From: Omphiscola glabra
Lineage: Eukaryota; Mollusca; Gastropoda; Lymnaeidae
Length of the DNA: 64,000 bases
Reading direction: 5' to 3'
Assembly (NCBI GenBank): GCA_964017045.1
Contig: OZ024795.1
Span: forward strand, 56,087,350 to 56,151,349
The first letter of the stretch is position 1; each line of letters starts with the position of its first letter. Below the pieces are notes generated by a model, which ran no database searches, was not told where the DNA came from, and worked only from the letters and a program-made list of their open reading frames with translations. Positions 1 to 64,000 of the stretch are shown piece by piece. The translations under genes were made by a program, and so were the position numbers.

Positions 1-42
1 AATTTTTTTTATCGCCTGTTACTTTTTTCTAAAAGCTTTACA

Positions 43-954
43 AAACTTGGAGATACATGTCAGGGAAACTGAATCAAGGCAAACTTGGAGATACATGTCA
101 GGGAAACTGAATCAAGGCAAACTTGGAGATACAAGTCAGGGAAACTGAATCAAGGCAAACTTGGAGATACAAGTCAGGGAAACTGAATCAAGGCAAACTT
201 GGAGATACATGTCAGGGAAACTGAATCAAGGCAAACTTGGAGATACATGTCAGGGAAACTGAATCAAGGCAAACTTGGAGATACATGTCAGGGAAACTGA
301 ATCAAGGCAAACTTGGAGATACAAGTCAGGGAAACTGAATCAAGGCAAACTTGGAGATACATGTCAGGGAAACTGAATCAAGGCAAACTTGGAGATACAA
401 GTCAGGGAAACTGAATCAAGGCAAACTTGGAGATACAAGTCAGGGAAACTGAATCAAGGCAAACTTGGAGATACATGTCAGGGAAACTGAATCAAGGCAA
501 ACTTGGAGGTACATGTCAGGGAAACTGAATCAAGGCAAACTTGGAGATACATGTCAGGGAAACTGAATCAAGGCAAACTTGGAGATACAAGTCAGGGAAA
601 CTGAATCAAGGCAAACTTGGAGATACATGTCAGGGAAACTGAATCAAGGCAAACTTGGAGATACATGTCAGGGAAACTGAATCAAGGCAAACTTGGAGAT
701 ACATGTCAGGGAAACTGAATCAAGGCAAACTTGGAGATACATGTCAGGGAAACTGAATCAAGGCAAACTTGGAGATACATGTCAGGGAAACTGAATCAAG
801 GCAAACTTGGAGATACAAGTCAGGGAAACTGAATCAAGGCAAACTTGGAGATACATGTCAGGGAAACTGAATCAAGGCAAACTTGGAGATACATGTCAGG
901 GAAACTGAATCAAGGCAAACTTGGAGATACATGTCAGGGAAACTGAATCAAGGC
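43..954. repeat. 38-bp satellite, 24 copies
   Basis: The 38-bp unit starts AAACTTGGAGATACATGTC and repeats 24 times with constant length. Copies differ almost only at one site, ATACATGTC versus ATACAAGTC, with a single AGGTAC variant near 507. The T and A forms are interspersed, as expected for copies exchanged by unequal crossing-over. No open frame of interest. Confidence 0.95.
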
Positions 955-1477
955 AATTCATTGATGACATAACGCATCAAGAAGGCTGAAATTTGTGACA
1001 ATGTATTATAAGGGTGTCTAAATTGTGTGACCATGGGGATGGGGTCCAAAATTTGCCACATCAGAGTGACATCATTTATGGATAGGCCTTGAAGTCAAAT
1101 GACATAATGTCAGCAAGGCTACAAACAGACATATGATGAGTTATGGTTCCTTGATGTATGATGACATATGCTGTCTTAGTAAAGAAAACAAAGAGAACCA
1201 GACAGTACAGTTGAAGATTATTTTTAAAAAAATATAAAAATTTAAATTGTGAAAGTATTTACACATTTCACAGTAATGTTTCCACTAGGAGAATCTGATT
1301 ACAGGTGCGTCTATCCCACCCTTGATTGGTGGAAGCCATCCCACCCTTGATTGGTGGAAGCCACCCCACCCCCACCCTATTACAATCTTCTTTCTTAAGG
1401 AAGTTCAATGTATCAAATGTTAGGATCTACTTCCTTATAACTGGCAACGTTACTTAGGTTAACTACAACACAGCCCC
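955..1477. other. Spacer without recognisable gene
   Basis: Unique sequence with no supported exon. It holds a short duplication around 1310-1372 (TTGATTGGTGGAAGCCA twice, flanked by CCCACCC runs). I see no promoter or RNA gene here. Confidence 0.5.
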
Positions 1478-1845
1478 ACTCTGCACTAAGAGTCATGCAC
1501 ACAAGATACTAGAGACAGCAACACAGACTCACTCTGCACTAAGACTCACGCACATCAGATACTAGAGGCAGCAACACTGAATCACTCTGCACTAAAACTC
1601 ACTCAGCACCAAGCGTCATGCAAACCAGATACTAGAGGCAGAGACACAGACTCACTCTGCTCTAAGATTCACTCAGCACTAAGACTCAAGCACATCAGAT
1701 ACTGGAGACAGCAACACAGACTCACTCCGCACTAAGACTCATGCACATCAGATACTGGAGGCAGCAACACAGACTTACTCCGCACTAAGACTCATGCACA
1801 CCAGATACTAGAGACAGCAACACAGACTCAATCTGCTCTAAATTC
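1478..1845. repeat. Degenerate 53-bp repeat, about 6 copies
   Basis: Units begin CACTCTGCACTAAGACTCA and end GCAACACAGACT. Two units carry an extra internal CACTCAGCACYAAG block, making them about 70 bp. Divergence between copies is clearly higher than in the neighbouring 38-bp array, so this array is older. Confidence 0.85.
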
Positions 1846-4800
1846 AAATATTCAAGCGTGGATACTGAACTTTTTAACAAATTGCCCCCAATATGTCAAG
1901 GTCAAGGTGAATAGGAAAATATTATTTATTATTGAGATCCAGTCCAAATAACAGTAACTAGAGAAATAAGTACTGGGGAGGCCACAAGGTGGCTCTCTCT
2001 CTCCTGATCTGTTACAATAAATTCAATGATATTCAGGGCCCTAGCAACACCATGCCAATAATTTTATTTAATTGCTGATGATACCCCCATTGCTGGCTTT
2101 ATATCTGACGGAGAAAGTTTATACTGCAGCTTGGTTACAAGCTTTATCAGTTGGTGTGATTAAAATTTTCTTCAGCTGAATATCTCACAGACGAAAGAAA
2201 TTCTAGAGGTGGAATCACCCAATTGCAGATCCTGCAATAAAAAATCACAGTATTGAGCAACTAAGAGACAAATGAATATCTAGGTTTTATTAATAAGCTC
2301 GCATGTCAAGAATGTGACAAAATTCTGTATTAAAAAGTAAACCAAAACAAATTATAAAACAATTTTGACGTAAACAGGCTATTAAACTATTTTACAGTGA
2401 AATAATTGGAAGCTATTCAACTCCTGGTGTGGGAATTCATCTTCTAACATCAAACAGGCAGTAAATAAACTAATCAAGAAATTTAAATAGACTAATCAAG
2501 AAAGCTAGTGATATCACACAAACTTGACAATCTTTGCTTTAAGAACTATTTAAAGAAAAAGGCTGTTGTAAAACGACATTTTTTTGGACCTTCTTCATCA
2601 CAGATACCTAAGATCAGCTCAATTGGGGTCAATTCTTTTCCTTTTAGGACTGAAAGATATACAAATTCAGTTGTTCCCCAGTCTGTTCGAATTTATCAGT
2701 GTGGTCCTTCAGCGGTTACAATCTAAATGATAACTAATTAAGTCATTATTCTCACTACTAAATGAGTTAAGTTGTGATGGTTAATATTTACACTAGAGAA
2801 ATACTTAAGATGTCTCCTGTTTAAATTTTTAGTTGTAAAATATTTTCTTAGAATATTTATTTACTTATTTATAAGGCTTGAAATTTATAAGCTGAAATTG
2901 AATATAAAAGTACATTCGTCCATCATCCATGCAATAAAAAAATCTTATCTTATAATTACAAATAGTATAATATTTAATTTCTTCATATTTAACTTTCATA
3001 AAGTAGAAAAAAAAATCAATCAATAAGTAACTCAACAATCTTAATTATACCCATGCCCATACACTAAAAAAAGGAAAGTCATAAGTTGTGACAAGCATAA
3101 GTGGCATAAGCTAAGCATAAGTATAAGTGGTGTACTGATAATTGGCTAATTCAAGATTGATAAAGTTTTAATGAATTGTTACATTGATTTTGATTGCTGA
3201 ATTGATGTTGCTCATTTCACAATGAATTGGTCAATTGCAACTGGAAGAGCAGAGTCAGAAGATGATACTAAATACTAGGCCTAGCAGTATAGCCTAGTTA
3301 CTAATACTAGTATAGGGCTTGCCTATATAAACATAGCCAATATATAGTATAGTCCAAAAGATAAATACAGGGGAATGGGTGGCGGGTGGTTTCTAAGTTA
3401 ATTTTACTTAGTATTATAGTAAATTATAGTATATTAACTGGTACATGTACTTCATTCAACTTATCACAGTTGAGGCTTAAGTTTAGTTAGATTTATATTT
3501 TATATTAATCATTAACTTTAACATAGCCATAGCAAACAATATAGATTAAATAGAAATATTAATATAGTCTATACTTAGACTAAGTTAGACTAGACACTAA
3601 ACTACTGACAACTGGAATATCACTGGCACTTGTCACTGACTGAAGTCACTAAAATAGCTATTACCAGCACCAAAACAGCTGCTAAAATGAAAAAGTAGGC
3701 CTATCCTTCATCTAAGTCATGCTATTTTTGCATAAATTGTAACTCTGTAATTTATAAAATAAAGAGTAAAATCTTGATATAGGCAGGAAACTTATCAGGC
3801 CAAAAGACTAGACTAGACGATCTTATGTTTTTGGCTTACTTTTATTTTTATCCTTAAAAGAATTCGAATTTTTAATATAAAATTAAAATTGGCCTACATC
3901 ATTTACTAATGCAAATCAAATTACCAATTATTGAAGCATATATATATATTTTAATTACCTGATTTATTTAACCATTTATTTATTCGTCAACTTAAGGATA
4001 CTAGTGATAAGCAGCTTAAATTTTATTCGTTATTGGTTGACAATCTTTTGATTAGATTTCTAAAAGTCATATCCTGTTTTCTTTTTTTTTTTTAATTAGA
4101 TACAATAAAAAAACATGGAATGATTTTTAACATTTATTTCGTAATATTTCGTGCATTTCCTTTTTCTAAAAATGCATATTATGCATCTAAAAAATAAATA
4201 TAATATTATAATACATTATTGAATGATTTAACTTTAGTCTTTAATCAATTTTGCAACTAGGTTAGATAATAATATTCAAAATAAGCCGAGTTTATTCTTT
4301 ACGTTGAGCCTTGTCGCCTTGTGAAGCAAATTGTTTGGCAAATATTGAAATTTGAAATAATTAAATTAGTAGCCTATTCATTTTTAAAAAATTACAGTAG
4401 AGCGCTGATTATCCGAAAAGCCCGAATTCGAATGGCCCATGTTTTTTTTTCTTTTTAAAATTTCAGGAGAGCGTTGATTTTTCAGAATGCCGATTATCCT
4501 TTACATCGGTTAATCCAAACTGCCTATATATGTATAAAACTCTTTTTAAAAAGTTATGATCCTACACAATAATGCGAATGGTACGGAGCAGGGGTCGGCT
4601 AAATATGGTCCACGACTTCGGTTTATCTGACCCACCCGAAGCTCATAAAGAAAAGATAAATTAATACTGTCGTTTTTATTTAAAAATTCAGTATCAACAT
4701 CTGTTTGAAAACATTTGGTATGCCCGTATCTAAGGCCGTTAAACAGCAGCGTGGAGCCTGGGCAAAATAAAACACCGCATTAGGCCCCCTTTATCGCTAT

Positions 4801-5311
4801 AACCTCAAGGTCATGCAAAAAGAGTGGCGGAAGGGGGGGGGGGGTGGTGAAAAGGCCAATCACCCCTGGCGCCAACATCGTTTTTATGTAATATAAACCC
4901 TTAATAGTAAATTTAACGATAAATTCCCATGCACTTCACATAGACAAGGGTGCCGATAGCATACTTTTCAAGTAATGTAATGACAAGAACTATGGCACAG
5001 GTTGGCCTATGCACTTTGACCAGTTGCTTTCAAATAAATTTATCCGCGAGGGAGTATGGGTTGTATTTCAGGCTTTCCGATGTGGGTGTGTGGGGGGCAT
5101 CTATCAGCACCACAATTAGGCGCTTTGACACCCAGGGCCAGCACCACCATACATTCATTTTGGTAGTGGCGCCGTCTCGGGATATGATTTAAGCAAATCA
5201 CAAAAGTGACCAACATCTGACCACATGTGACCACATCTACCAACATCTATTTATTAAGCACCATTATAACGACCAAACGATTTCGAAATATGTTCGCTTA
5301 ACATCGGACAG
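1846..5311. other. AT-rich spacer, no supported gene
   Basis: About 3.5 kb of mostly AT-rich unique sequence with short tracts ((TA)n near 3940, G12 near 4838). Open frames at 2508-2726 and 4950-5192 are short, lack recognisable domains and are not supported as genes. A pyrimidine tract followed by TTTTAG/GAC at about 2637-2650 could be a 3' splice site, but no convincing exon follows. Confidence 0.5.
4589..4650 (+). mobile_element. Possible one-ended hAT fragment
   Basis: CAGGGGTCGGCTAAATATGG resembles hAT-superfamily termini of the CAGGGGTCGGCAA type. No matching opposite end was found nearby, so this is at best a degraded end. Confidence 0.2.
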
Positions 5312-5802
5312 GACATTACTTTATTGATAACATTACTTTATTGAAGTGGCTATTCGGGTACGAATAGCGGCTATGTGTACCCGGGTCCCTTTATACTAAA
5401 TCCCATTCCGATGTCATTTGTGGTAGTTTATTTTAGTTAAACTGAAGAAGTAAGTTTACAAACATATAGTCCATTCAATTATCTTTCATTTGATACCTCT
5501 TACAAATTCCAACAATAATATTTTAAATAGTTTTTTAATCCCAACCTCTCACTTCTGGTACCTGGGTGCGAATAGTCACAGCCTTACTTTATTGTTGTCA
5601 TTACTTTATTGATAACATTAATTTATTGATAACATTAATTTATTGATAACATTAATTTATTGATAACAACTTGATTGATGGCATTACTTTGTTGATGACA
5701 TTTCTTTGTTGATGGCATTTCTTTGTTGATGACATTTCTTTGTTGATGACATTTCTTTGTTGATGACATTACTTTGTTGATGACATTACTTTGTTGATGA
5801 CA
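5312..5802. repeat. 17-bp array split by a MITE
   Basis: The unit is TTGATAACATTACTTTA, drifting to TTGATGACATTTCTTTG. About two units lie left of 5345 and about thirteen lie from 5583 to 5802. The sequence between (5348-5577) is a mobile element that inserted into the array. The two halves carry different dominant variants (GATAAC near the insertion, GATGAC at the right). Confidence 0.85.
5348..5577 (+). mobile_element. MITE family A, copy 1 (about 230 bp)
   Basis: A non-coding element with inverted ends containing (C)ACCC(G/A)GGT(A)CC and ATTCG/CGAAT motifs. It matches copies at 50225-50408 and 52848-53070. Shared interior blocks include GATGTCATTTGTGGTAGTTT and TTTTAGTTAAACTGAAGAA; the 52.8-kb copy is in the opposite orientation. 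It lies inside the 17-bp array, whose TTACTTTATTG sequence flanks it on both sides, so a target duplication cannot be separated from the array. Superfamily not assigned. Confidence 0.75.
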
Positions 5803-5901
5803 TATCACATTTTATTCACATTTAATTTAAAGGGAAAAAACCCAGTGAAATAAAACTATTTAAAAAAAAAAGACACGTTAAGTATTCGACACCATCAAAT
5901 C

Positions 5902-8340
5902 ATGGATGACTCGGAGTCTCCCAACATGGATGACTCGGAGTCTCCCAACGTGGATGACTCGGAGTCTCCCAACATGGATGACTCGGAGTCTCCCAACATG
6001 GATGACTCGGAGTCTCCCAACATGGATGACTCGGAGTCTCCCAACACGGATGACTCGGAGTCTCCCAACACGGATGACTCGGAGTCTCCAAACGTGGATG
6101 ACTCGGAGTCTCCCAACGTGGATGACTCGGAGTCTCCCAACATGGATGTCTCGGAGTCTCCCAACACGGATGACTCGGAGTCTCCCAACACGGATGACTC
6201 GGAGTCTCCCAACACGGATGACTCGGAGTCTCCCAACATGGATGACTCGGAGTCTCCCAACACGGATGACTCGGAGTCTCCCAACACGGATGTCTCGGAG
6301 TCTCCCAACACGGATGACTCGGAGTCTCCCAACACGGATGACTCGGAGTCTCCCAACACGGATGACTCGGAGTCTCCCAACACGGATGACTCGGAGTCTC
6401 CCAACGTGGATGACTCGGAGTCTCCAAACGTGGATGACACGGAGTCTCCCAACGTGGATGACTCGGAGTCTCCCAACGTGGATGACTCGGAGTCTCCCAA
6501 CGTGGATGACTCGGAGTCTCCCAACGTGGATGACTCGGAGTCTCCCAACGTGGATGACTCGGAGTCTCCCAACGTGGATGACTCGGAGTCTCCCAACGTG
6601 GATGACTCGGAGTCTCCCAACGTGGATGACTCGGAGTCTCCCAACGTGGATGACTCGGAGTCTCCCAACGTGGATGACTCGGAGTCTCCCAACGTGGATG
6701 ACTCGGAGTCTCCCAACGTGGATGACTCGGAGTCTCCCAACGTGGATGACTCGGAGTCTCCCAACGTGGATGACTCGGAGTCTCCCAACGTGGATGACTC
6801 GGAGTCTCCCAACGTGGATGACTCGGAGTCTCCCAACGTGGATGACTCGGAGTCTCCCAACGTGGATGACTCGGAGTCTCCCAACGTGGATGACTCGGAG
6901 TCTCCCAACGTGGATGACTCGGTGTCTCCCAACATGGATGACTCGGAGTGTCCCAACATGGATGACTCGGAGTCTACCAACATGGATGACTCGGAGTCTC
7001 CCAACATGGATGACTCGGAGTCTCCCAACATGGATGACTCGGAGTCTCCCAACATGGATGACTCGGAGTCTCCCAACATGGATGACTCGGAGTCTCCCAA
7101 CATGGATGTCTCGGAGTCTCCCAACATGGATGTCTCGGAGTCTCCCAACATGGATGACTCGGAGTCTCCCAACATGGATGACTCGGAGTCTCCCAACATG
7201 GATGACTCGGAGTCTCCCAACATGGATGTCTCGGAGTCTCCCAACATGGATGACTCGGAGTCTCCCAACATGGATGACTCGGAGTCTCCCAACGTGGATG
7301 ACTCGGAGTCTCCCAACATGGATGACTCGGAGTCTCCCAACATGGATGACTCGGAGTCTCCCAACGTGGATGACTCGGAGTCTCCCAACGTGGATGACTC
7401 GGAGTCTCCCAACGTGGATGACTCGGAGTCTCCCAACGTGGATGACTCGGAGTCTCCCAACGTGGATGACTCGGAGTCTCCCAACGTGGATGACTCGGAG
7501 TCTCCCAACGTGGATGACTCGGAGTCTCCCAACGTGGATGACTCGGAGTCTCCAAACGTGGATGACTCGGAGTCTCCAAACGTGGATGACTCGGAGTCTC
7601 CCAACGTGGATGACTCGGAGTCTCCCAACGTGGATGACTCGGAGTCTCCCAACGTGGATGACTCGGAGTCTCCCAACGTGGATGACTCGGAGTCTCCCAA
7701 CGTGGATGACTCGGAGTCTCCCAACGTGGATGACTCGGAGTCTCCCAACGTGGATGACTCGGAGTCTCCCAACGTGGATGACTCGGAGTCTCCCAACTTG
7801 GATGACTCGGAGTCTCCCAACGTGGATGACTCGGAGTCTCCCAACGTGGATGACTCGGAGTCTCCCAACGTGGATGACTCGGAGTCTCCCAACGTGGATG
7901 ACTCGGAGTCTCCCAACGTGGATGACTCGGAGTCTCCCAACGTGGATGACTCGGAGTCTCCCAACGTGGATGACTCGGAGTCTCCCAACATGGATGACTC
8001 GGAGTCTCCCAACATGGATGACTCGGGGTCTCCCAACATGGATGACTCGGGGTCTCCCAACATGGATGTCTCGGAGTCTCCCAACATGGATGACTCGGAG
8101 TCTCCCAACATGGATGACTCGGAGTCTCCCAACATGGATGACTCGGAGTCTCCCAACATGGATGACTCGGAGTCTCCCAACGTGGATGACTCGGAGTCTC
8201 CCAACATGGATGACTCGGAGTCTCCCAACATGGATGACTTGGAGTCTCCCAACATGGATGACTCGGAGTCTCCCAACATGGATGACTCGGAGTCTCCCAA
8301 CATGGATGACTCGGAGTCTCCCAACATGGGTGTCTCGGTC
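5902..8340. repeat. 24-bp minisatellite, 101 copies plus a degenerate last unit
   Basis: The unit is (A/G/A)(T/T/C)G-GATGACTCGGAGTCTCCCAAC. From 5902 to 8325 there are exactly 101 periods of 24 bp with no net length change. Most variation is at the first codon-like triplet (ATG, GTG, ACG, one TTG at 7798), with rarer GAC to GTC, CCC to CCA and single changes. The core GACTCGGAGTC is an odd palindrome. Because 24 is a multiple of 3 and the unit lacks stops in several frames, both strands stay open: plus (M/V/T)DDSESPN repeats, ending at 8379; minus (M/T/V)LGDSESS repeats. I treat the frames as by-products; a secreted or phosphorylated acidic repeat protein is possible but unsupported. Confidence 0.95.
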
Positions 8341-8399
8341 TCAGACTCTCCCAACACACCATTGCATCACATTTACTAAACTAGAAAGAAAATATCTCT

Positions 8400-8553
8400 G
8401 ACAAAGTTTTGTTTTTTCACCCACTTTATTGAACCAAATCAGTTCAATATTTTATTTTATCTCAAATCTTTTTCAAAAGCTGAAAACAATTCAAATTAAC
8501 AGCAGTAAAAGGTCACCTTAAATTTACACGTGAGAAACTTGATGTAGAGACAA
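8400..8553. other. Short AT-rich spacer
   Basis: Unique AT-rich sequence between two arrays with no exon signal that I can support. Confidence 0.4.
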
Positions 8554-9165
8554 TGCTGTAGACATCTTGGTGTTTAGACATTTGCTGTAGACATCTTGGT
8601 GTTTAGACATTTGCTGTAGACATCTTGGTGTTTAGACATTTGCTGTAGACATCTTGATGTTTAGACATTTGCTGTAGACATCTTGGTGTTTAGACATTTG
8701 CTGTAGACATCTTGATGTTTAGACATTTGCTGTAGACATCTTGATGTTTAGACATTTGCTGTAGACATCTTGATGTTTAGACATTTGCTGTAGACATCTT
8801 GATGTTTAGACATTTGCTGTAGAGATCTTGATGTTTAGACATTTGCTGTAGACATCTTGATTTTTAGACATTTGCTGTAGACATCTTGATGTTTAGACAT
8901 TTGCTGTAGACATCTTGATGTTTAGACATTTGCTGTTGACATTTTGATTGCTAGACATTTGCTGTAGACATCTTGATGTTTAGACATTTGCTGTTGACAT
9001 TTTGATTGCTAGACATTTGCTGTTGACATCTTGATGTTTAGACATTTGCTGTAGACATCTTGATGTTTAGACATTTGCTGTTGACATTTTGATTGCTAGA
9101 CATTTGCTGTTGACATCTTGATGTTTAGACATTTGCTGTAGACATCTTGATGTTTAGACATTCGT
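8554..9165. repeat. 29-bp array, about 21 copies
   Basis: The unit is TGTAGACATCTTGATGTTTAG + ACATTTGC. A variant (TTGACATTTTGATTGC) occurs three times at about 8934, 8992 and 9080, suggesting block duplication within the array. Confidence 0.9.
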
Positions 9166-9237
9166 TCATGTAACTATGTTACTTTTCGACCTCATATAAC
9201 AATGTGACTCCTAACCTTGTGTTACACGGCACACCTT

Positions 9238-9757
9238 GATCTTATGTTACAATGAAAGCCCTGGACTTTATGTTACAATGGCACTCCTGGACTTTATGTT
9301 ACAATGACATTCCTGGACCTTATGTTACAATGACACTCCTGGACCTTATGTTACAATGACACTCCTGGACTTTATGTTACAATGACACTCCTGGACCTTA
9401 TGTTACAATGGCACTCCTGGACCTTAAGTTACAATGACACTCCTGGACTTTATGTTACAATGGCACTCCTGGAATTTATGTTACAATGGCACTCCTGGAC
9501 CATATGTTACAATGGCACTCCTGGACTTTATGTTACAATGGCATTCCTGGACCTCATGTTACAATGGCACTCCTGGAATTTATGTTACAATGGCACTCCT
9601 GGACCATATGTTACAATGGCACTCCTGGACTTTATGTTACAATGGCATTCCTGGACCTCATGTTACAATGGCACTCCTGGACTTTATGTTACAATGGCAC
9701 TCCTGGACCTCATGTTACTATGGCACTCCTGGACTTTATGTTACTATGGCACTCCTT
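9238..9757. repeat. 26-bp array, about 20 copies, overlapping the GPCR stop codon
   Basis: The unit is TTATGTTACAATGGCACTCC + TGGACC. Its right end overlaps the last codons and stop (9736-9738, minus strand) of the receptor gene: the receptor's final SAIVT-stop is encoded by one repeat unit, and the rest of the array forms the presumed 3' UTR. Plus-strand frames opened by the array are not genes. Confidence 0.9.
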
Positions 9758-10032
9758 GGTTTGAGCGAAAGGGTAAAAAGAGAAATTGTGTTCTGCCCTT
9801 CATGAGAACCACGTGGTACATACGTAGAAGGGGCGGCTCCCATTGGACGGACAGTGTTCTTTTTGACGACAAGATGGCGACAGGTGAAGAGCGCTTTAAA
9901 CCCGCTACGAAAGTTTCGGTTAAAAATGATATTGAGCAGAAAATTGTAAGCTGTGCTGAACACAGTGAGAGCCAATCTGAGCATAAAGATGGCGCTATCT
10001 GAGTCAGTCACATCACTCTTTCCTGTAGTCTT
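9736..10032 (-). CDS. GPCR exon 5 (ECL3-TM7-C-tail and stop)
   Basis: Acceptor TTTCTCTTGTCTACAG, then KTTGKSDVTDSDSAIFML, TM7 (LALTVFSTAYNFLLNIIF), helix 8 (NRNFRSGFKALFTC, with a possible palmitoylated Cys) and a basic, Ser/Thr-rich tail. The stop TAA is in the first unit of the 26-bp array. The normal NPxxY is NFLLN here. Confidence 0.88.
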   Translation of the reverse strand, partial: KTTGKSDVTDSDSAIFMLRLALTVFSTAYNFLLNIIFNRNFRSGFKALFTCRHLVVKKNTVRPMGAAPSTYVPRGSHEGQNTISLFTLSLKPRSAIVT

Positions 10033-13000
10033 CTGTAGACAAGAGAAACAAAAACTAACATACAATAAAGTTAAACCTTCATGACAGCACAGCTATTCCT
10101 AGACATAGAAAAGCGAACGCAACATCTTAAATAAGTATTTCTATGAGTATCAGTGAGGATCATTTTGAGTCATTTGTTGTTCTTGCTAAAACATGATATT
10201 TGTTGTTGTTGCTAAAGATGATATTTGTTGTTGTTGCTAAAGATGATATTTGTTGTTGTTGCTAAAGATGATATTTGTTGTTGTTGCTAAAGATATTTGT
10301 TGATGTTGCTAAAGATATTTGTTGATGTTGCTAAAGATATATATTGTTGCTAAAGATACTATTTGTTATTGTTGCTAAAGATGATATTTGTTATTGTTGT
10401 TAAAGATGATATTTGTTCTTTATCGAAATATTGAAGTAACAGAGTAAGGATTGTAAAATTAAATCTTAGCACCTAAACTGGGATGACCTTTGAATGTGCC
10501 TCTATTGTGCTAACCCAGTGGTTCTCAACCTTCCTAACGCCGCGAACCTTTCATACAGTTCCTCATGTTGTGGCGACCCCCAGCCACACAATTATTTTCG
10601 TTGCTACTTTATAACTGTAGAGTACCGTATATCTGTTTTCAGATGGTCTTAGGCGACCCCTGAGAAAGGGTCGTGCGATATCCAAAAGGGTCGCGACCCA
10701 CATGTTGAGAACCGCTATGCTAACCTGATTGCAGTCTCTCCCTTTATTACTCTTCTTTATTTGAACAGCCCTAGCGGTCATTATTGCCCTAGATATCAAA
10801 CTTATCAACAGCGGCCTGCTGTTGCTGCTAACTGATCAACTGTGGCCTGCTGTTGGTGCTAACTGATGTCAAACTTATCAAAAGAGGCCTGCTGTTGCTG
10901 CTAACTGATGTCAAACTTATCAACAGCGGCCTGCTGTTGCTGCTAACTCATGTCAAACTGTTCAACAGCGGCGTCAAACTTATCAACAGCGGCCCGCTGT
11001 TGCTGTTAACTGATGTCAAATTTATTAACAGCGGCCTGCTGTTGCTGCTAACTGATGGTTTAGTGCAAGCGTCGGCCTGCTGTTGCTGCTAGCTGATGGT
11101 TTAGTACAAGCGTGTTCCATTGTGTTTTAAAAGAGTGATCTTTCATTTACCTCTATGATGAGAAGTGTGAAATATGGCATCCAAGAAATGGCAAAGAGCA
11201 CTGCAATAAGGATTAGCATTTTGACTACATTCAGGTGACCTCTGTACAGAGCTTGAGTCACCACAGTGGCTCCCAGGTTGGCTCCAAACAAACCCCTTGA
11301 CCGGAAATACAAGAGTACACTGGAAAATAAAAGAGCATTTCATTTACAACAATGAGGGGGTCTCAAACTCGCGTCCCGAGGGACCTCATAACAATGTTCC
11401 CCTTTTTTCAATATCATTTGTGTCAGAAAATGTAATATTTGAAGATAGTAATGCTGCACAATGACGTGCTGTTAGCTTGGATCACGTGATACACACGAAT
11501 GGCCCTTGGAGCACGTGATACACATGAATGGCTTATAGACCACTTTTCAATTTATTAAAAAATAGCACAACTAAAATGTTCAAAAAAGTTCATGAAATCT
11601 AAAATATTGATTTTCCAATTTCATTCATTCAACGAGAAATAGAAACTAGTAGAAATAGAAACTAGTAGAGATAGAAACTAGTAGAGATAGAAACTAGTAG
11701 AGATAGAAACTAGTAGAGATAGAAACTAGTAGAGATAGAAACTAGTAGAGATAGAAACTAGTAGAGATAGAAACTAGTAGAGATAGAAACTAGTAGAGGT
11801 AGAAACTAGTAGAGATAGAAACTAGTAGAGATAGAAACTAGTAGAGGTAAAAAGTAGTAGAAATAGAGACTAGTAGAAGTAGTAATGAAACGTTACTTAT
11901 TCTTTCACCCCCCCCCCCCCATCTCTCTCTCTCTCTCTCTCTCTCTCGCTAACCCTTTATATGAGAATTACCTGCTATAATTAGCCAGCAGCAGAACAAG
12001 CGGCACCACATAGGCTAACAAGAGAATACCGATCCCATTGACAGTGGAGTATGTCCGTGACACACCGTGACTACCACAGCGTGTTATAGAGGTGCCATTG
12101 ACATAGGGCTCTTTAAACTCAGAATATTCATAGCTGAAATAACAAGGATACAAGAAATGGGCATGCAATAGAAACACATACATTCTCAATCACCCACACA
12201 CACATACACAACAAATGTATACCTGACACGATGGTGTAATCCAAGTAAAGTGTCAGTGACAGTGTCAGTGACAGCTACCTTTTGCAAGGGTCAAGATTTC
12301 TATTATTTGTTCCACGTTATAATCGCTCTGCTAGCTTCCATTTGAATCCAATATCAGTGTCTGCTTTTAAGTAAGACAAAACACACAGCAGTGATAGACA
12401 TTTTTTGCACTAGCAGAGATGTACTTACAGACATGTTGTACTTACAGAGATGTTGTACTTACAGAGATGTTGTACTTACAGACATGTTGTACTTACAGAG
12501 ATGTTGTACTTACATAGATGTTGTACTTACAGACATGTTGTACTTACAGACATGTTGTACTTACAGACATGTTGTACTTACAGACATGTTGTACTTACAG
12601 ACATGTTGTTCTTACAGACATGTTGTACTTACAGAGATGTTGTACTTAAAGAGATGATGCACTTATAGAAATGTTGCACTTACACAGATGATGTACTTAA
12701 ACAGATGAAGTATTAACACAGAGATGATGTACTTACAGAAATGTTGTACTTAAAGAGATGATGTACTTTCAGAGATGATGTACTTAAGAGATGATGTACT
12801 TAAAAAGATGTTGAACTTACAGAGATGTTGTACTTACATAGATGTTGTACGTACAGAGAAGTTGTACTTACAGAGTGGGTAGACTAAACAGCAAGGAGAG
12901 AAACCAGATAAGGGGAATAATTTGGACGACTTGGGCCATCGTTGTTCTTCCTTCATTCATGGCCACGATGGCCCGCTTTCTTTCAAAAGAAATGGCCACC

Positions 13001-14080
13001 ATTGAGTAAATAGATGCCATGATGCAAAGTAGTGGGCTGAAGTTGACCACACGACAAAGGAAGTCTCCTGTCAAATGTATGGACACATTGCTTTGATATC
13101 ATTAGAATTAAAACTATTAGAAATATTTTTAAAAAATGTGCTTCATGATTCGTTAGACATATTTCATACTTCGGCTGACCATGATTCACAAGCATAGCTA
13201 CTAACTAATTAATCAATTATTGCTACTAGCTTATTAATCAATTATTGCTACTAACTAATTAATCAATTATTGCTACTATCTAATTAATATTTTCACGTTA
13301 AACAGGCACCAGCATTAAACATCATAAGAAATATTGCAATGCTTAATGGCACACTTGACTAAAGACTTGCTTACCTTAATGATACATTTGACTAAAGACT
13401 TGGTTACCTTAATGACACATTTGACTAAAGACTTGTTTACCTTAATGGCACATTTGACTAATGACTTGGTTACCTTAATGACACATTTGACTAAAGACTT
13501 GGTTACCTTAATGACACATTTGACTAAAGACTTGATTACCTTAATGACACATTTGACTAATGACTTGGTTACCTTAATGACACATTTGACTAAAGACTTG
13601 GTTACCTTAATGACACATTTGACTAATGACTTGGTTACCTTAATGGCACATTTGACTAAGGACTTGCTTACCTTAATGACACATTTGACTAAAGACTTGG
13701 TTACCTTAATGACACATTTGACTAAAGACTTGGTTACCTTAATGACACATTTGACTAAGGACTTGCTTACCTTAATGACACATTTGACTAAAGACTTGGT
13801 TACCTTAATGACACATTTGACTAAAGACTTGGTTACCTTCAAAGTAATCCTCTGATGCATGTGACACGTCATGTATATTTTGTGGTATGACAATACCTTC
13901 CAAAATGATGTCGCTGACTGTCATGTTACATATCAAGAGATTTGTAAGGTTCGACATCTTCGGTGTTTTCATCATAACCATAAGGACGAGAATGTTGCTG
14001 ATAACAGACAAGACTAAAACCGTTCCAATAATGACAACGAAAACGAGTTGTCCCTGGGTAACATGTGTGCTGTGATCCAT
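9736..14080 (-). CDS. Class A (rhodopsin-like) GPCR, five coding exons, 355 aa
   Basis: Seven-transmembrane receptor of the plasma membrane, probably for a peptide or amine; ligand unknown. Exons (minus): 13837-14080, 12872-13067, 11972-12133, 11151-11319, 9736-10032; total 1068 nt. All four junctions are GT-AG with matching phases (1, 2, 2, 0). Seen in order: TM1 (VIIGTVLVLSVISNILVL), TM2 (NLLICNMTVSDIILEG), the TM3 Cys (GDFLC) ending SFERKR in place of DRY, TM4 with IPLIW, an ECL2 Cys (ITRCGS), TM5 (AYVVPLVLLL), TM6 (FAISWMPYF), and TM7 ending NFLLN where NPxxY is usual, then NRNFRSGF as helix 8. The start ATG at 14078-14080 is the first in frame after an upstream stop and has G at -3 and +4. 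Introns hold tandem arrays and a SPIN element. Class is secure, subfamily is not. Confidence 0.9.
10196..10432. repeat. 22-bp repeat in GPCR intron 4, about 10 copies
   Basis: The unit is GATATTTGTTGTTGTTGCTA + AA. Some copies are shortened by loss of GATG or part of the GTT run. Confidence 0.85.
10516..10717 (+). mobile_element. SPIN-like non-autonomous hAT element, 202 bp with 8-bp TSD
   Basis: Begins CAGTGGTTCTCAACCTTCCT and ends GTTGAGAACCGCTA, giving inverted termini. It is flanked by a perfect 8-bp duplication TGCTAACC (10508-10515 and 10718-10725). Interior blocks (ACAGTTCCTCATGTTGTGGC, TTATTTTCGTTGCTACTT, AGGCGACCCCTG, GGGTCGCGACCCACA) match what I know of SPIN MITEs. It has no transposase and must have been moved in trans. 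It sits in intron 4 of the receptor, plus orientation. Confidence 0.88.
10795..11103. repeat. 42-bp repeat in GPCR intron 4, about 7 copies
   Basis: The unit is GCTGTTGCTGCTAACTGATG + TCAAACTTATCAACAGCGGCCT, with internal deletions in several copies. On the plus strand it reads as a leucine-rich frame, which I regard as a by-product. Confidence 0.85.
11151..11319 (-). CDS. GPCR exon 4 (ICL3-TM6)
   Basis: Acceptor TTTTATTTTCCAG, then VLLYFRSRGLFGANLG, TM6 with VLFAISWMPYFTLLIIE (WMP in place of CWxP). Donor ATAGAG|GTAAATG in phase 0. This donor is not part of an array. Confidence 0.88.
11353..11395 (+). mobile_element. Possible hAT end fragment in intron 3
   Basis: GGGGGTCTCAAACTCGCGTC followed by CCGAGGGACC resembles one terminus of hAT elements of the CAGGGGTCTCAAACTCG type. 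No matching right end was located before the 16-bp array. Confidence 0.3.
11636..11885. repeat. 16-bp array in GPCR intron 3, about 15 copies
   Basis: The unit is GAGATAGAAACTAGTA, with a few GGTAG and AAATAG variants at the edges. It contains the palindrome ACTAGT in every unit. Confidence 0.93.
11909..11947. repeat. C12 and (TC)n tract in GPCR intron 3
   Basis: A run of cytosines followed by about 13 TC units, just inside intron 3 on the donor side of exon 3. Confidence 0.9.
11972..12133 (-). CDS. GPCR exon 3 (ECL2-TM5)
   Basis: Acceptor TTGTTATTTCAG, then YEYSEFKEPYVNGTSI with a possible N-glycosylation site (NGT), the ECL2 cysteine in TRCGSHG, and TM5 (GILLLAYVVPLVLLLANYS). Donor AGCAG|GTAATT. 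Phases fit both neighbours. Confidence 0.88.
12134..12409. other. Intron 2 acceptor side
   Basis: Unique intronic sequence with a CA-rich stretch (about 12190-12212) and a short GTGTCAGTGACA duplication at about 12248-12273. Confidence 0.4.
12410..12871 (-). repeat. 17-bp array of donor-like units in GPCR intron 2, about 27 copies
   Basis: On the minus strand the unit is GTAAGTACAACATCTCT. Almost every unit restores a GTAAGTAC donor preceded by CT. The first unit (12866-12871 onward) is the true donor of exon 2. Units far from the exon are more diverged (TTAAGTAC, GAAAGTAC), while the middle block is homogeneous (CTGTAAGTACAACATGT). Confidence 0.92.
12872..13067 (-). CDS. GPCR exon 2 (TM3-TM4)
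   Basis: Starts after ATTTGACAG on the minus strand, completing Gly-Asp-Phe-Leu-Cys, the conserved TM3 cysteine region. It runs through SFERKRAIV (ERK in place of DRY) and TM4 to LFSLPTL. Donor ACTCT|GTAAGTAC leaves two bases. The acceptor has a weak pyrimidine tract. Confidence 0.88.
13198..13290. repeat. 25-bp AT-rich repeat in GPCR intron 1, about 3.5 copies
   Basis: The unit is CTACTAACTAATTAATCAAT + TATTG, near the acceptor side of intron 1. Read on the minus strand it gives AATTAGT blocks. Confidence 0.8.
13341..13836 (-). repeat. 33-bp array of donor-like units in GPCR intron 1, about 15 copies
   Basis: Read on the minus strand, each unit is GTAACCAAGTCTTTAGTCAA + ATGTGTCATTAAG, so every junction re-creates AAG|GTAACC, the splice donor of exon 1. 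The first unit is the real donor at 13831-13836. A few units have small changes (AGTAAGCAAG, GTAAACAAG). The unit is a multiple of three and stays open in off-frames on both strands; these frames are not genes. In the receptor frame a TAA ends the first unit. Confidence 0.93.
13837..14080 (-). CDS. GPCR exon 1 (N-terminus, TM1-TM2)
   Basis: Encodes a short N-terminus starting MDHSTHVTQG, TM1 and TM2 with the NMTVSD signature, up to EDYFE. Donor GAAG|GTAACC leaves one base of a glycine codon, completed by exon 2. The donor is also the first unit of the 33-bp array in intron 1. A 5' UTR continues to about 14413, where TTTTTGCAG on the minus strand looks like a 3' splice site, so a further non-coding exon probably lies upstream. 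Confidence 0.88.
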
Positions 14081-14413
14081 GTCATATCCCAAAGGAACGA
14101 ACGAATCAAATTAATATGAAATTGTCATTTTGAAAGTAAAGAAAGCCCCATTGAGCCTTATTTTGAATCAGTTATCTCCATGAAAGTCGATGTACCGAGG
14201 TTGCATACTTGACTGTTTGCAAATCTGACGGGGCTTCAGATTCTCGAGCTAGTTAAGGCGAAAATCAAAGATGGTGGATTTTAAAATGTTACGCCTTCCT
14301 ACAGGTTCGTTTAAACAACAACAAGGTTTGTGTTTCACAATTTCTAAGCACTTTGACCTTTGACTTCCGGTTTGACTTTTGGTTCACGAGACCCAACCAT
14401 CTTCAGCACAACC
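14081..14413 (-). other. Probable GPCR 5' UTR exon part
   Basis: Between the start codon and a good acceptor on the minus strand (TTCATCTTTTTGCAG, exon starting at 14413). It is non-coding and carries in-frame stops before the ATG. A transcription start was not identified. Confidence 0.45.
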
Positions 14414-14481
14414 CTGCAAAAAGATGAAAAAAAATGGCTTAAGAATACTTTTAAAATTTCATAACTGTGATCATGTTTAAC

Positions 14482-14628
14482 TTTGACCAGTTAGTAGTCA
14501 TTAGTTAAACACATCCTACTTTGACCAGTTAGTAGTCATTAGTTAAACACATCCTACTTTGACCAGTTAGTAGTCATTAGTTGAACACATCCTACTTTGA
14601 CCAGTTAGTAGTCATTAGTTAAACACAG
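14482..14628. repeat. 38-bp repeat, 4 copies
   Basis: The unit is TACTTTGACCAGTTAGTAGT + CATTAGTTAAACACATCC. Copies are nearly identical. Confidence 0.9.
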
Positions 14629-14701
14629 AGAAAGTACTGCTGGGTATGGTGCGCTCATACTATACCCAGTTGGGGGGGGGGCACAAAGTCAAGAACTCTC
14701 T

Positions 14702-14950
14702 GGACCCTGTGGGACTACAGCATCAAACTTTGATGCGAAGCTTGAGGATATACACAGGGCCCTGGAGAGCGTGTATCACAGACTGAGAGAAAACGAGCTT
14801 GCGGGGCTCGATGTGGTCGTGTTCTCGGATTCAAGATCTTCTCTCGAGATCTTGGGAAAGAGACAGGTTACCACTCACTTGGTTGACGTCATCATTGAGG
14901 GAGGTGGAGCAGTGAAGAAGTTGAAACATCAGACCATAATTTTCTTTTAA
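14702..14950 (+). pseudogene. RNase H domain remnant of a retrotransposon
   Basis: An 82-codon frame ending at TAA 14948-14950. It reads TASNFDAKLEDIHRALESVY, then LDVVVFSDSRSSLEIL. The alpha-helix with a conserved Asp/Glu followed by a beta-strand ending in F-S-D-S is the RNase HI pattern seen in retrotransposon polyproteins. There is no start codon and no neighbouring RT, so this is a 5'- and probably 3'-truncated relic. A G11 run lies just upstream (14672-14681). Confidence 0.6.
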
Positions 14951-15129
14951 GTAATTAAATTTTAAACAAAATTTGAAATCTCGATTTTGTTTAGATGAAA
15001 ACGTGTATTTAAATGTTTAGGTGAATTAAGAATATGACTTTAAATTGTTTTTCAATTCTTTTTAATTCTGTAAATATATTTGTTGCATCTTTATGTTATA
15101 AATCCTTATGTTAAAAGATAGGCTAAAAC

Positions 15130-15295
15130 TTCAACAAAATTAAGATTAGCCTTCGAGTACTGCAGTAGGTTGTCAACAACATTAAGGTTAGCCTACGAGT
15201 ACTGCAGTAGGTTGTCAACAACATTAAGGTTAGCCTACGAGTACTGCAATAGGTTGTCAACAACATAAGGTTAGCCTACGAGTACTGCAGTAGGG
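15130..15295. repeat. 41-42-bp repeat, 4 copies
   Basis: The unit contains TTAGCCTACGAGTACTGCAG + TAGGTTGTCAACAACATTAAGG. The first copy carries CTTCGAG and the last lacks one base. Confidence 0.88.
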
Positions 15296-15402
15296 AACAA
15301 AACCAAGCAATGTTCCTGAGATGGGTAATAATAGTTTTGGTGGTGGTGTTTCCTTGAAATGTTACAGACGTACAAAAGTTGTTTTCATATTTTTAAAACA
15401 CA

Positions 15403-16915
15403 TTACAGAATGTAGTCTTAGTCAGCATAGAAAGACATTACAGAATGTATTAGGCATAGAAACACATTACAGAATGTATTCGGCATAGAAACACATTACA
15501 GAATGTAGTCTGCATAGAAACACATTACAGAATGTAGTCGGCATAGAAACACATTACAGAATATAGTTGCCATAGAAACACATTACAGAATGTAGTCGGC
15601 ATAGAAACACATTACAGAATATAGTTGCCATAGAAACACATTACAGAATATAGTTGCCATAGAAACACATTACAAAATATAGTTGCCATAGAAACACATT
15701 ACAGAATATAGTTGCCATAGAAACACATTACAGAATGTAGTTGCCATAGAAACACATTACAGAATATAGTTGCCATAGAAACACATCACAGAATATAGTT
15801 GCCATAGAAACACATTACAGAATATTGTTGCCATAGAAACACATTACAGAATGTAGTTGCCATAGAAACACATTACAGAATATAGTTGCCATAGAAACAC
15901 ATCACAGAATATAGTTGCCATAGAAACACATACAGAATATAGTTGCCATAGAAACACATTACAGAATATAGTTGCCATAGAAACACATTACAGAATATAG
16001 TTGCCATAGAAACACATTACAGAATGTAGTTGCCATAGAAACACATTACAGAATATAGTTGCCATAGAAACACATTACAGAATATAGTTGCCATAAAAAA
16101 ACACATTACAGAATGTAGTCCGCATAGAAACACATTACAGAATGTAATCGGCATAGAAACACATTACAGAATGTATTAGGCATAGAAACACATTACATAA
16201 TGTATTAGGCATAGAAACACATTACAGAATGTAGTCTGCATAGAAACACATTACAGAATGTAGTCGGCATAGAAACACATTACAGAATATAGTTGCCATA
16301 GAAACACATTACAGAATATAGTTGCCATAGAAACACATTACAGAATATAGTTGCCATAGAAACACATTACAGAATATAGTTGCCATAGAAACACATTACA
16401 GAATATAGTTGCCATAGAAACACATCACAGAATATAGTTGCCATAGAAACACATTACAGAATATAGTTGCCATAGAAACACATTACAGAATATAGTTGCC
16501 ATAGAAACACATTACAGAATATAGTTGCCATAGAAACACATCACAGAATGTAGTTGCCATAGAAACACATTACAGAATATAGTTGCCATAGAAACACATT
16601 ACAGAATATAGTTGCCATAAAAAACACATTACAGAATGTAGTCCGCATAGAAACACATTACAGAATGTAATCGGCATAGAAACACATTACAGAATGTATT
16701 AGGCATAGAAACACATTACAGAATGTATTAGGCATAGAAACACATTACAGAATGTAATCGGCATAGAAACACATTACAGAATGTATTAGGCATAGAAACA
16801 CATTACAGAATGTATTAGTCATAGAAACACATTACAGAATGTAGTCGGCATAGAAACTCATTACAGAATGTAGTCGGCATAGAAACACATTACAGAATAT
16901 AGTTGCCATAGAAAC
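15403..16915. repeat. 29-bp array, about 52 copies, with block duplication
   Basis: The unit is CATAGAAACACATTACAGAA + TATAGTTGC. Variants GTAGTCGGC, GTATTAGGC, GTAGTCCGC and GTAATCGGC occur in ordered blocks. The block GCCATAAAAAACAC...GTCCGC...GTAATCGGC...GTATTAGGC appears at about 16088-16180 and again at about 16610-16710. This shows a segmental duplication of roughly 520 bp inside the array. Confidence 0.93.
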
Positions 16916-16992
16916 TATTTATCAACACTTCATTTATTTTAGTTTTTATAGCAGTTAAACAATATTTCTCAAATTGTTTCAATGGCAGAAAC

Positions 16993-17180
16993 TCTAAGGT
17001 ACTTTATATAGTTCAACTCTTAGGTACTTTATATAGTTCAACTCTTGGGTACTTTATATAGTTCAACTCTTGGGTACTTTAAAATTTATATAGTTTAACT
17101 ATTATATACTTTATTTAGTTAAACTCTTAAGTACTTTATACGGTCAAACTCTTAGGTACTCTATATAGTCAAGCTCTTAG
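16993..17180. repeat. 25-bp repeat, about 7 copies
   Basis: The unit is GGTACTTTATATAGTTCAAC + TCTTA, increasingly degenerate to the right. Confidence 0.85.
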
Positions 17181-17800
17181 AAGTCAAACAATCACACATA
17201 CATACACACACACAAACCTTTTCATCTGTAATTTCCATTACTTGCAAATATTTTGATTTGATAATTTTAAAAAAAAAATGTCTGCTTTACTTTTGAAGTA
17301 AGTGTCTACCAGAAATTCTGGTTCTAATCAATAGTAGAGTCCATTGATGCAAAGTGCTACTCAACCAACAGCGCGTAATGTCTAATTATATGAAGAGTGT
17401 CGCTCTTTCTATACGTTAATTGGATTGTTATTGAATATACACCTAAGTATTTGGACATTCAGCTGGAGAATAATCGGAGAATAATCATAATCATAATCAC
17501 CATGTTGGCTTTCTCAGCTTATTTTGTTTGGGTAAAGCCATTTATCACAAATATCGACACAGACATTAAAAGTTATGCGAGAAGGCGATGTATCGAATGA
17601 CCTACATCTGCCTCGCAAATCTCTGCTGAGGAACTCCCTCTACCAAGTTATTGAAACTCTAGCTATTTTATAAGTCAACGATTCTCAAACTTTATTTGGG
17701 GTATCACCCCTCTTCAAGAAATAAAATCAGCCCATACCCCATTCGCCCTCTGATTGCTCCTATTATAACCCAGGTCCGGATTTTGTAACACGTCATTAAC
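17181..17800. other. Spacer with a possible hAT fragment
   Basis: Unique sequence. It holds a CA-rich run at about 17190-17215 and a 67-codon frame at 17397-17600 that starts with a non-ATG codon and has no recognisable domain. At 17672-17715, ATTCTCAAACTTTATTTGGG followed by GTATCACCCC resembles a single hAT terminus. Confidence 0.35.
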
Positions 17801-17938
17801 TTGAAGTAGATTAGTAACACAACAGAAATCTTGTAACTTGAAGTAAAATAGTAACACAACAGAAATCTTGTAACTTGAAGTAAATTAGTAACACAACAGA
17901 AATCTTGTAACTTGAAGTAAATTAGTAACAAAACAGAA
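17801..17938. repeat. 37-bp repeat, 4 copies
   Basis: The unit is CTTGAAGTAAATTAGTAACA + CAACAGAAATCTTGTAA. Confidence 0.9.
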
Positions 17939-17943
17939 AAATC

Positions 17944-18296
17944 GTTGATAGCACTTGACTGTGACCCAATTGGTCCTTGATAGCACTTGAATGTGACAAA
18001 ATTGGTCTTTGATAGCACTTGAATGAGACGCAATTGGTCTTTGATAGCACTTGATTGTGACAAAATTGGTCTTTGATAGCACTTGAATGTGACACATTTG
18101 GCCTTTGATAGCACTTGAATGTGACACATTTGGTCTTTGATAGCACTTGAATGTGAGAAAATTGGTCTATGATAGCACTTGATTGGTACACAATCCGTCT
18201 TTGATAGCACTTGAATGTGACAAAATTGGTCTTTGATAGCACTTGAATGTGACACATTTGGCCTTTGATAGCACTTGAATGTGACACAATTGGTCT
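17944..18296. repeat. 32-bp array, 11 copies
   Basis: The unit is TTGATAGCACTTGAATGTGA + CACAATTGGTCT. The unit length is not a multiple of three, so the minus-strand frames of up to 204 codons cycle through all three readings. They are not genes. Confidence 0.92.
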
Positions 18297-18949
18297 TCAA
18301 TCCATCAATGTAGCTCACGAACTATAGTGTGAAGCAGCACACGTTAATTTTATTTACTGCATCGATGATGGTTCTGATGGTGTCTAGTGGTGTCTGGTAA
18401 TGTCTGATGGTGTCTGATGTTTAACTCCAAGGGCAGACGATCAATGAGCGTATGTTATCCTCCAGATTTTCAACGACTGAGACTTTAAGCCCTTTAAAAT
18501 TTTATTTTTTATGATGTTACAGAGAATGTCAATTTTAAAAAATCATTTTTTAAAAACTTGATAATCCTAATATTGGAGCTGATATTTTATTTATAGTAAA
18601 TATAAATAATTAAAAATTACACTTTATTAATCCAAAGGGAATGGATATTTTGAGTTATTAAAAAATTCGTTAAAGGATTGCAGTCCAATCAACACCATGA
18701 ACTGGTAAAGTAATTGGGAGGAGGAAACAAATCTCTCAACATAAAGAGTTGATTAAACCATTGAAATACTTCTAGACGAACACAATGCGAACACGACTAA
18801 AGATTCATTTCAGGTGATGGCAGGAGAATGTCCCCCTCCTGTAGAGTGGATGAAACTCACACGCTGTGTGTGCAGCGCAAATAACATTTTTAGACCTTTC
18901 TCTAGTGATTACAAACAAAACCTTTTCTCATTAAACGATAGAACTAATA
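18297..18949. other. Spacer, no supported gene
   Basis: Contains GGTGTCTGATGGTGTCT repeats at about 18366-18420 and an AT-rich stretch. On the plus strand at 18801-18890, TTCATTTCAG precedes an open stretch reading MAGECPPPVEWMKLTRCVC. I do not recognise it with confidence; it could be a mobile-element or exon remnant. Confidence 0.35.
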
Positions 18950-19140
18950 GACGGGATGGACGGGTCAATACAACACGATAGGCATTCATAGGGAAGTGAT
19001 TGACGGTCGATACAACTTGATAAATCATTCATAGAACGTGATTGACGGGTCAATACAACATGATAGGCATTCTTAGGGAAATGATTGAAGGGGCGAGAAA
19101 ACATGATAAGTCATTCATAGTGACGTCATTGATAAGTAAT
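18950..19140. repeat. About 56-bp degenerate repeat (left flank of the 38-bp satellite)
   Basis: Units contain GGTCAATACAACATGATAGG + CATTCATAGGGAAGTGATTGA. The same family recurs at about 21296-21430, on the other side of the large 38-bp array. Confidence 0.75.
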
Positions 19141-19184
19141 TCAGCACCGTCCCAGATTTACAGCCAATTGGTTTTGATATGAGC

Positions 19185-19347
19185 GACATACGATAGTTAG
19201 GTATGAGCTATATACGATAGTTAGGTATGAGCTATATACGATGGTTAGGTATGAGCTATATACGATGGTTAGGTATGAGCTATATATGATGGTTAGGTAT
19301 GAGCTATATACGATAGTTAGGTATGAGCTATATACGATGGTTAGGTT
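19185..19347. repeat. 24-bp repeat, about 7 copies
   Basis: The unit is GGTATGAGCTATATACGATG + GTTA, with AT/GT variants at one site (CGATAG or CGATGG). Confidence 0.92.
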
Positions 19348-19414
19348 TTAAATGATCAACCCAGAACAGGATTGTGCTGATCAATTGATGTAAAATACAT
19401 TAGGTACAGGTAGT

Positions 19415-21195
19415 AACAATTAGTTGCTTAATAGTTTGTATTAAATATTTCCCACAATTAGTTGCCTAATAGTTTGTATTAAATATTTCCCACAATTAGT
19501 TGCCTAATAGTTTGTATTAAATATTTCCCACAATTAGTTGCCTAATAGTTTGTATTAAATATTTCCCACAATTAGTTGCCTAATAGTTTGTATTAAATAT
19601 TTCCCACAATTAGTTGCCTAATAGTTTGTATTAAATATTTCCCACAATTAGTTGCCTAATAGTTTGTATTATATATTTCCCACAATTAGTTACCTAATAG
19701 ACTACATGATATATTTCCCACCATTAGTTACCTAATAGACTACATGATATATTTCCCACCATAGTTACCTAATAGACTACATGATATATTTCCCACCATT
19801 AGTTACCTAATAGACTACATGATATATTTCCCACCATAGTTACCTAATAGACTAAATGATATATTTCCCACCATTAGTTACCTAATAGACTACATGATAT
19901 ATTTCCCACCATTAGTTACCTAATAGACTACATGATATATTTCCCACCATTAGTTACCTAATAGACTACATGATATATTTCTCACCATTAGTTACCTAAT
20001 AGACTACATGATATATTTCCCACCATAGTTACCTAATAGACTACATGATATATTTCCCACCATTAGTTACCTAATAGACTACATGATATATTTCCCACCA
20101 TTTGTTGCCTAATAGGTTACATCATATATTTCCCACCATTAGTTACCTAATAGACTACATGATATATTTCCCACCATTAGTTACCTAATAGACTACATGA
20201 TATATTTCTCACCATTAGTTACCTAATAGACTACATGATATATTTCCCACCATTAGTTACCTAATAGACTACATGATATATTTCCCACCATTAGTTGCCT
20301 AATAGTACATGATATATTTCCCACAATTTGTTGCCTAATAGGTTACATCATATATTTCCCACCATTAGTTGCCTAATAGGTCACATGGTATATTTCCCAC
20401 CATCAGTTGCCTAATAGGTTACATGATATATTTCCCACCATTAGTTACCTAATAGACTACATGATATATTTCCCACTATTAGTTGCCAAATAGTCTACAT
20501 GATATATTTCCCACCATCAGTTGCCTAATAGACTACATGATATATTTCCCACCATTAGTTTCCTAATAGACTACATGATATATTTCCCACCATTAGTTGC
20601 CTAATAGGTCACATGGTATATTTCCCACCATTAGTTGCCTAATAGTACATGATATATTTCCCACCATTAGTTGCCTAATAGGTTACATAATAAATTTCCC
20701 ACCATTAGTTTCCTAATAGTACATGATATATTTCCCACCATTTGTTGCCTAATAGGTTACATCATATATTTCCCACCATTAGTTGCCTAATAGGTCACAT
20801 GGTATATTTCCCACCATCAGTTGCCTAATAGGTTACATGATATATTTCCCACCATTAGTTACCTAATAGACTACATGATATATTTCCCACCATTAGTTGC
20901 CTAATAGTCTACATGATATATTTCCCACCATCAGTTGCCTAATAGGTTACATGATATATTTCCAACCATTAGTTGCCTAATAGGTCACATGGTATATTTC
21001 CCACCATTAGTTGCCTAATAGTACATGATATATTTCCCACCATTAGTTGCCTAATAGGTTACATAATAAATTTCCCACCATTAGTTGCCTAATAGTCTAC
21101 ATGATATATTTCCCCACCATCAGTTGCCTTATAGGTTACATGATATATTTCACACAATTAGTTTCCTAATACTAATAGCAACATGATATATTTCC
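19415..21195. repeat. 38-bp satellite, about 46 copies in two phases
   Basis: The first block (19415-19680) has the unit AATTAGTTGCCTAATAGTTT + GTATTAAATATTTCCCAC. The second has CATTAGTTACCTAATAGACT + ACATGATATATTTCCCAC. Shortened 32-33-bp units (CTAATAGTACATG) recur at about 20302, 20640, 20715 and 21020. The repeated order of variants (GGTTACATCATAT, GGTCACATGGTAT) shows block duplications. Confidence 0.93.
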
Positions 21196-21295
21196 CATTT
21201 GGTTATGGAGTGACAAAAAAACGTATTGACACAAGTGACAAAAGGTCATAAAACAACATTAAAAGATGTCTTCAAGAATCATCAAGAAAATAGAG

Positions 21296-21430
21296 ATTGT
21301 ATTTGTGATTGGTGGGTCGATACAACATGATAAGTCATTCATAGATTGGATTGGTGGGTCGATACAACATGATAAGTCCTTCATAGATTGGAATGGTGAT
21401 TGGTGGGTCGATACAACAGGATAAGTCATT
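21296..21430. repeat. About 45-bp repeat (right flank of the 38-bp satellite)
   Basis: Three units contain GATTGGTGGGTCGATACAAC + ATGATAAGTC, related to the repeat at 18950-19140. The satellite between may have expanded inside an older array. Confidence 0.75.
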
Positions 21431-21459
21431 AATATTAATAGATTAGATTTGTGGCGTTT

Positions 21460-21509
21460 AACAAAAAAAAAAAAAAAACAAAAAAAAAAAAAAAAAACAA
21501 AAAAAAAAT
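21460..21509 (+). repeat. A-rich tract
   Basis: Three A-runs broken by single C bases, about 50 bp. This could be the tail of a retroposed sequence, but no element body is recognisable upstream. Confidence 0.8.
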
Positions 21510-21630
21510 GGACATGACGTCACTCATAAACAAAAGAACGTAGGTATGCAAAATTTTCTCCTGATTTCGCATTTCTCTTTAATTATAAATGAAACAAAAC
21601 TGGCAGTTATTCTACCAACCTCAACAAATT

Positions 21631-21806
21631 TTATCTCATCAAACAGGGGAATAACGTGAACACCACGGACCTAAATATCTCATCAAACAGGAGAATAACG
21701 TGAACACCACGGACCTAAATATCTCATCAAACAGGAGAATAACGTTAACACCTCGGACCTAAATGTCTCACCAACCAGGAGAATAACGTGAACATCACGG
21801 ACCTAA
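21631..21806. repeat. 44-bp repeat, 4 copies
   Basis: The unit is ATCTCATCAAACAGGAGAAT + AACGTGAACACCACGGACCTAAAT. Confidence 0.9.
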
Positions 21807-21889
21807 AATGTTCCTTAGGTCATCATCCTGAGACGCACATCTGGCGCCCTCAAGCGCCGTATGAGCTGGTGTAAATCTCAGGATTGACG

Positions 21890-22375
21890 AAGAGCCCCCC
21901 ACCCTTCTTAGACCTAATTTCTGCTCCCCCCCCCCTTACAGAACTCTCCACCCTTCTTAGACCTAATTTCTGCTCCCCCCCTTACAGAACTCTCCACCCT
22001 TCTTAGACCTAATTTCTGCTCCCCCCACCTCTACAGAACTCTCCACCCTTCTTAGACCTAATTTCTGCTCCCACCCCTTTTAAAGAACTCTCCACTCTTC
22101 TTAGACCTAATTTCTGCTCCCCCCACCTCTAAAAAACCCTCCACCCTTCTTAGACCTAATTTCTGCTCCCCCCCTTACAGAACTCTCCACCCTTCTTAGA
22201 CCTAATTTCTTCTCCCCCCCCCCCTTACAGAACTCTCCACCCTTCTTAGACCTAATTTATGCTCCCCCACCCTTACAGAACTCTCCACCCTTCTTAGACC
22301 TAATTTCTGCCCCCCCCCTCCTTACAGAACTCTCCACCCTTCTTAGACCTAATTTCTGCCCCCCTCCACCTCTGT
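21890..22375. repeat. 45-50-bp pyrimidine-rich array, about 10 copies
   Basis: The unit is CTTAGACCTAATTTCTGCTC + a variable C5-C10 run + TTACAGAACTCTCCACCCTT. Length differences come mainly from the C run. Each unit contains a polypyrimidine-TTACAG/A block that looks like a 3' splice site on the plus strand. Confidence 0.9.
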
Positions 22376-22418
22376 ATCTACAAAAAAAAGCTCTGCCTCC
22401 TTCTAATTCTAATCTATA

Positions 22419-22662
22419 ATTCTTAATGTCAAGGTATAATTCTTAATGTCAAGGTATAATTCTTAATGTCAAGGTATAATTCTTAATGTCAAGGTATAAT
22501 TCTTAATGTCAAGGTATAATTCTTAATGTCAAGGTATAATTCTTAATGTCAAGGTATAATTCTTAATGTCAAGGTATAATTCTTAATGTCAAGGTATAAT
22601 TCTTAATGTCAAGGTATAATTCTTAATGTCAAGGTATAATTCTTAATGTCAAGGTATAATTC
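22419..22662. repeat. 20-bp array, 12 near-identical copies
   Basis: The unit is AAGGTATAATTCTTAATGTC. Copies are identical over almost the whole array, so it is recent or strongly homogenised. The last unit runs directly into a hAT-like end. Confidence 0.95.
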
Positions 22663-22663
22663 T

Positions 22664-22731
22664 GGTTGTGGGTCGCACTACTTGGCTAGTGTTATTAAGG
22701 ATGGCGGCACTGTAAAGGTTGAGAACCACTG
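22664..22731 (-). mobile_element. hAT/SPIN-like terminal fragment
   Basis: Ends AAAGGTTGAGAACCACTG, the reverse complement of a CAGTGGTTCTCAACC terminus, with GTTGTGGGTCGCAC inside. Only one end is present; the other side is replaced by the 20-bp array. Confidence 0.55.
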
Positions 22732-22786
22732 GATTATATTATTTAGTTTGGAAGTGTTGGGACAGGAGGTAAAAAAAAAACTGCAC

Positions 22787-23225
22787 CCACCACTCAGCTC
22801 AGCCCACCACTCAGCTCAGCCCACCACTCAGCTCAGCCCACCACTCGGCTCAGCCCACCACTCGGCTCAGCCCACCACTCAGCTCAGCCCACCACTCAGC
22901 TCAGCCCACCACTCGGCTCAGCCCACCACTCGGCTCAGCCCACCACTCGGCTCAGCCCACCACTTGGTACGGCCCACCACTTGGTACGGCCCACCACTCG
23001 GTACGGCCCACCACTCAGCTCAGCCCACCACTCAGCTCAGCCCACCTCTCAGCTCAGCCCACCACTTTGTACAGCCCACCACTTGGTACGGCCCACCACT
23101 TGGTACGGCCCACCACTCGGTACGGCCCACCACTCAGCTCAGCCCACCACTCAGCTCAGCCCACCACTTGGTACGGCCCACCACTTGGTACGGCCCACCA
23201 CTCGGCTCGGCCCACCACTCAGCTC
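22787..23225. repeat. 17-bp array, about 26 copies, three unit types
   Basis: The unit is CCCACCACTCAGCTCAG, with the types ACTCGGCTCAG and ACTTGGTACGG arranged in runs. It gives HHSAQPTTQLSPPLSSA frames on the plus strand, which I reject as genes. Confidence 0.93.
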
Positions 23226-23460
23226 ATTCCTATATTATCCTCTAAACTTGCTTAGTCTAGTAGTCAACTTGACATGAAAGGCTATGTTGAACTTTCGTAA
23301 CGAGTTAACGAAAAAATTATTTAAAAAACCATACACATTTCTAGAGTTAAAACAGAATAATAATAAACAATAACTACATTTTATAACGTTATTTTCGCGA
23401 GAGAGCAACAGTAAATTGTAGCAGACAAGTATAGAGTAGTTGAGCTCCTAAGATGTCCCT

Positions 23461-24600
23461 ATGCGCTGCAGTCAGCAAGACAAATGGAAACACAGACCAT
23501 TGCGCATATTAAATGTGAACTTTCAGTCTGCAAGCGGAAAGAGAGTCGTGATAGCCAACTTGATCAATAGCTTAAAACCTGACATCATCTTGGGCACAGA
23601 AACATGGCTGAATCCCTCCATAGCCAACTTGATCAACAGCTTAAAACCTGACATCATCTTGGGCAACAGAAACATGGCTGAATCCCTCCATCGACATCGC
23701 CGAGGTTGTACCTGATAATTTCTAACTATTCCGGCGTGATAGACGAGACAGAGGAGGAGGAGTACTTATTGCTGTCCATGACAGCCTAGACTGCCACGCT
23801 GTTCCAGAACTAGATAATGATGACTGCGAACTCCTGTGGGTGAAGGTGAAGGTGAAGGGTAGACGCACACTTTATGTTTGTGCATATTACAGACCCAACA
23901 CAGCAGACGAACCACGCTTGAGGAGGTTTGAGGTGTCACTACAGAGGGCAACACAGCAGATGAACCAAGCTTGAGGAGGTTTGAGGTGTCACTACAGAGG
24001 GCAACACAGCAGATGAACCAAGCTTGAGGAGGTTTGAGGTGTCACTACAGAGGGCAACACAGCAGATGAACCAAGCTTGAGGAGGTTTGAGGTGTCACTA
24101 CAGAGGGCAACACAGCAGATGAACCAAGCTTGAGGAGGTTTGAGGTGTCACTACAGAGGGCAACACAGCAGATGAACCAAGCTTGAGGAGGTTTGAGGTG
24201 TCACTACAGAGGGCAACACGGCAGATGAACCAAGCTTGAGGAGGTTTGAGGTGTCACTACAGAGAGCAATTCAATCGAAGAATGCTTTTCTCCTTATAAC
24301 TTATAGGGGGAGATTTCAACTTTCCTGGTTGGAACTGGCAGATTCCTGCCTTGAAGCGCAAGTGTCCATACCCGGTCCTACACTCTGACTTTATGGAGAT
24401 AATTAACAACCATGGTCTGGAACAGATGGTTAAAGAATCCACAAGAGGGGAAAACACTCTCGACCTACTCCTCACCAACAGCCCCCATCTCATCCCAAGA
24501 GTTGAGGTCATCCCTGGAATATCAGACCACTGCATACCATATTGCGAATTTCAGGTCAGCGCACTAAAAAAGAAGCAGGTCGTGCGAGAAATCCCCATTT
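23461..24600 (+). pseudogene. LINE family 1 endonuclease region, disrupted
   Basis: Reads LRILNVNFQSASGKR and IILGTETWLNPSI (the EN catalytic Glu region), then a 70-bp tandem duplication at 23550-23688 that repeats ANLINSLKPDIILG and shifts the frame. Later pieces are RRDRGGGVLIAVHDSL, LYVCAYYRP, GGDFNFPGWNW (24306-24338), LDLLLTN and GISDH, the expected order of AP-endonuclease motifs. Seven copies of a 53-bp unit interrupt it. Confidence 0.85.
23893..24268. repeat. 53-bp tandem expansion inside the LINE endonuclease, 7 copies
   Basis: The unit is AACACAGCAGATGAACCAAG + CTTGAGGAGGTTTGAGGTGTCACTACAGAGGGC. The first copy keeps the coding form (GACGAACCACGC, in frame with YYRPNTADEPRLRRFEVSL). 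The rest are near-identical and not a multiple of three, so they destroy the frame. Confidence 0.92.
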
Positions 24601-26735
24601 ATGCCAAGGCAAACTGCATGGGATAGCCTGAGAAGGGCAACGACAGAGCTGAGCTCTAACATGCAGGATATTCAGGGTAAAGCGACAACAGAAGAACTGT
24701 GGATGAAGGTCAAGACAACATTAACTGATGCAGTGAAGAAATACATACCACACAAGACCACCAAACCAAAGGTAAATCAGCCATGGGTCACAGCTGAAAT
24801 CCGTAGGCTCATACACAGGAGAGACCGCCAGTACAAGCGAATGAAGAAGAATGGCTCGGTCGAACTGAAAGCCGAAGTACTGAGGCTCCGAAGAAACATC
24901 CAACGCTTACTGCGCAGATCCTACTGGAACTACTTGAACGACATCTTCTCAGAGGATAATATTCCGGCCAAGGGTGTCAAGAACAAGCGATTCTGGAGCT
25001 ATATCAAGCACCAAAAGTCATCAAACAATGGGATTTCACCCTTGAGATGGGACGGCCATTTGACGTCTGAACCAAAAGCACAGGCTGACATTCTAAATCA
25101 ATAGTTCCAGTCGGTCTTTGGTGACGGTAGAGAGTACTCAGAGGATGAGTTCCTTCTAAAGACCAACATGATGAACACAGCATACCCCATCATGGAAGAT
25201 ATCCACATTTCAGAGCAGGGTGTTCTGGCACTCCTTAAATCCATTAACACATACAAGGCATGTGGTCCCGACAACATTAAACCACGAGTGCTAAAAGAAT
25301 TGGCAAATGAAATCGCTCCCTCGCTGACAATCCTCTTCCAATCGTCGCTACTCACAGGCAACGTTCCAACCGACTGGAGAACAGCGCATGTCACTCTAAT
25401 CTACAAAAAAGGGGAGCAATACGACCCAGCCAACTACCACCCGGTATCTCTCACCAGCGTAGTATGCAAATTATTGGAGCACATAATAGTAAGCACGGTC
25501 ATGAATCATCTTGAAAACCACAATATACTGAATGACTGTCAGCATGGCTTCCGAGTCAATAGATCATGTGAGACCCAACTCATTGAATTTGCTGAAGATT
25601 TGACGACCAATTTGGAGAACAGCAAGCAAACTGATGTGCTGGTGATGGACTTCTCAAAGGCATTTGACCGTGTCAATCATAGCTTGCTATTACACAAACT
25701 GCAGAGATATGGGATCGAAGGCAATACCAAAACATGGATCTCTAGCTTCCTCAGCGACCGATGCCAGGCTGTAGTGGTAGACGGCACAACCTCCTCCTTT
25801 GTCCGTGTTAAGTCAGGGATCCCACAGGGCTCTGTGCTAGGCCCCTGTTTGTTCCTAGCATATATCAATGACCTGCCAGAGAAGCTGACCTCCCAAGCAA
25901 GACTGTTCGCAGATGACACGGCGGTTTATAGAACGATCACCAACAGTTCTGACCAGGACCAGCTGCAACAGGACCTCAATCGGTTAGCCAAGTGGGAGAT
26001 GAGCTGGGACATGGAATTTCATCCAGCCAAGTGCCAGACACTGTCAGTCTCCAGAAGCAGATCCCCTCTACACCACCCTTACGAATTGCATGGCCATATT
26101 CTAGAGCCAGTTTCCTCCGTAAAGTACCTAGGTGTTACCGTCCAAAGAGAAGTCCGCTGGGACGAGCACATTAGCAATGTGTGCAATCGGGCAAACAAGA
26201 CCCTGGGGTTCCTAAGACGAAATCTGAAGATTGGCAACTCAAGCGTGAAAGAAAAAGCCTATAAAGCCTTTGTCCGGCCGCTTTTAGAGTACGCATCCTC
26301 AGTCTGGGACCCATTTACCCAGAAGAGCATCGACAGGTTGGAGGCGGTCCAACGACGGGCAGCACGCTTTGTCATGAACCGCTACAGAAACACCTCTAGT
26401 GTTGGCAGCATACTGGAAACATTAGGGTGGTCACCGTTGGAAGAACGACGACGACTATCTAGGCTCTCCATGTTGTCCATGATCAATAATGGGCTGGTCC
26501 ACTGCTCCAGTATCAAACAGAAACTCGTCAATTCCCCCCCCCCCCCCAGACAGCGAAGAGGTCACGACAAACAGTTTCGACTTTTACAAACAAGAACCCA
26601 GTACAGGAGCTCCTCATTCCTTCCAAAGAAATAAAGGAATGGAACAATCTTCCAAAAACAACAGTTGCGGCGACTACGCCTGACACATTTGCGGCTCTTG
26701 CCTCCTGTCGTGCAACCAGTGAATGCAACCCTTAA
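24601..26735 (+). pseudogene. LINE family 1 reverse transcriptase, one stop and one frameshift
   Basis: RT motifs in order: CGPDNIKPRVLKE, WRTAHVTLIYKKG, NYHPVSLTSVVCKLLE, QHGFRVNRSCETQL, DFSKAFDRVNH, GIPQGSVLGPCLF, FADDTAVYR (about 25905-25930) and SSVKYLGV. The C-terminal region has RRNLKIGNSSVKEKAY and WDPFTQKSIDRLEAVQRRAARF. A TAG at 25102-25104 interrupts it; the same frame then continues to a stop at 26634. A one-base shift near 26605 restores the family's IKEWNNLP and TFAALAS end up to TAA about 26735. A C14 run at 26534-26548 is in the coding part. Confidence 0.9.
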
Positions 26736-26845
26736 AAAACCACGCACATTAACATCGCGAACCCCTCTGAACCATAGGAGCCATAATGATCAATGCATTG
26801 ATCGTGGGCCCTCTGAACCATAGGAGCCATAATGAAGAGAAGACA

Positions 26846-27027
26846 CGTGACGTCACTCACGACATACCGCCTACTACGGCTGCACGTCATGGAATGGCCG
26901 AGGATCACAGCTGTATATTCACAACGTGACGTCACTCATGTCTCAAAATGACAAAATGTTCATCTCAAAATGTTCATATTTTTTGCCTTAACAAAGCTAT
27001 CACTCACGGCTTTCTCCAGGTCTAATC
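26846..27027. other. Spacer with two copies of a CRE-like palindrome
   Basis: CGTGACGTCACTCA occurs at about 26847 and 26926. TGACGTCA is the perfect CREB/ATF palindrome. No gene start was recognised nearby. Confidence 0.4.
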
Positions 27028-27321
27028 GAAAGGTCCTCAAACTTTTTAATCAAGGGGACAGCACACTAACTCTCGGACACTTCTGAGGGCCGAGTGATTG
27101 GTGGGAACAATGTGAACGAATCACCATGAACACATTTTTTATTTGTAAGAAAAAGAAAATAGGACAAAAATGAACTCTCTAAAATGTAAAGTTATTAGTA
27201 TTTCAATGGAAAGTAGATGGTCAATGTCCATGTCAACATCTATCAATGCTGTAAGGCGGCCCAGGTTAATAACACCAGAAGGGCCGAATCTGGCACGCGG
27301 GTTGTAGTTTGAGGACCCCCG
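27028..27321. mobile_element. hAT-like MITE, about 294 bp
   Basis: Left end AAAGGTCCTCAAACTTTTTA and right end GTTGTAGTTTGAGGACCCCC form inverted termini sharing GGTCCTCAAACT. The interior is AT-rich and non-coding, with GGCCGAGTGATTGG and GAAGGGCCGAATCTGG near the ends. No clear 8-bp duplication remains. Confidence 0.65.
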
Positions 27322-27524
27322 TTCTTGTCTTTAATGACATTGAACAAACTTAGCCCTTGCATGGGGCTCACAGAAGAGTTTCTTGCCAGTTAGGATCTAT
27401 AAAATGACTTTTAAACAAATACCGGTCCATATAGTAGTAAATACTCGGTTTAACTTGACAAGAAATGTTTTCATTGGGAAATAAATCAAAGCTTTTAAAG
27501 AATATATATATATATATTGAGAGA

Positions 27525-27715
27525 GTGTACTCAACACATTTCATTTTACCCTCTGTACTCAACACATTTCATTTTACCCTCTGTACTCAACACATTTCAT
27601 TGTACCCTTTATGTACTCAACACATTTCATTGTACCCTTTATGTACTCAACAGATTTCGTTGTACCCTTTATGTACTCAACACATTTCATTGTCCCCTCT
27701 CTGTAATCACACATA
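27525..27715. repeat. 24-30-bp repeat, about 7 copies
   Basis: The unit is TGTACTCAACACATTTCATT + GTACCCTTTA. A short (AT)n lies just before it at 27502-27517. Confidence 0.85.
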
Positions 27716-28137
27716 TTGATATAACACTAGTATTTAGAAGGATATAATTTTGCAATGAAAGTTTAGGGATGTGTCCCCCCCCCCCCCGGGTCACTTCAGC
27801 TGAATTTGTTTTGTTGTTTATTCCAAGAGTTTTAAACAATAAGTCGGGCAATTTAGAATTATCGCAATGTTAACTGTTTAAATATTTGTAAGGTGAAAAA
27901 GATTTTTAAAAAAAATTTAATGAAAACATACCAGCCATCTGTCATTTCCAAATTGATATTGATTGAAGCATTTTCGAAGACGGGCCGTCGTCCCAGCAAT
28001 GAGATGTTCAAACGCGGTAATGACACACATAAATCTATAGCGTTGACATGATTTTAATCCTCGTAGTTTTATTTCTTGGTCGTGGCAGTTCTGTCACGCA
28101 TTGGAGGCAATAAGCCTTGTCACGCCTTGTGGCGAGT
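27716..28137. other. Spacer with C13 tract
   Basis: Unique sequence with a C-run at 27775-27787. No exon is supported. Confidence 0.4.
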
Positions 28138-28280
28138 GGAGGGTAGTACCGTGGTCGCTAACCACGTCATATGACGCACAGCATGGAGGGTAGTACCGTG
28201 ATCGCTAACCACGTCATATGATGCACGGGATGGAGGGTTGTACCGTGGTCGCTAACCACGCCATATGACGAACAGGATTA
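28138..28280. repeat. 47-bp repeat, 3 copies
   Basis: The unit is GGAGGGTAGTACCGTGGTCG + CTAACCACGTCATATGACGCACAGCAT. It contains the inverted repeats GTGGTcgctaACCAC and CGTCATATGACG, so each copy can form two small hairpins. Confidence 0.88.
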
Positions 28281-28294
28281 GCTCAAAATAAAAA

Positions 28295-28562
28295 TTTATT
28301 TAATTGGTACTCGCTAGTTTACTTAGAGAATATTTCATTGGTACTCACTAGTTTATATAGGGAATATTTTATTGGTACTCACTAGTTTATATAGAGAATA
28401 TTTTATTGGTACTTACTAGTTTATATAGGGAATATTTTATTGGTACTCACTAGTTTAATATTTCATTGGTACTCACTAGTTTAATATTTCATTGGTACTC
28501 ACTAGTTTAATATTTCATTGGTACTCACTAGTTTAATATTTCATTGGTACTCACTAGTTTAT
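28295..28562. repeat. 24-36-bp repeat, about 9 copies
   Basis: The units are ATTGGTACTCACTAGTTTA plus either ATATTTC (short form) or TATAGGGAATATTTT (long form). The long form is on the left and the short form on the right. Confidence 0.88.
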
Positions 28563-28979
28563 ACTGGAAGTCTTTTTTTCATATTAAACTATTTCTGTCG
28601 ATATTTAATAACCCCTGCTTTTCATCCACGGATCCAGGAGCGTCAACACAGAAGGGAGAGACGCCCCTGCAGGGATCTATTTTTTAATGACGCAATTTAG
28701 ATTATTTCAAATCTCTCTCAGGATATATATATATGTTTAGCCTTGAAGACGGTCCTTCATATACTCTCCCACGAAAATTCACAAATCTAAGTAGAAAGTT
28801 TCCAGCGTCTTAGTCCCAGCTATTCTGGTTCAGGTTAGTATTTGTTCTGTATCTTGTAATCCTAATTTTACAACCAATTTTCAGCTTTAGATTAAAAGTA
28901 AAAGACAAAAATTATTCATCGACATCTTGCGTCAATAGAAATGACGTCATATTGATTCAGTCTTATCTCTATAATCCCC
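28563..28979. other. Spacer, no supported gene
   Basis: Unique sequence with a (TA)n at about 28724-28733. A 60-codon plus frame beginning at 28518 comes from the neighbouring array. Confidence 0.4.
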
Positions 28980-31900
28980 CCTCCCCAAGAACTATTCCTT
29001 TCGCCCTCACTGCCCTAACCCTTATCTCCCACTCTCTCTTATCTCTTCATCTCACTGCCCTAACCCTTATCTCCCACTCTCTCTTATCTCTTCATCTCAC
29101 TGCCCTAACCCTTATCCCCCACTCTCTTATCTCTTCATCTCACTGCCCTAACCCTTATCTCACACTCTCTCTTATCTCTTCATCTCACTGCCCTAACCCT
29201 TATCTCACAATCTCTCTTATCTCTTCATCTCACTGCCCTACCCCTTATCTCTTCATCTCACTGCCCTAACCCATATCTCTTCATCTCACTGCCCTAACCC
29301 TTATCTCCCACTCTCTCTTATCTCTTCATCTCACTGCCCTAACCCTTATCTCCCACTCTCTCTTAATCTCACTGCCCTAACCTTTATCGCCCACTCTCTT
29401 ATCTCTTAATCTCACTGCCCTAACCTTTATCGCCCACTCTCTTATCTCTTCATCTCACTGCCCTAACCCTTATCTCCCACTCTCTCTTATCTCTTCATCT
29501 CACTGCCCTAACCCTTATCTCCCACTCTCTCTTATCTCTTCATCTCACTGCCCTAACCCTTATCTCCCACTCTCTCTTATCTCTTCATCTCACTGCCCTA
29601 ACCTTTATCGCCCACTCTCTTATCTCTTCATCTCACTGCCCTAACCCTTATCTCCCACTCTCTCTTATCTCTTCATCTCACTGCCCTAACCCATATCTCC
29701 CACTCTCTCTTAATCTCACTGCCCTAACCCATATCTCCACTCTCTCTTAATCTCACTGCCCTAACCCATATCTCCCACTCTCTCTTAATCTCACTGCCCT
29801 AACCTTTATCGCACACTCTCTTATCTCTTCATCTCACTGCCCTAACCCTTATCTCCCACTCTCTCTTATCTCTTCATCTCACTGCCCTAACCCTTATCTC
29901 CCACTCTCTCTTATCTCTTCATCTCACTGCCCTAACCCTTATCTCCCACTCTCTCTTATCTCTTCATCTCACTGCCCTAACCTTTATCGCCCACTCTCTT
30001 ATCTCTTCATCTCAATGCCCTAACCCTTATCTCCCACTCTCTCTTATCTCTTCATCTCACTGCCCTAACCCTTATCTCCCACTCTCTCTTATCTCTTCAT
30101 CTCACTGCCCTAACCCTTATCTCCCACTCTCTCTTATCTCTTCATCTCACTGCCCTAACCCTTATCTCCCACTCTCTTATCTCTTCATCTCACTGCCCTA
30201 ACCTTTATCGCACACTCTCTTATCTCTTCTCCCCCTTGCCATAACCATTATCCCCATCTCTCTTATCTCTTCGCCTCACTGCCCTAATCCGTATCTGCCA
30301 CTTTCTCTTATCTCTTCATCATACTGCCCTAATCCTTATCTCCCACCCTCTCTTATCTCTTCGCCTCACTGCCCTAATCCGTATCTGCCACTCTCTCTTA
30401 TCTCTTCATCTCACTGCCCTAACCCTTATCTCCCACTCTCTCTTATCTCTTCATCTCACTGCCCTAACCCTTATCTCCCACTCTCTCTTATCTCTTCATC
30501 TCACTGCCCTAACCCTTATCCCCCACTCTCTCTTATCTCTTCATCTCACTGCCCTAACCCTTATCTCACACTCTCTCTTATCTCTTCATCTCACTGCCCT
30601 AACCCTTATCTCACACTCTCTCTTATCTCTTCATCTCACTGCCCTACCCCTTATCTCTTCATCTCACTGCCCTAACCCATATCTCCCCTCTCTCATATCT
30701 CTTCATCTCACTGCCCTAACCCTTATCTCCCACTCTCTCTTATATCTTCATCTCACTGCCCTAACCCTTATCTCCCACTCTCTCTTAATCTCACTGCCCT
30801 AACCTTTATCGCCCACTCTCTTATCTCTTAATCTTCACTGCCCTAACCTTTATCGCCCACTCTCTTATCTCTTCATCTCACTGCCCTAACCCTTATCTCC
30901 CACTCTCTCTTATCTCTTCATCTCACTGCCCTAACCCTTATCTCCCACTCTCTCTTATCTCTTCATCTCACTGCCCTAACCCTTATCTCCCACTCTCTTA
31001 TCTCTTCATCTCACTGCCCTAACCTTTATCGCACACTCTCTTATCTCTTCTCCCCCTTGCCATAACCATTATCCCCATCTCTCTTATCTCTTCGCCTCAC
31101 TGCCCTAATCCGTATCTGCCACTCTCTCTTATCTCTTCATCTCACTGCCCTAATCCTTATCTCCCACCCTCTCTTATCTCTTCGCCTCACTGCCCTAATC
31201 CGTATCTGCCACTCTCTCTTATCTCTTCATCTCACTGCCCTAACCCTTATCTCCCACTCTCTCTTATCTCTTCATCTCACTGCCCTAACCCTTATCTCCC
31301 ACTCTCTCTTATCTCTTCATCTCACTGCCCTAACCCTTATCCCCCACTCTCTCTTATCTCTTCATCTCACTGCCCTAACCCTTATCTCACACTCTCTCTT
31401 ATCTCTTCATCTCACTGCCCTAACCCTTATCTCACACTCTCTCTTATCTCTTCATCTCACTGCCCTACCCCTTATCTCTTCATCTCACTGCCCTAACCCA
31501 TATCTCCCCTCTCTCATATCTCTTCATCTCACTGCCCTAACCCTTATCTCCCACTCTCTCTTATCTCTTCATCTCACTGCCCTAACCCTTATCTCCCACT
31601 CTCTCTTAATCTCACTGCCCTAACCTTTATCGCCCACTCTCTTATCTCTTAATCTCACTGCCCTAACCTTTATCGCCCACTCTCTTATCTCACTGCCCTA
31701 ACCCTTATCTCCCACTCTCTCATCTCTTCATCTCACTGCCCTAACCCTTATCTCCCACTCTCTCTTATCTCTTCATCTCACTGCCCTAACCCTTATCTCC
31801 CACTCTCTCTTATCTCTTCATCTCACTGCCCTAACCCTTATCTCCCACTCTCTCTTATCTCTTCATCTCACTGCCCTAACCTTTATCGCCCACTCTCTTA

Positions 31901-32700
31901 TCTCTTCATCTCACTGCCCTAACCCTTATCTCCCACTCTCTCTTATCTCTTCATCTCACTGCCCTAACCCATATCTCCCACTCTCTCTTAATCTCACTGC
32001 CCTAACCCATATCTCCACTCTCTCTTAATCTCACTGCCCTAACCCATATCTCCCACTCTCTCTTAATCTCACTGCCGTAACCTTTATCGCACACTCTCTT
32101 ATCTCTTCATCTCACTGCCCTAACCCTTATCTCCCACTCTCTCTTATCTCTTCATCTCACTGCCCTAACCCTTATCTCCCACTCTCTCTTATCTCTTCAT
32201 CTCACTGCCCTAACCCTTATCTCCCACTCTCTCTTATCTCTTCATCTCACTGCCCTAACCTTTATCGCCCACTCTCTTATCTCTTCATCTCAATGCCCTA
32301 ACCCTTATCTCCCACTCTCTCTTATCTCTTCATCTCACTGCCCTAACCCTTATCTCCCACTCTCTCTTATCTCTTCATCTCACTGCCCTAACCCTTATCT
32401 CCCACTCTCTTATCTCTTCATCTCACTGCCCTAACCTTTATCGCACACTCTCTTATCTCTTCTCCCCCTTGCCATAACCATTATCCCCATCTCTCTTATC
32501 TCTTCGCCTCACTGCCCTAATCCGTATCTGCCACTCTCTCTTATCTCTTCATCTCACTGCCCTAATCCTTATCTCCCACCCTCTCTTATCTCTTCGCCTC
32601 ACTGCCCTAATCCGTATCTGCCACTCTCTCTTATCTCTTCATCTCACTGCCCTAATCCTTATCTCCCACTCTCTCTTATCTCTTCGCCTCACTGCTCTAA
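28980..32700. repeat. 45-bp pyrimidine-rich satellite, about 80 copies with higher-order blocks
   Basis: The unit is CCCTAACCCTTATCTCCCAC + TCTCTCTTATCTCTTCATCTCACTG. The plus strand is overwhelmingly pyrimidine. A landmark variant (TCTCCCCCTTGCCATAACCA) occurs at about 30228, 31049 and 32461. The same ordered variants (TTTATCGCCCAC, CATATCTCC, CGTATCTGCCAC) precede each, so blocks of roughly 0.8 and 1.4 kb were duplicated. It resembles (CCCTAA)n only locally and is not telomeric. Confidence 0.95.
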
Positions 32701-33097
32701 CTTCTCTACCACTAATTCACCTTAAAACCTCCCATACCCTCTCCTACCTCAGCTTTACTACCCCTCCTCCCACAACCAGTTTGAAGCTCTTCCCTCAACT
32801 CTCCCTTCCCTCACAACCCTCACCACTGGATCCTAACACTCAATTATCAATAAGTTACATTTTTTGGTGAAATTTCTTAAGCAGGATTATCAAAGAGCAT
32901 TTATTGATTTAATGTGTAAGTATCATAATCGTGAACTATTGTATTCGATTATATCTCGAGGTACCGGTATTAATAACGTGAACAGTGTACTCAGTAGCCA
33001 CTGTATTCGATTACATCACAAGGTAACAATTTTCTTACCTATCAGCATGAAATCAGTCGATTTGCTGCGTGCCTACAAATGCTCTCCACTTTCCAGT
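32701..33097. other. Spacer, no supported gene
   Basis: C-rich tail of the satellite, then unique sequence. A 105-codon plus frame (32864-33181) ends in a 15-bp repeat and shows no domain, so it is not called. Confidence 0.4.
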
Positions 33098-33203
33098 ACA
33101 AAGTCAGACGTCCTAAAGTCAGATGTCCTAAAGTCAGACGTCTTAAAGTTAGACGTCCTAAAGTCAGACATCCTAAAGTGAGAAGTCCTTAAGTCAGACA
33201 TCT
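33098..33203. repeat. 15-bp repeat, about 7 copies
   Basis: The unit is AAAGTCAGACGTCCT. It contains GACGTC in most copies and makes the SDVLKSDVLK frame. Confidence 0.88.
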
Positions 33204-33253
33204 AGAAGACTCATTATCCATTGAAAACGGATGCATGGGAAGTCGCTAACGGA

Positions 33254-33375
33254 TGTACGTATGCTATACTTATAACATTCATTACTATAACATTCAATAT
33301 GACGTATGCTATACTATAACATTCAATATTTTGTATGCTATACTATAACATTCAATATGACGTATGCTATTCCAT
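33254..33375. repeat. 28-bp repeat, about 4 copies
   Basis: The unit is ATGACGTATGCTATACTATA + ACATTCAAT, with one TTTTGT variant. Confidence 0.8.
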
Positions 33376-33461
33376 AAAATTTTATATCAATCTATTTTTG
33401 AAAAATCCGTTGACTTGGAATAAGAAGCACGTTTCTCCCTTTCCTTCTTGGTGACCAGGGG

Positions 33462-33990
33462 CTAAGGGGGGGACTAAATAATGGGCGGGGACCGACTAAA
33501 TAATGGGCGGAGACCGACTCAATAATGGGAGGGCGGGGACCGACTAAATAATGGGCGGAGACCGACTAAATAATGGGCGGGCGGGGACCGACTAAATAAT
33601 GGGCGGGCGGGGACCGACTAAATAATGGGAGGGCGGGGACTGACTAAATAATGGGCGGGCGGGGACCGACTAAATAATGGGCGGGCGGGGGCCGACTAAA
33701 TAATGGGAGGGCGGGGACCGACTAAATAATGGGCGGGCGGGGGCCGACTAAATAATGGGCGGGCGGGGGCCGACTAAATAATGGGAGGGCGGGGACCGAC
33801 TAAATAATGGGAGGGCCTGGATGACAAAATAATGGGAAGGTCTGAACCGAATAAATAATGGGAGGGTCTGGACCGACCAAATAATGGGAGGGCCGAGATT
33901 GACTAAATATTTAGAAGGGCCTCGAATGACTAAATAATGGGAGGGCCTGGAATGACAAAATAATGGAGTAGGGGACTGACTAAATAATGG
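33462..33990. repeat. 22-26-bp G-rich array, about 20 copies
   Basis: The unit is GGGCGGGCGGGGACCGACTA + AATAAT. Four or more G-runs per unit make G-quadruplex formation on the plus strand plausible. It becomes degenerate (GGGAGGGCCTGGA) to the right. Confidence 0.9.
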
Positions 33991-34074
33991 GAAGGGGTGT
34001 ATTCAATGATAGAGGGACGGATTTAATGAGAAGTTTGCTCATTTTTAATTATAATTTCGATGCGGATTTCCCAG

Positions 34075-34395
34075 CATTATGACCACATACCAACATTATG
34101 AAAACATCCCAGCATTATGACCACATCCCACCATTATGACCAAATTATCGCCAACTAAATTAAAAACACTGCCATGAAACATCATTTAATTCTATCAACT
34201 AAAAGTGATTTTATAGCAGCAATGCCCGTAATCGTACAACTAACATCAGCTTACATCTTACAACATCTTATAGCTTACAACTTACACCAGCTTACAACTT
34301 ACATCAGCATACATCTTATATCAGCTTACAACTGACATATTACATCAGCATACATCTTACATCAGCATACATCTTACATCAGTTTACATCTTCTT
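34075..34395. repeat. Two short repeats (18-19 bp)
   Basis: 34075-34140 has four CATTATGACCACATCCCAG-like units. 34228-34395 has about ten degenerate CAGCATACATCTTACAT units. Confidence 0.8.
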
Positions 34396-34479
34396 ACACA
34401 TTTCATCTGAGTTGTTATAATAACGGCTCATTTTGAATTCTTTTGTCATGCTCATTTAAGAACGTTCAGCCGACCAGAT

Positions 34480-34680
34480 AGATCAGTGCTTCATTGAAGA
34501 TGCATTAGTCTATCAGCAGACTTCTAAACCTAAGCAATTCTCGTTATAGTATAGCCTTAGTCTATCACTTAGTATCAGCAGGCTTCTTAACCTAAACATT
34601 TCTGGTTATTGCATTAGTCTATCAGTGCAGGCTTATAAACGTAAACATTTCTTATTACTGCATTAGTCTAGCAGCAAAAG
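34480..34680. repeat. About 60-bp degenerate repeat, 3 copies
   Basis: Units contain GCATTAGTCTATCAGCAGGC + TTCTAAACCTAAACATTTCT. Confidence 0.7.
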
Positions 34681-35029
34681 TGAAAAAGGGGGGGGGGGGG
34701 TGTCATTAATTTTTCTAGTGCGTTCATAGAGACAGGACAACTGGGGGGTGTCATTAATTTTTCTAGTGCGTACACAGAGACAGGACATCTTTGATCTCCA
34801 CAGAAGGATATAATGTAAGATAATTGGTTGAATTCCATTAAAAGGTTCTTTATACTTTGTTTTGAAACTACTGGTAGTTCAACGAAATACTTTCAGAAGT
34901 GACCTAGATTTTAAATAGAAATTAAATTGGGTTAATGTCAATGTTCCGATCTTGGTGCGTATGCGAATGTGGTTGGGGGGGGGGGGGGTAACAAATATGG
35001 TCGAGGGGACTTAATGACTCCTAGACTTC
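34681..35029. other. Spacer with G runs
   Basis: G13 at about 34688-34700, a duplicated GGTGTCATTAATTTTTCTAG at 34699 and 34747, and a G14 run at about 34976-34988. No gene. Confidence 0.5.
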
Positions 35030-35285
35030 AGCTCACTCAATCTAAAGATGTGACAAGAGTTGGATAGCTCACTCAATCTGAAGAGTTGACAAGAGTTGGA
35101 CAGCTCACTCAATCTGAAGGGATGACAGAGTTGGACAGCTCACTCAAACTGAAGGGGTGACAGAGTTGGACAGCTCACTCAGTCTGAAGAGGTGACAAGA
35201 GTTGGACAGCTCACTCAATCTGAAGGGATGACAGAGTTGGACAGCTCACTCAATCTGAAGAGATGACAGAGTTGGACAGCTCGCA
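35030..35285. repeat. 35-36-bp array, about 8 copies
   Basis: The unit is GAGTTGGACAGCTCACTCAA + TCTGAAGAGGTGACAA. Confidence 0.9.
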
Positions 35286-35296
35286 CACTCAATAAC

Positions 35297-35413
35297 AGTT
35301 TGTGCCGGCAACGTAAAAATTTTGCGTTTAAATTCTTTTTGAACGCATTATCTTGTTTTACTGTATAGTATATTGCGTTCAAAAAGAAATTTGACAAAAT
35401 TTTAACGTGTGAA
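35297..35413. mobile_element. MITE family B, short hairpin copy
   Basis: Inverted arms share AAAATTTTG...TTCTTTTTGAACGCA on the left (35317-35350) and TGCGTTCAAAAAGAAATTTG on the right. The right end CGTGTGAACTGAC matches the terminus of the 54083-54259 element (GTCAGTTCACACG), so they are the same family. The left terminus is degraded. Confidence 0.6.
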
Positions 35414-35414
35414 C

Positions 35415-35520
35415 TGACAAAAAAGATTCGACCAAATTTCTGTCGATCAATTTTCCGTCTACGAAATTTCTTTCGATCAAATTTCTGTCTACGAAATTTC
35501 TTTCAATCAAATTTCCGGTA
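35415..35520. repeat. About 31-bp repeat, 3 copies
   Basis: Units contain CGAAATTTCTTTCGATCAAA + TTTCTGTCTA. Confidence 0.7.
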
Positions 35521-35544
35521 ACCAAGGTAGGTACCTAAGCTCAA

Positions 35545-36165
35545 TTAGAGTAAATTGCCCCTTGTGCAACCAGTCCTTTGGGCAACCACTTTCCTTAACT
35601 CTCGATATAGGCGATATATCAAAGCAAAGATATACTCAGTAGGCTCCCATTGGTCTTCTGTTCAGCTTTTTTCACTTACGGATCATTTACTGCCTTCTTG
35701 GAAGCCAGTATTAACAGCCACAATTCGACGAAAAACCCCCCATCTTTTTGTGAAATTTTAAAGTAAAATGTTTGATTATGTTTTTTATCATTATTTATCA
35801 TTAGTATTTGGCGTGAATGAGTTGCTAACATTAAGATAAGGTTGTGTAAAGGTTAAAATAGGCTGTAAAATCTTTGAAATGTGTTAAATGTGATCGACAA
35901 GTTCGATTTCTTGCTGGTTGCACTTAGGGCTAATCACTGGTTGCAGGGCGGGCAGGTGGTTGCTTAAGGGGCTACTCAGACACCAGCATTTTCCACTATT
36001 ATTATGCTAGTTATCTGCTAGAACATCTCTAAACACTACCAAGTCAGCGATTTCACTTGGTGCCCTTTGAGCAACCACTAATTTTTTTTTTTTTTTCACT
36101 TTGTAAAAAGTTGTGAGGAAAAGTTGACTCGTGGGTCGTGGTTTCTTTGGGGCAAGTTACTCTAA
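35545..36165. mobile_element. Inverted-repeat DNA element, about 621 bp
   Basis: Left end TTAGAGTAAATTGCCCC and right end GGGGCAAGTTACTCTAA are 17-bp inverted repeats with one mismatch. The interior has repeated GGTTGC / GCAACCA motifs in both orientations and no transposase frame (the 68-codon frame at 35555 has no domain). A TA or TTAA target duplication is possible but not provable. This looks like a non-autonomous element of unassigned superfamily. Confidence 0.6.
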
Positions 36166-36225
36166 CTATGATATTTTTTTAAAACCAGAAATGTAAGACT
36201 TTTAATACTTTTTTCTTTAACAAAA

Positions 36226-36300
36226 ATGAAAAGTAAATACAAGAGAAAAAATGAGAAGTAAATACAAAAGAAAAAATGAGAAGTAAATACAAGAGAAAAG
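36226..36300. repeat. 26-bp repeat, 3 copies
   Basis: The unit is AATGAGAAGTAAATACAAGA + GAAAAA. Confidence 0.85.
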
Positions 36301-36339
36301 AACTGTGTCATCATTCAAGTCCGGCTTCATCACCACACC

Positions 36340-36480
36340 TCAACTGTCACCGGTCTGTCTGATGGTCTGTATACTGTGCTAAAACTGTCTGATGGTCTGT
36401 TTACTGTGCTAAAACTGTCTGATGGTCTGTGTACGGTGCTACAACTGTTGGTCTGTATACTTATGGTGATAAAACTTATG
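36340..36480. repeat. About 31-bp repeat, 4 copies
   Basis: The unit is GTCTGATGGTCTGTATACTG + TGCTAAAACT, the last copy degenerate. Confidence 0.8.
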
Positions 36481-36591
36481 GTGAAAATAGAAGACTACAT
36501 ACAAACAGGGAAACAAACTGTTTGACACACAGGTCGGATTTCTTATAAGAAGATTACGTACTGTTTGACACACAGGTCAGATGTCTGATGT

Positions 36592-36855
36592 GGTGAGAGG
36601 CCAATGATAGATGACCTAAGTGTGGTGTGCAGCCAATGATAGATGACCTAAGTGTGGTGTGCAGACAATGATAGAGGACCTAAGTGTGGTGTGCAGCCAA
36701 TGATAGAGCACTTAAGTGTGGTGTGCAGCCAATGATAGAGGACCTAAGTGTGGTGTGCAGACAATGATAGAGGACCTAAGTGTGGTGTGCAGCCAATGAT
36801 AGAGGACCTAAGTGTGGTGTGCAGACAATGATAGAGGACCTAAGTGTGGTGTGTA
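36592..36855. repeat. 32-bp array, 8 copies
   Basis: The unit is GTGTGGTGTGCAGCCAATGA + TAGAGGACCTAA. CAGCC and CAGAC forms alternate, suggesting a 64-bp dimer on the right side. Confidence 0.9.
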
Positions 36856-37036
36856 ATTAGGTAGTACTTAATTGACCTAAAAGTGCAGCACTAAATATTA
36901 CCTATTATTACTATACAGTCTGTTTCAGAATAATTTTTAATAAATAAACGAAAACAAATTATGAAATAGTTACAGTACCTTAATGGAAAAAATTGATAGC
37001 CTTTCTTGAAGTTCATGAAAAAAATTTGTTTCTTAA
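36856..37036. other. Short AT-rich spacer
   Basis: Unique AT-rich sequence between two arrays, with no exon signal. Confidence 0.4.
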
Positions 37037-38790
37037 TTGATCACTTCAATGCTGAGAATACAATGTGGGTAGTACTTAATAGATCCCTTCAAAGTTAAGA
37101 ATACAATGTGGGTAGTACTTAATTGATCACTTCAAAGTTAAGAATACAATGTGGGTAGTACTTAATAGATCCCTTCAAAGTTAAGAATACAATGTGGGTA
37201 GTACTTAATAGATTACTTCAATGTTAAGAATACAATGTGGGTAGTACTTAATAGATCACTTCAAAGTTAAGAATACAATGTGGGTAGTACTTAATTGATC
37301 ACTTCAAAGTTAAGAATACAATGTGGGTAGTACTTAATAGATTACTTCAATGTTAAGAATACAATGTGGGTAGTACTTAATAGATCCCTTCAAAGTTAAG
37401 AATACAATGTGGGTAGTACTTAATTGATCACTTCAATGTGAAGAATACTATGTGGTTAGTACTTAATTGATCACTTCAAAGTTAAGAATACAATGTGGGT
37501 AGTACTTAATTGATCACTTCAAAGTTAAGAATACTATGTGGTTAGTACTTAATTGATCACTTCAAAGTTAAGAATACAATGTGGGTAGTACTTAATTGAT
37601 CACTTCAATGTTAAGAATACAATGTGGGTAGTACTTAATAGATTACTTCAATGTTAAGAATACAATGTGGTTAGTACTTAATTGATCACTTCAATGCGAA
37701 AAATACAATGTGGATAGTACTTAATTGATCACTTCAAAGTTAAGAATACAATGTGGTTAGTACTTAATTGATCACTTCAAAGTTAAGAATACAATGTGGG
37801 TAGTACTTGATTGATCACTTCAAAGTTAAGAATACAATGTGGTTAGTACTTAATTGATCACTTCAAAGTTAAGAATACAATGTGGGTAGTACTTAATAGA
37901 TCACTTCAAAGTTAAGAATACAATGTGGTTAGTACTTAATTGATCACTTCAAAGTTAAGAATACAATGTGGGTAGTACTTAATTGATCACTTCAATGTTA
38001 AGAATACAATGTGGGTAGTACTTAATAGATTACTTCAATGTTAAGAATACAATGTGGGTAGTACTTAATAGATTACTTCAATGTTAAGAATACAATGTGG
38101 TTAGTACTTAATTGATCACTTCAATGCGAAAAATACAATGTGGATAGTACTTAATTGATCACTTCAAAGTTAAGAATACAATGTGGGTAGTACTTAACAG
38201 ATCACTTCAAAGTTAAGAATACAATGTGGGTAGTACTTAATTGATCACTTCAATGTTAAGAATACAATGTGGGTAGTACTTAATAGATTACTTCAATGTT
38301 AAGAATACAATGTGGTTAGTACTTAATTGATCACTTCAATGCGAAAAATACAATGTGGATAGTACTTAATTGATCACTTCAAAGTTAAGAATACAATGTG
38401 GATAGTACTTAATTGATCACTTCAAAGTTAAGAATACAATGTGGGTAGTACTTAACAGATCACTTCAAAGTTAAGAATACAATGTGGGTAGTACTTGATT
38501 GATCACTTCAAAGTTAAGAATACAATGTGGTTAGTACTTAATTGATCACTTCAAAGTTAAGAATACAATGTGGTTAGTACTTAATTGATCACTTCAAAGT
38601 TAAGAATACAGTGTGGGTAGTACTTAATTGATCACTTCAATGTGAAGAATACTATGTGGTTAGTACTTAACAGATCACTTCAAAGTTAAGAATACAATGT
38701 GGGTAGTACTTAATTGATCACTTCAATGTGAAGAATACAATGTGGGTAGTACTTAATTGATCACTTCAATGCTGAGAATGCTTAGTGGGT
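37037..38790. repeat. 43-bp satellite, about 41 copies
   Basis: The unit is GTGGGTAGTACTTAATTGAT + CACTTCAAAGTTAAGAATACAAT. Diagnostic variants (AATAGATTACTTCAATG, GCGAAAAATACAATGTGGAT, ACAGATCAC) recur in the same order at about 37630, 38030 and 38290. This shows higher-order blocks of roughly 240-400 bp. Confidence 0.95.
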
Positions 38791-39470
38791 AAATCTTTTA
38801 TACACAGGGAGACAATAAGCCCCTTCAGTTGAATTCTTTTGTTTGAGTTTGAGCTATTAAAAAGATAACTCTGTAGAGCAGAGTTAGTGCCCATCAAAAT
38901 CAGCATCAGTCCCAAGAATACTTTCACTGTTTCACATTAGGGAAGACTCAGCATCAGTCCCAAAGATTACTTCCACTTCCACTGTTTCACATTAGGGAAG
39001 GCCGTCTGGATTCCCCCCCCCCCCCCCCCCCATTGTCTATAAGTGGATAAATACTTACATGAGACTTTTGACATTACAACTCATTAAAAAATTTTCCTTC
39101 ATAGACATTTGATAAAAATAAGTTCAAATCATTCGGACCAAGAAGGGATGGAGCTTGCATAATGGCAGACGTTCCTGCTGGACTTTTTACAAGGATGACC
39201 AGAGTATGATCACTACGTGGCATGCAGAGTGAAGATTTGTCTGTTTAACAATGGAATTGGACTGTCTCTAACTTCTAAATTTTCAATAAAACTAATGTGA
39301 ATAATTTATTAATATTTCTGGACATATCTAAAACTTGTAGAGCAAAAGTCCTGCTTACCCCAGTTGGGAGAAAATCCTTAAATACAAAATACAACAACAA
39401 ATTAATAAGAGCTCTTAGTCTAAGGATCAAATTAATATTTTTTAATTTAAACAAGAAATTTTATTAGAGC
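38791..39470. other. Spacer, no supported gene
   Basis: Unique sequence with a C20 run at about 39013-39032 and a duplicated AGCATCAGTCCCAA segment at about 38903 and 38950. No exon recognised. Confidence 0.4.
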
Positions 39471-39474
39471 AAGC

Positions 39475-39645
39475 ATACGGCACGAGTAAGCTGGATCAAA
39501 AGCATAAGGCACGAGTGAGCTGGATCACAAGCATGTGGCATGAGTGAGCTGGATCACAAGAATATGGCATGAGTGAGTTGGATCACAAGCATACGGCATG
39601 AGTGAGCTGGATCACAAGCATACGGCATGAGTGAGCTGGATCACT
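39475..39645. repeat. 29-bp repeat, 6 copies
   Basis: The unit is CATACGGCATGAGTGAGCTG + GATCACAAG. Confidence 0.9.
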
Positions 39646-39837
39646 GGAATTGCAGATTTTAAGATTCTCTAATCACATCACATGTCCAGGAGCTGAAAGA
39701 TATTGAACATTGAGATTTGTTGTCATAACAATGTACAGATTCTGCTTCAGCAAACTGAATAAAAACTTAGACAGTAAAACATTTAGATTTAATTTAAATT
39801 AACAAGTTAAAGGTAAGAAACTTTCAATCAATCATTT

Positions 39838-41068
39838 CTACCAGCCAGCCAGTGTGGTCATTACTACCAGCCAGCCAGTGTGGTCATTACTACCAGCCAG
39901 CTAGTGTGGTAATTGAAGGGCCGAGTAGAAAAAGTACTTAAGTTACAATTTTTAAAAAATGAGTTAAGACAGGCATTATATTTGATTACTTCCCCTGAAT
40001 CATTCATGTAAAGATCATTCATGAAAAATGTCCATAAGTGTTTTATACAGAGTTACTTCGAGCAGCTTTTAAGGTATTTAAATAAGAATTTAAAAACTTT
40101 AAACTCATTTTTCTCAAAACTGCAAAAACACACTTAAGTACTTTTTCTACTCGGCCCTTCAATTACTACCAGCCAGTCAGTGTGGTCATTTCTACCAGCC
40201 AGCCAGTGTGGTCATTTCTACCAGCCAGCCAGTGTGGTCATTTCTACCAGCCAGTCAGTGTGGTCATTACTACCAGCCAGTCAGTGTGGTCATTACTACC
40301 AGCCAGCCAGTGTGGTCATTTCTACCAGCCAGCCAGTGTGGTCATTACTACCAGCCAGCCAGTGTGGTCATTTCTAGCGGCCAACCAGTGAGGTCATTAC
40401 TAGCAGCCAGCCAATGTGGTCATTACTACCAGCAAGCCACTGTGGTCATTACTAGCAGCCAGTCAATGTGGACATTACTAGCAGCCGGCCAATGTGGTCA
40501 TTACTACCAGCCAGTCAGTGTGGTCATTACTAGCAGCCAGCCAATGTGGTTATTACTACCAGCCAGCCACTGTGGTCATTACTAGCAGCCAGTCAATGTG
40601 GTCATTACTAGCAGCCGGCCAATGTGGTCATTACAACCAGCCAGTCAGTGTGGTCATTACTAGCAGCCAGTCAGTGTGGTCATTACTACCAGCCAGTCAG
40701 TGTGGTCATTTCTAGCTGCTAACCAGTGAGGTCATTACTAGCAGCCAGCCAATGTGGTCATTACTAGCAGCCAGCCAATGTGGTCATTACTAGCAGCCAG
40801 CCAATGTGGTCATTACTAGCAGCCAGCCAATGTGGTCATTACTAGCAGCCAGTCAATGTGGTCATTACTAGCAGCCAGTCAATGTGGTTATTACTACCAT
40901 CCAGCCACTGTGGTCATTACTAGCAGCCAGCCAATGTGTTCATTACTAGCAGCCAGCCAGTCAATGTGTTCATTACTAGCAGCCAGTCAGTGTGGTCATT
41001 ACTAGCAGCCAGCCAATGTGGTCATTACTAGCAGCCAGCCAATGTGGTCATTACTAGCAGCCAGCCAA
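39838..41068. repeat. 26-bp array, about 38 copies, split by a MITE
   Basis: The unit is ACCAGCCAGTCAGTGTGGTC + ATTACT. Three units lie before the insertion at 39915-40160, the rest after it. Downstream units change to AGCAGCCAGCCAATGTGG. Plus-strand frames (up to 125 codons) are array products. Confidence 0.93.
39915..40160. mobile_element. Young MITE, 246 bp, with perfect 29-bp inverted ends
   Basis: Starts GAAGGGCCGAGTAGAAAAAG and ends with its exact reverse complement; 29 bp match perfectly at both ends. It is flanked on both sides by AATT (39911-39914 and 40161-40164), and the array reads cleanly across (GTGGT-AATT-ACTACC), so it inserted into an existing repeat unit. The interior is AT-rich and non-coding. 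The superfamily is not clear from a 4-bp AATT duplication. Confidence 0.9.
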
Positions 41069-41127
41069 TGTTTTCAAACAGGTCTCTCAAATATTTTAAA
41101 ACGCATCTTAGATCTCTACAGTGCACC

Positions 41128-41192
41128 GTCATCATTAACTACTGCAATTAACAGTGCACCGTCATCATTAACTACTGCAATTAACAGAGTTT
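41128..41192. repeat. 33-bp duplication, 2 copies
   Basis: CAGTGCACCGTCATCATTAA + CTACTGCAATTAA occurs twice head to tail. Confidence 0.9.
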
Positions 41193-41289
41193 AAATTAGT
41201 TTAATAATAATAAAATAAGTAAATTGTGTTCTCATTAAGTTTCTGCCTTAAATATGCTTATAATAGTAAAGGAATAAAAATGATCTATA

Positions 41290-41379
41290 TCATATTTTAA
41301 GACTGTCTATAAAAGCCCTTACAAGCTGTGGTAGGATCTTCTCCAAGTGTTCTATTGTCACTCTTTGGTCTCCCTCATT
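41290..41379 (-). CDS. CENP-X exon 5 (LEKILPQL) with uncertain end
   Basis: Acceptor TTTTGTTTCAG, then NEGDQRVTIEHLEKILPQL. At CTT|GTAAGG (41322/41323) a donor is possible; without splicing the frame continues VRAFIDSLKI to TGA at 41290-41292. No short LLDF-encoding exon was recognised down to 39 kb. Confidence 0.8.
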   Translation of the reverse strand, partial: NEGDQRVTIEHLEKILPQLVRAFIDSLKI

Positions 41380-44300
41380 CTGAAACAAAATGTACCAGAA
41401 CAATGGCAGTAACCATTTTTTAAAACTTTATTTAGTATGGTTATTACAAAAATATCTCATGGATCAAAATGTCATTAAAAACAGGGATTTGGAGCAGAGC
41501 TTGGAGTTCGGGGTCTTTTTGCTGAAGCGGAGCTGGTAAAATTTATTTGAGTTTCAAGCTCCAAAGTTTTAAAATAAATTAATAGAAAAAGTTTTAAATA
41601 TAATTTGTACGGTACCGGTACTTCAAATTTTTTAAAACTTTATTAAAGGTTTGCCCCATTCATCTGCTTCTACCAGCTATGTTTCCTCGCTCTTTCTACA
41701 GCTATGTTTCCTGGCTCTATCTACAGCTATGTTTCCTGGCTCTATCTACAGCTATGTTTCCTGGCTCTATCTACAGCTATGTTTCCTGGCTCTATCTACA
41801 GCTATGTTTCCTGGCTCTATCTACAGCTATGTTTCCTGGCTCTATCTACAGCTATGTTTCCTGGCTCTATCTACAGCTATGTTTCCTGGCTCTATCTACA
41901 GCTATGTTTCCTGGCTCTATCTACAGCTATGTTTCCTGGCTCTACCTACAGCTATGTTTCCTGGCTCTATCTACAGCTATGTTTCCTGGCTCTATCTACA
42001 GCTATGTTTCCTGGCTCTATCTACAGCTATGTTTCCTGGCTCTATCTACAGCTATGTTTCCTGGCTCTATCTACAGCTATGTTTCCTGGCTCTATCTACA
42101 GCTATGTTTCCTGGCTCTATCTACAGCTATGTTTCCTGGCTCTATCTACAGCTATGTTGCCCAACTATGCTACCTGTTATATTGCTGGTACACACACTTC
42201 TGCATAGTTAATAAGATGTGTAAATGGCAATAGTAAACAAACTGTTTAAAACACTCAACCATCCCTCCAGATTTTTAAAATTTGCTTGATCTCATCAGAA
42301 AATAAAAACCTGCACCAAATCCCTGGTTAAAAATAACAACAGATGTGCCGCAGCCTTACAACAGCTGTACCGCAGCCTTACAACAGCTGTACCGCAGCCT
42401 TACAACAGATGTGCCGCAGCCTTACAACAGATGTGCCGCAGCCTTACAACAGATGTGCCGCAGCCTTACAACAGCTGTATCGCAGCCTTACAACAGATGT
42501 GCCGCAGCGTTAGCACACATATTAGTATGAGAAATTCTTAAATCTGTACATATTTCCTTAATTTATAAAGAGATATTGAAGGATCATCTTCCAGATTTTG
42601 ATTACATTTGTTACATCTTTTTAAAAATTGAAATAGTAATTTGTTCTAAGAGAAACCTTTCAAACAACAAATTGTGACTTCTGTAAACATAAGTGATCCA
42701 CCTTAGCCTGGTGACCCACCTTAGCCCGGTGACCCACCTTAGCCTTGTGACCCACCTTAGCCTGGTCTGCAGCTCTTGATAGGGCTTCTGTAAATAAATA
42801 CTTAGCTATTATATGTATTACTAATACTATTTATAAATATATATATATATATATATGCATCCAATATGATGAGAGTGAAAGACGAGAATTTTGAATTTAT
42901 ACATTCAAGAATCTGTGTGTTTATATACAACATTTACAAAGATCTACCACCATTATGAGTACTTTCATAGCATTTCTCTAGTAATGCCATAGTTATGAGC
43001 ACTTTCATAGCATTTCTCTAGTAATGCCATAGTTATGAGTACTTTCATAGCATTTCTCTAGTAATGCCATAGTTATGAGTACTTTCATAGCATTTCTCTA
43101 GTAATGCCATAGTTATGAGTACTTTCATAGCATTTCTCTAGTAATGCCATAGTTATGAGTACTTTCATAGCATTTCTCTAGTAATGCCATAGTTATGAGT
43201 ACTTTCATAGCATTTCTCTAGTAATGCCATAGTTATGTAACGATCACCCAATACTTTATATATACCCAGTAGTTGAAAGTTTTCATTATTTTAAAAAGTC
43301 TGAATTGAATCATTTAAAGAGCGCTGAATATATTCTAAATCTATTATTACTTAAATAATTTTTTTTTAATCAAAGAAAGAGGAACACTGTCCCTCTGATC
43401 TCCTGGTTTCAACAGAAATTAAATGGCAGCAAATAAAAAGCTATTTTACCTTTAGTAAATATTCTGAGAAGCTCTGTGAGTAGGACAAGAGCACTTCCTT
43501 TCACTAAGTAATTGAATAAGAGAATCAATTATTGTAGAGTTAGGTTTAGATTTGTTTCATTTGTAAGAAAGAGAGGAAAAATTGGACATAGCATATCATT
43601 GGTGCTCTTCATTATTTCCTAGTTAGTAGGTCAATTTATCTGCAGGCACTTCATAGTTAGTAGGTCAATTTATCTGTAGGCACTTCATAGTTAGTAGGTC
43701 AATTTATCTGTAGGCACTTCATAGTTAGTAGGTCAATTTATCTGTAGGCACTTCATAGTTAGTAGGTCAATTTATCTGTAGGCACTTCATAGTTAGTAGG
43801 TCAATTTATCTGCAGGCACTTCATAGTTAGTAGGTCAATTTATCTGCAGGCACTTAATAGTTAGAAGGTCAATTTATCTGCAGGCACTTCATAGTTAGTA
43901 GGTCAATTTATCTGCAGGCACTTCATAGTTAGTAGGTCAATTTATCTGTAGGCACTTCATAGTTAGTAGGTCAATTTATCTGCAGGCACTTCATAGTTAG
44001 TAGGTCAATTTATCTGTAGGCACTTCATAGTTAGTAGGTCAATTTATATATAGGCACTTTATAGTTAGTAGGTCAATTTATCTGCAGGCACTTCATCAGG
44101 GTAAGCCGACTGGAGTAAAAAAACTAAAGATGATGATCGTGTTGTTTTTGGAAAAGGGGGGGGGGGGGGGGGGGGGGGGACAAAAATAAGTCATACAAAA
44201 ATATATGACTGTTGCTTTTGAATCAATTCTAAAGTCAGTGTGTATTTGAAGGCATATAAACTGATGTAATATATTAATGTGTGATAGATAGTTTAATATA

Positions 44301-47300
44301 TATTGATGTAACATTATATTAATATATATTGGTGTAATATCATATTAATATAATAAAAATATATATTAATGTAATATTATATAATATATGTAATATTATA
44401 TTAAAATATATTAATTGAAAAGCTTACAGATTGCATTATCCCAGTCTAGTCATTGAATACACAGTACATATCCTGATTTTACCGTCTTGGTTCGACAATG
44501 TTCCATGACATGTATATGTTAAGAATAAAAGAGAAGACCCTGGCAAGTTCACCAGGGTTCTCTGTTTTTCAATAAAATTATTTTAAAAAAGACCAAAAAA
44601 GTTTTAAGAGATTGAAAAATGTACAGAAAGTTGATACCACAATTTTGAGCTCTATTGATAATTGATTATCTGGATCCTACTTGATGCAAGCTTTAAGATT
44701 TAGTCCTTTCAATTTACTAAATTATACTTCATTTAATTTCATCCTTTACTTAAGTATATTTTATTTAAATTCATACCTGTCACCTTTTCATCTTTAAAAT
44801 GTTGACTAATAACTTCTGAGACTGTTTTCTGAAAAAAAAATGTTTGAATAAAATAATCATTAGGTAGGAACATGATTACACCACAAAAATTGATGATAAA
44901 AGATTTCATAACACTGCTATAAGATGTCATCAAATTGTCATAAGAAGACATACAGTAACATTCTCATAAGAAGTCATAACATTGGAACGTAGTAAGAAGA
45001 TGAGATAAGGTAGTCAATTAACTTATTATAGGATTGACAATGTCATTTCCTAATTCCTAAATGAATTCTCCAATATTTGTTCAAGTCGTTTCATCATTAA
45101 ACAATATTTATACAGAGGATTTCTTCAATTAGTTGGCATGTATACACTGTAAGCACTGGCTTTTCAATTAAGCTTTATATGACATCCTTCCGTCTTTGTG
45201 AGACGATGGATTAGATTATAGACACTTGATCAAATAGCTTATGGAGCAGATCCTCGAATGCACTTCTCGCTGGAAAACCTTTAATTCTGGTTAACTCCTC
45301 TGGCCTTCCGTAATGCTATCTTTGTTGTGAGACGATGGATTAGATTATAGACACTTAATCAAATAGCTTATGATGCAGATCCTCGAATGTACTTATTGGA
45401 ATTGGCCCTTTTCTCAATCCCAAAAATTGTTTTCAATCATACAAGAGAATGGTTGTATGAAAAGAATTTGTGGGAAAACAAAACATCCATAAGGCAAATA
45501 TTAATTTTTTAATTTTTGAGTTTGAAAGCACACTGACAATTATAATAATTTGGATATTTTTTAAAATAAAACTCTGTCATTAAGATATCTACAGTACTGT
45601 GGTTTAAATAACACATTTAATGCATGGAGTTTGGCTAATGAATACAACAAAGTTATAGGAACATACAAATATATTTGTTAACATTTACACACTGCATTGA
45701 AAATTGTAAATAAATGTGCACGATTGCACATAAAAAGATAAATGGAATTCAAACATTAGAAACGTATACGTTGAGCTTCAGGAACAGCTTTGATCTTCAG
45801 GAACAGCTTTGATCTTCAGGAACAGCTTTGATATTCAGGAACAGCTTTGCCAGTTAAAAGGCAGATTTAGGAGGAAAGAATGATAGATGAGCTTAAGACA
45901 CTAAAAGAAATTCATCAGACTCTCTATTTCAGTGGTTCCCAACCTGTACTTCACACTTATCAGGGGTCACTGTGGCTTACGTAAACTTCTTATCACCATT
46001 AACTTGTCAGACATAGGGCAGGCCTAAGGGACACCCCCCATAGTAAGCGATTTTAAACCGGCTCCCTGAGTCAAAAAGGTCAGCAACCGGTGCTCTAGCT
46101 GATTTTTAAATCCAAGTCTTAAGCCTAAAATTTTAAATTTTTTTAAGATTTAACCACCCAGACCCACCTAAGTTTATTGCAGAGCAGGGCCTTAAAGTTT
46201 AAAGTTGAAGCATGATATTTGTTATTCCATAAAATAGCTGAGATGACGTAACATACATAATAGACCAATCAGGGTAAAGAAATTATGATCTTATCCCTTC
46301 AAACTTTGCTTTACAAATTCTTCATCAATGTAAGATTATACATTGCAGGTGAGGGCGGTACAACATTCAGCTCTTGGCCATTGTTAAAAATGAAATGGCA
46401 AGGAATAAGGTCAACATTAAGATACTACATTTCAGCTAAGTGTTATTTTTATTTAATTCTGTTTTTACTGTTGTTTGCTCGCTGATGAAGGCTTCTTGCT
46501 GGCACGTTTGTCATTTTGTTGCGTTCCGTTTTTTAGGTTTTCCCACACTTTGTTTCACTCATTTCCTATCTTGTATTTATGATTGGCTATGAAACAGGAT
46601 TGAAGATCTCTGTTACATTTTCCATTTTTATGTCACCCTATGTGGATTAGGGGTTTACTTGAAGAAGTTGACTAATGAGCCCACGTATTATGTTTGTACT
46701 TTATATTACAAGGACATCGAGGGTTCATTAAATGTTTTAGTATAAATTATAGAATAGCCTGTCATTGTAGTCGTTTTGCGTTCAATACAACACATTTGTT
46801 ATCTGCTCTTTAAACTATTGCTGGCGCTATAGCATGGAAAAAAACAGTTCATTTAATTATGCTTTAGAAAATCTGAGGTTTAGGCTTTAACTTTAATGCT
46901 TATTTGAAGATGAGTTCAAATACATAGTTGAAGTAAAAACACGTATTTTTCCAATAGATAAGGTAATGATTAAGTGAGGAAGGAAGCCTTGCGTTCTTCT
47001 TATTGTAGATTATGCTTAGGCATAGGGCACTTCTACCCAAGATGTAACATAGGCAAATTAATTTTGTTTTTTTCCACCAAGGAAATGCCTTCAACAGGTT
47101 TGTTTATCACTGTTTAGAAATGTGTCAACAATTATTTTGGGGCACTTATTTCAACCAAATTTATTGTAAGGCAATGAATGTTAAAACATATGGTTACAAT
47201 AATGGACTAATCTTATCTAATGCTGAAGGGGCATGATCTAAATCAGTAATTGATGGAAGTTAAAGAGTGTAAGTGAAAAACTGTCAAAACCTTTGTTTTA

Positions 47301-49278
47301 CAGTTCACAGATTTACAGCTGATTCAACAAACAAACAAATTGAAATGAAGCAGCCTAACTGAAGTAACCATCATCTAGAATGCTTTAAGTTTTTTATATA
47401 ATTGTTTTGTTAACTTAATTTAAAATTTTATTGAAATTCCAATTTAAGCAAAGTAAGAGGGAAAAATAATGTTAAATTATGATTACAAGAATTGTAAAAT
47501 AAAAAAGAAGAGTTTTCTATCCCAAAAGTAAACTTGATTCAAGTTGATTTTTTTAATATATATATATATAAAAACTATTTTAAATTTATTACTTTGCAAT
47601 AAACTAACAGCAGCTTGTAAAATGAAAGTAAGAGAATGTGGACATTTAGGGTAACAAAATGAGGCTGTGCAGTCCTTATGATAGTCTATGGTAGTCATAG
47701 ATGATAGAGAGTTAAAAAAGGTGAACGGACTTGCATTTAAATTATAGTTGAGATTTAACTATTACTGTCTACTGTTGAAAATGGTTTTGGGTTATTATAT
47801 TTTTATTGTATAGATTATGCTTAGGCATAGGATGCTTCTTGCATTAGCCTACCCAAGATGTAACATAGGCAAATTAATTTATATATATTTGTATTATGTA
47901 TATGTAAACAAAGTAAGCCATATATACTGCACTTGTGCTACTACTATTATGTAGGCACTTTGTTGATGAAAATTTCAAAATATTTTTTAAAATATAAAAA
48001 TACTACAGATGTATAGAGCCCATAGAATGGTTTACAAAAACACCAAGATCAACATTCTAGCTCAAGTGGTTCAAAGGTTATGAGCTTTTTAGTAAGGACC
48101 TCAAAACCACTTTTTCACTATGGGATTTTCCTCCACATTTCGTGACCCTCATATTGCTATTGTTTATATGCCTATAACTTTGTTATAAAATGAGACAAAA
48201 ATATAATATTTACAATGAACACAGTTAAATATGAGTTCTAAATAAAGCCACAAAATACAATTTTAGTTTTTGTTAATATTCCGCAAAAAATATTTTCTAA
48301 TCTTGATAATTTTCCACATTAAAAATGAATAAAATATGATGACTCGTCACTTATTTGTTATTATTTTATTAATTAATTTTTTTTTAAATATACATTTTTA
48401 AAATTTCTCTTATTTAATAATAATAATATCATATTAAATTATCATCAAATTATCATCAAATTTTTTCTAAAAGAAAAAGTCAAGCGAACAAAAAACATCT
48501 CTTCTTTAAGATGAGGCCGGAAGTAGAATTTATTAACAAAACTAACTTCAGCAAATAAAATCCGAAACAACGCTACCCTCGATAAATTAAAATTAAAAAG
48601 TGGAGGTCGCCATTTTGACAACAAAATCACAATACCCGGTTTTCTGTAATTCCCGGATCTAACTGAAGTAACTATATTATGTCTCTTTGAGTTGAAGTTT
48701 AAGTCTAATGGCTTACATGTAATTTATTGTAATGCCTCGAGGGAAACTAATATTTACTCAACTCAAGCCTGAATTGTTTTTTGAAATGATTGAAATGGAT
48801 TGGAAAAACATGAAAATTGGGCATCTGCAGGATGTCCTTCTTGATATTCACTATGACTCACATGAGTGTGACATTCTAACTAAAACTACTAGAGTGACTA
48901 AGAGTTTAAGAGTAAGACACTACTAGACTAAATTTACTAATTACTCAAAATTACTGAAAGAGTGAAACGCACTCCACTGAGAGAGAAAAAGGAAATTAGG
49001 CGACTAAGCTTAAAAATAAGTACGTAAATGATATTAATAATTAACTTTACTGTTTACTTAATTTTAAATTATTAAGTCATTAATTAATTAATGTCCTAGT
49101 CTTTAACTTTAGTACTCTTTTAGCCGCCTAACTTCGTCTCGTCTTAGTCTTTCTTTATTTGAAGCGTATTTTTTTGTTTTCAATTTTATTTTTAGTGTCA
49201 TTAAAGCATTCAACAGAACGATTAATAAACACTTTAACACATTATTACCGTTTTAAATGTTGATCCAGCAAAAGACAT
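41290..49278 (-). CDS. CENP-X / MHF2 histone-fold protein, five exons
   Basis: A small histone-fold protein. In the known family it pairs with CENP-S (MHF1) in the CENP-T-W-S-X kinetochore complex and in the FANCM-MHF DNA-repair complex. Exons (minus): 49249-49278, 44777-44828, 43450-43503, 42756-42787, and 41323-41379 or 41290-41379. Phases agree throughout (0, 1, 1, 0). Joined, it reads MSFAGSTFKT, then VSEVISQHFKDEK, GSALVLLTELLRIF, EALSRAADQAK and RVTIEHLEKILPQL. These align without gaps to the vertebrate protein's HFKDDK, ALxLMxELL and LEKxLPQL pattern. Length is about 75 residues to LPQL, against about 81 for human. The C-terminus is uncertain: CTT|GTAAGG could splice to an unseen LLDF-like exon, or read on to TGA at 41290 (85 aa). 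Confidence 0.87.
41676..42155. repeat. 25-bp array in CENP-X intron, 19 near-perfect copies
   Basis: The unit is GCTATGTTTCCTGGCTCTAT + CTACA. Nearly all copies are identical (one ACCTACA). It is open in all three plus frames and gives 167-186-codon shadows of no coding value. Confidence 0.95.
42338..42505. repeat. 22-bp repeat in CENP-X intron, 7-8 copies
   Basis: The unit is CAGATGTGCCGCAGCCTTAC + AA, with CAGCTGTACCG variants. Confidence 0.9.
42694..42764 (-). repeat. 18-bp repeat of the CENP-X exon 4 splice donor, 4 copies
   Basis: On the minus strand the unit is CAGGCTAAGGTGGGTCAC, including nine exon bases (CAGGCTAAG) and the donor GTGGGT. Later units start AAG, CGG or CAG; the last donor is GTGGAT. 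The unit is in frame with the exon (Val-Gly-His-Lys-Ala-Lys), so choice of donor would add 6, 12 or 18 residues without a stop. Confidence 0.9.
42756..42787 (-). CDS. CENP-X exon 4, 32-nt microexon
   Basis: Acceptor TTTATTTACAG, then (E)ALSRAADQAK. Donor GCTAAG|GTGGGTCAC in phase 0. The donor and the last nine exon bases are the first unit of an 18-bp tandem repeat. Confidence 0.82.
42955..43237. repeat. 40-bp repeat in CENP-X intron, 7 copies
   Basis: The unit is GAGTACTTTCATAGCATTTC + TCTAGTAATGCCATAGTTAT. Copies are nearly identical. Confidence 0.95.
43450..43503 (-). CDS. CENP-X exon 3 (second helix)
   Basis: Acceptor CAATTACTTAG, then (T)VKGSALVLLTELLRIFTK. Donor ACTAAAG|GTAAAATAG. The 54-nt exon keeps phase with both neighbours. 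Confidence 0.85.
43612..44097. repeat. 34-bp array in CENP-X intron, 14 copies
   Basis: The unit is CACTTCATAGTTAGTAGGTC + AATTTATCTGTAGG. TGTAGG and TGCAGG types are interspersed. Confidence 0.95.
44157..44179. repeat. G23 homopolymer
   Basis: The longest homopolymer in the window, followed by an AT-rich stretch with TATTAATATA repeats (44285-44415). Confidence 0.95.
44530..44563. other. Stem-loop next to AATAAA
   Basis: Arms AGAGAAgACCCTGG and CCAGGGTTCTCT enclose an 8-nt loop; TTTTTC-AATAAA follows at 44565-44576. This may be a degraded retroposon or a structured RNA end. It is in CENP-X intron 2. Confidence 0.4.
44777..44828 (-). CDS. CENP-X exon 2 (first histone-fold helix)
   Basis: Acceptor T9-CAG, then KTVSEVISQHFKDEKVT. 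Donor GACAG|GTATGA leaves one base. HFKDEK is the strongest family signature in this exon. Confidence 0.85.
45771..45846. repeat. 20-bp repeat, 4 copies
   Basis: The unit is CTTCAGGAACAGCTTTGATC. Confidence 0.88.
45930..46092 (+). mobile_element. hAT-like MITE, 163 bp
   Basis: Starts CAGTGGTTCCCAACCTGTAC and ends GGTCAGCAACCGGTG, inverted termini of the hAT type. Flanks CTCTATTT and CTCTAGCT (45922-45929, 46093-46100) share six of eight bases, fitting an aged 8-bp duplication. Interior GGGGTCACTGTGG, non-coding. Confidence 0.6.
47006..47070. repeat. Dispersed repeat, copy 1 (copy 2 at about 47812-47882)
   Basis: Both contain GATTATGCTTAGGCATAGG and ACCCAAGATGTAACATAGGC + AAATTAATT. Copy 2 has an extra TCTTGCATTAGCCT. 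Confidence 0.7.
49249..49278 (-). CDS. CENP-X exon 1 (start, 10 codons)
   Basis: ATG at 49276-49278 gives MSFAGSTFKT. Donor AAAACG|GTAATA in phase 0. The frame is open upstream for about 66 codons, but family length favours this ATG. GCGGAAGT at about 49385 and nearby sequence may be promoter. Confidence 0.78.
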
Positions 49279-50224
49279 TTTAACAATAACGCTGACCTCA
49301 CCAAAAGTTTGTCGTCCTCTAGAATCTAGATTACAGTTAATGCGGTAAAATAGAGCTGCGAGTGTGAGAAAATCATAACATCGAAAGCGGAAGTTTATTT
49401 TATATTTACCGCCTGTTGAGCAGGACTGCCACTCACTTGTTAAAAAATTCCCAAGATTTGGTCCAAAAAAAACCAACTTCCCAAGATAATAAAAATATAT
49501 AAATGAGTTTTTAAAAAAAGCTTTTTTTCTATTTAATTAATGCAAAAATAGCTTAAATTAATGCCTCTAAAACACGTGGTACAGTGATTGACTGAAATTT
49601 AGTTAAAAAGACATAAAAGAAAATTTTTTTTTTTTGAAAAAAAAATTAATAATGCAAAGCCTACTAAATATTACCTCCAAATCCTCTGGTAAAAATATCA
49701 TCTACAACACATGTGTAATAGAAGACACTACAATAGATGTGTAATAGAAGTCATTTGGAGACAAAGCTCACAAGGCTAATCAACACGGAAGTCTCTTTAC
49801 AAGGTCAAAAGTTTCTTCCAAAAAAAGGTTTTTTCTTATTGTAAGTCTGTTGATAAGTACATGTAATGGGGTTTGCAGAGGAATTAACAGAATTTAATAA
49901 TAACTCTGGTTGAAATGGATTTATATTATAATGAAAACAATATGTATTTTTTATTTTAAATTTACATTATAATTTTACTTAGTTCTCAAAAAAAAAATAG
50001 CCTACAGTTTAAATGAACTTTTCAGTTATAATCCTACAATGTGTATAATTTTAATATCTTAATTTAATTACCTGTGTGTCGACCCACAAATATTTTCCTA
50101 ACATCTTTTCCAACTGATGAAAATTGGGCTGGATTTTTTTTACTTAGATTACAAAGAGTATTTATATATCTAATCAAAACACACATTGTAGAAGTAATTG
50201 AAATTCACCCAATTTAGGAAATGG
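49279..50224. other. Upstream region of CENP-X and AT-rich spacer
   Basis: Contains the presumed CENP-X promoter side (about 49279-49480), then AT-rich unique DNA with a short duplication of GATGTGTAATAGAAG at about 49709-49750. No other gene seen. Confidence 0.4.
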
Positions 50225-50408
50225 CTAATCGGATGTCATTTGTGGTAGTTTATTTTAGTTAAACTGAAGAAGTAAGTATGCAAACATATATAGCCCATTC
50301 AATTATATTTCATTTGAATTTGATACCAAATGTTGTCTTACAAACCCAATAATAAAATTTAAAACATTTTAAAAAAAATAAACCCAACCTCTCACACCTT
50401 TCCGGGTC
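50225..50408 (+). mobile_element. MITE family A, copy 3 (ends eroded)
   Basis: Shares CGGATGTCATTTGTGGTAGT, AGTTAAACTGAAGAAGTAAG and CCCAACCTCTCAC with the copies at 5348 and 52848, and ends at TTTCCGGGTC. The outer inverted ends are partly missing. Confidence 0.7.
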
Positions 50409-50599
50409 AGAATTAACACTTCGAAAAAAAAATTGACTAATTTAATGTATTGAATTATTAACTTTATAATACTGTACAATATTAACTATAATTTTAGAAG
50501 TTTTTTAATTTATTAATTATGTCAAGTTATGCGTGGTTTTAAAAAATAAAACCAATCTAGTTATGCAGAAAAGAGTTTTAGCAATTAATTTTTTTCCCT

Positions 50600-50915
50600 T
50601 TTCTGGTTCTGGTAGGGTACGTTGCTGCATCCATGTACTGGCATAAGTGCAACGGTTGGGGAAGCGATGCTGCCATCCTAACGGCTCCTAGCAGATGCCA
50701 GGGCAGCCTCGAAGCTTTGGATAGATGCCGAGTTTACGGCGGTATTGTCCAGGTTGTTCCAAGCGATTATTGTGCGTGGGAAGAATGATTGTTTATGTTT
50801 TACTGTGTAACTCCGAGGCACAGTGAAGCATTTGCTATTGTTCCGAGTGTGATTGCTCATGGGGTTGTCAGAGGTTTAGTCAGTGTTTGGCTCTGAATAA
50901 TCGACCTGGCTTCTG
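50600..50915 (-). mobile_element. LINE family 2, 3'-end fragment C
   Basis: Minus-strand 3' end repeating the end of fragment B: HTRNNSKCFTVPRSYTVKH, FFPRTIIAWNNLDNTAVN and ALASARSR-stop (50678-50860), then a 3' UTR with GTACATGGATGCAGCAACGT. It joins fragment B at CAGAA (50911-50915). Confidence 0.85.
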
Positions 50916-52097
50916 TTCTGGTTCTGGTTCGGTACGTTGCTGCATCCATATACTGGCATATGTGCAACGGTTGGGGAAGCGATGTTGCCAATCTAACGGC
51001 CCCTAGCAGATGCCAGGGCGGCCTTGAAGCTTTCGATCGTTGTCGAGTTCACGGCGGTATTGTCCAGGTTGTTCCAAGCAATTATGGTGCGTGGAAAGAA
51101 TGATTGTTTATGTTGCACTGTGTTACTCCGAGGCACAGTGAAGCATTTGTTATTGTTTCGGGTGTAATTTCTCATGGGGTTGTCAGATGTTAAGTCAGTG
51201 TTAAGTGACTGTTTGGCTCTAATTAATCGGCCTGGCTTCTGTGGGGTGAGATAATTGTTTGCTGGGATGGCCGGAATTAGCCCCATGGCCATTTTATATA
51301 AGAATGTTAGGCGGATCTTTTCTCGTCTGTCCTTGAGAGTGGGGATGTCAAATCTGTTTAAAAGGCCAGTGACGTAGCCAGGCGTGGTGGTTTTATAGTC
51401 ACGTGCTATGAAGCGCATTGCGTTACGTTGGATTCGCTCCAATTTGTCCACGTCTTGCTTGAGGTATGGGTCCCAGATGATTGCACCATATTCTAGTATC
51501 GGACGAACGAGTGCAAGATAGGCATTTCGTTTGCAGGATGTTGCGCAGTGGCGCAGATTTCTTCTAATAAAACCTAGTGTGGAGTTGGCTTTTTTTGAAA
51601 TTTTGTTTATATGGGGTGACCATTTTAGGTTATTTGAGAAGAGAATTCCAAGGTATGGATTGTTTGTTACTTGTTGAAGGATTGTCCTATTTAGGGTGTA
51701 CATATAGCTTGGTGTTTTTTTTTTTGAGATGCTCATTATGTAGCATTTGGTTTCATTAAATTTCATGCCCCATTTGTCTGCCCAATTCATAAGGCACTCC
51801 AAATCTGCTTGAAGTTGGTTGTGGTAATCGTAGTCGATTATCTCTCTGTAGACAAGACAGTCATCTGCAAACAGCCTCACTTGAGATTTTACAGTATCAG
51901 GGAGGTCGTTTATGTGACAGAGAAAGAGAAGGGGGCCCAGTACTGTGCCTTGAGGAACTCCTGAGTCTACGGTGGCTTTGCCTGATCGGACGCCATCTAC
52001 CACTACTTGCATGGTCCGTTTTGTTAGAAATGTTGAGAGCCAGGAGTGAAGGTTGCCGGTAATGCCGTAGTGGTGGAGTTTGTGTAGAAGAAGGCTG
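50911..52097 (-). mobile_element. LINE family 2, RT fragment B
   Basis: A 5'-truncated non-LTR element. The open frame (stop at 50993) carries SGVPQGTVLGPLLFLCHIND, FADDCLVYREI, YLGILFSNNLKW, RRNLRHCATSCKR, WDPYLKQDVDKLERIQR and the end FKAALASARGR. The frame continues upstream of the first ATG (52012) to about 52097 (LLLHKLHHYGITGN). The 3' end has a GAACCAGAACCAGAA tail. It is a different family from the LINE at 23.4 kb. Confidence 0.9.
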
Positions 52098-52361
52098 TAC
52101 GGTGAGATAATTGTTTGCTTGTATGGCCGGCATTAGCCCCATGACCACTTTATATAAGAATGTTAGGCGGATCTTTTCTCGTCTGTATTTGAGGGAGGGG
52201 ATGTCAAATCTGTTTAAGAGGCCAGTGTGACGTAACCAGGAGGGGTGGTTTTGTAGTCACGTGCTATGAAGCGCACTGCGTAACGTTGGATTCACTCCAT
52301 CTGATCTTGTCCACGTCTTGCTTTAGGTATGGGTCCCAGATGATTGCACCATATTCTAGTA
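52098..52361 (-). mobile_element. LINE family 2, fragment A
   Basis: A further minus-strand piece matching positions 51244-51500 of fragment B (GTGAGATAATTGTTTGC and AATGTTAGGCGGATCTTTTC on the plus strand). It carries frame breaks (GTGTGACGTAACC). It directly abuts fragment B. Confidence 0.8.
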
Positions 52362-52847
52362 GTTACTCTAAAAATTATTTTTCTTTAATTTTACTTTTAA
52401 TCCCTATTAAATTGCTTGCCTTTTTTAACACACCCCCCCCCCTCCTCTTTTCCCTTTTAAGATTTCCCAAGATTTTGCATGATTTTCAAAATTATTCCAC
52501 AGATCCCAATGGGGGTTCGTGACTCCCAAGATTTTGATAAATTTCCCAAGTTGTGGTACCGTGGTAGCCTCCATGTTGACCTTGATAAAAAATATCCCAA
52601 ATTATTTTCTACTTTTTAAGGCGTTTAAACTCGCTTTTTATAGAAAATATTATTTTAATTAAAAATTTCTTTTTCTTTTGAAATACTTTTCATTTGCTAC
52701 TGTTAAATATTAAAATTTTCATCTTTAAATTACTGACAAAAGTAGAATAAGATCTAGGTATTTACTTTTTTAAACATTGAATGCTTACAAAATCCCGTTT
52801 GAAGGGACTTAACTCTTTATCAAGGCATAAAAGTAAACAAAACCGAA
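52362..52847. other. AT-rich spacer
   Basis: Unique sequence with a C10 run at about 52433-52442. No supported gene. Confidence 0.4.
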
Positions 52848-53070
52848 GCGGCTATTCGCACCCGGGTACCAGAAGTGATAGGTTGGGATTAAAAAAACTA
52901 TTTAAAATATTACTGTTGGGTTTTTAAGATAAAATTAGATATCAAATGAAAGATAATTGACTGGACTATATGTTAGTAAACTTAATTCTTCAGTTTAACT
53001 AAAATAAACTACCACAAATGACATCCGAATAGCATTTAGTTTAATGGGACCTGGGTGCGAATGGCGCCGC
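52848..53070 (-). mobile_element. MITE family A, copy 2 (best ends)
   Basis: Left end GCGGCTATTCGCACCCGGGT and right end ACCTGGGTGCGAATGGCGCC form inverted repeats of about 22 bp with a few mismatches. The interior is the reverse complement of copies 1 and 3. A further GTGTCCGGGTCC follows at 53073-53084. No frame of interest. Confidence 0.8.
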
Positions 53071-53154
53071 TACGTGTCCGGGTCCATTTAAAAAAAAAAA
53101 ATTTTAAAAAAAAAAACAACAAAAAAAAACACCCCCCTATTTACGAGTAGGAAT

Positions 53155-53225
53155 TACCAAGTGGCAGAATGATTACCATGTCCGCTTGCCAGATAATAGA
53201 GACGGGTTCAAGCCTTAAGTTGTGA
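53155..53225 (+). mobile_element. tRNA-like segment, possible SINE head
   Basis: AAGTGGCAGAATGATTACCA resembles an A box region, and GGGTTCAAGCC (about 53211) a B box, spaced about 50 bp apart. Too diverged to be a functional tRNA. It may be a SINE relic or chance. Confidence 0.3.
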
Positions 53226-53234
53226 GGACATGCC

Positions 53235-54310
53235 TATGTGAGAGCTACAACAGGATCTCAGTCGGTTAGCTGAGTGAGAGATGAGCTGGGACATGGAATT
53301 TCATCCTGCCAGACACTGTCAGTCTCTAGAAGTTGTACTCCTCTACACCACCATTACGAACTGCATAAGCCAGTTTCTTCCGTAAGGTACCTGGGTGTTA
53401 CCATTCAAAGTGAGATCCGCTGGGATAGGCATATTAACGATGTGTGCAACCAGACAAACAAGACACTAGGGTTCTTAAGGCGAAATCTAAAGATAGGCAA
53501 ATCCAATGTGAAAGAAAGAGCATATTATAAATTATAAAGCCTTTGTCCGGACGCTTTTAGATAATGCATCTTCAGACTGGGATCCATTTACCCAGAAGAT
53601 CCTCAACAGGTTGGAGGTGGTCCAGCGACGGGCAGAACGCTTTGTCCTGAACCGCTACATAAATAACTCTAGCGTTGGCAACATACTGGAAACACTGGGC
53701 GGGTCACTATTGGAGGAACGACGACTATCCAGACTCTCAATGATGTACAAGATAAATAATGGGCTGGCCCACTGCTCCAGAATTAAACAGAAACTCGCCT
53801 CTCTCCCCCATAGACAGCGAAGAGGCCATGACAGGCAGTTCCGACTCATACCACCAAGAAGCTATTAGCGGAACTGCTCATTTCTGCCAAGGGCAATCAT
53901 GGACTGGAACAAGCTTCCAAAAGCAACAGTTGAGGGGACAAGACTTGACATATTTGCGTCTATTGCCTCAGGCCTTGCAACCCCTGTACATTAAACTTTC
54001 GCTGAGTAGCCCTTGCAACCAGTTAAATATCCTCTTCAACACCTGACACAGAAACATTGCAAAACCCCTCTACATGCTTTGCGTCAGTTCACACGATCAA
54101 ATTTCGCGTCAATTATTGTAGGAACGCACTATATTGTGCGTGGTTTCTTTGGGGGGGGGGGGGAATTTGACCAAATAGTAATTTGAACGTTGTGACAATT
54201 AGGCTTCATACACGAATTGCATCAAATCCTTAAAGGAAAATTTGATCGTGTGAACCGACCCATAGGAGCCAGAATGATCAATAAATTGATCGAGGGCCAT
54301 TATATATAGA
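53235..54310 (+). mobile_element. LINE family 1, 5'-truncated copy 2
   Basis: Matches the first LINE from its QLQQDLNRLA region (25962) to the 3' end: SSVRYLGVTIQSEIRWD, LGFLRRNLKIG, WDPFTQKILNRLEVVQRRAE, then the CATAGGAGCCAGAATGATCA 3' UTR and a GAAGAAGAAG tail. Several frame breaks (about 53310, 53540, 53865). Its 3' UTR is interrupted by the MITE at 54083-54259. Confidence 0.88.
54083..54259. mobile_element. MITE family B, 177 bp, nested in the LINE 3' UTR
   Basis: Starts GTCAGTTCACACGATCAAAT and ends AATTTGATCGTGTGAACCGA + C, inverted ends with one or two mismatches. The flanking LINE reads AACCCCTC before and CCATAGGAGCC after, which are adjacent in the intact copy at 26.76 kb. Contains a G13 run. 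Confidence 0.85.
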
Positions 54311-54579
54311 AGAAGAAGCTTGAATTACACCAAAAGAGAATCAATAGGACGCTTGGGCTGAACCAACATAGTCAACAGAGAACAAAATCACAACTCAGCT
54401 GATTAGAAGGAGACCAGAAGTTGTTCAAATCCAACACGGAAGCGTTGCTAAGGAAGCATTCAAAATGGAGCGTTGCTAAGGATGCATCAAATAAACTCTA
54501 AAGACTTTAATTACATTTAGTACCCATACTTTATAAAAAAATTTTGATAATATAACTAATTTATAAATTCTCACTAAGA
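54311..54579. other. Spacer, no supported gene
   Basis: Unique sequence with a duplicated GGAGCGTTGCTAAGGA-like segment near 54440-54485. Confidence 0.4.
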
Positions 54580-54800
54580 ACTGTAATCTAACGAAAAAAT
54601 GTAGATGTTCTTAAAGTCTCACTAAGAACTGTACTCTAATGATAGAGTGTAGATGGTCTTAAAGTCTCACTAAGAACTGTACTCTAATGATAGAGTGTAG
54701 ATGGTCTTAAAGTCTCACTAAGAACTGTAATCTAATGATAGAGTGTAGATGGTCTTAAAGTCTCACTAAGAACCGTAATCTAATGATAGAGTGTAGTTTA
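54580..54800. repeat. 49-bp repeat, about 4.5 copies
   Basis: The unit is AAAGTCTCACTAAGAACTGT + ACTCTAATGATAGAGTGTAGATGGTCTT. Confidence 0.9.
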
Positions 54801-54825
54801 AGGAAACAATAAATCTGTCCCGGTT

Positions 54826-55215
54826 ACTGGTACAGTGGCAAACCGGTCCACCAATCTCTGGTACAGTGGCTAACTGGACCACCAATCTGTGGTACAGTGG
54901 CAAACTGGTCCACCAATCTCTAGTAAAGTGGCAAACCGGTCCACCAATCTCTGGTACAGTGGCAAACTGGTCCACCAATCTCTGGTACAGTGGCAAACTG
55001 ATCCACCAATCTCTGGTACAGTGGCAAACTGGTCCACCAATCTCTGGTACAGTGGCAAACTGGTCCACCAATCTCTGGTACAGTGGCAAACTGGTCCACC
55101 AATCTCTGGTACAGTGGCAAACTGGTCCACCAATCTCTGGTACAGTGGCAAACTGGTCCACCAATCTCTGGTACAGTGGCAAACTGGTCCACCAATCTCT
55201 GGTACAGTGGCAAAC
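54826..55215. repeat. 30-bp array, 13 copies
   Basis: The unit is CTGGTACAGTGGCAAACTGG + TCCACCAATCT. Thirty is a multiple of three, so long frames exist on both strands; they are not genes. Confidence 0.93.
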
Positions 55216-55490
55216 CCTAGCTTACGCCACTGCAGGAAGTAACCCTAGCTAAGCCACTGCAGGAGGTAACCTTAGCTACTCCACTGCAGGAACTAATCTA
55301 AGCAAAGCCAATGCAAGAACTAACCCTAGCTTACGAACTAACCCTAGCTTACGTTACTACAGAAACTAATCCTAGCTACGCCACTGCAGGAACTAATCTC
55401 AGCAAAGCCAATGCAGGAACTAACGCTAACTACGCCACTGCAGGAACTAACGCTAACTACGCCACTTCAAGCTATTTTCCTTATCAACCA
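55216..55490. repeat. 28-30-bp degenerate repeat, about 9 copies
   Basis: The unit is CCACTGCAGGAACTAACCCT + AGCTACG. It changes gradually along its length. Confidence 0.85.
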
Positions 55491-56183
55491 TAAAAGCCCA
55501 ATTAGAAGGCGACCAATTAATGGTGTGTAGACTAAGGTCAAGGTCGTCATTGTACCATCCCGTTAACAGGTAGGTCGGTCAGCTTCAGTAACTCGCTTGC
55601 CTTGCTAACAGGTCGGGTGCTCTTCTGGACGGGCGTTCCTGGCGTGGCATTTCACAGACCACCAGTTAGGGTGGGCGGGCTGGGGAAGGTCGCTCTTAAT
55701 GAGCTCAGGCGTGTCCTGTATCAAATTGCACAATTTCTTGTCCAAATATCACATCATTTAAAACAACACCAACCCCATCTTTCCCACGCCCTGTTCACAG
55801 CATTTCTTACCCCCCCCCCCCCACCAACAGCACCATGCGGCCTGACTTCCCGTAGCAACCAATCGATACGCGTGAGGTCAACACCAGGCACAGACTGGGG
55901 ACACTAATCTCTAAAGTACACTTACGCTTACGACACACTGACACGCGTTCTCAGTGCCAGAACAGGTGTTGTGGCGATGTCCGTCGATATTATGATCCAT
56001 CGATATAGTGATCCATTGATAGTGTGATCCATTGATATAGTGTATCTATATTTTATAGTGTTGGTTTGGATGCTGGCACCCTGTCAGTTCTATTTGCCTT
56101 CAGTGCCAATATTCCAGGAATAACAGCGCGTTTTATGCTAACAAGTTAACCGAGATTTTAAACAAACCAGCAGATCAACACAA
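55491..56183. other. Spacer, no supported gene
   Basis: Unique sequence with a C12 run at about 55811-55822 and three ATCGATATAGTGATCCATTG-like units at 55985-56045. A 101-codon plus frame at 55602 shows no domain. Confidence 0.4.
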
Positions 56184-56480
56184 GGTAGAGGGGAGGCTGA
56201 GTGTTAGGTAGAGGGGAGGCTGAGTGTTAGGTAGAGGGGAGGCTGAGTGTTAGGTAGAGGGGAGGCTGAGTGTTAGGTAGAGGGGAGGCTGAGTGTTAGG
56301 TAGAGGGGAGGCTGAGTGTTAGGTAGAAGGGAGGCTGGGTGTCAGGTAGAGGGAAAGCTGAGTGAGGTAGAGGGAAGGCTGAGTGTCAGGTAGAGGGAAG
56401 GCTGAGTGTCAGGTAGAGGGAAGGCTGAGTTTTAGGTAGAGGGAAGGCTAAGTGTCAGGTAGAGGGAAAGCTGAGTGTCA
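56184..56480. repeat. 23-bp array, about 13 copies
   Basis: The unit is GGTAGAGGGGAGGCTGAGTG + TTA. Right-hand units carry GTCAGGTAGAGGGAAGG. Confidence 0.92.
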
Positions 56481-56749
56481 GGGACAAGGTAAATCTGACA
56501 GCAACACCAGGTGTTTAATGAGCTCTCATTTAAGTATGTGTTTAACTACGGTTCAGTAATAAGGGTTGTTACTTAGGCCTAAACGTAAACAGAACAAATA
56601 GAAAGGATATTTACCTTCATAGGTAATGTTCACCTTCAAAGGTAATGAAATTTTTGTTCACCTTCAAGATGAATTTTTTCCCCACTATTGTCAGACCCTC
56701 TCTTAACTTAGGATATTGATTTAGTAAACATATAGAGAAACAATCATGC

Positions 56750-57168
56750 CGTTAGTATCAACTCAATTGCCGTTAGTATCAACTCAATTGCCGTTAGTAT
56801 CAACTCAATAGCCGTTAGTATCAACTCAATTGCCGTTAGTATCAACTCAATTGCTGTTAGTATCAACTCAATAGCCGTTAGTATCAACTCAATTGCCGTT
56901 AGTATCAACTCAATTGCCGTTAGTATCAACTCAATTGCCGTTAGTATCAACTCAATTGCCGTTATTATCAACTCAATTGCCGCTAGTATCAACTTAATTG
57001 CCGTTAGTATCAACTCAATTGCCGTTAGTATCAACTCAATTGCCGTTAGTATCAACTCAATTCCCGTTAGTATCAACTCAATTGCCGTTAGTATCAACTC
57101 AATTGCTGTTAGTATCAACTCAATTTCCGTTAGTATCAACTCAATTGCCGTTAGTATCAACACAATAA
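56750..57168. repeat. 21-bp array, 20 copies
   Basis: The unit is GCCGTTAGTATCAACTCAAT + T. The minus strand reads ILTAIEL repeats (21 is a multiple of three); this is a by-product. Confidence 0.95.
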
Positions 57169-57212
57169 AATATTGATCAATTTAATAATTTAAAAATAAC
57201 TTAACCCCACCA

Positions 57213-57500
57213 AACCACTCGGTTTGTACCGGGATGTACCGGTGTGATGTACCGGTGTGATGTACCTATGTGATGTACCGGTGTGATTTACCGGTGTGAT
57301 TTACCGGTGTGATGTACCGGTGTGATGTACCGGTATGATGTACCGATTGGATGTACCGATGTGATGTACCGGTGTGATGTACTGATGTGATGTACCGATT
57401 GGATGTACCGATGTGATGTACCGGTGTGATGTACCGGTGTGATGTACCGATGTGATGTACCGGTGTGATGTACTGCTTGGATGTACCGGTGTGATGTAAC
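57213..57500. repeat. 13-bp array, about 21 copies
   Basis: The unit is CCGGTGTGATGTA, with CCGATTGGATGTA variants repeated in order. Confidence 0.9.
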
Positions 57501-57504
57501 GTCT

Positions 57505-58550
57505 CGAAAGTGGGAGGTAATGTCTTGGATGGGGAAGGTCACGTAATGGATGGGGGATGTCCCGTCATGGTTGGGGGAGGTCACGTCTTGGATGGGGAGG
57601 TCACGTATTTGATGGGGAGATCACGTCATGGATGGGGAGATCACGTCATGGATGGGGGAAGGTCAAATCATGGATGGGGAGGTCACAGAATGGATGGGGG
57701 AAGGTCTCGTCATGGATGGGGAGGTCACGTATTTGATGGGGAATCTCACGTCTTGGATGGGGAGGTCACGTCATGGATGGGGAGGTCACGTCATGGATGG
57801 GGAGGTCACGTCATGTATAGTGGAAGGTCACGTCATGGATGAGGTGGTCACGTCATGGATTGGGGAGGTCTCGTCTTGGATGGGGGAGGTCACGCCATAG
57901 AAGGGGGAGGTCACGTCATGGATGGGGAGGTCACGTCATGGATTGGGAAGGTCATGCCTGGATGGGGAGGTCACGTCATGGATGAGGATGTCACGTCATG
58001 GATTGGGGAGGTCTCGTCTTGGATGGGGGAGGTCACGCCATAGAAGGGGGAGGTCATGTAATTGATGGGGAGGTCACGTCATGGATCGGGAAGGTCATGT
58101 CTGGATGGGGAGGTCACGTCATGGATGGGGAGGTCACGTCATGGATGGGGATGTCACGTCATATATGGGGATGTCACGTCATGGATGGGGATGTCACGTC
58201 ATATATGGGGATGTCACGTCATGGATGGGAATGTCACGTCATGGATGGGGATGTCACGTCATGGATGGGGATGTCACGTCATGGATGGGGATGTCACGTC
58301 ATGGATGGGGCTGTCACGTCATGGATGGGGATGTCACGTCATGGATGGGGATGTCACGTCATATATGGGGATGTCACGTCATGGATGGGGTGGTCACGTC
58401 ATGGATGGGGATGTCACGTCATGGATGGGGATGTCACGTCATGGATGGGGAGGTCACATCATGGATGGGGATGTCCCGTCATGGATGGGGATGTCACGTC
58501 ATGGATGGGGGTGTCACGTCATGGATGGGGAGGTCACATCATGGATGCGA
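57505..58550. repeat. 20-bp array, about 52 copies
   Basis: The unit is GATGGGGAGGTCACGTCATG, changing to GGGGATGTCACGTCATGGAT in the right half. A block (GATTGGGGAGGTCTCGTCTT ... GGTCACGCCATAGAAGGGGG) occurs at about 57858 and 58001, spaced 143 bp. GTCACGTCA in each unit resembles a CRE half-site/ATF motif. Confidence 0.93.
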
Positions 58551-58607
58551 GGTGTACCGTCCAAGAAACACTAAACAAACCTTTGCTATCTTCAACCTGG
58601 CAAATTA

Positions 58608-58742
58608 ATTATAGATAGAATATAGATCAAATTATAGATAGAATATAGATCAAATTATAGATAGAATATAGATCAAATTATAGATAGAATATAGATCAAA
58701 TTAAAGATAAAATATAGATCAAATTATAGATAGAACATAGAT
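58608..58742. repeat. 23-bp repeat, 6 copies
   Basis: The unit is ATAGATCAAATTATAGATAG + AAT. Confidence 0.9.
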
Positions 58743-59569
58743 GATCTAATCGCTCTACACTAGCAGCTGACAAAAGCAATCTTTTCTTGTTTCTTACAGG
58801 TCTATGATCTAACGCCACTGACGTCACCACGATAAGATTAGACCGGAAACATTGATCATGATTTAAATGAATATTGACATTTAGAACGTGGCAGCCATAT
58901 TGGATTTTTGTCATCCACTGGTGACGCTGGGTAAACCTGTCAGGTACAGGCCTGTCATTAAAAGCCATTACTGCTGCACTGCTGTACTGCTTCACGCTAG
59001 TGTGATATTGATGAGATTCGCAAACAACAGACGCTCACGATGGAAAATGGCGGTAAGGGAAAGAGACACCCGCCATTAGATTTATCAGAACTTTGGAGAT
59101 TTCGTGAATTTAAATAAGTCTTAGTGTTGTTCATCAAATTAAATGTCCTTAAAAACAAATAAACATTTAGAAAAAATATTGTGCAAATCTGTTAATAGAA
59201 TTTTATTTAAAAATCTCAGCAGGGGATTTCAAATACAGTCAATACCTGTTTCAGATAAATAATTTGTGTTACCTTGAAAGTCGATCACTTGAAAAAGGTG
59301 TAAAAATCTGAATTAAAATTATGGTAAATATTTTTAAAGATGGCTTTCAGGGTCAGGGTCAAGGAATTATGAGTTAATGTTTAATTGTTAATACTTGAAG
59401 TTATTATTAAATAGAAGGAAAGATCTCAACATTGCCAAGGTCAGATCTAACCATTGTCAAGGTCAGGTCTAACAATTGTTAAGGTCAAATAGAGCAAAAG
59501 AACCCTAGTTAAGTATGTGAGTGATAAATTATGTCTCAAGGACGAGTAAAGCTGATTGGTTGAAAGTTG
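58743..59569 (+). other. Spacer with a possible 5' exon for the claudin-like gene
   Basis: ACGATGGAAAATGGCG|GTAAGG at 59036-59053 has a strong start context and a fair donor. It could be a non-coding first exon with a short upstream frame (25 codons if unspliced, 59039-59116). GCAGCCATATTGG (about 58891) is YY1-like on the other strand. Evidence is weak. Confidence 0.3.
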
Positions 59570-59870
59570 TGTGAGTGCATTCAAATGAGTGTATATATAC
59601 ATTGTGGTCTAGTGTGATGATTAAGATGTTGTGTGAGTGCATTCAAATGAGTGTATATATATACATTGTGGTCTAGTGTGATCATTAAGATGTTGTGTGA
59701 GTGCATTCAAATGAGTGTATATATACATTGTGGTCTAGTGTGATCATTAAGATGTTGTGTGAGTGCATTCAAATGAGTGTATATATACATTGTGGTCTAG
59801 TGTGATCATTAAGATGTTGTGTAAGTGCATTCAAATGAGTGTATAATATATACATTGAGGTCTAGTGTGA
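59570..59870. repeat. About 60-bp repeat, 5 copies
   Basis: The unit is GTGTGAGTGCATTCAAATGA + GTGTATATATACATTGTGGTCTAGTGTGATCATTAAGATGTT. Confidence 0.9.
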
Positions 59871-59955
59871 GACGTCCTGTCTAGTGAAGTTAGTTCCCTG
59901 AGACGTCCTCTCTAGTGAAGTTAGTTCCCTGAGACGTCCTCTAAAGTGAAGTTAG
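59868..59955. repeat. 31-bp repeat, 3 copies
   Basis: The unit is GAGACGTCCTCTCTAGTGAA + GTTAGTTCCCT. Confidence 0.9.
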
Positions 59956-60207
59956 TGTTCCTACGTGGCATTGTTCCTCTGTTGTCCACCCGTCAACGGC
60001 ACTATTATTGCACCTGTCTCCACAACCTTTATATCACAACACCTAACATGTGATGTCACACCACAACTATAAGATCAATGATTAACAATACAAATTTAAA
60101 TCACTATTCCTTGACCTTGACCTTGGGTGAGCTTTCAGTCTCCCGTTGCTGACTACAAAAGTGCACAATAATTTTAAGGCTGTGAATAAACTTTAAAAAT
60201 TGTCAAT

Positions 60208-60465
60208 AAATGTCTACTATAAAATATCTACTATAAAATATCTACTTTAAAATATCTACGACTACCATAAAAATGTACTATAAATATCTATTATAGAATA
60301 TCTACTATACAATATCTACTATAAAAAATTTACGATAAATATCTACTATAAAATATCTACAATAAAATATATACTTAAAAATATTTACTATAACATATCT
60401 ACTATAAAATGTTTACTATAAAATATCTACCATAAAAATGTACTATAAAATATCTACCATAGAGA
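60208..60465. repeat. 13-16-bp AT-rich repeat, about 17 copies
   Basis: The unit is AATATCTACTATAAA, degenerate. Confidence 0.85.
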
Positions 60466-60588
60466 CAAACGGCTGTCTCTTACAAACTGTTGTTTCTATC
60501 TAAATCTAGTCTCACTCTGCCTCCTTGCTTATAACAACGCAAGTCTGGTTTTCAAAAAAATTAAACTCTAAAATTATTTTTTTTCCAG

Positions 60589-60825
60589 ATTGTTAATCAT
60601 GCCTGACCTCCACCGTGTCCACCTATTTGGTACGAGCAGGTTATCTAGGGTAGAAATAACCTAATCTACTCTAACGATGGCGACACCACTATTGATTTTG
60701 TTCGCTTGCTCTGTTGTCATTGGCTTGTTGACCACTCTGATTGTGGTCGTTACAGTGTCCGTGGACAACTGGGCAGACGTCACTTACGATAGTAACAAAC
60801 TTCTTGTCATAAATGATTCCTGCAG
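60589..60825 (+). CDS. Claudin-like exon 1 with 5' UTR
   Basis: A good acceptor (ATTATTTTTTTTCCAG, ending 60588) starts the exon, so a non-coding exon lies upstream. A short upstream frame (ATG at 60599, 21 codons) precedes the main ATG at 60677. The exon ends GATTCCTGCAG|GTGAGTGTGG, and its last bases resemble the unit of the array that follows. Confidence 0.75.
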
Positions 60826-62149
60826 GTGAGTGTGGTCAATGTCCTGCAGGTATGTCTGATCAATTTTACTGCAGATATGTCTGGTCAATGTGTTGCAGGT
60901 ATGTATGGTCAATATTAATGCAGGTATGTCTGGTCAATGCTCTACAGGTATGTGTGGTCAATGACCTGCAGGTATGTGTCATCAATGACCTGCAGGTATG
61001 GGTGGTCAATGACCTGCGGGTATGGTGGTCAATGACCTGCAGGTATGTGTGGTCAATGTCATGCAGGTATGTGTGGTCAATGTTTCTGCAGGTATTTCTG
61101 GTCAGTGTCGTGCAGGTATGTGTGGTCAATGTTTCTGCAGGTATTTCTGGTCAGTGTCGTGCAGGTATGTGTGGTCAATGTTTCTGCAGGTATTTCTGGT
61201 CAGTGTCGTGCAGGTATGTGTGGTCAATGTTGCTGCAGGTATTTCTGGTCAGTGTCGTGCAGGTATGTGTGGTCAATGTTTCTGCAGGTATTTCTGGTCA
61301 GTGTCGTGCAGGTATGTGTGGTCAATGTTTCTGCAGGTATTTCTGGTCAGTGTCGTGCAGGTATGTGTGGTCAATGTTTCTGCAGGTATTTCTGGTCAGT
61401 GTCGTGCAGGTATGTGTGGTCAATGTTTCTGCAGGTATTTCTGGTCAGTGTCGTGCAGGTATGTGTGGTCAATTTTCCAGCACGTATGTGTGATCAATGT
61501 TCCTGTAAGTATGTCTGGTCAATGACCTACATGTATGTGTGGTCAATGTTCCTGCATGTATGTGTGGTCAATGACCTACAGGTATGTGTGGTCAATGTTC
61601 CTGCAGGTATGTGTGGTCAATGTTCATGCAGGTATGTGTGGTCAATGTTCCTGCAGGTATGTGTGGTCAATGAACTGAAGGTATGTGTGGTCAATGTTCT
61701 TGCCGGTATGTGTGGTCAATGTTACTGCAGGTATGTCTGATAATGACCTGCAGGTATGGCTGGTAATGACCTGCAGGTATGTCTGGTCAATGACCTACAT
61801 GTATGTGTGGTCAATGTTCTTGCAGGTATGTCTGGTCAATGACCTGCAGGTATGTCTGGTCAATGTTACAGAGGGAGAGAAAGAAAACTGAATAGTTCTG
61901 ATAATTTTTTATTAAAAATTAAATATTTGTTTAAAAAATCACTAGTGGTAAAATTAATTTTATTTAGGCAAAACCCAACTATTGTTTATTTCAGATTACA
62001 GACGGCTGTAAACTGCCACCTAGTGCAGATATCAGAAGCGCCACCTATGTACCGATTTGACACATACACTAATAACTACAGTAAGAACACAAGTAGCTTT
62101 ATTTATTCAACGGAAAGTGGTTTGTGGAGTACTTGTGATTCTCTTACAG
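60677..62149 (+). CDS. PMP22/claudin-superfamily membrane protein, first two coding exons (gene continues right)
   Basis: Four-pass membrane proteins of this superfamily include claudins, EMP/PMP22 and calcium-channel gamma/TARP subunits. Exons: 60677-60825 and 61995-62149, GT-AG, phases 2 then 1. Exon 1 gives MATPLLILFACSVVIGLLTT and a hydrophobic TM1 (LIVVVTVSVDNW) with the conserved first Trp of extracellular loop 1. Exon 2 ends with GLWSTC, matching the superfamily GLWxxC signature. TM2-TM4 are not in the window. Which subfamily is unclear; the spacing of W to GLW (about 80 residues) is longer than in classical claudins and closer to gamma/TARP-like or invertebrate members. Confidence 0.82.
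60826..61868 (+). repeat. 24-25-bp array of splice-donor-like units in claudin-like intron 1, about 42 copies
   Basis: The unit is CAGGTATGTGTGGTCAATGT + TCCTG; CAG|GTATGT is a near-consensus 5' splice site. The array starts at the exon's own donor (CAG|GTGAGTGTGGTCAATG), and AATGATTCCTGCAG at the exon end matches AATGTTCCTGCAG in the units. From about 61055 to 61460 it is a 49-bp dimer (GTATGTGTGG / GTATTTCTGG), about eight times. Frames up to 231 codons are by-products. Confidence 0.93.
61995..62149 (+). CDS. Claudin-like exon 2 (extracellular loop 1)
   Basis: Acceptor TTGTTTATTTCAG, then (R)LQTAVNCHLVQISEAPP, potential N-glycosylation (NYS, NTS) and SGLWSTCDSLT. Donor CTTACAG|GTGAGTA in phase 1. 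The cysteine after GLW and one in AVNC may form the loop disulfide. Confidence 0.8.
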
Positions 62150-62254
62150 GTGAGTACAGGTATTTGTAACAATAACATCGTCAAGTCATTCATCTTAATA
62201 TGATAATAACTAGAATAAATTACTGACAGTAACCAAGCCATTATGAACGTCACG

Positions 62255-62293
<39 letters not shown>

Positions 62294-62689
62294 AGAGAGA
62301 GATAGAGAGAGAGTGAGAGGGAGGGAGAGCGATATATAGAGAGAGTGAGAGAGAGAGCGATAGTTCTTTACATGGCGTATTGGAAGAGGATTTTACACAG
62401 CTAGAGCTCAATAGAGCAAAGAGGAAGCACAAACAAGGAAAATGACAAAGGGAGTAGTGATATGCTAATAAATTTAAGTACAACTAGGAAAACATCCGCA
62501 TCTCTTTAAATAGTACAAAAAATGAGGATGAAATCCATGTAAACCACGAAATGCCAGAATGATTCTTCTTCTTCTGTCCGCATGGGAGGCAAGGTGGAAA
62601 GGGAGCAGTTTGTTATATGTCAGAAGATGGTGAGGCTTGCTAGAGACTTTAAGGCTGTCCTTATCTGTAGTTGGATAAATCCCAAAATA
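62150..62689. other. Intron with (GA)n tract
   Basis: (AG)n with GATAG interruptions at 62258-62362, then unique sequence. No further exon of the claudin-like gene recognised here. Confidence 0.6.
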
Positions 62690-63875
62690 CACATGAAATG
62701 TATCACAAAATACATGTGAATGTATCACAAACTACGTGTGAAATGTCTCACAAAATAAATGTGAAATTTATCACTAAATACACGTGAAATGTATCACAAA
62801 ATACACGTTAAATGTATCACTAAAAACACGTGAAATGTATCACTAAATACATGTGAAATGTAACACTAAATACACATGAAATGTAACACTATATACATGT
62901 GAAATGTAACACTAAATACATGTGAAATGTATCACTAAATACACGTGAAATGGATCACTAAATACACGTGAAATGTATCACTAAAAACACGTGAAATGTA
63001 TCACTAAATTACTGTGAAATGTATCACATAATATATGTGAAATGTATCACTAAATACCTAATATGTATCACGAAATACACATGAAATGTATCACTAAATA
63101 AATGTAAATGTATTACTAAATACACGTGAAATATATAACTAAATACTTGTGAAATGTATCCATAAATATATGTGAATTGTATCACAGAATGCACGCGAAA
63201 TGTATCACAAAATGCACGCGAAATGTTTCAAAAAATGCACGCGAAATGTATCACAAAATGCACGCGAAATGTATCACAAAATGCATGCGAAATGTATCAC
63301 AAAATACGTGTGAATTGTATCACAAAATGCACGCGAAACATATCACAGGATGCTCGCGAAATGTATCACTAAATGCACACGAAATCTATCACAAAATGCA
63401 CGCGAAATGTATCACAAAATGCACGCGAAATGTATCACAAAATGCACGTGAATTGTATCACAAAATGCACGCGAAGTGTATCACAAAATGCACGTGAATT
63501 GTATCACAAAATGCACGCGAAATGTATCACAAAATGCACGCGAAATGTATTACAAAATACGTGTGAATTGTATCACAAAATGCACGCGAAATGTATTTAA
63601 AAATGCACGCGAAATGTATCACAAAATGCACGCGAAATGTATCACAAAATGCACGCGAAATTTATCACAAAATGCACGCGAAATGTATCACAAAATACAC
63701 GCGAAATGTATCACGAAATACGTGTGAATTGTATCACAAAATGCACGCGAAATGTATCACAGAATGCACTCGGAATGTATCACAAAATGCACGCGAAACA
63801 TATCACAGGATGCTCGCGAAATGTATCACTAAATGCAAACGAAATGTATCACAAAATGCACGCGAAATGTATCAC
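62690..63875. repeat. 20-23-bp array, about 51 copies, two domains
   Basis: The left part has the unit ACACGTGAAATGTATCACTA + AAT (CACGTG E-box palindromes). The right part (from about 63185) has CACGCGAAATGTATCACAAA + ATG. Blocks such as GATGCTCGCGAAATG occur at 63349 and 63809. Plus frames reading MYHKMHAKCITKCTRN are by-products. Confidence 0.93.
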
Positions 63876-63928
63876 AGATTTGTGTGAATGGCGAGGTTAA
63901 TCTCAGAGTGTTCCACATGGAACTAAAA

Positions 63929-64000
63929 GATTTGCATTAGGCATTAGCAGACTCCATGAGTCAGTGGGCATTAGCCGACTCCATGAGTCAGTGGGAATTA
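63929..64000. repeat. Start of a 30-bp repeat at the window edge
   Basis: CATTAGCAGACTCCATGAGT + CAGTGGG occurs twice and begins a third unit at the end of the window. Confidence 0.75.

Follow-up and report, generated by a model that had tools for sequence, protein, structure and literature searches.

Tandem arrays opening at predicted 5' splice sites in three genes of the snail Omphiscola glabra

Why should minisatellites begin at the very point where an exon ends? The question is raised by a stretch of 64,000 nucleotides of Omphiscola glabra (contig OZ024795.1, positions 56,087,350 to 56,151,349), referred to below as the window, in which an initial annotation had placed ten coding-exon donors and described four of them as the first unit of a tandem array. 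Those ten donors stand, but the total is 11, because exon 1 of the CENP-X gene had gone unseen. Our set thus consists of 11 donors and 10 complete introns from a GPCR gene, the CENP-X gene and two exons of a claudin gene. Tandem Repeats Finder (TRF) reported 142 rows in the window, which, with overlapping rows merged and four rows of period below 10 dropped (11922-11947, 21463-21508, 44335-44401 and 62258-62357, none within 2 nt of a donor), correspond to 88 arrays and 49.7% of the bases.

The search for genes covered ten ORFs and Pfam scans of selected segments, and donors of genes that escaped it may be missing from the set. Scans of stop-masked frames found no family in 1942-5200 and 34390-36590 (six frames each), in 58743-60200 and 45850-50600 (three plus-strand frames each) or in one minus-strand frame of 41100-49050. 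Two ORFs encode reverse transcriptases (Pfam RVT_1; 25105-26634, plus strand, 3.1e-35, and 50993-52132, minus strand, 1.1e-15) and are probably retrotransposon remnants. The array at 5903-8338 comprises about 101 copies of a 24-bp unit, 97% alike, and leaves four frames stop-free over more than 800 codons each. Two adjoining arrays at 28297-28561 carry GTGAGT in their minus-strand units and have no recognised gene beside them; they are a possible further donor array.

The GPCR gene comprises five exons (a slash marks the exon-intron border here and below):

13837..14080 (14080-13837), minus strand: exon 1, start codon to donor 1, ending TTTGAAG/GTAACC
12872..13067 (13067-12872), minus strand: exon 2, ending CACTCT/GTAAGT
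11972..12133 (12133-11972), minus strand: exon 3, aligned with relatives
11151..11319 (11319-11151), minus strand: exon 4, with a 2-copy array 37 nt from its donor
9736..10032 (10032-9736), minus strand: exon 5, aligned with relatives

The spliced protein of 355 residues matches Pfam 7tm_1 (1.8e-33), and its best relative (59%) comes from Aplysia, under the name neuropeptide FF receptor 2-like. All four exon joins are aligned with proteins of Aplysia, Candidula and two other gastropods, with 99% of the length covered. The array of period at least 10 closest to the exon 3 donor lies at 94 nt, the TC microsatellite 11922-11947 being closer. At the other end of the gene, the stop codon (9738-9736) falls within the edge of the array 9199-9756; the last codons and the stop (9736-9738) are supplied by this 26-bp array, so that a minisatellite writes the end of the protein.

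The CENP-X gene comprises six exons and encodes 79 residues with the C-terminus LLDM:

49249..49278 (49278-49249), minus strand: exon 1 (MSFAGSTFKT), one of two pattern matches, fitting the start of relatives
44777..44828 (44828-44777), minus strand: exon 2, by alignment
43450..43503 (43503-43450), minus strand: exon 3, by alignment
42756..42787 (42787-42756), minus strand: exon 4, by alignment, ending CAGGCTAAG/GTGGGT
41323..41379 (41379-41323), minus strand: exon 5, by alignment, donor CTT/GTAAGG
39678..39692 (39692-39678), minus strand: exon 6, LLDM and stop, the sole minus-strand pattern match in the window

The best relative is a Bulinus protein at 77%, a figure equalled in Elysia chlorotica. 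Exons 2-5 are supported by alignment to relatives, and the placement of exon 1 is less certain than that of the other exons. The donor CTT/GTAAGG, which had been called uncertain, gains support because the downstream exon encodes LLDM and a stop, and an LLLDM ending is present in seven of the nine relatives found (it is absent from P0012 and P0019).

The claudin gene has two exons in the window, both tested on relatives; against a Lymnaea stagnalis claudin they show 88% identity over 101 residues, and the relatives of the three proteins together point to a heterobranch gastropod near Lymnaea:

60677..60825, plus strand: exon 1, coding part, by alignment, ending TTCCTGCAG/GTGAGT
61995..62149, plus strand: exon 2, by alignment, with no array of period at least 10 within 529 nt of its donor

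An acceptor-like site (60587-60588) precedes the claudin start codon, and the closest array, counted by hand, lies 127 nt upstream of it. The second claudin donor (62146-62165) reads ACAGGTGAGTACAGGTATTT, possibly an early-stage ten-base duplication of the junction.

At four of the 11 donors (GPCR 1, GPCR 2, CENP-X 4 and claudin 1) the GT predicted to serve in splicing belongs to the first unit of an array. The four arrays proposed initially as opening at donors are thus all present, each with its 17-33 bp units in register with that GT and filling part of the following intron. A weak repeat near a fifth donor completes the list:

13342..13839, minus strand: array at GPCR donor 1, 33-bp unit, 15.1 copies, reaching 3 nt into the exon (TRF)
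12420..12875, minus strand: array at GPCR donor 2, 17-bp unit, 26.8 copies, 4 nt into the exon (TRF)
42693..42766, minus strand: array at CENP-X donor 4, 18-bp unit, 4.1 copies, 11 nt into the exon (TRF)
60818..61867, plus strand: array at claudin donor 1, 24/25-bp units, 8 nt into the exon (TRF)
44713..44774, minus strand: weak repeat at CENP-X donor 2, 32 bp, 1.9 copies, beginning at +3

Directly after GPCR exon 1 stand fifteen 33-bp units, every one beginning GTAA. The unit at GPCR donor 2 is GTAAGTACAACATCTCT or a near variant, that at CENP-X donor 4 is GTGGGTCACCAGGCTAAG, and the claudin array, in which we counted 43 donor copies, is built of units such as GTATGTGTGGTCAATGTTCCTGCAG. In three of these arrays, adjoining units meet at AG/GT.

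In a window half of which is array, such coincidences might arise by chance, the more so as the placement test described here was devised post hoc, after the pattern had been noticed in this one window with its 88 arrays in 64 kb. For each of the 10 complete introns the arrays were re-placed randomly within their own intron, and a donor with an array no more than 2 nt away counted as a match. With arrays of at least 2.5 copies, four of the 10 introns have an array at the donor as compared to 0.12 expected (P 2.8e-6), or to 0.35 expected if the last 112 nt of the intron are barred (P 5.8e-5). With all arrays there are five of 10 as compared to 0.17 to 0.42 (P 2.3e-7 to 6.8e-6), and with the strictest set four of 10 as compared to 0.09 to 0.28 (P 7.7e-7 to 1.3e-5). 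Over all array sets 0.09-0.42 donors are expected, with P between 2.3e-7 and 5.8e-5. Runs over eight introns, with CENP-X introns 1 and 5 left out, agree with the 10-intron test. The claudin intron adds little by itself, because its array fills all but 127 nt; with it removed from the eight-intron set, three of seven introns still match (P 4.6e-5 to 1.8e-4). A test independent of TRF, covering all donors but CENP-X donor 1 and all acceptors but the final one of CENP-X, gave a similar count: the 18-mer at the junction recurs downstream with 15-17 matches at four of 10 donors, a level reached at 1.3% of 2053 non-array positions and at none of the nine acceptors, the best of which has 13 matches. 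The earlier judgement that a chance link between donors and array edges was unlikely is borne out by P values no worse than 5.8e-5 over 10 introns, and we regard coincidence as a most improbable explanation.

Acceptors behave differently from donors. The nearest array upstream of the acceptor lies 77 to 289 nt away in all 10 introns and at least 112 nt away in nine of them (all arrays considered), in agreement with the first impression that no visible acceptor is the first unit of an array: none of the 10 is closer than 77 nt. The gaps are mostly 112-165 nt in the GPCR, CENP-X and claudin introns, and the acceptors of the four introns that open with an array look ordinary and stand 115-289 nt from the arrays. 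For gaps of at least 110 nt, random placement expects 4.9 of the 10 introns (P 0.0037). As P varies from 0.0037 to 0.2 with threshold and array set, an array-free stretch upstream of acceptors is likely but not firm.

Two of the four units betray their origin. When the CENP-X 4 unit is aligned back from the junction, it repeats the final 11 exonic nucleotides exactly, while the claudin 1 unit has 13 of the final 14 exonic nucleotides in common, with one gap. When compared with pools of 95 coding 20-mers that end in the same two letters, each of these scores was reached by one of 95, presumably the exon itself, since it stayed in the pool. The units thus carry exon sequence, which argues that these two arrays came from duplication across the junction. 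The repeated CENP-X residues QAK are common to eight of nine relatives and the claudin residues NDSC are common to L. stagnalis; such conservation suggests that the exon came first and was the source of the units. For GPCR 1 and GPCR 2 the exon-derived part would amount to 3 and 4 nt, a length that 57% and 38% of the pool 20-mers attain as well and that hence is not above chance.

The four units have no word of more than 6 nt in common, and no exact 14-mer of theirs occurs outside its own locus in the 64 kb window. The earlier description of the unit sequences as unrelated therefore holds, and the four arrays appear to have arisen separately, each at its own locus, as far as a single window can show. 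Introners are families of mobile introns with similar sequence at many loci; on the same evidence, confined to the window, we rejected a shared mobile sequence of this kind as the origin of the arrays.

What would happen if splicing used a later unit? With the first donor the spliced GPCR, CENP-X and claudin proteins match their relatives. With the second, an early stop is predicted at the claudin donor and at both GPCR donors that bear arrays, and an in-frame VGHKAK insertion in CENP-X. Use of a later donor would thus end translation early in three of the four cases, which gives selection a reason to keep the first. The CENP-X donor-4 array (42693-42766) is itself in frame, with six residues per unit (VGHKAK, VGHRAK) between QAK and NEGD. 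Against the use of the first donor stands the observation that it is not always the best-scoring one of its own array. According to a donor weight matrix not fitted to snails, the used GTGAGT of claudin is outscored by none of its 42 later copies, and the used donor of CENP-X 4 by none of three, two of which tie with it; however, five of 15 later copies score higher than the used donor at GPCR 1, as does one of the four later copies scored at GPCR 2.

Duplications of this kind have been described in amphioxus. According to the available portions of two reports (PMC3087553, PMC3902484), mirages resemble minisatellites and consist of exon-intron boundaries duplicated in tandem, as in the Adh3, globin and troponin C genes, with similar ones in PGBD5; they apparently leave splicing undisturbed. 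In all four snail arrays the repeat likewise covers the splice junction, with an exon overlap of 3, 4, 11 and 8 nt. We consider it fairly probable that the four are mirages of the donor edge, kept by an unequal tolerance at donors and acceptors, although the lack of an exon-derived part above chance in GPCR 1 and 2 speaks against this reading. The order of events that we infer would begin, in at least four introns, with a short tandem duplication (17-33 bp) that took in or abutted the exon-intron junction and that unequal exchange or slippage later lengthened into a minisatellite. A copy behind the donor would fall into the intron and leave the exon and the first donor intact, and it would survive because it does no harm while splicing keeps to the first donor. 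A copy across an acceptor would add AGs, and disrupt the branch-site or pyrimidine sequence just before the exon or set the branch site apart from it, and would be lost. Selection would then be the cause of the donor-acceptor asymmetry, and the special point would be a donor edge of the intron that tolerates arrays right up to the exon. The array edge on the GPCR stop codon, a single case, fits such tolerance, because an exon end without a donor behaves alike. Of the ideas put forward initially, the tolerance of donor-bearing repeats fits best, the link to arrays being one-sided, at donors and not at acceptors.

The alternatives differ in what they make special. If donors were a mutational hot spot for tandem duplication, owing to transcription-linked structures, U1 binding or R-loops, the high rate in the window (four of 10 complete introns as compared to 0.12-0.35 expected, arrays of at least 2.5 copies) would be accounted for, and the RNA folds predicted for CENP-X 4 and claudin 1 are indeed the strongest among the 11 junctions (-15.6 each, the next being -11.9). 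However, the folds of GPCR 1 and 2 are ordinary, an array edge also lies on the GPCR stop codon, a place without a donor, and arrays at large do not favour donor-like sequence. The consensus units of 87 arrays, each compared with 300 shuffles by the same matrix, gave a mean p of 0.51 for donor-likeness, in a test that takes the better of both strands, at a cost in power. Only two of the 87 reached p<=0.05, and these were the claudin and CENP-X arrays themselves. Real and reversed units had similar donor scores (34 vs 32 at 4 or more, 14 vs 18 at 6 or more, 3 vs 2 at 8 or more). With no such excess, donors do not account for the abundance of arrays in the window, and the suggestion that donors are in general a preferred start for arrays finds no support here. 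R-loop seeding fares no better. Neither base skew nor predicted folding sets the four donors apart as a group: on the sense strand the unit at GPCR donor 2 holds more C than G (4 C, 2 G) and the unit at GPCR donor 1 holds 6 G and 5 C, so that the array-bearing donors show no common G-skew, and claudin 2, the donor with the strongest G-skew, lacks any array of period at least 10 within 529 nt, its skew stemming largely from a GA microsatellite 108 nt away. We rejected R-loop seeding on these grounds and consider a hot spot of any kind unlikely. Still less probable, in our opinion, is that the arrays came first, an intronic array having been joined to the exon by a deletion and one of its units having taken over as the donor. 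This would suit the two GPCR arrays, whose units show no demonstrable exon-derived sequence, but it fits poorly with CENP-X 4 and claudin 1, the units of which contain conserved coding sequence, and it needs separate deletions that each ended within a few bases of a donor and in the right register.

Finally, the introns themselves could have been born from duplicated AG/GT copies, as in intron gain by tandem duplication, a model published for other genes (PMC3087553, PMC2891723, in the portions available); the AG/GT borders in three of the four arrays could serve as both splice sites. Several observations make this a very remote prospect. A Plakobranchus protein model loses clear similarity at the position of GPCR intron 2, past which its BLAST alignment continues for 8-9 residues with 1 identity, and the model of another relative begins at intron 1 and stops near the position of intron 4, while a third, partial relative ends about five residues past exon 3 and is uninformative on intron age. 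Between them, the first two relatives thus break at introns 1, 2 and 4, which indirectly makes the GPCR introns look older than their arrays, and for the GPCR introns we rejected intron gain on this account; the ordinary acceptors of all four array introns, 115-289 nt from the arrays, also count against it. The earlier suggestion of a route to intron growth or gain therefore loses its second half for the GPCR introns, while intron growth through donor-edge duplication is plausible.

Returning to donor-edge mirages kept by unequal tolerance, we read the snail arrays as the same phenomenon as in amphioxus, now in a snail. As far as the available parts of the amphioxus reports allow a comparison, boundary-spanning tandem units, many with AG/GT copies, in genes taken to splice normally are common to both, and the snail units (17-33 bp) fall within the 10-72 bp range of the Adh3 mirage. 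The differences, within the same parts, are the mollusc host, the restriction to donors (none of 10 acceptors), whereas amphioxus mirages occur at both 5' and 3' boundaries, units much shorter than those of the globin mirages (about 150-160 bp), longer arrays (4 to 43 copies as compared to 3-6 in globin BflGb6) and the two of four snail arrays that show no exon-derived part. Duplicated exon-intron junctions as such are already known from amphioxus, and the donor-only pattern and the high local rate appear to be the points of interest. As for intron gain, the Rogers model is said to derive new introns from tandem duplication of AG/GT proto-splice sites, and human arrays were reportedly described in this connection by Zhuo in 2007. 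The duplicated AG/GT borders of the snail arrays resemble such systems, but the GPCR introns look older than their arrays and keep their own acceptors, and no new intron is indicated. Cases of intron gain by tandem duplication in Drosophila are described in the accessible part of another report (PMC2891723). Among pulmonates, the genome of Deroceras laeve is rich in tandem repeats, TRF adding 28.39% of the genome in the available portion of its description (PMC12506671). On that partial evidence arrays form a large part of the DNA in both species, a likeness in array abundance only, while the four arrays described here begin exactly at a used donor. Our searches of a literature consisting mostly of papers outside subscription found, as judged from titles and the opening of abstracts, no report of donor-edge minisatellites outside amphioxus, or in a mollusc, gastropod or lymnaeid; the relevant papers were the two on amphioxus.

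A bolder proposal, which we put forward tentatively and hold to be possible though rather doubtful, is that donor-edge duplication is a main route of intron growth in this snail lineage, that a large share of donors genome-wide open private minisatellites while arrays mostly keep at least 110 nt from acceptors, and that only the first of 4 to 43 near-copies is used. If this were true, introns with arrays would supply many natural cases in which up to dozens of near-copies stand behind a functional donor; they would serve to test spliceosome choice between similar sites and to gauge the selection of a donor by exon definition. The reports of duplicated junctions found so far proceed gene by gene, in amphioxus; four cases in a single 64 kb stretch of a mollusc suggest that such duplication may be widespread in genomes rich in arrays, where it would give introns a concrete way to lengthen.
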